Positions 1 through 32,021 are shown, numbered from the stretch's first letter. The stretch is DNA of 32,021 bases from a virus (IMGVR_UViG_3300021364_000100:1-32021); one strand, 5' to 3'. Translations and numbers: made by a program. The notes: generated by a model not told the origin, from the sequence alone.

Positions 1-390
1 ACATTACATGAGGATTTCTTCAACTATCTTAACAAGCATGAAAGAATTGCAGTCACGTGGTCATGTTCCCCAAAACTTTCAGTTTCAGGAGAACCTTGGG
101 ACACTGCTATTAAACCTGATGTCGCTTATGAGTATAGCCGTGTTGACGGTAGTGACATTTATCTCAAGTTTGTTGTCGCTACTGATGATGACTTCAATGA
201 AGTTACTAGAGCTGTTCAGGAGTATCGTGAAGCCGGGGTTGAGTGTCCAGTATATCTTATGCCGCTTGGCGGACGTTCGGAAGAGTATAGTCTCAACGTT
301 AAAGATGTCGCCGAAGCATGTATGGAGCGAGGTTGGCGCTTCACACCAAGACTCCACATCAGCCTATTCGGAAATGCCTGGGGAACTTGA
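1..390 (+). CDS. queE: QueE-like 7-carboxy-7-deazaguanine synthase, C-terminal part (5' end outside window)
   Basis: Frame 1 is open from the first base to the TGA at 388-390, giving 129 residues with no start codon in view. The visible part includes WSCSPKLSVSGE near the left end, PVYLMPLGGR in the middle and the C-terminal TPRLHISLFGNAWGT, which I recognise as the tail of QueE as carried by T4-like marine phages. QueE is a radical SAM enzyme that makes the 7-deazaguanine core of queuosine and of phage DNA modifications. The N-terminal half with the iron-sulphur cysteines lies outside the window. Two bases separate its stop from the next ATG. The family call is good; whether the product serves tRNA or DNA modification cannot be told here. 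Confidence 0.8.
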   Translation, partial: TLHEDFFNYLNKHERIAVTWSCSPKLSVSGEPWDTAIKPDVAYEYSRVDGSDIYLKFVVATDDDFNEVTRAVQEYREAGVECPVYLMPLGGRSEEYSLNVKDVAEACMERGWRFTPRLHISLFGNAWGT

Positions 391-391
391 T

Positions 392-553
392 ATGGTAAAA
401 GATACAAAACAATCTCCTGTATATGAAAAAGGCTATCCTAGTTATGATGCAGTAAACAGAGATGAGAATGTTAAGTACAAAAACAAACAACATGAAAAAG
501 CAATGAAGGCTCCTGTTGATCCTTCAGATGCTATCAGAAAGGCAGGATGGTAA
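392..553 (+). CDS. Small hypothetical phage protein (53 aa)
   Basis: A 53-residue protein that starts at ATG 392, directly after the QueE stop, with a GGGGA stretch about ten bases upstream as a plausible ribosome binding site. The same frame is open further left, but there it only shadows QueE, so the short form is chosen. The sequence is charged and soluble (many K, D and E), with no membrane segment or recognisable motif. It ends in DAIRKAGW and its stop overlaps the next ATG as TAATG, so the two are probably translationally coupled. No function is assigned. Confidence 0.6.
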   Translation: MVKDTKQSPVYEKGYPSYDAVNRDENVKYKNKQHEKAMKAPVDPSDAIRKAGW

Positions 554-945
554 TGGACTGGAATAAAGTTAAAAAAGCCATTGGAATACAACCTAAGATT
601 ATAGAAGAACAAGTAAATAAGACTCCAGAAGAAATTAGGCGTGAAGCACTTGCAAACGAAAAAGCTCTTGCATCAGAAAAAGGTGAACCGTGGGTAGGTG
701 TATTAGATACACAGGTAAATCCAGATAACATTAAGAACGGTTTCTTTGAACTTGATTGGAATAATGAATTTATTGAACAATTGATTGATGCAGGATATCA
801 AGGTGAAGAACCAGAGCAGATTGTAGACGCATGGTTCAGAACTATTGCAATGCAAGTTTTGGACGAACAAGGGGTTGACAAAGATAGAAATATCGGCTAT
901 ATTAATACTAGTAAGATTGACAAAAACAAAAGTGAAGTAAAATGA
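553..945 (+). CDS. Conserved hypothetical phage protein (130 aa)
   Basis: Starts MDWNKVKKAIGI. I prefer ATG 553, which overlaps the upstream stop as TAATG like several other gene pairs here; an in-frame ATG at 547 would add two residues. The protein is acidic, with a helical charged N-terminal half (TPEEIRREALANEKALASEKGE) and a C-terminal half containing FFELDWNNEFIEQL and EQIVDAWFRTIAMQVLDEQGV. No catalytic motif is visible. It overlaps the following exonuclease gene by four bases (ATGA). It resembles small conserved proteins of marine T4-like phages, but I cannot name a function. Confidence 0.65.
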   Translation: MDWNKVKKAIGIQPKIIEEQVNKTPEEIRREALANEKALASEKGEPWVGVLDTQVNPDNIKNGFFELDWNNEFIEQLIDAGYQGEEPEQIVDAWFRTIAMQVLDEQGVDKDRNIGYINTSKIDKNKSEVK

Positions 946-1925
946 CATATATTCTAGTAGACACTGCAAATACATTCTTCCGTGCAAGACACGTTGTAAG
1001 AGGAGATCTCGATACAAAGATAGGCATGGCTTTCCATATTACACTTAGTAGTATCAAGAAAGCATGGTCAGACTTTGATGGTAGTCATGTTGTGTTCTGC
1101 TTAGAAGGACGCAGTTGGCGTAAAGACTTTTATGAGCCTTACAAGAGAAATAGAAGTGAAGCTCGTGCCGCACAGACACAGGCACAACAAGATGAAGATA
1201 CAGTGTTCTGGGAAATGTTTGATGAGTGGAAAGACTTTGTAAGTACAAAGACAAACTGCTCTGTTCTACAACATCCTGAACTAGAAGCAGATGATCTTAT
1301 TGCAGGTTGGATACAAGCACATCCTAATGATAATCATGTTATTATTAGTACAGATGGTGACTTTGCACAACTTATTGCACCTAATGTAAAACAATACAAC
1401 GGTGTTAGCAATACAATAATTACACACGAAGGTTACTTTGACGATAAGAAAAAGAAGCCCGTGCTTGATAAAAAGACAGGAGAGCCTAAGCCTGCACCGA
1501 ATCCACAATTTATGTTGTTTGAAAAGTGTATGCGAGGTGACACAAGTGACAATGTGTTTAGTGCATATCCTGGTGTAAGAACAAAAGGCACTAAGAACAA
1601 AGTCGGACTAATTGAAGCATTTGAAGATAGAGAGTCAAAAGGCTTCAATTGGAACAACATGATGCTACAACGTTGGACTGATCATGAAGGCGTAGAGCAT
1701 CGTGTGTTAGATGACTATCAACGTAACGTAGTACTTTGCGATTTGTCTGCACAACCTGGTAATATTAGAAGTATAATCAACGATGTAGTAGAAGAGGCTA
1801 TGACGCCTAAAGAAGTTACACAAGTAGGTATGCGACTAATGAAGTTTTGTGCAAAACATGATATGCAACGTATTGCAGATAACATTCAACTTTATGCTGA
1901 TCCGCTAAATGCGAGATACACATAA
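942..1925 (+). CDS. 5'-3' exonuclease / T4 RNase H-like flap nuclease
   Basis: A 327-residue PIN/FEN-type nuclease. The metal-binding acidic residues appear in order: D7 in YILVDTANTFFRARH, the ELEADDLIAGW stretch, STDGDFAQL, and GDTSDNVF, followed by a helix-3-turn-helix-like region (YPGVRTKGTKNKVGLI). This is the layout of T4 RNase H and bacterial Pol I 5'-nuclease domains, and the length matches T4 RNase H (about 305 aa). The expected role is removal of RNA primers and 5' flaps during phage DNA replication in the host cytoplasm. The start overlaps the upstream gene by ATGA. The gene is complete and all key acidic residues appear present. Confidence 0.88.
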   Translation: MTYILVDTANTFFRARHVVRGDLDTKIGMAFHITLSSIKKAWSDFDGSHVVFCLEGRSWRKDFYEPYKRNRSEARAAQTQAQQDEDTVFWEMFDEWKDFVSTKTNCSVLQHPELEADDLIAGWIQAHPNDNHVIISTDGDFAQLIAPNVKQYNGVSNTIITHEGYFDDKKKKPVLDKKTGEPKPAPNPQFMLFEKCMRGDTSDNVFSAYPGVRTKGTKNKVGLIEAFEDRESKGFNWNNMMLQRWTDHEGVEHRVLDDYQRNVVLCDLSAQPGNIRSIINDVVEEAMTPKEVTQVGMRLMKFCAKHDMQRIADNIQLYADPLNARYT

Positions 1926-1936
1926 TGGAGGTAAAA

Positions 1937-2416
1937 ATGACGATAAAGGCAAAACCAATACTAAAAAATAAATTTTGGATTGTTGAGAAAGATGGTGAAA
2001 GAATTGGTACACTATCTAAACAAGAAGACAAAAGATACATGTATAGTTGTTCTACAGGCACAGATTATTTTACAGATATAAAGGCTTTTAACAATTACAT
2101 TGGCGGACTAAGTTTTGATAAAGCAACAATCTCAGATGGCAGTAAGGCTGTAAAAGAGATACATGGCTTTTCAACATCTAGTACACCTTATAATGTAATG
2201 TACAATGTACAAAAGAAATTGCCGCTTTTTACTAAAAGTAAAAAATCTAAGAGCTTGTATGCGGCCGGCTATTACATTATTCATTTTGATAAAGGTTGGG
2301 TTAGAAGTTTCTGTCCTAAATTAGTAACACTTGAGAAGTATGAATATAAAGGACCTTTCAAAACTGAATTTACTATGAGACAGGAATTATCTGATGCAAA
2401 CAAACGAGCCAATTAA
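1937..2416 (+). CDS. Conserved hypothetical phage protein (159 aa)
   Basis: Starts MTIKAKPILKNKFWIVEKDGERIGTL. ATG 1937 is chosen because a strong GGAGG (1927-1931) sits five bases upstream; an in-frame ATG at 1925 overlaps the previous stop but would place the Shine-Dalgarno inside the gene. The protein is basic and beta-rich, with KFWIVEKDGERIGTLSKQEDKRYMYS reading like a small beta-sheet domain, and a C-terminal part containing YIIHFDKGWVRSFCPKL. I recognise the general type from marine T4-like phages but know no function. Its 3' end overlaps the next gene by 23 bases. Confidence 0.65.
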   Translation: MTIKAKPILKNKFWIVEKDGERIGTLSKQEDKRYMYSCSTGTDYFTDIKAFNNYIGGLSFDKATISDGSKAVKEIHGFSTSSTPYNVMYNVQKKLPLFTKSKKSKSLYAAGYYIIHFDKGWVRSFCPKLVTLEKYEYKGPFKTEFTMRQELSDANKRAN

Positions 2417-2642
2417 TACTATACCAATTCAGCAATTTATACAAATTGTTAAGACTGCTGAATCTAGTAATCAAAAAGAAATTAGAATACCTTTGACACA
2501 AGCAAAGGCACTTGCCTATGCTTTAGGTACAGTTATGGCTAATCATCAAGGTAGACTTGAAAAACTTATTATTGATAACAAGTCTTCTCCCGACGACGAA
2601 GTAGTGACAGTGACTATGGACGGCGGGAGTGATTGGAAATGA
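2394..2642 (+). CDS. Small hypothetical phage protein (82 aa)
   Basis: An 82-residue protein starting at ATG 2394 inside the end of the previous gene, with AGGA about nine bases upstream. It contains a predicted amphipathic helix (LTQAKALAYALGTVMANHQGRLEKLI) and an acidic tail. No known domain is seen. Its stop overlaps the next start as ATGA, so it belongs to the same transcription unit as the surrounding small genes. Confidence 0.55.
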   Translation: MQTNEPINTIPIQQFIQIVKTAESSNQKEIRIPLTQAKALAYALGTVMANHQGRLEKLIIDNKSSPDDEVVTVTMDGGSDWK

Positions 2643-2908
2643 ACTGGTTTATTGTAGTCTTATTCTTCCAACTTCCTAGCGAGCCTGCATCAGCAGATAG
2701 AGATTTGTATATTTTTACTGACCCAACTTACGAATCAAAAACTATATGCGAAGCAACTGTAACTGATCCGCAGGTATATCCTAGCCTTGTAGCAAAGCTA
2801 ATAAATGAGTATCCAATCCCACGGAAAATAGAAAAAGTGTTCTGCGTAGAAGAAAAACAACTTAGAGAAATATTAACAGGACTAAGTGCAGAACAAGTAA
2901 AATACTAG
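2639..2908 (+). CDS. Small hypothetical protein with hydrophobic N-terminus (89 aa)
   Basis: ATG 2639 overlaps the preceding stop (ATGA). The N-terminus MNWFIVVLFFQLPSEPASA resembles a short signal peptide or membrane anchor, with a possible cleavage after ASA. It lacks the basic residues usual in Sec signals, so this is uncertain. The rest is a soluble alpha/beta segment with two cysteines (ICEAT, VFCVEE). No family is recognised. It could be a small membrane or periplasmic phage protein. Confidence 0.5.
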   Translation: MNWFIVVLFFQLPSEPASADRDLYIFTDPTYESKTICEATVTDPQVYPSLVAKLINEYPIPRKIEKVFCVEEKQLREILTGLSAEQVKY

Positions 2909-2927
2909 CAGTTTTCTACTAAAAAGA

Positions 2928-2935
2928 GATAAATA
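2928..2935 (+). promoter_or_regulatory. T4-like late promoter candidate (GATAAATA)
   Basis: GATAAATA lies in a 57-base intergenic gap, 31 bases before the ATG at 2966. It is a one-base variant of the T4 late promoter element TATAAATA and sits where a promoter for the next genes is expected. In such AT-rich DNA the match could be chance; position in one of the few intergenic gaps is the main support. Confidence 0.45.
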
Positions 2936-2937
2936 TA

Positions 2938-2964
2938 TGCGTAGTTAATTAAAAGGATTACGCA
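2938..2964 (+). promoter_or_regulatory. Inverted repeat enclosing a ribosome binding site
   Basis: TGCGTA (2938-2943) and TACGCA (2959-2964) are perfect inverted repeats separated by 15 bases. The loop contains the AAAGGA Shine-Dalgarno of the gene at 2966. The mRNA could form a six-base-pair stem that presents or masks the ribosome binding site. On DNA the same arms could be an operator half-site pair. The stem is short, so the function is inferred. Confidence 0.35.
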
Positions 2965-2965
2965 A

Positions 2966-3256
2966 ATGAGTAGACCAAAACCAACGATTATATTAGAGAA
3001 TGTTGACAAAGCATCTTACAAGTGTGAGCAAGTTTTGCAAGCAGAAGCCATATGGGCAGTGTTCTATAAAGGCGCTCCATTCAATCTAAAAACATCAAAC
3101 GCAATCACGAATTATCCAGGTCCTAAATATAAGAAAGTATCTTTCTCTAACCCAGGACATGCACACAATCTAGCAAAGAAACTTAATGATCTTTTCAGAA
3201 GCGAAGACTTCGCAGTTTATAAACTAACATCGGGCGAACTGGTTACAGATGAATGA
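2966..3256 (+). CDS. Small conserved hypothetical phage protein (96 aa)
   Basis: A 96-residue protein starting at ATG 2966 behind an AAAGGA ribosome binding site. It is basic, with a mixed alpha/beta look: WAVFYKGAPFNLKTSN resembles a beta-hairpin and FSNPGHAHNLAKKLNDLF a helix, and it ends VYKLTSGELVTDE. Proteins of this shape occur in marine T4-like phages, but no function is known to me. The stop overlaps the next start by ATGA. It follows the putative late promoter, so it may begin a new transcript. Confidence 0.6.
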   Translation: MSRPKPTIILENVDKASYKCEQVLQAEAIWAVFYKGAPFNLKTSNAITNYPGPKYKKVSFSNPGHAHNLAKKLNDLFRSEDFAVYKLTSGELVTDE

Positions 3257-3633
3257 ACTGGAAAGAAACATACACTAAGATCTTTTTAAAGCAATCGGAC
3301 ATAGCCGTAAGTGATGCTAATATCAAGCAGTACATGTCTGACTGGTGGCAAAATACAAGAGGTAAAACTGATGGTGGATTAAGGCTGACCGAAGATGGCT
3401 TTGATTTTTTGCATGATAATTTAGAAATACAGATGTATGAAATACCATTTCCAAGAGATTTCAAATTTACAACACAAACCTATATATTTTTAGATCAATT
3501 TATTACTTGCCCATACTATCTAACCAATCGCAGTATATGGGTGACAGACGAGAAAAAGAGCATGGAACTGCATCTTTTTAGCGGAGATCTACGCAAGTAC
3601 GGACTTACAAAGGCCATGAAAAGGCACGAATAA
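3253..3633 (+). CDS. Conserved hypothetical phage protein (126 aa)
   Basis: Starts MNWKETYTKIFLKQSDIAV, coupled to the previous gene by an ATGA overlap. The N-terminal 50 residues are helical (MSDWWQNTRGKTDGGLRLTEDGFDFL), a pattern that reads like a small helix-turn-helix or winged domain. The C-terminal part (FLDQFITCPYYLTNRSIWVTDEKKSMELHLFSGDLRKYGL) has aromatic clusters. I recognise the general type from T4-like marine phages but not a function. It is the last gene before the 265-base gap that carries the sigma70-type promoter. Confidence 0.6.
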   Translation: MNWKETYTKIFLKQSDIAVSDANIKQYMSDWWQNTRGKTDGGLRLTEDGFDFLHDNLEIQMYEIPFPRDFKFTTQTYIFLDQFITCPYYLTNRSIWVTDEKKSMELHLFSGDLRKYGLTKAMKRHE

Positions 3634-3898
3634 ACGCAATTAAACACCTATATAATAGCATTGTAAGACTAATACGTACAAACACCCCAGAAAAACGTTA
3701 AATGCAATTTAAGAGCCATTTAGGAGCGAAAATCATGCATTTTTGGCGCCTGTCGCATAGGTTCTTTCTTTTGCTACCTTTTCCAAATAATTGTAAAAAG
3801 ATGTCCAAAATAGGTTGACCTTTGAGTAGAATGGTGCTATTATATATACATACTTAGAAATTAAGTATGGCACTGATAAAATGAAAGAGGAATATACA
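3634..3898. other. Intergenic region with no convincing gene
   Basis: The 265-base gap before the MoxR gene holds a strong sigma70-type promoter (listed separately). A 38-codon + strand open frame at 3702-3818 has no ribosome binding site and overlaps the -35 box, so it is not called. An AAAAT/ATTTT arm pair around an ATGCAT (about 3730-3745) could form a weak hairpin that ends the upstream transcript, but it is not GC-rich. Confidence 0.6.
3815..3843 (+). promoter_or_regulatory. Sigma70-type promoter for the MoxR gene
   Basis: TTGACC (3815-3820) and TATTAT (3838-3843) are separated by exactly 17 bases, a near-consensus host housekeeping promoter. It lies 55 bases before the MoxR start at 3899. 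Recognition by unmodified host RNA polymerase suggests early or middle expression, unlike the late-type elements elsewhere in the window. Confidence 0.75.
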
Positions 3899-4987
3899 AT
3901 GGAAACTACCGCACTACGTACAGTATCGCCTAACCAGGCTAAGAAAAGCATTACAAGAGCTTTTAAGAAAAAACGTCCTATTTTTATGTGGGGACCTCCA
4001 GGCATTGGTAAGTCTGATATTATTAGACAGATTACCGATTCCTATAGCAATTCGTATTTGATTGACATTCGTTTGTCACTTTGGGAACCTACAGATATTA
4101 AAGGTATCCCATACTACTCAGCGAATGACAATGTAATGGCTTGGGCACCACCGCAAGAACTTCCTACTGCTGAAATGGCAAAGAAGTACAAAACTATTGT
4201 TTTGTTTTTAGATGAAATGAATTCAGCGGCACCGGCTGTACAAGCGGCGGCATATCAGTTAATTCTTAATAGACGTATTGGACAATATGTATTACCTGAT
4301 AACGTTCTTATTGTAGCGGCTGGTAACCGTGAAGCTGACAAAGGCGTAACCTATAGAATGCCTGCTCCGTTGGCAAACAGATTTGTTCACTTAGAGCTTG
4401 CAGTTGATTTTGATGACTGGATGCAGTGGGCTACAGAAAACCACATACATGCAGATGTTGTTGGTTACTTGAATTTTAGCAAGAAAGACTTGTATGACTT
4501 TGATCCTAAGAGTCCAAGTCGTTCGTTTGCTACACCTCGTTCTTGGTCATTTGTATCTGAACTTATTGAAGATGATGATGACGAGAATACCACTACCGAT
4601 TTGGTAAGTGGTTCTGTCGGTGAAGGACTTGCCGTTAAGTTTATGGCGCATCGTAAGGTTGCTTCGAAACTTCCTGACCCTACTGACATACTTGCTGGTA
4701 AGGTTAAGGATTGTGAAACTAGAGAAATCAGTGCCATGTATTCCTTGACTGTTTCACTTTGCTATGAACTTAAAGACGCCTGCGATAAAAACGATAAGAA
4801 GTTTGACGACAAAGTAAACAACTTCCTACGTTTTGCAATGGATAATTTTGATACTGAATTGGTTGTCATGGGTATCAAACTTGCTCTTACACAATACTCT
4901 CTTCCAATCGATCCAGATGAAGTTGAGTGTTTTGATGAGTTCCATGAGCGTTTTGGTAAGTATATCCAAGCCGCACAGAGCGCCTAA
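3899..4987 (+). CDS. MoxR-family AAA+ ATPase
   Basis: A 362-residue ATPase. ATG 3899 is chosen over the in-frame ATG at 3881 because AGAGGA (3886-3891) sits seven bases before it. Walker A is GPPGIGKS (residues 32-39) and Walker B is VLFLDEMNSA (101-110). LIDIRLSLWEPTDIKGIPYY between them is the typical MoxR stretch, and AAGNREADKG after Walker B contains sensor 1. MoxR ATPases act as chaperones or metal-insertion motors together with a VWA-domain protein, and the next gene encodes one. The gene has its own sigma70-type promoter and is followed by a hairpin terminator. What the pair remodels in phage infection is unknown. The family call is firm. Confidence 0.9.
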   Translation: METTALRTVSPNQAKKSITRAFKKKRPIFMWGPPGIGKSDIIRQITDSYSNSYLIDIRLSLWEPTDIKGIPYYSANDNVMAWAPPQELPTAEMAKKYKTIVLFLDEMNSAAPAVQAAAYQLILNRRIGQYVLPDNVLIVAAGNREADKGVTYRMPAPLANRFVHLELAVDFDDWMQWATENHIHADVVGYLNFSKKDLYDFDPKSPSRSFATPRSWSFVSELIEDDDDENTTTDLVSGSVGEGLAVKFMAHRKVASKLPDPTDILAGKVKDCETREISAMYSLTVSLCYELKDACDKNDKKFDDKVNNFLRFAMDNFDTELVVMGIKLALTQYSLPIDPDEVECFDEFHERFGKYIQAAQSA

Positions 4988-5030
4988 GGCGCAGTGGTAT
5001 TGGGCAAGGCATACTAAGTCCTTGCCCAAT
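4980..5030 (+). terminator. Tandem hairpins after the MoxR gene, probable terminator
   Basis: ATTGGGCAAGG (4999-5009) and CCTTGCCCAAT (5020-5030) form a perfect 11-base-pair stem with a ten-base loop just downstream of the stop. A second small stem, GCGCC/GGCGC (4980-4984 and 4988-4992), loops exactly on the TAA stop codon. The tail (ATTTC) is not a long U tract, so termination may be incomplete or the stem may protect the mRNA 3' end. Confidence 0.65.
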
Positions 5031-5045
5031 ATTTCACCAAAACTG

Positions 5046-5074
5046 TTGACATATGATAGTAAATATAGTATACT
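5046..5074 (+). promoter_or_regulatory. Consensus sigma70 promoter for the VWA gene
   Basis: TTGACA (5046-5051) and TATACT (5069-5074) are separated by 17 bases: a perfect -35, optimal spacing and a one-mismatch -10. It sits directly after the MoxR terminator hairpin and 35 bases before the ATG at 5109, which itself has an AAGGAG (5095-5100). This is the strongest promoter match in the window. Confidence 0.85.
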
Positions 5075-5108
5075 GTAAGAACAATAAGGCACTGAAGGAG
5101 TACACAAT

Positions 5109-6392
5109 ATGGGCATAGATACAAAAGGTTTTGAACCAAATCCAGACATTACAAAAGAAGAACTAGAAGCTATGAGAATTGATGTAGCTGATAGAATTAT
5201 TGTAGCACGAGTTGGTTTGCTCCTTAGACACCCATTCTTTGGTAATATGGCTACAAGGCTTATTGTTAAACATTGTGATGATTGGTGTCCTACTGCCGCA
5301 ACAGATGGTAGACACTTATATTACAATACACAATTTTTTAATGCACTTTCTAACAAAGAAATAGAATTTGTAATCGCACACGAAATATTGCATTGTGTCT
5401 TTGATCATATCGTTAGACGAGAAGGTCGTATTCCTATTCTACACAACATCGCGTGTGATTACATCGTAAATAATACATTGGTACGTGATCGTATTGGTGA
5501 AATGGTGAAACTTGTTCAATGCTATCAGGACTTCAAATATGAGGGTTGGACAAGTGAAGCAGTATATGATGACTTGTTTCAGAAAGCAGAAGAAAAAGGG
5601 CAAGAGTATTTAAAGCAATTAGGTGACTTGCTTGACGAACATGTTGATTGGGAAGAATCTCCAGACAGTGATTCAAAAGGTGCTAAAGGTAAAAAAGGTG
5701 AAGGCGAAGGCAGACCTACATATACAAAAGATGAACTTAAAAAGATTAGAGATGAAATCAAAGAAAACATGATTAGTTCTGCACAGGCGGCTGGTGCTGG
5801 CAACACACCTAAAGAAGTGCAACGTATTATTAAGGAACTGACAGAACCTAAGATGAACTGGCGTGAATTGTTGCGTCAGCAGATTCAGTCTACAATTAGA
5901 AACGATTATACATTTAGCCGTCCTTCACGTAAAGGTTGGCACACAGGTGCAGTTCTTCCTGGTATGAACTTTATGGACACTATTGATGTTGCTATTGGTT
6001 TAGATATGAGTGGATCAATTGGTGATCATCAGGCAAAAGACTTTTTAGGTGAAATCAAAGGCATAATGGAAGAATACAAAGACTACAATATTAAGTTGTG
6101 GACATTTGATACCGCAGTATATAATGAAGCTGATTTCAGTGCAGATGGTGGTGAAGATTTACTTGATTATGATATCCAAGGCGGTGGCGGTACTGACTTT
6201 GAATGTTGTTGGGAATATATGAAAGAACACAACATAACACCTAAGAAATTTATTATGTTTACAGATGGATATCCATTTGGTAGTTGGGGTGATGCAGATT
6301 ATTGTGAGACTGTTTTCATTATACACGGTCATCATGATAAAAACACAAAGGCTCCATTTGGTGTAACTGCCCATTACGAGGAGGCGGCTTGA
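5109..6392 (+). CDS. Metallopeptidase-like and VWA-domain protein, MoxR partner
   Basis: A 427-residue protein with two domains. The N-terminal half carries VIAHEILHCVFDH (HEILH at 91-95), an HExxH zinc-protease-like motif in a predicted-metallopeptidase (DUF2201-like) fold. A charged linker rich in G, K and E lies at about 185-215. The C-terminal half is a von Willebrand factor A domain with the MIDAS motif DMSGS (299-303), the GGGGTDF loop and FTDGYP, so all three metal-ion-dependent adhesion elements are present. MoxR ATPases typically work with such VWA proteins and the two genes are adjacent, so they probably form one complex. It has its own consensus promoter and an AAGGAG ribosome binding site. 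The target is unknown. The domain calls are firm; protease activity is not shown. Confidence 0.88.
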   Translation: MGIDTKGFEPNPDITKEELEAMRIDVADRIIVARVGLLLRHPFFGNMATRLIVKHCDDWCPTAATDGRHLYYNTQFFNALSNKEIEFVIAHEILHCVFDHIVRREGRIPILHNIACDYIVNNTLVRDRIGEMVKLVQCYQDFKYEGWTSEAVYDDLFQKAEEKGQEYLKQLGDLLDEHVDWEESPDSDSKGAKGKKGEGEGRPTYTKDELKKIRDEIKENMISSAQAAGAGNTPKEVQRIIKELTEPKMNWRELLRQQIQSTIRNDYTFSRPSRKGWHTGAVLPGMNFMDTIDVAIGLDMSGSIGDHQAKDFLGEIKGIMEEYKDYNIKLWTFDTAVYNEADFSADGGEDLLDYDIQGGGGTDFECCWEYMKEHNITPKKFIMFTDGYPFGSWGDADYCETVFIIHGHHDKNTKAPFGVTAHYEEAA

Positions 6393-6670
6393 AACTAAAA
6401 TCTAGATTTACAGCTCAAGATTATTTTGATATAAGGAGGTTAAGTCACGAACCTCCTCATCTTGCTACAATAGATTTACCACATACCTATAATATGGAAA
6501 GTGCTATTTCTAAATGGATTGATAATAACCTTAAAAAGAGGTATTATTTGAACAGAGTAATAGGGCTTACTAAGCAAAATAAGATAGAAACAGTTCTAAG
6601 AGCAGGTTTTGAAGATCCAAAAGAACTATCATATTTCGTTCTTGCCTGTCCACTTTTGAAGTACAAATAA
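6389..6670 (+). CDS. Small hypothetical phage protein, TTG start (93 aa)
   Basis: Starts at TTG 6389, overlapping the VWA stop (TTGA), with a strong GAGGAGG (6378-6384) just upstream; no later ATG fits as well. The protein is basic, starts MKLKSRFTAQDYFDIRRLSHEPPH and looks mostly helical, with IDNNLKKRYYLNRVIGLTKQNK in the middle. No family is recognised. Transcription probably comes from the VWA promoter. Confidence 0.55.
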   Translation: MKLKSRFTAQDYFDIRRLSHEPPHLATIDLPHTYNMESAISKWIDNNLKKRYYLNRVIGLTKQNKIETVLRAGFEDPKELSYFVLACPLLKYK

Positions 6671-6673
6671 ATA
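6666..6673 (+). promoter_or_regulatory. Possible late promoter (AATAAATA)
   Basis: AATAAATA overlaps the stop of the preceding gene and lies 36 bases before the ATG at 6709. It is one base away from the T4 late element TATAAATA. The spacing to the next gene matches that of the other late-type candidates here (31 and 28 bases). In AT-rich DNA such matches arise by chance, so this is tentative. Confidence 0.35.
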
Positions 6674-6708
6674 TAAAGTACATATATAATACATAAGGAG
6701 TGAATAAT

Positions 6709-7014
6709 ATGTCAGAAGAAACTAAAACAGCAGAAGCTCAAGCGGCGCCGACAGCGGCACCTGCAGGTGAAGCACCGACAGCCGGTGTATCTACTGCACC
6801 CGTTGAACTTACTGTTCAAGACCTTGGTGTAATTAGATCAATTATTGATGTTGCATCGCAAAGAGGTGCGTTTAAAGCCAACGAAATGGAAGCAGTTGGT
6901 AAAACATTTAACAAACTTGATGCTTTCCTACAGACAGTTCAAAAGGCTGAAGAAGAGGCTAAAAAAGCAAATGAAGGAACTGCTCCTGCGGAAGCACCTA
7001 AAGGAGACAAGTAA
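6709..7014 (+). CDS. Conserved hypothetical phage protein with Ala/Pro-rich termini (101 aa)
   Basis: ATG 6709 is chosen because AAGGAG lies about nine bases upstream; the in-frame GTG at 6700 would abut the Shine-Dalgarno. Residues 1-30 are a disordered stretch rich in A, P, T and E. The middle (VQDLGVIRSIIDVASQRGAFKANEMEAVGKTFNKLDAFLQTVQ) is a compact helical domain, and the tail is again Ala/Pro/Lys-rich. I have seen similar small proteins in cyanophage structural regions, but no function is assigned. The next gene starts on its stop (TAATG). Confidence 0.6.
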   Translation: MSEETKTAEAQAAPTAAPAGEAPTAGVSTAPVELTVQDLGVIRSIIDVASQRGAFKANEMEAVGKTFNKLDAFLQTVQKAEEEAKKANEGTAPAEAPKGDK

Positions 7015-7673
7015 TGGCCGAGATAAAACATGTAGGCAGATTAAAAAGTAACCAACGTAAAGTTGTAGTTGCATATAGAGTTGTTCCAGGAGAAAATCCA
7101 CCTGTAAACTCTCTAGTAATTGATACTGCCACTTTAAGTGATGCCGATCATGATACGTTGATCAAAACAGTTGAAAGTAATTCAGCACAGACAGCATTTG
7201 AATTTGCTGAAGTAATGGCAAGAACGCAGTTAAGCGATGGTGCTAATATGTTAGCCAGATTTCACTCAACTGGCAAACTACAATTGACAAAAATGTCAGA
7301 TGTTGAAATGACACCAAACACTGCAACACAGATTGGTTTAGATGAACTTAACAAAATCATTGCAGATCAAAAAGGTGTCACTATTGCAGATTTAGCATTG
7401 AAAGATCCTAATCAACCTGCACCAGGTACAACTATTACTGAAGCTGGTAGTGTTAGCGAAATGCCAAAGCCTGCAAATCCAGATGTAGTTGCTGAAGCAA
7501 AAGCCGCTAAACTAGAAGCACCAGTAGACGGTGTAATTACGGATGAACAACTAGCCGCAAAATATCGCAGTGATGCAGATAGATTGTACAAGGAAGCTAA
7601 AGCACTTAGAGCTCAAGCAGAAGAGCTTGTTCCTACTACAAGGAAAAGTAAAAGTGCCAAAGCAACTGCCTGA
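7014..7673 (+). CDS. Conserved hypothetical phage protein, possibly virion-associated (219 aa)
   Basis: Starts MAEIKHVGRLKSNQRKVVVAYRVVPGE, coupled to the previous gene by TAATG. The N-terminal 110 residues form a mixed alpha/beta domain with a conserved-looking core (FEFAEVMARTQLSDGANMLARFHSTGKL). The C-terminal half is Ala/Pro/Lys-rich and low in complexity, ending in a basic tail (TTRKSKSAKATA), which suggests nucleic acid or scaffold contact. Its place just before a tail-fibre-like gene suggests a late or structural role, but this is inference from position. Confidence 0.6.
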   Translation: MAEIKHVGRLKSNQRKVVVAYRVVPGENPPVNSLVIDTATLSDADHDTLIKTVESNSAQTAFEFAEVMARTQLSDGANMLARFHSTGKLQLTKMSDVEMTPNTATQIGLDELNKIIADQKGVTIADLALKDPNQPAPGTTITEAGSVSEMPKPANPDVVAEAKAAKLEAPVDGVITDEQLAAKYRSDADRLYKEAKALRAQAEELVPTTRKSKSAKATA

Positions 7674-7968
7674 TGATGTAATTAGGCATTGGCCTGAGGT
7701 TTTTAAAGACATAGACATTCAAACTATTCCCATAAATTACCTTCAATCAATTAGAGTTGAATTTAAAGAAGGCAAGATATGGGAAATAGATTGCAATGCA
7801 AAGCGAAGTACTGGCGCTAATTTAGATGATACAATAGCTGAATTGTTTGATGAGTATGGCAAGAGTATTAAGCATGTGGACTTTAGGTTAAATACTGCAA
7901 AGGTAAAACGTGATATACAGAAAAAAACTAGGGCTTTTCTAAAAAACCCTACAAAAAATAAAAAGTAA
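7654..7968 (+). CDS. Conserved hypothetical T4-like phage protein (104 aa), GTG start
   Basis: GTG 7654, with AGGA at 7641-7644, gives MPKQLPDDVIRHWPEVFKDIDIQTIPINYL. The frame is open further upstream, but there it only shadows the previous gene. The body (LQSIRVEFKEGKIWEIDCN, then a helix, then HVDFRLNTAKVKRDIQKKTRAFLKN) looks like a small alpha/beta domain with a very basic C-terminus. I recognise this as a conserved protein of marine T4-like phages without a known function. It overlaps the previous gene by 20 bases. Confidence 0.65.
   Translation: MPKQLPDDVIRHWPEVFKDIDIQTIPINYLQSIRVEFKEGKIWEIDCNAKRSTGANLDDTIAELFDEYGKSIKHVDFRLNTAKVKRDIQKKTRAFLKNPTKNKK
7930..7950 (-). terminator. Possible leftward (antisense) terminator inside the 3' end of a + gene
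   Basis: On the - strand AGGG-TTTTTT-AGA-AAAAG-CCCT folds into a stem with one mismatch (pairing 7930-7933 with 7947-7950 and 7935-7938 with 7942-7945). It is followed on that strand by AG and seven T residues. This is the form of an intrinsic terminator for leftward transcripts, which could stop read-through from the large - strand operon that ends at 9119. It is embedded in coding sequence, so chance is possible. Confidence 0.35.
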
Positions 7969-7984
7969 GTTATCATTGTTTTGG

Positions 7985-7992
7985 CATAAATA
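7985..7992 (+). promoter_or_regulatory. Late promoter candidate for the tail-fibre gene (CATAAATA), within an inverted repeat
   Basis: CATAAATA is 28 bases before the ATG at 8020 in the 51-base gap before the tail-fibre-like gene. It is a one-base variant of the T4 late element. It lies between perfect inverted arms TCATTGTT (7973-7980) and AACAATGA (7998-8005). A structural gene is the expected client of a late promoter, which supports this candidate more than the others. Confidence 0.55.
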
Positions 7993-8019
7993 TATATAAC
8001 AATGAATTAGGAGCATTAC

Positions 8020-9132
8020 ATGGGTACTTTAAGAATCAAACGAGGCACCAAAACGGCACTACAAACCAATCCGGGTTATACTCCAGCCGAAGGTGAACTT
8101 GTTTATACCACAGACACAAAAGAAGTATTTGTAGGAGATGGCGCAACAACAGGCGGAACTCCAGTATCTGTATCAACACAGAATTTAGAAGATTTAGGTA
8201 ACGTGCAGGCATTGGCCGCACAGAATGATCAGATCCTAGTATACAACGGATCACAATGGGCCGCTACAGACAACCCAGCTGTAGACGTAAGAGGTAACAT
8301 TTATGCAGACGACTCAACGCTCCTAGTTGATGCTATAAATGGTAAAATTGTAGGCCCTGTAGAAACAAGCTCAGTAACAGCAACTAACCTAGTTGGTAAC
8401 TTAACAGGTGATGTTGTAGGTTCAGTAACAGGTAACGTAGTTGGAAATACAACAGGAACACACTTTGGTAATGTCACTGGTAACGTACTTGGTGATACAT
8501 TAGGAAGTGTTTTTTCAGATGATTCAAGTGTAATGGTTGATGCTGTTGGTAAGAAAGTTGTTGCTAACATTGAATCTCCATCAATAACAACTACTAAAGA
8601 AGTAATTGTAACTTGTGACGCATCTAATGAAGGACTAGTAGCCACTGGTCTTGCAGGTGGTGATTCCACAGGTACAAAAATTATTACTAAAACATCGACA
8701 GGTACTGTAGCCGCACCCACAGCAGTTGTTGGTTCAACAACAGGTAGTGGTCTTTTAGACTTACATGGATTTGGACATGATGGCACAGATTATGTATTAG
8801 CAGGAATGGTTAGAGTTGCCGTAGACTTAGATACTACTGTAGCAACAGGTCAAGTTCCAGGAAGAATTAATTTAATTACTGCAAACAGTTCAGGTAACCT
8901 AGTTAATCTTTTAACTTTTAACAGTGCAGGTAAGTTGGGTATTGGACTACCTAGACCGGATGAAAAATTACATGTAAATGGAAATGCTAAAGTATCAGGT
9001 TTTGTACAATTTGGTAGTTTCACAACAACAGAACGTAATGCACTAACAGCCGCAAACGGTATGGTTATCTACAATTCAAGTGATAATAAATTCCAAGGCT
9101 ATGAAAACGGTGCTTGGGTTAACTTAATCTAA
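8020..9132 (+). CDS. Tail-fibre-like virion structural protein
   Basis: A 370-residue protein behind an AGGAG ribosome binding site. The N-terminus LRIKRGTKTALQTNPGYTPAEGELVYTTDTKEVFVGDG is the short phage fibre N-terminal motif also found in tropism-determinant and hyaluronidase-type fibres. The middle carries GN-x-TG repeats (about 120-160) and a duplicated block (GNIYADDSTLLVDA and SVFSDDSSVMVDA), typical of trimeric beta-structured fibre shafts in marine T4-like phages. The C-terminus (FTTTERNALTAANGMVIYNSSDNKFQGYENGAWVNL) is the common fibre tip segment. It probably contributes to host recognition. The gene overlaps the - strand radical SAM gene by 14 bases at the 3' ends and marks the border of the accessory region. 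Confidence 0.8.
   Translation: MGTLRIKRGTKTALQTNPGYTPAEGELVYTTDTKEVFVGDGATTGGTPVSVSTQNLEDLGNVQALAAQNDQILVYNGSQWAATDNPAVDVRGNIYADDSTLLVDAINGKIVGPVETSSVTATNLVGNLTGDVVGSVTGNVVGNTTGTHFGNVTGNVLGDTLGSVFSDDSSVMVDAVGKKVVANIESPSITTTKEVIVTCDASNEGLVATGLAGGDSTGTKIITKTSTGTVAAPTAVVGSTTGSGLLDLHGFGHDGTDYVLAGMVRVAVDLDTTVATGQVPGRINLITANSSGNLVNLLTFNSAGKLGIGLPRPDEKLHVNGNAKVSGFVQFGSFTTTERNALTAANGMVIYNSSDNKFQGYENGAWVNLI
8389..8499 (+). repeat. GN-x-TG coding repeats in the fibre shaft
   Basis: About seven short tandem units of the type GN(L/V)TGD or GNVxG are encoded here (for example VGNLTGDVVG, SVTGNVVG, NVTGNVLG). At the DNA level they share the core ggtaacNtan and acaggt. Such glycine/asparagine repeats form stacked beta turns in trimeric fibres and can change copy number by recombination. 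Confidence 0.6.
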
Positions 9133-10102
9133 ATTTAGTAATCATTATTTCATCAAGAGTGGTGCAAACTTCTTTGCCGCAGATCGTCCATTCTTCATTA
9201 AATAGTTCTATATCTTTTTCAAATATATTTCCTACAATACCTGTATTAGCACATGTTCCGTATTGAACATCTCCATTTGCTTGTATAAGTATTTTCTTAT
9301 TTGTGATTCCACATTTCCAGCCAAGAAATTTGTTAGTCCTTTTTTGTAGGAAATCAATAGCATTAGTTTCTATTGTATCGTCTACAGTAAAGTTTAAGTA
9401 AGTAGGTGTATCTTGTTTAAGTGTTTCTATAAACTTTAATTCATCTTTAGTATAATAATTTAAATCGCCGTTGTCTAATTTTTGGTGATATCCTTTTAAA
9501 TCTCTGCTTGACTCAAATGTTTGATTAGTTACTTTTGTTACTTTATTATACAAAGGATTAACTGGTATTTTGTATATAGGTGTATCTTTTAGTTTCTTTT
9601 CAAGTTCAAAAATCTTATCAAATAAACCTTGTGCCAACATTGCTCTTACTTCAACGTTACCGTTGTTTTCTTTAATCATGTTCACAAAGTCAACTATTTT
9701 ATCTACATCGGCACTTTCAGGGTGAAAACTAATTTTAATATTAATGTTTTGAAAAGACTCTTTACTGTAATCGTATATACGCAAAGGTAAACTGCCGTTT
9801 GTAAATATTCCAACCCGCATTCCGTTTTCGCCCATATAATTAAACCATCTATGAACATCCTTAATGAGAAACGGTTCACCTCCTGTTATATAAACTAATA
9901 CCGATTTATCTGAAGGAACAGCATCTCTAATTTTTTTTGATGCTTTAATTAAATCATCTACATTAGGTAGTTTTGATTTATTGATTGCAAGATGATTACT
10001 AGGTTCACAATAACTACAATCATAGTTACACATGTCAGTAGGTCGCCAATGTACGATATAATCTTCGTACCAATCAGATTTTTCTATTTTTGATATAGTC
10101 AT
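9119..10102 (-). CDS. Radical SAM enzyme with SPASM-like C-terminal cluster domain
   Basis: A 327-residue protein. The CX3CX2C motif is CNYDCSYC (C25, C29, C32) and ITGGEPF follows near residue 75, so the radical SAM core is complete. The C-terminal part has GWKCG, ANGDVQYGTC, a VGNIF stretch and CGKEVC, the arrangement of a SPASM or twitch auxiliary-cluster domain. Such enzymes modify peptides, sugars or small molecules by radical chemistry. It is the last gene of the TctA-TctC-hydrolase-ANL operon and its start overlaps the ANL gene by 29 bases, so it probably acts on the same metabolite. It converges on the tail-fibre gene with a 14-base overlap. The substrate is unknown. Confidence 0.85.
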   Translation of the reverse strand: MTISKIEKSDWYEDYIVHWRPTDMCNYDCSYCEPSNHLAINKSKLPNVDDLIKASKKIRDAVPSDKSVLVYITGGEPFLIKDVHRWFNYMGENGMRVGIFTNGSLPLRIYDYSKESFQNINIKISFHPESADVDKIVDFVNMIKENNGNVEVRAMLAQGLFDKIFELEKKLKDTPIYKIPVNPLYNKVTKVTNQTFESSRDLKGYHQKLDNGDLNYYTKDELKFIETLKQDTPTYLNFTVDDTIETNAIDFLQKRTNKFLGWKCGITNKKILIQANGDVQYGTCANTGIVGNIFEKDIELFNEEWTICGKEVCTTLDEIMITKFRLS

Positions 10103-11240
10103 TATATAAATCTTTTCTGTTTATTTTACCTTGGCCTTTTCTTTTAATAGAATCAACAGTAAATATTTTCGGTATCTTGTATTTCACTAACTTGTTATTT
10201 AAAAGCTCTAAATTAACTTCGCCTACTACTTCTGCATACACATTATCATATCCAAATACAACTGCATCTGTAGCACCACACTCTAATAATGCTTTTTCAA
10301 CTTCGTATGGCATAATCTTCCAGCCGCCTTTTATAATAATTTCTTTCTTGCGACCTGTAATGAATAAAAATCCATCTTCATCAATATGACCTAGATCTCC
10401 TGTAGCAAATCCATTAACTACTATTTCCTTATCATCTGTAAATGTAACATTCATGCCTTCTAACAAAAAACCTACACTATTGTATTTCTGCGGATAATGC
10501 ATTATACTAATAGTGCCTAATTCATTTACACCATAACTATCAGTAGTTAAACAATTAAAAAATTGTTGTGCCTTAATTTTAAGGTCTTTGTACATAGGAG
10601 CACCTACAGTTCTTATATGCCTTAGCGTCATGTTATCATATGGGACACTAGGATTCATCATGCCTTTCAATACATTTGGACTTCCTATTACAAAAGTAGG
10701 ACGCACTTTAGGCCAATGTTTCCAAGGATCTTTTAGTACATGATATGTTGCTCCGTATTTGTAACAAGCACAAAATGTTTGAAATCCTATACATACCCAA
10801 TATGGAATAAAATTAACAGTGCTATCTTTATCTGTAATTTTAGCATGGATCTGTATGTTATTATCTAAGCCATCAACATCATATTGTTGTTTTGTAATTG
10901 GCACTATTCTAGGCTTGTCTGTGCTACCGCTAGAACATATACCTGCTACTTCATCTTCTTTGCATTGATTAAACTTTGGTTGAGGAATTACATCTTCCCA
11001 TATATCAATGTCGTATGATTGTAATTCAAAAGTTTTAGAGTCTTTATCTACAATTACAGGACTGCATACTTGCATTGCACCAAAAATTTTAAATATATTA
11101 TTCCAATCACTATATATGCCGATACGACAAGTTCTGTCGTATCCTGCGTTTTTTAATTTCTCTGCATAGGTATTTGCTATTTCGTCAAACTCTTGTCTAG
11201 TATAAGATTTGCCGTCTTCAAACTTTAGTACGATGCTCAC
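10074..11240 (-). CDS. ANL-family acyl-adenylate / CoA ligase
   Basis: GTG 11240 is chosen (AGAGGA six bases upstream); a TTG at 11255 would add five residues. The 388 residues carry the adenylation motifs in order: SSGSTDKPRI (P-loop, about 103-112), DSYGVNELGT (A5), ATGDLGHIDEDGF (A7), GRKKEIIIKGGWKI (A8) and KRKGQGKINRKDL with the catalytic A10 lysine. It should activate a carboxylic acid as an acyl-AMP and then pass it to CoA or another thiol or amine. The P-loop has TD where most members have TG, and the N-terminal subdomain is shorter than in typical ligases of about 500 aa. Its operon partners are a tricarboxylate-type transporter and a hydrolase. The substrate is not predictable by eye. 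Confidence 0.85.
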   Translation of the reverse strand: MSIVLKFEDGKSYTRQEFDEIANTYAEKLKNAGYDRTCRIGIYSDWNNIFKIFGAMQVCSPVIVDKDSKTFELQSYDIDIWEDVIPQPKFNQCKEDEVAGICSSGSTDKPRIVPITKQQYDVDGLDNNIQIHAKITDKDSTVNFIPYWVCIGFQTFCACYKYGATYHVLKDPWKHWPKVRPTFVIGSPNVLKGMMNPSVPYDNMTLRHIRTVGAPMYKDLKIKAQQFFNCLTTDSYGVNELGTISIMHYPQKYNSVGFLLEGMNVTFTDDKEIVVNGFATGDLGHIDEDGFLFITGRKKEIIIKGGWKIMPYEVEKALLECGATDAVVFGYDNVYAEVVGEVNLELLNNKLVKYKIPKIFTVDSIKRKGQGKINRKDLYNDYIKNRKI

Positions 11241-11904
11241 GTATTTCCTCTTCAATCATTGTTAGATATTGCATTCTATAATCATTATTGGACTTCAATA
11301 TCGTGCGTAAGGTTTTATGTCCGTAACGTTCACTTAAATATTTATGGTTTGGTTTAAGTTCGTCGAACTCTTGCTGGTCCATAACTCCTTTAGGAATACC
11401 ATAACGAACCATATCAAATTGCCTATCTATATCTGTAATCATAAATGCATGATGAGCTCCTGCCAAATAATAATGCATAGCAGGAGGATGTTTTAATAAC
11501 TCTTTAAATGCATTATATTTGTTCTGTCCAGTGTCTTCAGTACCTACTATTACAGAAGCATTTGTATAATCTTTTTCTAACATAGATTGTGTAAATGCAA
11601 TACAGCCAGGATAGAATAGATAATTATGTACAAATCTTTCGTGATTTATTATACCTAAAAATGCACCTAAACTAAATCCTATATGTATGATATCGCCGTC
11701 TGGAAAATCTACCTTGAACATTTCACTAAATGTGCAATCATGATGGTCTTGGTATTTGCCAGCACCCCATGCTAAGTTTCTTATGCCATACGGAGTAAAG
11801 TAATCAATTAGATGAACTTCGTAACCTTTACTTTCAAAGAACTCGCGAGAGAAGGTTTCAGCTGTGCCAATTCCTCCGCTACCATGTGATATAACTATTT
11901 TCAT
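11218..11904 (-). CDS. Alpha/beta hydrolase, dienelactone-hydrolase-like
   Basis: A 228-residue hydrolase. The N-terminus MKIVISHGSGGIG holds the oxyanion-hole HGSGG segment. The nucleophile elbow is GFSLG (76-80, Ser78), the acid is probably D124 in VGTEDTGQN, and the base is the histidine in GAHHAF (151-152). This order and spacing match the dienelactone hydrolase family, although those often use Cys as nucleophile. It is soluble and cytoplasmic, with no signal peptide. Its start overlaps the TctC stop by ATGA, and its end overlaps the ANL gene by 23 bases. Position between the transporter and the ligase suggests that it processes an imported ester or lactone, or releases an activated product. 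Confidence 0.78.
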   Translation of the reverse strand: MKIVISHGSGGIGTAETFSREFFESKGYEVHLIDYFTPYGIRNLAWGAGKYQDHHDCTFSEMFKVDFPDGDIIHIGFSLGAFLGIINHERFVHNYLFYPGCIAFTQSMLEKDYTNASVIVGTEDTGQNKYNAFKELLKHPPAMHYYLAGAHHAFMITDIDRQFDMVRYGIPKGVMDQQEFDELKPNHKYLSERYGHKTLRTILKSNNDYRMQYLTMIEEEIREHRTKV

Positions 11905-12947
11905 TTTAATGCAAGCTCAATCTTGAATACACTCTTAAGTCCAAGTGCTTCTTTATTGAACCAAACTAAATCTTCTAACGCTTCCGGTGTAACAAAAGTC
12001 ATTAATGTATCTCTATGGGCATTGCCTTCTTTGCCAATTAGCCATTCATACTTTCCGACTTTCTTTTCAATAATAGCACGACTTTCTGCATTATTAGACA
12101 TTTCAGTTAATGCATCTTGTAATTTTTTTGCATTAGGATTGCCTTGGTTTACCCACAATGCTTTTTGCATTCCGTCTCTAAAACTTTTTACAAGTTTATA
12201 AGCATCATACATTTCACCTACAGGATATGCTCCCCACTTTTGTTTGTATAGTTCTTCAAACTGAAAGCCTGGATAGTTAGGATCGTCTGAATGTGATCCG
12301 TCTGCTTGTAGGATGCCATGATGGAACCAAATTTCTGCATTTGCATCTGGCTCAACATGCTTTTTGTATGCCGCTGGATTTTCTCTTGTGCCTGTTAGTT
12401 CGCCACGTTTAAAAGCAAGACGTCTTTCACTTCCGCCCATACCTTTAATCCATTTTACTTTTTTCTTAAAACATGTTGCGTAATATGCAACACCATAATC
12501 GCTTGGACCACAAATTAACATTGCCATTGCATACGCTTCTGGTGTTTGACCGCTACCTGCCGCAAAGCTAGGAGTTGTCATATCTTCACCAATACGTTTA
12601 CCTGCAATAATGTTAAGATTCATTAGTCCAATACTTTCGTACTGACGATAATCATAGTCAACTTCTTCTTGTAAAAAAGCAACACCGTTACCACCATGTG
12701 ATACCATAATTACTTTATCGTCATCACGCATTTCGTTGTGCCATTTATTGAATCCTGGAATATCTCTTGCTCCAGGAATATGTTTGATGTTGATGTTTTC
12801 GCCTAGATACTTTTCAAGTTCTTTAGCAACAATCTCTGCCCAAACACTTGTACCACCGCCTGGCTTTTGAGGTACAACCATTGTATAATCTGCATATGCT
12901 ACTGTAGTAAACATTGCAAATACTAGTCCTAATAATAATTTACGCAT
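11901..12947 (-). CDS. tctC: TctC-like periplasmic solute-binding protein of a tripartite tricarboxylate transporter
   Basis: A 348-residue protein with a clear Sec signal peptide (MRKLLLGLVFAMFTTVAYA, cleavage before DYT). The mature N-terminus VVPQKPGGGTSVWAEIVAKELEKYLG, followed by the IKHIPGARDIPG segment, matches the ligand-binding loops of the TctC/BUG family. These proteins capture carboxylates in the periplasm and hand them to TctA. The length is slightly above the usual 300-330 residues. The gene follows TctA with an eight-base overlap (ATGCGTAA). A periplasmic binding protein is unusual cargo for a phage. The ligand could be citrate, another dicarboxylate or an aromatic acid and cannot be read from the sequence. 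Confidence 0.85.
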   Translation of the reverse strand: MRKLLLGLVFAMFTTVAYADYTMVVPQKPGGGTSVWAEIVAKELEKYLGENINIKHIPGARDIPGFNKWHNEMRDDDKVIMVSHGGNGVAFLQEEVDYDYRQYESIGLMNLNIIAGKRIGEDMTTPSFAAGSGQTPEAYAMAMLICGPSDYGVAYYATCFKKKVKWIKGMGGSERRLAFKRGELTGTRENPAAYKKHVEPDANAEIWFHHGILQADGSHSDDPNYPGFQFEELYKQKWGAYPVGEMYDAYKLVKSFRDGMQKALWVNQGNPNAKKLQDALTEMSNNAESRAIIEKKVGKYEWLIGKEGNAHRDTLMTFVTPEALEDLVWFNKEALGLKSVFKIELALK

Positions 12948-14373
12948 AGTTTATTTTCCTTTTTGATGTTAATCCCCATACTAGTGTTACACCTATTGCA
13001 ACACACAAACCGAGGAATATTGGTTTGTCTAACAGTTTTTCAACTGTATAAAGTCCTGTCATTTGTACCGTTAGTGCTTCTATTCTATCAGATAGAATAA
13101 ATGCAAATAGCAGGGCAGGTCTGCTAAATTTGTATCGCTTGGCAAGTAGTCCTACTATACTACATACCGCAAGCATGAAATAATCTTCCCAACCTCCAGT
13201 GTATTGAACACATGCAAGTACTATAAATCCTAACAATAATGGGAAGTAATATTTGTAAGGTATTTGTGCTATTCGTGCTATAATCGGTGTCGTAAACAAG
13301 CATATAGCGCCTACAAGCACTGTTGCGAGCATAAACCCGTATAACATACTATCAAAGAATTTAGCGTCATTTGCAAGCTCTAAGGTACCCAATTCAAAGT
13401 CCAAATATGCAAATAGTCCAATTACAATAGCCGCAAAACTTGCTCCTGGTATTCCAAATAATACTGTAGGAATCATACTTGTTGCTTTTTGTGCATTGTT
13501 GGCTCCTTCAGGTCCTATTACTCCTTTGATATTACCATTACCAAATTTGTCCTTAGGGTGGCTTGCAACTGTAGAACTATAGGCCATCCAGTCTGCAACT
13601 GCACCTCCTAGTCCTGGTAGTAATCCTATAAAGGCTCCTATGAAGCCGCCTCTCATAGCGTCCCACTTATTATGCCAAACAGCTAATATTCCTTGTTTAG
13701 TTTGTTTGCCATTTGCAAGTGCTACCATACTTGTATTTGTCCTTTGCTTCAAACCATCAAGTAGTTCTGGTATTGCAAATAGTCCTGCAACTAAAGGCAT
13801 AAGTTGTACGCCGTCTCCGAGATACTCCCATCCACCTGTCCATCTATCTGCATTGGTGCTAGGATCAACTCCAATCAATCCTACAAACAATCCTATGCAT
13901 AATGCTAACAAACTTCTAAACCAAAATTTGTTTGTAACAAATGTAACACAAACTAATGCTAACATTGTAAATGCCCATAGTTCAGGCACACCAAAAATCA
14001 TTATTAGTTGTGTGTAATATGGTAGCAAGAAGAAAGTCAACGATCCCCATAACAATCCGTTAAGTGTGCTTGTTGTTACTGCTGAACTTATTGCATAAGT
14101 TGCTTTGCCTTGTAACGCTAAAGGAAAGCCATCTATCATTGTTGCCGCGGCACTGTTCGCACCAGGTATACCTAACAATACACCTGTGTAAGTGTCACCT
14201 GTTGTACTTGCGGCTACAACTGCCATAACAAATATTACTGCTAGATACGGATCTGGAAACAGTGTAATAAATGAAAACACAAATATTAAACCTGTAGTTG
14301 CACCTGCTCCAGGCAGGATGCCAATTATTAATCCGTATATTGTTCCTGCAAGTAATGCCAATACTGAAGCCAT
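12940..14373 (-). CDS. tctA: TctA-like permease of a tripartite tricarboxylate transporter
   Basis: A 477-residue, highly hydrophobic protein with about ten or more membrane segments. It begins ASVLALLAGTIYGLIIGILPGAGATTGL, the G-x-LPG-x-G signature of TctA, and repeats the same pattern in the second half (GFIGAFIGLLPGLGGAVADWMAY). Other family landmarks are LLGIPGANSAAATMIDGFPLA and VLFGIPGASFAAIVIG. The length is near the family norm of about 500, so it appears complete. ATG 14373 has AAGGAA about seven bases upstream. TctA normally works with the small TctB subunit; no TctB is present in the window, so the phage may rely on a host TctB or work without one. It should sit in the inner membrane and import a carboxylate. 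Confidence 0.9.
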   Translation of the reverse strand: MASVLALLAGTIYGLIIGILPGAGATTGLIFVFSFITLFPDPYLAVIFVMAVVAASTTGDTYTGVLLGIPGANSAAATMIDGFPLALQGKATYAISSAVTTSTLNGLLWGSLTFFLLPYYTQLIMIFGVPELWAFTMLALVCVTFVTNKFWFRSLLALCIGLFVGLIGVDPSTNADRWTGGWEYLGDGVQLMPLVAGLFAIPELLDGLKQRTNTSMVALANGKQTKQGILAVWHNKWDAMRGGFIGAFIGLLPGLGGAVADWMAYSSTVASHPKDKFGNGNIKGVIGPEGANNAQKATSMIPTVLFGIPGASFAAIVIGLFAYLDFELGTLELANDAKFFDSMLYGFMLATVLVGAICLFTTPIIARIAQIPYKYYFPLLLGFIVLACVQYTGGWEDYFMLAVCSIVGLLAKRYKFSRPALLFAFILSDRIEALTVQMTGLYTVEKLLDKPIFLGLCVAIGVTLVWGLTSKRKINYA

Positions 14374-14385
14374 GCTTTTTCCTTC

Positions 14386-14403
14386 TATATAATTAATTAT
14401 ATA
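14386..14403. promoter_or_regulatory. 18-base perfect AT palindrome in the divergent TctA / methyltransferase region
   Basis: TATATAATTAATTATATA is a perfect palindrome in the 87-base gap between the divergent TctA (14373, -) and methyltransferase (14461, +) genes. Flanking TTCCTT and AAGGAA extend the symmetry imperfectly, and on the - strand the AAGGAA acts as the TctA ribosome binding site. It could supply a -10-like element in both directions or an operator. A hairpin near the start of both transcripts is the alternative. Confidence 0.45.
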
Positions 14404-14460
14404 AGGAATATACTTTTTTGAAGAAAAGTGGAATTTTTTTAAAAGAAAGTGAAAAAAATT

Positions 14461-15186
14461 ATGAATACACGAATTTTTTCGTTAGTCATGCAAAATTTAG
14501 AACAAACGTTTAGCTTGCCTAAATATGCAGATCTACATCTAACTAAAGACAGTGTGATTGACGATTTACCATTTACACCAGCACGGAAAGAAAAGTTCTG
14601 TCAAAGTTTGATGCATGAACTAGATATTGAACATTTAGATTTGACTGGCACTGTAGAACAATTTGTTCAATCATTAGATACATTTTATATGAAACGGTTC
14701 TTTGGAGAAATATGGAAGCCTAATACAGATGAACACACTTATAGTGGTTGGAGTATAGTTGACAGAATAAATGAACGCAATCCAAAAAATGTTCTTGACT
14801 TTGGGTGTGGTTATAATCAGTTCAAACCACGAATCAAAAATTTAACTGGTATTGATCCGTTCAATGAAAATGCAGATTATATGGTAGACATATTAGACTT
14901 TAATGTAGATGAAAAGTATGACCATATGATTGTATTTGGCAGTTTAAACTTTGGTGATGAAGCTGATATACGCACTCGTTTTAAAAAGTTACATTCATTA
15001 TTAGACGTAGGTGGACGAATGTATTTTAGAGTCAATCCAGGAATACTTTGGCCTAAAGGACCTTACGTAGATATTTTTCCGTGGAGTTTTGAATTTGCTT
15101 ATGCACTTGCAAAAGAATATAACTGTAAATTAGAGCAATACAAAAAAGATAGAAAACGTTTTTATTTTGAAATACTAAAGATGTGA
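14461..15186 (+). CDS. Class I SAM-dependent methyltransferase with an N-terminal carrier-like segment
   Basis: A 241-residue protein. ATG 14461 is preferred over the in-frame GTG at 14449. The C-terminal two thirds form a Rossmann methyltransferase: VLDFGCGYNQF (motif I), TGIDPF (motif II acidic position), IVFGSLNFGDE and LLDVGGRMYFRVNPG. The first 75 residues (LTKDSVIDDLPFTPARKEKFCQSLMHELDIEHLDLTGTVEQFVQSL, in short) follow the helical pattern of acyl carrier proteins but lack the phosphopantetheine serine. This resemblance is by eye and uncertain. The gene is a + strand island and its end overlaps the convergent gene at 15175 by 12 bases. It lies next to a halogenase module, so O-, N- or C-methylation of the same product is plausible. 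Confidence 0.75.
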   Translation: MNTRIFSLVMQNLEQTFSLPKYADLHLTKDSVIDDLPFTPARKEKFCQSLMHELDIEHLDLTGTVEQFVQSLDTFYMKRFFGEIWKPNTDEHTYSGWSIVDRINERNPKNVLDFGCGYNQFKPRIKNLTGIDPFNENADYMVDILDFNVDEKYDHMIVFGSLNFGDEADIRTRFKKLHSLLDVGGRMYFRVNPGILWPKGPYVDIFPWSFEFAYALAKEYNCKLEQYKKDRKRFYFEILKM

Positions 15187-15903
15187 TCTGTTTTCAAATA
15201 GTACTTTACATTTATCATAGTTTTCTTTATTAATTATAAGTTGCAATTTATTGCATACTTCTTCATATACATCATATTTTAAGATATCATTTATTTCTGT
15301 AATAACAACATCATCTTCTGTTGAATATGTTTTATAATTTTCGATTTGTGTTTCAAACTCATTAGCAAGTACCTGCTTCATAGTAATACCTTGTTCTCTA
15401 GCTTTATCTTCATATAAATCTTTATACAAATATTCTTTGTTTTTTGGATCAACAAAATAATAATAGCTCGAACGCATCCATCTTTCAATTAGTAATTCAA
15501 TATCATCTGGTATTACAACAATATACTGTGCAGGATCAAAAAACTTTTTAGTTTCATCTAAGTCATCATGTAACGTATATATAAAGTGGTTAGGATATAA
15601 CTTTTTCTTCCACGCTTGTATATCTGCAGGAGTAGTTGTAATTCCTCTTGATCTAGCAAAACTTAATACAGGCGGTATAGTAAATTCAGGATCAAGTCCT
15701 TTGGGCTTTGCTCCTTTAAATCTTTTGTTAAAATGCATTTTACTAAAATCTTTATCTTTTCCCATATAAGGTAACCACGGATGGTCGTTATTTTGTTCGT
15801 GATCATACCAAGCAACATTTTCGCAACATGCTATCATACGTCCTAGCATATGTCCTCCACTGCCTTGCGGAAAATTTAATGTAATACAATTACTTTCTAC
15901 CAT
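15175..15903 (-). CDS. P-loop protein, possibly sulfotransferase-like
   Basis: A 242-residue protein, taking ATG 15903; a TTG at 15927 is an alternative. The N-terminus reads ITLNFPQGSGGHMLGRMIACCENVAWYDH. The GSGGHMLGRM loop followed by a hydrophobic helix resembles the 5'-PSB/P-loop that binds PAPS in sulfotransferases, and the middle contains YIVVIPDDIELLIERWMRSSYYYF, similar to the 3' phosphate-binding helix region. I am not certain of the family; such proteins are common in marine phages and are often annotated as hypothetical. The gene overlaps the ANL-core gene by 14 bases. If it is a sulfotransferase it would sulphate the product of this module. Confidence 0.45.
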   Translation of the reverse strand: MVESNCITLNFPQGSGGHMLGRMIACCENVAWYDHEQNNDHPWLPYMGKDKDFSKMHFNKRFKGAKPKGLDPEFTIPPVLSFARSRGITTTPADIQAWKKKLYPNHFIYTLHDDLDETKKFFDPAQYIVVIPDDIELLIERWMRSSYYYFVDPKNKEYLYKDLYEDKAREQGITMKQVLANEFETQIENYKTYSTEDDVVITEINDILKYDVYEEVCNKLQLIINKENYDKCKVLFENRSHL

Positions 15904-16570
15904 AGTACCAATAACTTCCTTTTTCAAATTTTACAATATCTCCTGTAGCAAACCAATCATCATATACGCAAATATCGCCTTTGACATATAATTCTTTTCT
16001 GACTATTTTTACTTCACAGAAAGTTGTGTCTCCAATAATTGTATGTAATGGTAAATCGTATGCTTCTGGATCTTGTTCTGTATAAGTTTTATTAATTGCC
16101 ATTGGACCTATTTCACTCATTCCCCAATTAGCAATAAATGTAGCACCTTTTGCTACAAACCTATTAATACATTCTGCAGGCACTCTGTCACTGCCAACTG
16201 CTATAATCTTATCTCTTAAATCTAAATTAGTCCAGCCTTTAGTTTTTGTTACAGCAAGTGCCATACCAGGTGTTAAATGACTGTGCGTAAAATGTTTAAT
16301 GTTGCTTACCCAACGAAAAGGATTAAACTGTTCTATATGCACTTCAGCATCAATTTCTATAGCTGGCAAGGTTTGTGCAAGTAATCCGCCAGCATGATCT
16401 AATTTACATACAGTATAAATTTTACTTGTGTTTGTAATTTTTTGTACATCACGTGCTACTTTGTTTGCACGTTTTATCTTTTCAGGACTTTGATAAATTT
16501 GCTTTGCTGGTCCTGTTGTACCACTTGAACTGATACTAGTTCCGTTTTTTAAAATGTTTTTCAGTTCCAT
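15890..16570 (-). CDS. Minimal ANL adenylation core lacking the C-terminal domain
   Basis: A 226-residue protein with the central adenylation motifs: SISSSGTTGPAKQ (P-loop A3, 12-24), THSHLTPGMALAV, NWGMSEIGPMA (A5, 148-158) and FATGDIVKF (A7, 207-215). It ends at WYYGRK, exactly at the A8 hinge. The whole C-terminal subdomain with the A10 lysine and about 150 N-terminal residues of a normal ligase are absent. The DNA beyond the stop encodes the next protein in another frame, so this is not a simple frameshift. It resembles MenE-like and DltA-like cores. It may be a stand-alone adenylate-forming or acyl-binding enzyme, or may use a partner domain. It overlaps the DUF6356 gene by 35 bases and so is tightly coupled to the halogenase. 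Confidence 0.8.
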   Translation of the reverse strand: MELKNILKNGTSISSSGTTGPAKQIYQSPEKIKRANKVARDVQKITNTSKIYTVCKLDHAGGLLAQTLPAIEIDAEVHIEQFNPFRWVSNIKHFTHSHLTPGMALAVTKTKGWTNLDLRDKIIAVGSDRVPAECINRFVAKGATFIANWGMSEIGPMAINKTYTEQDPEAYDLPLHTIIGDTTFCEVKIVRKELYVKGDICVYDDWFATGDIVKFEKGSYWYYGRK

Positions 16571-16742
16571 CAGTAATCTTCTTGGCTAATTTGTAAGGTG
16601 TAAAAGCAAATAAAAAAGGAAATATGGCATGTATTGTGCCAGTTATAAAGACTAATAGAGCTAGTATATTAAAGTACATAGCATAGAAGAAGTGTTTAAA
16701 ATAATTTGATTGTACTTTTTTTAGATGATTCCATTCTATCAT
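16536..16742 (-). CDS. DUF6356-like small membrane protein
   Basis: A 68-residue protein with one or two membrane segments (FNILALLVFITGTIHAIFPFLFAF). The pattern HLKKVQSNYFKHFFYA, then G-x-IHAIFPFLF, then a short basic tail, matches the DUF6356 family of small bacterial membrane proteins, whose function is unknown. The start overlaps the halogenase stop by ATGA and the end overlaps the ANL-core gene. It may tether or assist the halogenase-ANL pair at the membrane; this is inference from position only. Confidence 0.65.
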   Translation of the reverse strand: MIEWNHLKKVQSNYFKHFFYAMYFNILALLVFITGTIHAIFPFLFAFTPYKLAKKITDGTEKHFKKRN

Positions 16743-17812
16743 AACATATGATCCTTTAGTAAATTCCAGCTGTGTTTACCCATCAGTCCTTGATGGCCGT
16801 TTTCACTGTAAAAATATATATCATTTACAGCTTCTTCTTTGTTGTTTTTGTAATAATCCCAATACTCACCTTTTCTAGTGTTACATGAATACAGTGCTTT
16901 TATCCATTTATGTATTCCTGTATATGTTTTGTTTATTAGTCTATTATATGCATCAGGTTTATCTTCTAATAAAAGGAAATTTTTGATTCCGCTTTGAGCC
17001 GCAAAATTTGCAGTAGCATTTAATGGTTCTATAAATCCAGCACTTAACCCAAGGAATAATACATTATCCTTCCATGCCTGTTCAGGTATTCTAGTTTCAA
17101 ACTTAATTACATTTTCATGTTTAATACCTGTTGTATTTTCAAATTCTTTAATTGCATTGTTAATAGAAATGTACTTAGAACTGAAAACGTATCCATAACT
17201 TAATCTTGATTGTAAACTTATACTCCATAACCAACCGTTGCTAAGAGCTTGTGATTTTGTATAAGGAATATATTTGCTAGGTGCATTACCTATTACAGCA
17301 TAATCATTTATTAAGAAATCGCTTTTAGTATGAACCAATCCTACTTGCTCTGATAGCACACCGTTTTGTCCTGTAGCATCTATATAAAATTCATTCTTGT
17401 CATACTGTTTAATTGTAAATTGTGTATGAACAATATTAAAGTTATCTTGTTGCTCACACCATTTTTGTAATACCTGACAAAATCCAGGAGCATCTATATG
17501 GTAAGCATAAGTTTGATGTCTGTCAGTTTCTAATGCTTTAGGTTCGTTTGCAGAATAGTAAAGCCAACTGTTGTTATCTTTCCAACCTGAAAATAATGTT
17601 CCGTATTTAAAATAACCGTTTACTTTGTTCAAAAACTGTTGGTCTGACATACCAATTAGTTTAGGGATTTCATTAATTGTAGGAACAGTTGATTCACCTA
17701 TTTTCCGTACAACAGTATTTGGATCTCTAAATAAAGTTACTTTTTTATTTGCTTTCAACAAATATAAACATGCTATCCAAGCCGCTGTTCCACTACCTAT
17801 TACATTATACAT
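16739..17812 (-). CDS. Flavin-dependent halogenase (tryptophan-halogenase family)
   Basis: A 357-residue flavoprotein. GSGTAA (6-11) is the FAD dinucleotide-binding start and KIGESTVPTINEIP (37-50) the GEST signature. YFKYGTLFSGW (67-77) holds the catalytic lysine K69, equivalent to PrnA Lys79, which forms the lysine-hypohalite. The WxWxIP fingerprint appears as GWLWSIS (193-199), with Ser in place of Pro. LSAGFIEPLNATA (256-268) is the conserved second flavin segment. Halogenases use FADH2, O2 and a halide to halogenate electron-rich rings. It is shorter than the roughly 500-540 residues of bacterial enzymes. A cyanophage halogenase of this family (VirX1, which prefers iodide) is already known, so a viral member is not unprecedented. 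The neighbours are a GNAT-like protein, a DUF6356 protein and an ANL core. Confidence 0.85.
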   Translation of the reverse strand: MYNVIGSGTAAWIACLYLLKANKKVTLFRDPNTVVRKIGESTVPTINEIPKLIGMSDQQFLNKVNGYFKYGTLFSGWKDNNSWLYYSANEPKALETDRHQTYAYHIDAPGFCQVLQKWCEQQDNFNIVHTQFTIKQYDKNEFYIDATGQNGVLSEQVGLVHTKSDFLINDYAVIGNAPSKYIPYTKSQALSNGWLWSISLQSRLSYGYVFSSKYISINNAIKEFENTTGIKHENVIKFETRIPEQAWKDNVLFLGLSAGFIEPLNATANFAAQSGIKNFLLLEDKPDAYNRLINKTYTGIHKWIKALYSCNTRKGEYWDYYKNNKEEAVNDIYFYSENGHQGLMGKHSWNLLKDHML

Positions 17813-18326
17813 ATTTTTCTCTCAATTCAAAATATCTTTCATTATTTAATTTCCAAATACTTTGCCAAGAATTAAAAACTTGTTCGTTACAAATCCATTC
17901 AACCATTTTACCTCTAGCCATAGCAGAAAAACTATTATGAATTCTATTCATTCTTCCACTGTTATCTCTATCTGTGTTTGTTGTTATATATAAAGGCTTA
18001 CCTTTTGCAAATTCTATCTGTAACGGAAGGTGTGCATATATACCCCAACTTTGCATTTGGTACCTGTTTAGTCCTTTCACAGGTCTTGGAGATAATTGAG
18101 CACCTCTGTATAATGCTCTGTATCCATCTTTAAAAGGATGTATGCCTGTCAAACTTATAATTTTATCTTCTGTATATGTAGCATACCACATACCTTTTTC
18201 CAAGCACCACTCCCAACGTAATTCTTTGAGGCTACTATTATTTTTCCAACCAAGTAATTTGCACTCTTCGATAAACTCTTCAAGAGCAGGTGTTACTTGT
18301 GTAAGTTCTTCGGTATAATAATTCAT
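17805..18326 (-). CDS. GNAT-like hypothetical protein (173 aa)
   Basis: A 173-residue soluble protein. The order of elements (MWYATYTEDKIISLTGIHPF, then a strand and loop with GYRALYRGAQLSPRP, then PLYITTNTDRDNSGRMNRIHNSFSAMARGKMVEW) resembles a GNAT acyltransferase fold. In that fold the YITTN segment would be strand beta-5 and the following helix the last acceptor helix. The classic Q/R-x-x-G-x-G/A acetyl-CoA loop is not clear, so the call is tentative. It overlaps the 2OG oxygenase gene by ATGA upstream and the halogenase gene by eight bases downstream, so the three are translated together. Confidence 0.4.
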   Translation of the reverse strand: MNYYTEELTQVTPALEEFIEECKLLGWKNNSSLKELRWEWCLEKGMWYATYTEDKIISLTGIHPFKDGYRALYRGAQLSPRPVKGLNRYQMQSWGIYAHLPLQIEFAKGKPLYITTNTDRDNSGRMNRIHNSFSAMARGKMVEWICNEQVFNSWQSIWKLNNERYFELREKYV

Positions 18327-18943
18327 TTTGCTCGCATATGCTCAATAACTGTCATAACTGTTTGTGGATTAGTTCCTACGTTAAGTACAATCATATAAGC
18401 ATCTTCGCTCCCAGCATTGAACAAATGATGTTGTTTCGCAGTGTTAAGAAAATAAGCAGAACCATTCTTCCAAGGTAAAATTTTATCTTCTAGCATAAAC
18501 GTAAACTTAGGATAGTCCATATTTCTCATTGGAACAATAATTCTAAAAGAATGTAATTCAGTTGACTTAAAATCTCTGTGTGGCGGGAAAAATCCTCCAG
18601 GAGGTATTTTTAAAAAATGTGAACGACCTACATACGGTTGCCAATATTCACATAATTTTTTAATTTCAGGATGTTCATATACAGGTGTTGGTACATTAAT
18701 ATCCATCTCTGTTGGCATAGATGCAGGATCTTCTGCATAAAAAGAATCAAGGTCAGGACGTCCTGACAGACCTCCGTCTAAACTTGTAATACTTAACCCC
18801 CAACGATTAATATTTTTATGTGGGTTATATTTTACATATGTAAAGTTTTCCTCAGACCATTTTACAATATTTTTTGGTTCTTTCAATGTAATATCTAATT
18901 CTATGAAATCACCATAGGTACATAAGGTTACATATTCTAGCAT
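18323..18943 (-). CDS. Aspartyl/asparaginyl beta-hydroxylase-like 2OG-Fe(II) oxygenase
   Basis: A 206-residue protein. The iron ligands are H122 and D124 in GGFFPPHRDF and the distal histidine in AKQHHLFNAG (172-173). R134 in HSFRIIVPM is the likely 2-oxoglutarate contact. ILPWKNGSAYFLNT and YMIVLNVG are the conserved strands of the double-stranded beta-helix in the Asp/Asn hydroxylase (PF05118) type. It would hydroxylate an amino acid side chain or a related small substrate using O2 and 2-oxoglutarate. It is the first gene of the four-gene run ending at the ANL core, with an AGGAG about seven bases before ATG 18943. Its divergent neighbour is the + strand nitroreductase. Confidence 0.8.
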   Translation of the reverse strand: MLEYVTLCTYGDFIELDITLKEPKNIVKWSEENFTYVKYNPHKNINRWGLSITSLDGGLSGRPDLDSFYAEDPASMPTEMDINVPTPVYEHPEIKKLCEYWQPYVGRSHFLKIPPGGFFPPHRDFKSTELHSFRIIVPMRNMDYPKFTFMLEDKILPWKNGSAYFLNTAKQHHLFNAGSEDAYMIVLNVGTNPQTVMTVIEHMRAK

Positions 18944-19008
18944 TCTTGTTCTCCTGTCACTATATTACTTATTTTGCTTCAGCATTGCATACAAGCAATA
19001 TGGCACAT

Positions 19009-19016
19009 AATAAATA
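19009..19016 (+). promoter_or_regulatory. Late promoter candidate (AATAAATA) before the + strand nitroreductase
   Basis: AATAAATA is in the 98-base divergent gap, 26 bases before the GTG at 19042. It is a one-base variant of TATAAATA with the same spacing as the candidates before 2966 and 8020. A + strand promoter is expected here because the two + genes are isolated within a - strand region. Confidence 0.45.
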
Positions 19017-19041
19017 TGTATAACAAATTAAGGAGACTATT

Positions 19042-19983
19042 GTGAGCAGAAAATTTGGTGAAAGCAAAGTGCCTACAACACCGCAAAACGGTTTTAATGT
19101 AAGAGGCAACAACAGAGACAGCACAATTAAACATATGTTCTATAATTGGGACCAAGAAATGGAAATTATTCGGGCTACACAAAAATGCCAACGTAATTGG
19201 GATTATAGCAGAGATGTACATCCTGAAATCATTGATTACCTACTATGGCATGCTGAAGAAGCTCCTTCAAAACAATATGAAGCATACTATGATGTTTACT
19301 GGACAGCAGATAGAAAAGTAATTGAGGAATGTTCAAAATATACTTGGGGATCAACTCACACTAGAACTCCTCCTTCAACATGGCGTAATACACAAGCCAA
19401 TGCAAATATGTATATGCTATTTGTAGCAAAGCAACCTGAAACACAACTTAATTGTAATCATGACGGCACATTAAAAGATAACAAACATCATGCACGTTGG
19501 GAAAACTCTTATGTTAGTATAGGTATTGCTATGGGACTTGTTATGCGAGCCGCAAATAGTTTAGGACTTGCAACAGGTTGTAATAAAAGTCACGGGGACC
19601 TAAATGGTAACATGTTCTGGGAAAAGAAACTAGGAATTGAAAAAGACGTACTTGAAGGAAATAAAAAAATTGCATATGGTATCGGTATTGGCTTTCCACA
19701 AGAAGGAAGACCAAGATGGGAAACTGATGATTACGAATTAGCAATTGGTTCTGGCAACGGTAGTCATCTTACTACAATGGACGAAAGTCATCCTGATTGG
19801 ACTGAAAGGCGACAGCTTCCTGCACCTTGGGATAAAAAATTCAATAAAATTAAAATTGTAGATATTAGAACAACAAATAAGGCAACTGATCCTTATGGTG
19901 TAGAACACGAAATACCTAATGAGTCATCTATCAAAATTAACACCATGAGAAAAAGAATAATCAACGTAACGGAAATAAAGTAA
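19042..19983 (+). CDS. Nitroreductase-family flavoprotein (313 aa)
   Basis: Starts at GTG 19042 behind a good AAGGAG. The nitroreductase signature is in the middle: WENSYVSIGIAMGLVMRAANSLGLATG, which is the FMN-binding helix, followed by KIAYGIGIGFPQEGRPRWETDD, the second FMN loop. The 120-residue N-terminal part (FYNWDQEMEIIRATQKCQRNWDY and HAEEAPSKQYEAYYDVYW) matches the first strands and the SKQ-type substrate loop. At 313 residues it is longer than usual (about 200-250). The family uses NAD(P)H and FMN for nitro, quinone, flavin or dehalogenation chemistry. It forms a + strand pair with the SGNH gene (TAATG overlap) inside the - strand operons. Two other nitroreductases lie downstream on the opposite strand. 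Confidence 0.8.
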   Translation: MSRKFGESKVPTTPQNGFNVRGNNRDSTIKHMFYNWDQEMEIIRATQKCQRNWDYSRDVHPEIIDYLLWHAEEAPSKQYEAYYDVYWTADRKVIEECSKYTWGSTHTRTPPSTWRNTQANANMYMLFVAKQPETQLNCNHDGTLKDNKHHARWENSYVSIGIAMGLVMRAANSLGLATGCNKSHGDLNGNMFWEKKLGIEKDVLEGNKKIAYGIGIGFPQEGRPRWETDDYELAIGSGNGSHLTTMDESHPDWTERRQLPAPWDKKFNKIKIVDIRTTNKATDPYGVEHEIPNESSIKINTMRKRIINVTEIK

Positions 19984-20687
19984 TGCAAACTAGATTACTA
20001 GCCTACGGGTGTAGTAATACATTTGGTGAAGGTTTAGATGATATCTGGCATCATGATCCTAGTTTAAAGTACGGTAACAATGGCGGCAATCCTAGTCGCT
20101 ATGCTTGGCCTAGAGAACTAGGTAAACTTATGAACTTTGATGAAGTTCATAATCATGCCGAAGGTGGTGCATCAAATAAGAAAATATGGCTCAATATTTT
20201 ACAAACAAAAATTGATCCTATTACAGATACCGTAGTCGTGCAATGGACATTTGTAGATAGATATACTATTTTTTATGACGATGGTTCACATGAAAGATTT
20301 TTACCTAATGACATTGAGAATAAAAAAGGTAAAATGCGTATGTCTAATGGCATTGCTCTACAAAAAATTATAGATGAAAACAGTAACAGGACACAAGATT
20401 GGTATGAAAACTATCATAGTGATATCGATGCTATTCTTGATTCATACTGTAGAATATCTCAAGTAAAACATTATTTAGATTCTAAAGGAATAAGAAACTT
20501 CCATTTTATAAATGATAAAAGATGGGCTTGGCAAAGTGATTCTCAATTAATAGATCAAAAAATTTGTAAATGTTTGCTATTTAAAAAAGAACATGGTGTA
20601 GCTCTAGATGGAATGCACCCTGGTAAGAAAGCTCATAAAAAGTATGCAAAAGCAATTTATGATTTTATAATCGACCAATCAAAGTAA
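19983..20687 (+). CDS. SGNH/GDSL-type hydrolase
   Basis: A 234-residue hydrolase. Block I is AYGCSNTFGEGLDD (Ser11), block II is GGASNKK (61-67, oxyanion glycine), and block V is DGMHPGKKAHKKYA near the C-terminus, with the D-x-x-H catalytic pair. The block III Asn is not obvious. SGNH enzymes remove or transfer acyl or acetyl groups on glycans and small molecules. No signal peptide is present, so it acts in the cytoplasm. Its start overlaps the nitroreductase stop (TAATG) and its 3' end overlaps the convergent methyltransferase by 23 bases. Similar SGNH proteins are common in T4-like marine phages. Confidence 0.75.
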   Translation: MQTRLLAYGCSNTFGEGLDDIWHHDPSLKYGNNGGNPSRYAWPRELGKLMNFDEVHNHAEGGASNKKIWLNILQTKIDPITDTVVVQWTFVDRYTIFYDDGSHERFLPNDIENKKGKMRMSNGIALQKIIDENSNRTQDWYENYHSDIDAILDSYCRISQVKHYLDSKGIRNFHFINDKRWAWQSDSQLIDQKICKCLLFKKEHGVALDGMHPGKKAHKKYAKAIYDFIIDQSK

Positions 20688-21342
20688 ATCTTGTACCTCT
20701 TGGATCTGGTACTTCATCTTCAATTAGCACCTCAGCATTTTCAGGTAACTGATCTTTGAATTCTTGGATAGTGTGTACACAATTTGTATGTGTGGGTATA
20801 TCAAACATAGCATTTGATTGAAAAGCAAAGTAAGCTGGCGATACTCTACTCCACCAAGGATTTTTGTACTTAGGCCAAGGTCCCCATTCTTTCATAGGAG
20901 CCATATGTTCACAAGATGTGTTTATGAATAAATCACATGTTGTATATTGATCTCTATATTTCTCAAACACATCACCTGTAATAAAATCTATATCAAATCC
21001 TTTAAACAATTCATATTTGGCTCTGTATATCACATCAGAATCAACATCTATGCAAGTAATTTTTTTGACTTCGTTGTAGAACGCAGGTATCAAAATACTG
21101 CCATACCAACTGCCCATAATAACTATTTCAGAATCTTTGTTTAAAAAATTAAGACTCTTTATATGATCGATTAAATTTAACTTTGATAAAAACTGATTAG
21201 AACTAAAACTATCTAGAACATCTTTTTGACGTAGTTGTCTTAGTCTATTTTTGTCTGCATCGGGTGTGTTTGCAAAGTCACGCATTTCTTGCGTTACTAG
21301 GTTGTCAATTATTGTTTGTAACTGTTTTACATCTATCGCCAT
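20665..21342 (-). CDS. SAM-dependent methyltransferase-like protein
   Basis: A 225-residue protein whose middle (SEIVIMGSWYGSILIPAFYNEVKKITCIDVDSDVIYRAK, in short) follows the Rossmann methyltransferase pattern. VIMGSWYGS takes the place of motif I and CIDVDSD provides the ribose-binding acidic residue; GDVFEKYRD and CDLFINTSCEHM follow. The glycine loop is atypical (MGSWYGS rather than GxGxG), so activity is not certain. It is the last gene of the long operon that begins beyond the right edge, overlaps the nitroreductase gene by ten bases and ends convergent with the SGNH gene. Confidence 0.68.
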   Translation of the reverse strand: MAIDVKQLQTIIDNLVTQEMRDFANTPDADKNRLRQLRQKDVLDSFSSNQFLSKLNLIDHIKSLNFLNKDSEIVIMGSWYGSILIPAFYNEVKKITCIDVDSDVIYRAKYELFKGFDIDFITGDVFEKYRDQYTTCDLFINTSCEHMAPMKEWGPWPKYKNPWWSRVSPAYFAFQSNAMFDIPTHTNCVHTIQEFKDQLPENAEVLIEDEVPDPRGTRFTLIGRL

Positions 21343-22058
21343 TTTACAACATCCTGTAATGGTGGTTTGCGATCCTTACCAAATTTACCGTGTTCTTTTA
21401 GCCATTCATACCTATAGTAATCGCCATATCCTACTGACATAATAGAATGTACTTTCGCTAATCCTTCGTCATACCATAACCAAGGTGTATCCATCCATTT
21501 TGTTTCATTCTTAGGAAGGCATGCACAATAAGAAACATCAATACCTTCTTCTAAACAAGCAACTGTCAAAGCCTGTGCAAATAAACCAACTTCAAAACTA
21601 GTGCTTTCTGCAATATCCCTTACCATACTTACTTCACATTGTTCAGCATAATGGACTTCTAGTTTAACTTTTTCTTTATAAAAAGGATTAGGCTCTGGAA
21701 CAACTCTTGAAGCAAATATTAAAAGATGTGAATTTTCTAATACATGCCTATATGACGGATTAGGTTCGAACTTATATTCTACTTTCATTTTTGGATTGGC
21801 TTTTGTATCTGTACGTAAGCCTTTTTCATCATAATAAGCATGATTGCCTACTACTTTGTCATATATAATTTTTTTTCTTTTATCGCCTGGGCCTAAAACA
21901 TTTACAGTGTACGGCATGAAATTATTTTTTGATGGTGTAACTTTCCAGGCTTTGTAAAGTAATTTGGAAAAATCATCATCAGGTATAACCTTATCTTTGT
22001 ATCTTAGAACATGATGTCTTTGTTCTAGCGTTGTTAATATATTTTTTTTCTTACTCAT
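21333..22058 (-). CDS. Nitroreductase-family flavoprotein, paralogue 1
   Basis: ATG 22058 is chosen, overlapping the carbamoyltransferase stop by ATGA; a TTG at 22073 is an alternative. The 241 residues begin MSKKKNILTTLEQRHHVLRYKDKVIP. KVTPSKNNFMPYTVNVLGP is the FMN-phosphate and substrate loop, and FEVGLFAQALTVACLEEGIDVSYCACLP the FMN-binding helix region. SIMSVGYGD closes the fold. It is clearly paralogous to the gene at 24378, with shared TPSK-N-MPY-VNVLGP and GLFAQ-L---CL motifs. The family includes flavin reductases, azoline oxidases and reductive dehalogenases, and any of these would make sense beside a halogenase. The exact reaction is unknown. Confidence 0.8.
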   Translation of the reverse strand: MSKKKNILTTLEQRHHVLRYKDKVIPDDDFSKLLYKAWKVTPSKNNFMPYTVNVLGPGDKRKKIIYDKVVGNHAYYDEKGLRTDTKANPKMKVEYKFEPNPSYRHVLENSHLLIFASRVVPEPNPFYKEKVKLEVHYAEQCEVSMVRDIAESTSFEVGLFAQALTVACLEEGIDVSYCACLPKNETKWMDTPWLWYDEGLAKVHSIMSVGYGDYYRYEWLKEHGKFGKDRKPPLQDVVKWR

Positions 22059-23533
22059 TTTTTCATGCTCCAATCATTTATTATCAACATATCTAAATCA
22101 GTTTTATTAAATGTTAAAATTGCATCTTGAGGTGTTTCCACTATAGGTTCTTGGCAGTTGAAACTTGTGTTTAATAACATTGGTATTCCTGTAATTTTAT
22201 AAAATTCATTAATAAGATCATAGTAACGTTCGTTGTCAGATCTATCTACAGTTTGTATTCTTGCGGTTCCATCTACGTGAGTAACACCAGGTATAGTATC
22301 TTTCTTTACTGGCATAATTCTTGACATGTAAGGACTTGGTTGATTTGTATCAAAGTATTCTTGATAATGTTCAATCAATACGCTAGGAGCAAACGGTCTA
22401 AAGTCTTCACGCATTTTGATCTTGCTGTTAATTATATTTTTAATATCAGGGTTTCTTGGATCTGCAAGTATACTTCTATTACCTAATGCTCTATTGCCAC
22501 TTTCACTTTTACCTTGAAACCATCCTACTATTTTTCCGTCTGCAATAGCTTGTGCTACTTCTTTGATGTCTAGTTTGTCGGTGCCCTTATAGTCATAATC
22601 TCTACCTGCATATACACTAGGAATATGTATTTCACCTTCAATAAAATATTTGGCGTGCATGTATGTACCTAATGCTTGGCCTTCATCTCCGACCGCAGGA
22701 GGAATATGTACACGAGTATAATGTTTTGTTAATTCTTCATTCATATATCCGTTGTATGCAACACCGCCTGCTACACATAAATTTTCGCTAGACTTTAAAG
22801 GATACACATACTTTTTAATTAGATCTATTGTAACTTGCTGTAGTGTAAAAGCAATATCTTCCTTAGGAACTTTTTTTATAACCTTGTGTGCAAACCTTGG
22901 TAGTGTATGATTAGCATCTAGTAAATATGCATCTATCATAGCATGAGCTTGATAATTATATTTTCCATAACCTGCAAGTCCCATCACTTTACCTGCATCT
23001 AGATATTTAAATCCAATGTCTTGTGCAAGCCTATTCCAAAGTCCTCCAATCGGAATCTTTTTACTTAGGTCTGTAATAGTGCCTTGTGAATCTACAAATA
23101 TACAATTAAACTTCCAGCCTCGTCCGTCTATAGCTAATATATCTGACTCGGTAAATCCACTTGAAAGAAGTGCATATGTTGCGTGTGATTGATGGTGATC
23201 TATATAATAAACATTATCTTTATGATAAGGTTCCCAAATATTCCTTGGCTTGAAATCTACAAATTCTTTGTCATCAAAATAATGCTCTACTAAATCTTCA
23301 ACAAATTTATATCCTAAATTTGAAATAGTAAATGCAAATTGATTATCTTCATCTCTTGCTTGATATTGTGGTAACACATGTTCCATAAAGAATTCTTTAC
23401 TTGGACTTGGATCATGTGGCCACTCATAATTCAAATTATGTTTACGCCTATTATGACGTTCAATTTGTTTATGCCATTTTCCGTCATAGGTATTATGATC
23501 GTGAATGTTTAATGCTACTGAATAAATGTTCAT
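22055..23533 (-). CDS. Carbamoyltransferase of the NodU/TobZ/CmcH family
   Basis: A 492-residue protein. The N-terminal Kae1-like domain shows HDHNTYDG (11-18), IERHNRRKH and the metal-binding DHHQSHATY (112-120), then AIDGRGWKFN and GKVMGLAGYG. The C-terminal YrdC-like domain shows GWFQGKSESGNRALGNRSILADPR, the carbamoyl-adenylate site, and REDFRPFAPSVL. These are the hallmarks of O-carbamoyltransferases that use carbamoyl phosphate and ATP to carbamoylate a hydroxyl on a sugar or natural product. It is somewhat shorter than NodU (about 560 aa) but appears complete. It sits between a radical SAM gene and a nitroreductase with ATGA overlaps on both sides. Family members are known in marine phages, but their acceptors are not. 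Confidence 0.9.
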   Translation of the reverse strand: MNIYSVALNIHDHNTYDGKWHKQIERHNRRKHNLNYEWPHDPSPSKEFFMEHVLPQYQARDEDNQFAFTISNLGYKFVEDLVEHYFDDKEFVDFKPRNIWEPYHKDNVYYIDHHQSHATYALLSSGFTESDILAIDGRGWKFNCIFVDSQGTITDLSKKIPIGGLWNRLAQDIGFKYLDAGKVMGLAGYGKYNYQAHAMIDAYLLDANHTLPRFAHKVIKKVPKEDIAFTLQQVTIDLIKKYVYPLKSSENLCVAGGVAYNGYMNEELTKHYTRVHIPPAVGDEGQALGTYMHAKYFIEGEIHIPSVYAGRDYDYKGTDKLDIKEVAQAIADGKIVGWFQGKSESGNRALGNRSILADPRNPDIKNIINSKIKMREDFRPFAPSVLIEHYQEYFDTNQPSPYMSRIMPVKKDTIPGVTHVDGTARIQTVDRSDNERYYDLINEFYKITGIPMLLNTSFNCQEPIVETPQDAILTFNKTDLDMLIINDWSMKK

Positions 23534-24369
23534 ACTTCTTCTAACGCTATCTTTTCTAAAATTTCTAATCTACGTTTTGTAGGTCTTGGCGGAATAATAT
23601 CCATACACACCTTACAGTATTTTTCAAATTTAAATAAATCAAAATTCATCATCTTATCAATGTTTTCTTTTGTTACATCAAATGCTCGTGATCCGTTAAT
23701 AACTTTTCTACTACAGTGTCTTATTTTTTGTATTTCAAAATCTATCACTGGTACTAAAGGAAACTTTGCACACACTCTTCTATCTAGTTCTGGTGCTTGT
23801 TCCATTTCATGGTCTCCAAAAAAGTCCGGCGAGCGTGAGTTGTATTCTTTAAACTCTGTATTTTTATGATCAATAATACTTAGATCATGTTTATCTCTAT
23901 ATGCAAAATAACCTGGCGTTTCAATAATAAGATTGTAATTGTTCAAGTCATTTGGTTCAAACCAATCATAGTTACCAAGTTTTTCTATTCTATCTTCATA
24001 AAAATCTAATATCAAATGTTCTATGTATATAATTTCTGGGTCTTCTAATACTTGCGGATAAAACTTTCTTACAAGAGAATTAGATAAAACTTGTATTTGC
24101 AGATTTTCATATTTTTTGATTTCTGCGATAACTTCGTCTAAGTTTTTTATAAGTCCAGGTTCTCCACCTAATAAACAAATTCTTGTTTTATACGGACTTA
24201 GGTACTCACATGTTCTACGTAAGAAGTCCATGTCTACAGTTAAGTAACGCATTTCTAAGGTCCAAGCAGTACAATAGTGACAAGACTTGTTGCAAGATTT
24301 TGACAAATAAAAATCTACAGTTAGATAGTCTGAATTTTTTAAGTCTTCAAGTGTGTTGATTTTTTTCAT
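23530..24369 (-). CDS. Radical SAM enzyme with a cysteine-rich C-terminus
   Basis: A 279-residue protein. The CX3CX2C motif is CNKSCHYC (C26, C30, C33) and ICLLGGEPG (64-72) completes the core. Further cysteines near the C-terminus (RRVCAKF, IRHCSRK, YCKVCMD) suggest one auxiliary iron-sulphur cluster. The start lies only eight bases after the upstream stop, with no clear ribosome binding site, so it probably depends on translational coupling. It ends in ATGA overlap with the carbamoyltransferase. The reaction is unknown; peptide or sugar modification is typical of such architectures. Confidence 0.82.
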   Translation of the reverse strand: MKKINTLEDLKNSDYLTVDFYLSKSCNKSCHYCTAWTLEMRYLTVDMDFLRRTCEYLSPYKTRICLLGGEPGLIKNLDEVIAEIKKYENLQIQVLSNSLVRKFYPQVLEDPEIIYIEHLILDFYEDRIEKLGNYDWFEPNDLNNYNLIIETPGYFAYRDKHDLSIIDHKNTEFKEYNSRSPDFFGDHEMEQAPELDRRVCAKFPLVPVIDFEIQKIRHCSRKVINGSRAFDVTKENIDKMMNFDLFKFEKYCKVCMDIIPPRPTKRRLEILEKIALEEV

Positions 24370-24377
24370 AATAATAT

Positions 24378-25052
24378 TTACGCAATAAATTTTACCACAT
24401 TGTCTAATGCGGTTTTCTTGTCAAGTTTGTAAATTGGATTACGTTGTCTTCTAAACATTTTAGGATATCCTACACTCATAAGCAGTAAAGGTGTGCCTTT
24501 TACAAAAGGAATGTTTACCCAATTATCTCTTTTGCCACTGAAACATGTACAGAAGGAATAATATAAGTCATTATCTAAACATAGGCTAGAAAGATTTTGT
24601 GCAAATAAACCTATTTCAACTCCAGTTGTTCCTAAAATATCTTCAGTCCATTTAGGATCACACTGTTCCATAAAATGATTATGATTTTCTACTCTCCTTT
24701 TATAGAACGCATTTATTTCATCCTTGTTGCAAACCCTTTGACTAAACAACAATAGGTATGGGTTATATAACACATGTTCGTAATCAGGATTTACTTGAAA
24801 TTTTGCAGGATCAAAATTTTCATTATTTTCAGACATTTCTTTGTCATTTCCTACAACTTTTTTGTAAATTTTCCTTTTATAATCATTATGGGAAGGGCCT
24901 AAAACATTTACATGATAAGGCATCATATTTTGTTTTGACGGTGTTGCTTGCCAAGCCTTTTCTAAAATATCTTCCATTAGTTCTTGAGTAGGAATATTAT
25001 CTTTATCATACTGATAAACATGTTGTCTTTTATTAATAATATCAAATATCAT
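24378..25052 (-). CDS. Nitroreductase-family flavoprotein, paralogue 2
   Basis: A 224-residue protein starting MIFDIINKRQHVYQYDKDNIP. KAWQATPSKQNMMPYHVNVLGP and VEIGLFAQNLSSLCLDNDLYYSFCTCF mirror the gene at 21333, and LLLMSVGYPK closes the FMN site. The two are clear paralogues that flank a radical SAM and a carbamoyltransferase gene. AAGGA lies about nine bases upstream of ATG 25052, within the end of the aminotransferase gene (11-base overlap). The function is as uncertain as for the paralogue; retention of both suggests two different substrates or a heterodimer. Confidence 0.8.
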   Translation of the reverse strand: MIFDIINKRQHVYQYDKDNIPTQELMEDILEKAWQATPSKQNMMPYHVNVLGPSHNDYKRKIYKKVVGNDKEMSENNENFDPAKFQVNPDYEHVLYNPYLLLFSQRVCNKDEINAFYKRRVENHNHFMEQCDPKWTEDILGTTGVEIGLFAQNLSSLCLDNDLYYSFCTCFSGKRDNWVNIPFVKGTPLLLMSVGYPKMFRRQRNPIYKLDKKTALDNVVKFIA

Positions 25053-26124
25053 TTACAGTATCCTTTACAATATCTATAATTTGTTTTACTTCATCGTCAG
25101 TAAGCCACGCATGAATAGGTAAGGATAAAACAGTATCTGATGCTGTCTTAGACTGCGTACAAGCGTCACGTCTGCTGTCTAATGACTCATACATGCTATT
25201 TGCACTCAAAGGCTTTTCATAGTGTATACTAGCACCTAAGGCGTCTTTAACACGCTTTCTAGTATTCTTATCTAACAAGCGTATTACATATTTGTGATAG
25301 TTATGGTTCAACCCATTTGACATTTCTTGCACTGCAATGGGTAAGCCTGCAAATGCTTCATTGTAAGTCCTAGCAATTTTTTGTCTACGGAATTGATTCC
25401 GTTCTGCAAATTTTAATCTTTGATTTATAATTTCTGCATTAAGCACATACATTCTGCTATTGTAGCCTAACATACTAAAGTCTTTATCTTTTCCATGTCG
25501 TCTTATTGCTTTTATGCGTTTTGCAATCTTACTGCTATCAGTAAGCACAACTCCGCCGCCATTAATACCAGCAATAACTTTATTACTGTTGAAACTGTAT
25601 ACTGAACAATCACCTATAGTGCCTGCTTTTATTCCATGTAAACTACTGCCTAAACTTTGAGCGGCATCTTCTATAAACAAGATACCTCTGTCTTTGCAAA
25701 ATTCTTGTATTTCAGTTGTGTCTGTCATATTACCAAATAGATGCGGATATATGATTGCCTTTACTTTATTAGAATACATACGCTTAATACTTTCTAGACA
25801 CATATGATAACTATCTAAATCAATATCACAGAATACAGGAGTAGCACCTACCATACTTACTACAGCTGAACTACTAATCCAACTAAAGTCAGTAACTAAA
25901 ACTTCATCGTCTTGACCAATATTGTGAGCTAATAAAGCAAAATGCAAAGCATCAGTAGCACTTGCAACACTTACACAGTATTCTCTACCAACACGGATTG
26001 CAAAACTTTCCTCAAACTTTTCATTGTTTTCATAATTAGTTTGTGACATAAATCCTTCAAATATATCAAGATATGCCGATCTATTTTCTTTATACTCTCT
26101 ATCCCATCCGTCATACGATATCAT
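25042..26124 (-). CDS. DegT/DnrJ/EryC1/StrS-family PLP aminotransferase
   Basis: A 360-residue aminotransferase. VASATDALHFALLA (53-66) is the PLP-phosphate loop, FIEDAAQSLGSS (150-161) carries the Asp that contacts the PLP nitrogen, and YSFNSNKVIAGINGGG (176-191) carries the Schiff-base lysine K182. The C-terminal half (NAEIINQRLKFAERNQFRRQKIARTYNEAFAG, in short) is the usual small domain. These enzymes transfer an amino group to keto-sugars in deoxyamino-sugar or aminocyclitol pathways. It follows the SPASM gene with no gap (TAA then ATG) and an AGGGA ribosome binding site. With the glycosyltransferases nearby it points to an amino sugar, but the sugar dehydratase is not in the window. Confidence 0.88.
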   Translation of the reverse strand: MISYDGWDREYKENRSAYLDIFEGFMSQTNYENNEKFEESFAIRVGREYCVSVASATDALHFALLAHNIGQDDEVLVTDFSWISSSAVVSMVGATPVFCDIDLDSYHMCLESIKRMYSNKVKAIIYPHLFGNMTDTTEIQEFCKDRGILFIEDAAQSLGSSLHGIKAGTIGDCSVYSFNSNKVIAGINGGGVVLTDSSKIAKRIKAIRRHGKDKDFSMLGYNSRMYVLNAEIINQRLKFAERNQFRRQKIARTYNEAFAGLPIAVQEMSNGLNHNYHKYVIRLLDKNTRKRVKDALGASIHYEKPLSANSMYESLDSRRDACTQSKTASDTVLSLPIHAWLTDDEVKQIIDIVKDTVNDI

Positions 26125-26463
26125 TTATATTTCCCTTACACGTTTAAATTTTCTATTAGAAGTATTGATATGTTCATCTCTCCTAACACCTTTTCCTTTT
26201 TCTTTTACAGAACAAGTTGTCATACAAGCATTAGGTCCTTTGTGTCTTGTCAAGTTCTTGTAAAATCTTTTCCATTGCTTTTTTGCTAAAATTTTTTCAA
26301 TACTTTCATTGTCGTCTAACTTACTAACAGCCATTAATTTTTGGAATTCTGGATCTCTCAATGTAGGTGGATCATCGCAATAACAGCACGGAAGTAAATA
26401 TCCTTGATTGGTTACTGCTAATGGAAATCCTTCAAAACATGCTGGCTTTAATTTTACTGTCAT
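26125..26463 (-). CDS. Stand-alone SPASM-like iron-sulphur domain protein
   Basis: A 112-residue protein with LKPACFEGFPLAVTNQGYLLPCCYCDDPP at the N-terminus (C9, C26, C27, C29) and NACMTTCSVKEK at about 79-90. The C-x-(n)-G-x-LPCC-x-C ... C-x3-C spacing is that of a SPASM or twitch auxiliary-cluster domain, with no radical SAM core. The gene upstream encodes a core without SPASM, and the two overlap by ATGA. They probably act as one enzyme made of two chains. A five-A run just before the overlap would allow -1 slippage to fuse them, but this is speculative. Confidence 0.7.
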   Translation of the reverse strand: MTVKLKPACFEGFPLAVTNQGYLLPCCYCDDPPTLRDPEFQKLMAVSKLDDNESIEKILAKKQWKRFYKNLTRHKGPNACMTTCSVKEKGKGVRRDEHINTSNRKFKRVREI

Positions 26464-27089
26464 TGTTTTTCCAATCTAAATTCGTCTAATGTTGGTTTAT
26501 ATGGATCATTAGGACCACTCCATCTTGAACTAATTAATTTATAAAAATTAACACCTATAGAATCAGCTAGTTGGATTGCTTCGTCTATATCGTTTTGGTT
26601 ATAACGAAAAACTATGTACTGCCAAGTAGGTTTGATTTCAAGATAATTTACAGATTCTTTCATAACATTGAATAGTTTTTCGCCGTCTTGGTTAATTCTG
26701 TATTGATGACTGTCCTTTGGTAGCCCGTCTATACTAAAAACCCATCTAGCATAAGGATGTGCTTTGAATGCCTTGATATACCATTTTAATGATTTAACTG
26801 ATGAAGCATTATGTATTTCCACTCTAACGTTTTTAGCATAACTTTTTTCTAAAAATTCTATAAATTTAGGATGGTGTACTGGATCAGAATACTGTCCTTC
26901 AAAATCAATATATTGCATAAAATTTACAATTTTTTCAAAGTTACTATCCGAAAGATCTTGTCCGGGTACTTTTAATCCTTTATTCCTGTATATAAATTGT
27001 CTAGGACAATTAGGACATTCTATAGCACATCTGTGAGTAAGATCTAAATTTACGCTACGCCTATTCCAAAATGTGTTATCTCTAATCAT
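26460..27089 (-). CDS. Radical SAM core protein, partner of the SPASM gene
   Basis: A 209-residue protein. The cluster motif is CAIECPNC (C21, C25, C28). Where most family members have GGEP it has FEGQYSDPVHHPKF, a variant seen in a phage-associated radical SAM subgroup. WVFSIDGLPKDSHQYRIN and WQYIVFRYNQNDIDEAI follow as later core strands. It ends before any auxiliary-cluster domain; the next gene supplies one. The start overlaps the glycosyltransferase-like gene by eight bases. The substrate is unknown. Confidence 0.78.
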   Translation of the reverse strand: MIRDNTFWNRRSVNLDLTHRCAIECPNCPRQFIYRNKGLKVPGQDLSDSNFEKIVNFMQYIDFEGQYSDPVHHPKFIEFLEKSYAKNVRVEIHNASSVKSLKWYIKAFKAHPYARWVFSIDGLPKDSHQYRINQDGEKLFNVMKESVNYLEIKPTWQYIVFRYNQNDIDEAIQLADSIGVNFYKLISSRWSGPNDPYKPTLDEFRLEKQ

Positions 27090-27936
27090 TAAATTGTCCT
27101 AACGCTTGTTCAATAGCTGTTATATCAGGTGTGCTTGGTTGTCTGTCCCAATAAACAGTTCCGCCGTCATTCATATTTTTGTCTCTTGCGTAAATTACTT
27201 TTTTATTAAAGTATTTACATTCCTGAAAAATCCTTGGTGCTGGATCAAATGTATCTTTTGTGTATACATAAGTGTTGAACAAACTCATCAAATTTTTTAC
27301 AGGAACAAATATGTTGTTATTTTTAGGATTGATATAATCAGCATCATATGTCAAAATACCATGATCTGGATATTGATCAATTATTTTCTCAACTGTTGCA
27401 TAATACTTGTCGTTGGTTCCTAAAAATAAATGTTCAAATTGTACGTCATCTTTGTGCTTTTTATAAATGTCAAAGTTAATTGTTTTTTCAAAATGTATTC
27501 CTACACCATTAGGATATACTTCTTTATCACATAGGTCTATAATCTTTTCCGGTTCATAAAATTCTACTGCCAGTGGATATTTTGTAGGATGATTTTCTGA
27601 ATAAACACTAATAACATTACCTGCAAACAAAGTACGTAGGATCATTTGTTGTTGCATAGTGTAACTATCAAAGTCTTGGTAACTAAGAGTCATCATACTT
27701 CTACCCATAATTAGTGTAGCGTCACCTGTCCAACCGTCTAATGAATTAAACAAAACATTATGTTGATGTATGTACTTGTACTTCAATACATCTAAGTAAT
27801 CTTGCTGTGTAAAGTTCCTGTGTGTAATTACAATTACTCTTGCTTTTATTCCTAAACTATTTAAAAGAGAGCAATATTCATAACTGTAATAAAAAAGTCC
27901 GTCTACAGGTTTACTTGTTACAACAATATTAAGCAT
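27082..27936 (-). CDS. Putative glycosyltransferase, GT-B-like (284 aa)
   Basis: A 284-residue soluble protein. The N-terminus (MLNIVVTSKPVDGLFYYSYEYCSLLNSLGIKARVIVITHR, in short) is the Rossmann start typical of GT-B enzymes. The C-terminal segment DPAPRIFQECKYFNKKVIYARDKNMNDGG reads like the sugar-nucleotide-binding E-x7-E/K region of GT4-like enzymes. The central part is less clear and the protein is shorter than most GT-B proteins (about 350 or more), so the call is moderate. It is embedded in a run of glycosyltransferase and radical SAM genes with eight-base overlaps on both sides. Confidence 0.5.
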   Translation of the reverse strand: MLNIVVTSKPVDGLFYYSYEYCSLLNSLGIKARVIVITHRNFTQQDYLDVLKYKYIHQHNVLFNSLDGWTGDATLIMGRSMMTLSYQDFDSYTMQQQMILRTLFAGNVISVYSENHPTKYPLAVEFYEPEKIIDLCDKEVYPNGVGIHFEKTINFDIYKKHKDDVQFEHLFLGTNDKYYATVEKIIDQYPDHGILTYDADYINPKNNNIFVPVKNLMSLFNTYVYTKDTFDPAPRIFQECKYFNKKVIYARDKNMNDGGTVYWDRQPSTPDITAIEQALGQFND

Positions 27937-28612
27937 TGAATTTTTCCTTTAACCAATCAAAGTCATTTATTAGCCGAAGGTCAGCCCCGCTAGAAAGGCC
28001 AAACTCCATACCAGCCCTAGCACCTCGAATCGCATACTCACAAAATCTTCCATTAGCCTTAGTAGTCCATATTTTGAGTCTTTCATTTGTTTCTCCTTCG
28101 TCTTGTCTATCAATTACTTTACTGCTTAACTTTGCACATTCTCTGAATGCACTTTTCCATGTGCTAAATTCATCTGTGTTAAAAAATGTAATATTAGATA
28201 CTTCATTCATAACTTTAAAGTTTTTACTAATACTTGTTGTCATATCACTACTGCTTGTATCTAAGTTCCTTGTAAGTTGTGTTGGTAAAAGTTTTACGCC
28301 TCCGTAACCGTATGCTAGATCATTTATAGGATTTATACTTGTCCATACATGCACTACATCTTCAACTAAGTTAGGAACTACGTAATCAAAATTAAAACTA
28401 TCTAATACTTCTGCATCTCCGTCAACAACATAAAAATAATCTGTATTAGCAATTTTAGCCGCTTCAATATGAGCGTTGTGTATTCCTTTTACATTTTTTA
28501 CACGTTTTACTCTATCACCAAACACACCTGTACTATTATATCTAGTATAAAGATCTTTGTACAAATCATCTGCGTTGGGCTCATAGTAACTAATGAAAAC
28601 TATATCATACAT
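27929..28612 (-). CDS. GT-A-like glycosyltransferase (227 aa)
   Basis: A 227-residue protein starting MYDIVFISYYEPNADDLYKDL, with YFYVVDGDAEVLD carrying a DGD metal-binding motif at 64-66. The same arrangement (I-F-SY-EPNA ... VDGD) occurs in the gene at 29958, so the two are paralogues. GYGGVKLLPTQL probably lines the acceptor site. It should transfer a sugar from a nucleotide donor in the cytoplasm. It overlaps the twitch radical SAM gene by 13 bases. Confidence 0.65.
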   Translation of the reverse strand: MYDIVFISYYEPNADDLYKDLYTRYNSTGVFGDRVKRVKNVKGIHNAHIEAAKIANTDYFYVVDGDAEVLDSFNFDYVVPNLVEDVVHVWTSINPINDLAYGYGGVKLLPTQLTRNLDTSSSDMTTSISKNFKVMNEVSNITFFNTDEFSTWKSAFRECAKLSSKVIDRQDEGETNERLKIWTTKANGRFCEYAIRGARAGMEFGLSSGADLRLINDFDWLKEKFNA

Positions 28613-29958
28613 GCTTTACAGTCCTCTAAAAAATTATTCATTTCTGGAAATGTCTCTACAAAATTTGTACCACGCCTTTTATCGTATTGCTGTATCCATT
28701 CGTAAAACATACGTCGACCTTCTATAGCTTCTGTTTCAAATTCTTCAGGTTTGTCATGCCTTACATTTAAATCAGCAATGATCCTTTGCATTTTTTGTAT
28801 TTCTATATTTGAAAATTTATTCTTTTTCATTAAAGATACACAAGGATATAGATATTCTTGGACTAGATCATAAGTGCTAATCTTAGCATCTAGAAATCCT
28901 GGGCTCTTGACATATGGTATATCTACTATTGTTCTTTGAAATTCTTTTTTATAATATTTGTTTTTTAAATCTGCAACATATTGTAAAAAATGATAAAAAG
29001 TAGGAATACTTAAAATGTTAAATGCACTCATAAAACTACAAACACCTTTTGTATTATCTAAGTAATATTTAACATTACTTGTAAACATATCCCAATCCAT
29101 ACCAAATCTATTGTATTCTTGTTGTGCTCCAACACCTTCGGCACTTACAAAAAGAATAAACTGTTTGATGCATTTTTTATCTTCTAAAACTTTAATCTTA
29201 TCTACAAACTGTTTCCATAGGTCGCCTGGAGGACAAGCATTTGAATTTATTGAAAATTCTAAATTAGGCTGTGGATTGTTCATCAAATGATCAATTACTT
29301 TATTTGTATGTTTACTCATGAGTGGTTCACCACCTGTTATTCTAAAAGTATGCATGTGTTGTACTGCATCAGGAAACCATTTCCAAAATGCTTCTATGTA
29401 TGGATTAGTTTCTCTTTCAGGAATTTGTTTTTGATATTCGTCAGGTTGATTATATTTCCAATTAGTTGACTCAAATTTATAAGCACCGTGTTCTCTAATT
29501 TCATCACCCCATTTACTACTAAATGCAGGACCACAGTATCCACATTTAAAATTACATACATTACTAAAACTTACTTCTACATATGTAGGGTAAAAATCCT
29601 CATCTCCGGTTAGATTCTTAATTGTGTCATAGTGCGGCCAACTAAAACTATCACCACTTTTCCAAATTCTATCACTAGTCATACCAGTATTATCTTCAAT
29701 ACGCCAACAATAACTGCACTCGTTTGGACGTTTGTTGTCAAGCATTTCTTTTCTTATATTTTTTTTGAACCCCGTATTATGCAATACACTTGGATTTGTT
29801 GCAAGATCATTTAAATCTATAGGATGAGCTTTTACATGATGACAACTTTGTGTTAGTCCTGAACCTAAGTGCATTGTAACCTGTGTCCATTTGGCAAGGC
29901 AAAAGCCGCAACCGACAGCGTCAAGTTTCTGTTTTACTACTGTTGGCTCTTCACGCAT
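28600..29958 (-). CDS. Twitch-domain radical SAM protein (452 aa)
   Basis: A 452-residue protein. An N-terminal cysteine-rich module comes first (GCGFC at 16-20, QSCHH at 38-41, NECSYCWR at 79-86). It is followed by the radical SAM core with NVCNFKCGYCGP (C135, C139, C142) and FRITGGEPL (205-213). The C-terminal half has no further cysteine cluster except near the end (DCKACMI). An N-terminal rather than C-terminal auxiliary-cluster domain is the layout called twitch-domain radical SAM, frequent in marine T4-like phages. It lies between the two paralogous GT-A genes and overlaps both, so it probably modifies the same glycan or its acceptor. Confidence 0.82.
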   Translation of the reverse strand: MREEPTVVKQKLDAVGCGFCLAKWTQVTMHLGSGLTQSCHHVKAHPIDLNDLATNPSVLHNTGFKKNIRKEMLDNKRPNECSYCWRIEDNTGMTSDRIWKSGDSFSWPHYDTIKNLTGDEDFYPTYVEVSFSNVCNFKCGYCGPAFSSKWGDEIREHGAYKFESTNWKYNQPDEYQKQIPERETNPYIEAFWKWFPDAVQHMHTFRITGGEPLMSKHTNKVIDHLMNNPQPNLEFSINSNACPPGDLWKQFVDKIKVLEDKKCIKQFILFVSAEGVGAQQEYNRFGMDWDMFTSNVKYYLDNTKGVCSFMSAFNILSIPTFYHFLQYVADLKNKYYKKEFQRTIVDIPYVKSPGFLDAKISTYDLVQEYLYPCVSLMKKNKFSNIEIQKMQRIIADLNVRHDKPEEFETEAIEGRRMFYEWIQQYDKRRGTNFVETFPEMNNFLEDCKACMI

Positions 29959-30872
29959 TAATTTTCTCTGTCAATTACCTTGTTACTAATTACTCTACCA
30001 AAATTATTATTCACTGCTTTGAAAAATGCACTTTGCTCTTCATTCAAAGGTTGCGTAGCAATAGGAATTTCTAACTCATTTATTAACTGATTGCCACTGT
30101 TGAATATTTCAGAATGTAAAACATCATCAGGCATTTCTTCTCTTCCTGCAAATAATTCATTTAAGTATTGAAAATCTCTTACATTTGTATAATCCCAATC
30201 AGTTAGCATTGTCATTACTAATCCTTCTCGAGCTCCTGCAATAGCCCAATATCCATTAGATATATCAGCACCTACCATCATCCAAATATACAACATGTTT
30301 AAGTTTTTAGCATGACCTACTATAAACTCTTCTTTGCTTATTCTTACTCCTCTATCAAGAGCTAATTTAACGCCTTCTCTAAAACCAGCACGCCAAGCCT
30401 GTTGTGGTGTTTCATTATTGTGTACATCTGAATAACAACTATTTTGTTGAATATAATTTATGTCCCAACAAAAATCTACTTGTGCATGTGGATTATTTGG
30501 ATCTGCATTTTCATGTGTACGCATATTCAACACGTATTCTTTAGGCCAACATTTAAGTCCGCCGTTGCCATACATTAATCCGTTTATTGTATTTTTTCCA
30601 CACCAGCTTATTACACTATTTTCTAAATCAGTATGTTCATCAAAGTCTAATACTTGGTCGATAAAATCTTGACGTATAGTATTGTCACCGTCAACTGTAA
30701 TAAATCTATCTGTTTCTGACAATTCTGCACAGGCTTTGTGAGCGGCATCTGAACCTTCTACACCATGCACACGTTTTGCCCACGGAACTTTTGTAAGCAA
30801 ATCTGCATAATTTTTTTCTGCATTAGGCTCATCGTAACTTAAAAATATAATATCCAGCTCTGCAATCTTCAT
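29958..30872 (-). CDS. GT-A-like glycosyltransferase with C-terminal extension (304 aa)
   Basis: A 304-residue protein. ELDIIFLSYDEPNAEKNYADLL and RFITVDGDNTIR (DGD at 61-63) match the gene at 27929, and GNGGLKCWPKEYVLNM parallels its GYGGVKLLP segment. It has an extra C-terminal 70 residues (from about 235) absent from the shorter paralogue. A strong GAGGAG lies before the ATG, and the start overlaps the upstream stop by TAATG. The donor and acceptor are unknown. Confidence 0.68.
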   Translation of the reverse strand: MKIAELDIIFLSYDEPNAEKNYADLLTKVPWAKRVHGVEGSDAAHKACAELSETDRFITVDGDNTIRQDFIDQVLDFDEHTDLENSVISWCGKNTINGLMYGNGGLKCWPKEYVLNMRTHENADPNNPHAQVDFCWDINYIQQNSCYSDVHNNETPQQAWRAGFREGVKLALDRGVRISKEEFIVGHAKNLNMLYIWMMVGADISNGYWAIAGAREGLVMTMLTDWDYTNVRDFQYLNELFAGREEMPDDVLHSEIFNSGNQLINELEIPIATQPLNEEQSAFFKAVNNNFGRVISNKVIDREN

Positions 30873-31399
30873 TATATCTCCTCATACACACAACGCAACG
30901 ATTTGCTGTCTGTGAATATGCTATACGGCTTATCCAATTTTATTTCTAATTCCAACTTATCACCTACTTTGTAATCTACAGATTCAATAAGAAAATGCGG
31001 ATCGTCTTTTTGTGTTATGCTAAACATAATATTTGCATCAAACTTGACATTAGATAAACCTTCGATTGTACTAATATAACATAAATCCTTCTTTTTGTCA
31101 ACAGAAAAGACTACATCAAAATATGGGTCTTTACGTTTTTCTTGTAATTGATGAAGTACAAATTGATTCTCATCTTCGTTGTTTTCAAGTTTCCTTAGTT
31201 CGTGCCGTTTTGTTACAGAGCTAAAAATAACTTTATAATCTTCCATTTTGTCTTTGAATGTCTTAATAGGATATGCTTGTTCTTCTGTAATTTCAATATG
31301 TTGATATCCTTCTTCCTGGCTGGGACCAATAGCGTAAATTTCTCCTGAGTCGGGATTGAAAGATACATATTGTTTCGTTTCAACTTTTATACTATGCAT
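30872..31399 (-). CDS. Conserved hypothetical phage protein (175 aa)
   Basis: A 175-residue protein starting MHSIKVETKQYVSFNPDSGEIYAIGPSQEEGY. It is acidic and beta-rich, with a charged helix in the middle and a C-terminal beta domain (FLIESVDYKVGDKLELEIKLDKPYSIF). Proteins beginning with a similar NPDSGEI-AIGP segment occur in marine T4-like phages, sometimes next to glycosyltransferases, but no function is known to me. It is coupled to both neighbours by short overlaps (eight bases and one base). Confidence 0.6.
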   Translation of the reverse strand: MHSIKVETKQYVSFNPDSGEIYAIGPSQEEGYQHIEITEEQAYPIKTFKDKMEDYKVIFSSVTKRHELRKLENNEDENQFVLHQLQEKRKDPYFDVVFSVDKKKDLCYISTIEGLSNVKFDANIMFSITQKDDPHFLIESVDYKVGDKLELEIKLDKPYSIFTDSKSLRCVYEEI

Positions 31400-32021
31400 A
31401 TTTTCCTATCACCTCTTCACAAAATTTGTGTTCTACATAATGAAAAACTCCAGACTGTAAATAATTTCCTATCTTTAGATTACAATTATCATCTATATAA
31501 AAAGGTATATCTTGCATCCAAGATCCGTTTGTAACCTTCCACTCCTGCACACGTGGTTTCATATGAACAAAATTTAAACTGTTTATTTCGTATTTTTGTA
31601 GATTACTATTCAAGACAGCAATAGCATGATTGACATCCATGCTTGATACTTTAGGTTTGAGTTTTTTCAAATATATATTATAAAAATCTTCTGTGTGCTT
31701 ACAAACAAGTTCAAGATGTTTGTAATAATCTAAAGCAATATGATCTTGTCTAAAGTAATGGAATGCATTGTAAATATTTGGTAAGTTATTTTTTACAAAT
31801 ACTTGTCTGTAAAAATCATCAACAATAATATTTCCTCTATAAGTTTTTGCATCATTTAAAAATGCTACACTGCGTCCTTGTAAATTATCCCAGATGTAAT
31901 CAACGTTACTTAGAAATATTATGTCTGTATCTAAAATTATAGTTTCTTCATATGGTGTTACATGAAATACTTTCCATCTATGTTCTGTGCTATAAAAGCT
32001 CTTATCTGATCTTCGTTGCGG
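31392..32021 (-). CDS. Glycosyltransferase, GT8-like, C-terminal part (5' end outside window)
   Basis: The frame is open from the right edge (32021) to the stop at 31392-31394, giving 209 residues with no internal stop and no start in view; a TTG at 31670 is not a real start. The visible sequence has YEETIILDTDIIFLSNVDYIW, a D-x-D motif (DTD at residues 31-33 of the fragment) in the setting typical of GT8-type and related GT-A glycosyltransferases. RSVAFLND and YRGNIIVDDFYRQVF follow. The C-terminal part (MQDIPFYIDDNCNLKIGNYLQSGVFHYVEHKF, in short) is the acceptor side. The gene is cut by the window, so its length and first domain are unknown. Confidence 0.72.
   Translation of the reverse strand, partial: PQRRSDKSFYSTEHRWKVFHVTPYEETIILDTDIIFLSNVDYIWDNLQGRSVAFLNDAKTYRGNIIVDDFYRQVFVKNNLPNIYNAFHYFRQDHIALDYYKHLELVCKHTEDFYNIYLKKLKPKVSSMDVNHAIAVLNSNLQKYEINSLNFVHMKPRVQEWKVTNGSWMQDIPFYIDDNCNLKIGNYLQSGVFHYVEHKFCEEVIGKYA

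Follow-up and report, generated by a model that had tools for sequence, protein, structure and literature searches.

A variable phage island made up of three separately inherited enzyme cassettes, with a predicted role in envelope or virion modification

The window, that is, the whole stretch of 32,021 nt analysed here, carries an enzyme-rich block of about 23 kb (9119-32021) whose genes overlap tightly and lie nearly all on the minus strand. The preliminary description of this DNA had reported such a run next to a fibre gene, and this holds except for three plus-strand genes inside the block (14449-15186, 19042-19983 and 19983-20687). The window stops before the island does and does not contain its true right edge. 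The left flank contains conserved phage genes for a MoxR-type ATPase and a VWA/DUF2201 protein (3881-6392, plus strand), and its gene order of exonuclease, ATPase and VWA protein is the same in PA5oct. The left edge itself is a gene for a fibre-type protein with an Mtd_N domain (8020-9132, plus strand; Pfam PF18454, E 3e-11), which adjoins the island in relatives too. The island site is variable and lies between this small fibre gene and tail-fibre/baseplate genes. The VWA protein of the window is 42% identical to the PA5oct group, and the SbcC-like protein of the relative G001 is 50% identical to that group. Judged on these two core proteins, the nearest named relatives appear to be PA5oct-type jumbo phages (Arenbergviridae), so the earlier reference to T4-like phages was loose. 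The parent phage would be a myovirus distantly related to them, presumably infecting marine bacteria.

Family calls were made by comparing whole-protein Pfam E-values with the curated cut-off, and 27 island proteins were scanned. From the families listed previously, four radical SAM proteins (rSAM1-rSAM4, all with CxxxCxxC), two ANL enzymes, a halogenase-family protein, a carbamoyltransferase, a DegT aminotransferase and TctA stand, and the nitroreductase, 2OG oxygenase and methyltransferase calls are weak. That list omitted the DUF6356 protein at 16536, the sulfotransferase-fold protein at 15175, the TctC-like protein at 11901 and the by-eye hydrolases at 11218 and 19983. Pairwise dN/dS across the island genes is mostly 0.02-0.2, and most of them are under purifying selection.

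Cassette A (9119-18943) has a core of four minus-strand genes encoding GNAT, DUF6356, short ANL and sulfotransferase-fold proteins. The GNAT-fold acyltransferase (17805-18326) has no Pfam match, and the earlier GNAT-like call is borne out by fold: the AlphaFold model (pLDDT 91.5) matches GNATs in Foldseek at 3.4e-5 with probability 1.00, and the 50 hits listed are acetyl- or acyltransferases by description, or relatives of that fold. DUF6356 is a small membrane protein (16536-16742; Pfam PF19883, 1.9e-10). The short ANL enzyme, ANL2 (15890-16570, 226 aa; Pfam 5e-10, above cut-off), aligns to positions 170-378 of the 384 in the AMP-binding profile; because it stops where this domain ends, it is without the C-terminal domain. 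The sulfotransferase-fold protein (15175-15927) also has an AlphaFold model with pLDDT 91.5. Its top Foldseek matches are sulfotransferases, at an E-value of only 2.4e-3, and VIA-align against 5wrj gives Z 11.1 and rmsd 4.4 over 184 residues, compared with Z 9.3 for guanylate kinase. It has a P-loop-like GxGGHxxGR motif and a conserved R149, unmapped to known PAPS sites. The near-equal guanylate kinase scores and a fold that shows no PAPS site count against the pathway proposed below for cassette A. Searches with ANL2 returned 144 matching stretches in IMG/VR and no match in 50,697 phage records. Among 45 distinct ANL2 groups, each represented by one locus and with partners at most 3 ORFs away, GNAT is found near ANL2 in 38 (1.8 expected), DUF6356 in 29 (2.3 expected) and the sulfotransferase-fold protein in 29 (1.0 expected), where the expectations come from distant windows in 43 of the 45 loci. 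We found no description of this conserved core in the literature.

Several accessory genes surround core A, all but one on the minus strand. The radical SAM protein rSAM1 (9119-10102; Pfam 5e-11, above cut-off) is optional among relatives. ANL1 (10074-11255; Pfam 1.7e-20, above cut-off) is an ANL ligase with a C-terminal domain, and its NCBIfam acyl-CoA ligase matches span to the model ends, none reaching cut-off. An alpha/beta-hydrolase-like protein (11218-11904), recognised only by eye from GFSLG, has no family or PDB match. The TctA permease of the tripartite tricarboxylate transporter family (12940-14373; Pfam 2e-93, above cut-off) matches profile positions 2-422 of 423 and has a dN/dS of about 0.04. 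Its neighbour (11901-12947) is weakly assigned as a TctC-type substrate-binding protein. A homologue adjoins TctA in 33 of 38 TctA loci; the N-terminus resembles a signal peptide by eye, there is no Pfam match at 0.01, and the PDB matches are TctC at E 0.21 and BugD at E 0.31. Divergent from TctA, the methyltransferase-like MT1 (14449-15186, plus strand; Pfam E 0.004, below cut-off) accompanies it in 35 of the 38 loci. The last accessory is an Asp/Asn beta-hydroxylase-like 2OG oxygenase (18323-18943; Pfam 2.6e-4, just below cut-off) with a dN/dS of about 0.03. Near ANL2 in the 45 groups, TctA occurs in 4 (3.3 expected) and the 2OG oxygenase in 6 (4.4 expected). Neither is enriched, and thus their link to core A is limited to this phage lineage.

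Cassette A also has a swappable slot, filled in the window by a Trp-halogenase family flavoprotein (16739-17812, minus strand; Pfam 4e-58, above cut-off; dN/dS about 0.03). The slot, like TctCA/MT1, accompanies the core in some lineages, and among relatives it holds either of two halogenases, a class IV aminotransferase, or nothing. The slot halogenase is 79% identical in G003/G004, yet ANL2 is only 54% and TctA 47% identical. A different halogenase (26% identity) is found in G008, the aminotransferase in G022, G015 and G016, and none in G020. The window protein has the nucleotide-binding GxG motif, with G6 and G8 invariant, and its K69, kept in all five of the phage sequences aligned, lines up with the catalytic Lys of PrnA (K79). 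However, WxWxIP, the motif of flavin-dependent tryptophan halogenases, is absent and reads WLWSIS, and the conserved Glu of PrnA (E346) is Asn in EPLNAT, though the G008 and L032 proteins retain Glu. Because both features are missing, the slot protein may not halogenate.

Cassette B (19042-27936) has the core order DegT-rSAM2-Carb-MT2. DegT (25042-26124, minus strand; Pfam 4e-84, above cut-off) is an aminotransferase of the sugar/cyclitol type, whose best PDB match is scyllo-inositol transaminase (5.5e-54), with QdtB (1.6e-49) and WbpE also matched; it scores 7e-57 against the PseC model, below cut-off. The radical SAM protein rSAM2 (23530-24369, minus strand; Pfam 1.5e-8, above cut-off) was absent from both sets of bacterial genomes searched (0 of 247 and 0 of 398). 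Carb (22055-23533, minus strand; Pfam 6e-68, above cut-off) is a NodU/TobZ-type O-carbamoyltransferase with N- and C-terminal carbamoyltransferase domains (PF02543 and PF16861). In the PDB it matches GdmN (3e-52), TobZ (2.6e-45), a novobiocin enzyme and one unnamed carbamoyltransferase, and with 1.1e-38 it falls far below the cut-off of the NodU equivalog model. MT2 (20665-21342, minus strand) belongs to a phage family that is methyltransferase-like by eye and has no Pfam match; it was found in 0 of 385 genomes in the class of a Pelagibacter MAG, with a control of 6 of 6 virus records. Further members are the nitroreductase NTR1 (Pfam 2e-5, above cut-off) with an SGNH-like, hydrolase-like protein at 19983 seen by eye (together 19042-20687, plus strand), the nitroreductase-like NTR2 (21333-22073, minus strand; Pfam 4e-4, below cut-off) and NTR3 (24378-25052, minus strand; Pfam 2e-4, below cut-off), the last not conserved in sequence (31% in G001, 27% in G008). 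A SPASM protein (26125; Pfam 4.6e-4, below cut-off) and rSAM3 (26460; PHROG match only, 5.5e-13) follow at 26125-27089, and then GT1 (27082-27936), glycosyltransferase-like by eye only, all on the minus strand. Among 44 distinct Carb groups, rSAM2 is present in 39, MT2 in 39, DegT in 38, GT1 in 32 and SPASM/rSAM3 in 30, and rSAM2 is directly upstream of Carb in 30. With one chosen locus per group, and the first DegT and last MT2 taken, the core order occurs in 31 of the 44 groups, which are all 31 of those with the four genes on one strand. No description of this gene order was found in the literature.

Cassette C (27929-32021, minus strand) is cut by the window end and comprises GT2-like, rSAM4, GT3-like, u30872 and GT4-like genes. 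The radical SAM match of rSAM4 (28600; Pfam 7e-6) is below cut-off. The four glycosyltransferase-like proteins noted earlier fare poorly: the GT2-like protein (27929) alone has a Pfam match, a marginal one (0.006, below cut-off), those at 27082, 29958 and 31392 have no Pfam glycosyltransferase match, and no glycosyltransferase was found in the PDB with profiles containing 27082 and 27929/29958. In relatives such as G001, cassette C adjoins tail-fibre genes. In G003, a 3432-aa homologue of the 5002-aa protein of G001 is followed 4-9 kb downstream by GT4/GT3/rSAM4-like genes, and A-type genes are at 93-104 kb, 34-51 kb from these. A GT2-like gene (43%) is situated 3 kb beyond TctC there, which blurs the separation of A from C in this genome.

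Comparison with relatives shows the island to be built of three cassettes inherited separately, with the core genes of each kept together, in order and under purifying selection. G001, G006 and G008 show the gene order of the window over the length that their contigs cover, with G008 lacking rSAM3 and SPASM and carrying another halogenase. G022, G015 and G016 have cassette A but no B in the 40-60 kb examined, and B is found without A in G025 (within 40 kb examined) and in the cultured phage Mosig. Most Carb loci likewise have B without A within their flanks: TctA accompanies only 1 of the 44 Carb groups, a minimum because these flanks stop within 10 kb and G002 and G017 have it just past them. 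Relative to A, the whole of cassette B is turned round in G020 and G017, and G002 has it split into two opposed halves. NTR3, SGNH and the rSAM copies are present in some relatives and missing from others. What is gained and lost is the entire cassette, not just individual genes. The complete single pathway proposed earlier is thus not supported. Order is conserved across phages and the parts behave as units, but the island is not one unit, and its history falls between one pathway and scattered, independently gained genes.

Related clusters have been described in part. In the excerpts available from Iyer et al. 2021 (PMC7824862), a 10-gene cluster is predicted in jumbo cyanophage S-SSM6a, with a Trp-type halogenase, carbamoyltransferases, 2OG oxygenases and a methylase, a predicted halogenated product, and decoration or a secondary metabolite as its proposed role. 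Halogenase-type, carbamoyltransferase, 2OG and methylase families are common to both, and the earlier statement that no described phage pathway has this composition was thus only partly right. By description the two are set apart: those excerpts name a HemK-like methylase, a cupin and HAD phosphatases, and no ANL, TctCA, DUF6356, DegT or radical SAM, all of which are in the window. The neighbour genes of the P-SSM2 halogenase also differ from those of the window by annotation comparison. As excerpted, Zaragoza-Solas et al. 2020 (PMC7029224) report a large hypervariable host recognition cluster in pelagimyophages, with fibre genes, glycosyltransferases and, in one genome pair, added radical SAM cassettes, for which superinfection exclusion was proposed. 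Our island is likewise hypervariable, beside tail-fibre genes and between conserved modules. However, the pelagimyophage cluster is bounded by VrlC and the neck gene gp14, the phage group differs, and its excerpted description gives no conserved enzyme order; a blastp search with Mosig VrlC matched none of the ORFs longer than 1000 aa in the contigs examined. In the Pelagibacter (SAR11) phage Mosig EXVC030M (MT647606.1), which belongs to another lineage (Kyanoviridae), cassette B runs GT1, rSAM3, SPASM, DegT, rSAM2, Carb, MT2 and NTR1, as in the window, at 35-67% identity (54-67% for DegT, rSAM2, Carb and MT2, with MT2 at 67%; NTR1 53%). Its NTR1 is on the same strand as Carb, whereas that of the window is on the opposite strand, and the 29.5-kb region compared has no TctA, ANL or halogenase match. 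The excerpted Mosig genome note (PMC7892664) makes no mention of these genes.

We suggest that envelope or virion modification is most likely the role of this composite island, with a chemistry predicted from its protein families; that its cassettes modify the glycan or lipid of the infected cell's envelope, and/or the virion fibres, has in our estimate an even chance. A changed envelope would block rival phages. In cassette B, DegT would make an amino sugar from an NDP-4-keto sugar of the host, Carb would O-carbamoylate it, MT2 would methylate it, and the radical SAM and nitroreductase proteins would reshape it. The nearness of DegT to QdtB, WbpE and PseC and of Carb to GdmN and TobZ counts for sugar modification; that no sugar-nucleotide pathway or flippase is recognised within the window counts against it. 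In cassette A, the short ANL would activate a carboxylate, supplied in this lineage by TctCA, as its adenylate, and GNAT would transfer it at the membrane beside DUF6356. Variation of the group would come from the sulfotransferase-fold protein and from whatever fills the slot (a halogenase, a class IV aminotransferase or nothing). Cassette C would act on fibres. Exchanging cassettes would then alter surface chemistry, as competition over receptors or superinfection would predict.

Virion decoration as such, in which the enzymes modify fibres of the phage itself and cassette C carries out the transfer, we consider rather unlikely. It would fit the Mtd_N gene at the island's start, the position of C beside tail-fibre genes in G001 and the G003 arrangement given above, with A-type genes far from those of C. 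However, A and B have no constant tie to fibre genes across relatives, the transporter and DUF6356 suit the cell envelope better, and the glycosyltransferase identity is weak. We are more doubtful about a diffusible secondary metabolite, such as a toxin or signal, as the product of the island or of cassette A; a small-molecule product was raised in the preliminary description and, for phage clusters, by Iyer et al. The halogenase-family, ANL, 2OG, GNAT, sulfotransferase-fold and carbamoyltransferase proteins all belong to typical tailoring families, a carboxylate could be transported by TctA, and a halogenated product was predicted for S-SSM6a in the excerpts of PMC7824862. A small molecule fits cassette B too, since the PDB matches of Carb are mostly antibiotic enzymes and the best of DegT is scyllo-inositol transaminase. 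Against this, scaffold enzymes were sought by domain, and a Pfam scan of 27 island proteins with a limit of E 0.01 gave no PKS, NRPS condensation or carrier domain; A and B are inherited separately, and the carbamoyltransferase is partnered by a sugar-type aminotransferase.

A hot spot gathering unrelated auxiliary genes, whose neighbours do not act together, is improbable as an overall explanation. Content varies strongly among relatives, with the unstable NTR3, SGNH and rSAM copies, radical SAM proteins in the range of 11-13 in each of G009, G015, G016 and G022, and no enrichment of TctA and 2OG near ANL2 overall. But cassette-core order is kept across divergent phages and Mosig, and core A is far above control windows. 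This largely refutes a hot spot for the cassette cores, though the idea holds for the accessory genes and for the way A, B and C are grouped. We consider it very improbable that TctCA is a nutrient AMG feeding the infected cell with carboxylates, the remainder being unrelated. TctA, TctC and MT1 do occur without core A in G013 and the shorter pieces L019, L029 and L031, and, as excerpted, Roux et al. 2014 (PMC4164917) found tctA, with role unknown, on marine virus contigs of SUP05 bacteria; these share a TctA-family gene with the window, by domain match only in the SUP05 case. However, ANL2, GNAT and sulfotransferase-fold genes lie beside TctA in 10 of 20 TctA contigs (window counted), and the small membrane subunit TctB was not seen among Pfam-scanned neighbour genes.

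Returning to envelope modification, we tentatively propose, with only a small chance of being right, that core A may form, at the inner membrane, a phage machine of a kind not yet described that transfers acyl or aminoacyl groups. The ANL would make the adenylate only, and the GNAT-fold partner would attach the acyl group directly to an envelope lipid or glycan, in this lineage fed by TctCA and diversified by the slot. If true, uptake, activation, tailoring and attachment to the surface would all be in the hands of the virus itself.

The enzyme island at 9119-32021 had been described in advance as looking like one complete biosynthetic gene cluster. That reading as a single pathway does not stand, because its cassettes A (9119-18943) and B (19042-27936) part company among the 21 related virus contigs or pieces compared, the window included. 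TctA is present in 20 of the 21 (all but G025), since most were found through TctA. ANL2 (a short ANL protein lacking the C-terminal domain), GNAT and a sulfotransferase-fold gene lie beside TctA in ten of them: the window, G001, G002, G006, G008, G015, G016, G017, G020 and G022. The carbamoyltransferase (Carb, 22055-23533), the radical SAM protein rSAM2 (23530-24369), the DegT aminotransferase (25042-26124) and the methyltransferase-like MT2 (20665-21342) occur together in seven: the window, G001, G002, G008, G017, G020 and G025; G006 ends within cassette B. In the 40-60 kb examined of G022, G015 and G016, cassette A is found without B, apart from an MT2-like protein (27%) that G022 and G015 have; in the 40 kb examined of G025, B is found without A. 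Orientation also varies. The whole of B is opposed to A in G020 and G017, and G002 has rSAM2, Carb and MT2 in A's direction while DegT, rSAM3, the SPASM protein and the glycosyltransferase-like GT1 are opposed. G003 has its A-type genes at 93-104 kb, a GT2-like gene 3 kb past TctC, and GT4-, GT3- and rSAM4-like genes at 52-59 kb, right after a 3432-aa homologue of a 5002-aa protein of G001.

The window is an entire IMG/VR virus record, 32,021 bases long. To the left of 9119 are plus-strand phage genes, including those for an exonuclease, a MoxR-type ATPase, a VWA protein and a fibre protein with Mtd_N. From 9119 to the window end the genes overlap tightly and lie on the minus strand except at 14449-15186, 19042-19983 and 19983-20687. 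The GC skew changes sign at about 9119, at the island start, and GC content, 35-39% in the left flank, is lower in the island at 31-38%, mostly 31-35%. The DUF2201/VWA protein (5109-6392) is named an HNH endonuclease in PHROGs and several phage records; Pfam assigns it metallopeptidase-like and VWA domains. Most enzyme families in the preliminary description were confirmed by Pfam, PHROGs and NCBIfam. Support was weak for two nitroreductases, the 2OG oxygenase and one methyltransferase, and there was none for the methyltransferase at 20665. Three of the four glycosyltransferase-like proteins were without support, and profile searches of the PDB gave nothing useful for this group. The GNAT, which has no Pfam match, is confirmed by its fold. 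The SGNH, GFSLG and 2OG motifs were read by eye. Genes beyond that list are a DUF6356 membrane protein, the sulfotransferase-fold protein (pLDDT 91.5; Z 11.1, with guanylate kinase at 9.3) and a likely TctC partner (11901-12947) of TctA (12940-14373), which has weak sequence support and a homologue adjoining TctA in 33 of 38 loci.

Pairwise dN/dS against G001, G006 and G008 is mostly 0.02-0.2, and thus the island enzymes are maintained. Values of 0.22-0.38 were obtained for g7014, SPASM, GT2 and GT4 against G001 and for Carb against G006, whose contig cuts the gene. Four gene pairs of less than 35% identity were left out (the halogenase and the nitroreductase-like NTR3 against G008, NTR3 and u30872 against G001), so NTR3 has no value, and dS was saturated for DegT against G001 and GT4 against G008. 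The protein u30872 (30872-31399), encoded between two glycosyltransferase-like genes, is 31% identical to its G001 counterpart, as against 74% for GT3, and has diverged faster than its neighbours.

No near-identical DNA was found in the phage collection. The SbcC-like protein of the close relative G001 and the window's VWA protein share 50% and 42% identity, respectively, with PA5oct-type Pseudomonas jumbo phages. PA5oct (Arenbergviridae) has the same order of exonuclease, ATPase and VWA genes, and the annotation of the 9 kb past its VWA gene names no enzymes comparable to those of the window. Judged from its relatives, which include the Pelagibacter phage Mosig (EXVC030M, MT647606.1) and a Pelagibacter-binned contig, the window phage would be marine. 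In G001 the island gives way to tail-fibre-type proteins and baseplate genes, and a late sigma factor is encoded farther along; the window therefore stops within the island, partway through cassette C (27929 to the window end). The T4-type late promoter core TATAAATA occurs 0 times in the window (1-32021), against 6.2 expected from shuffles, although a gene for a gp55-like late sigma factor is present in G001.

The core of cassette A was delimited by neighbourhood counts. A profile search of the uncultivated viruses in IMG/VR with ANL2 gave 144 matching stretches, of which 80 loci were used; clustered by one protein at 90% identity, they form 45 groups, and several loci end near the query gene. 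With each group represented by a single locus, genes were counted up to three ORFs from ANL2 and in control windows of 43 of these loci; we found GNAT in 38 of 45 (control 1.8), DUF6356 in 29 (2.3), the sulfotransferase-fold protein in 29 (1.0) and SFT13a, another P-loop family, in 19 (4.1). The corresponding counts were 6 for 2OG (4.4), 4 for TctA (3.3), 3 for the halogenase (0) and 3 for the class IV aminotransferase (1.8). On these counts, core A consists of GNAT, ANL2, the sulfotransferase-fold protein and DUF6356, whose Pfam family has no assigned function. The TctCA genes, the methyltransferase-like MT1, ANL1, the hydrolase, rSAM1, 2OG and the halogenase are additions to it. Since overall neither TctA nor 2OG is enriched next to ANL2, their link to core A is a feature of this lineage. 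MT1 accompanies TctA in 35 of 38 loci, and two of the three misses start inside TctA or within 200 bases of it. At the sensitivity used, neither ANL2 nor the sulfotransferase-fold protein had a match in 50,697 phage records. In G017 (L166, contig 88494-90111) a second, core-only copy of 174 aa stands ahead of ANL1; this copy is another ANL fragment with no C-terminal domain. G009, G015, G016 and G022 (L128-L135, L139-L140) have 11-13 radical SAM proteins per contig near TctA, all with CxxxCxxC.

The slot between GNAT and ANL2 differs among relatives. A window-type halogenase fills it in the window, G001, G002, G006 and G003/G004, and a halogenase 26% identical to the window's does so in G008. 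G020 has DUF6356 alone there. G022, G015 and G016 carry a class IV aminotransferase (2.7e-35 for that of G022), and G017 a 151-aa protein with no family assigned. Between G003 and the window the halogenase is 79% identical, which exceeds the 54% of ANL2 and the 47% of TctA and suggests that the halogenase was exchanged alone into the same slot. Flavin-dependent tryptophan halogenases are marked by a WxWxIP motif and a conserved Glu. In the window protein the catalytic Lys is retained, WLWSIS stands in place of WxWxIP, and the Glu is replaced by Asn; the protein also matches GoxB/LodB-type maturase models weakly. The changed residues and this match count against a strict halogenase function.

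For cassette B, Carb-related stretches number 224, and 80 of these loci were used, giving 44 groups at 90% identity. As the loci were picked by Carb similarity (the window control was made for A only), the counts measure linkage and not abundance: rSAM2 39, MT2 39, DegT 38, GT1 32, SPASM 30 and rSAM3 30. rSAM2 lies directly upstream of Carb in 30 of the 44 groups, and MT2 follows Carb within 1.8 kb in 38. DegT, rSAM2, Carb and MT2 are all on one strand in 31 groups, and in 31 of 31 the order is DegT-rSAM2-Carb-MT2, counted on the longest locus per group from its first DegT and its last MT2; in the other 13 groups one of the four genes is missing or they are spread over both strands. In Mosig, a cultured SAR11 phage of the Kyanoviridae, cassette B genes lie between fibre genes and VrlC. 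In order, with identity to the window, they are NTR3-like (30%), GT1 (54%), rSAM3 (52%), SPASM (35%), DegT (54%), rSAM2 (58%), Carb (57%), MT2 (67%) and NTR1 (53%). That a separate phage lineage has kept these genes despite such divergence argues for cassette B serving one function.

Among named phage records only seven have TctA, at 26-29% identity, and thus no cultured carrier of this TctA was seen. Contig C36 of a Pelagibacter MAG (L169, 7.9 kb) matches TctA at 660 bits, against a best of 333 bits among 247 genomes from the order of that MAG. It also carries TctC, MT1 and a relative of a G009 P-loop gene, in a phage-like order, and is therefore probably a misbinned phage. A bacterial source of TctA was considered in the same 247 genomes, 110 of which have TctA-family proteins, and was set aside. 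The scan of genome contigs used two exact patterns, by which many relatives may be missed, and gave a cellular TctA 54-59% identical to the phage TctA in an Omnitrophota MAG (L168, 465-4604). There a methyltransferase-like gene overlaps TctA and two more lie upstream (read by eye), an echo of the phage MT1-TctA link. In bacterial samples within one phylum, MT2, the one query with a positive control (6 of 6 virus records, Mosig being part of the query alignment), was found in 0 of 385 genomes, rSAM2 in 0 of 247 and 0 of 398, GNAT in 0 of 299 and the sulfotransferase-fold protein in 0 of 197. A defence role was also considered and rejected: of ten proteins scanned, rSAM2 alone matched (viperins, 9e-10), far below the NCBIfam cut-off.

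The nearest relatives of DegT are sugar or cyclitol aminotransferases (scyllo-inositol transaminase, QdtB and WbpE in the PDB; the PseC and LegC models are below cut-off), and those of Carb are GdmN and TobZ. Because of these families, we propose that cassette B would make an aminated, carbamoylated and methylated sugar or similar unit. Cassette A, judged from its ANL, GNAT, DUF6356 and sulfotransferase-fold proteins, may activate an acyl or aminoacyl group and transfer it close to the membrane, and the slot enzyme would vary that group. The product may be attached to either the cell envelope or the virion, or, less probably, it may be a free small molecule. Surface competition of the sort that Zaragoza-Solas et al. 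propose for pelagimyophage islands (PMC7029224) would be expected to leave variable gene content next to fibre genes.

The kind of system is known, and core A is the least expected part of the island. In the text available for each source, Iyer et al. predict a halogenated-metabolite cluster in cyanophage S-SSM6a (PMC7824862), pelagimyophage islands have glycosyltransferases, with radical SAM cassettes in one genome pair (PMC7029224), and tctA is on SUP05 virus contigs (PMC4164917). The halogenase neighbourhood of P-SSM2 has, by annotation, genes different from those of the window. The moraphages, from the text available (PMC12619734), are not relevant. Among the papers listed, in a search with most subscription journals and bioRxiv preprints outside it, no title or abstract start described core A or cassette B in its fixed order. 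Two defined enzyme cassettes with a conserved order, one of them carried by a cultured SAR11 phage, replace a vague "AMG hot spot" and make the role of phage radical SAM, carbamoyltransferase and halogenase genes testable. If the products do act at the surface, cassette swapping would amount to modular serotype conversion in phages.
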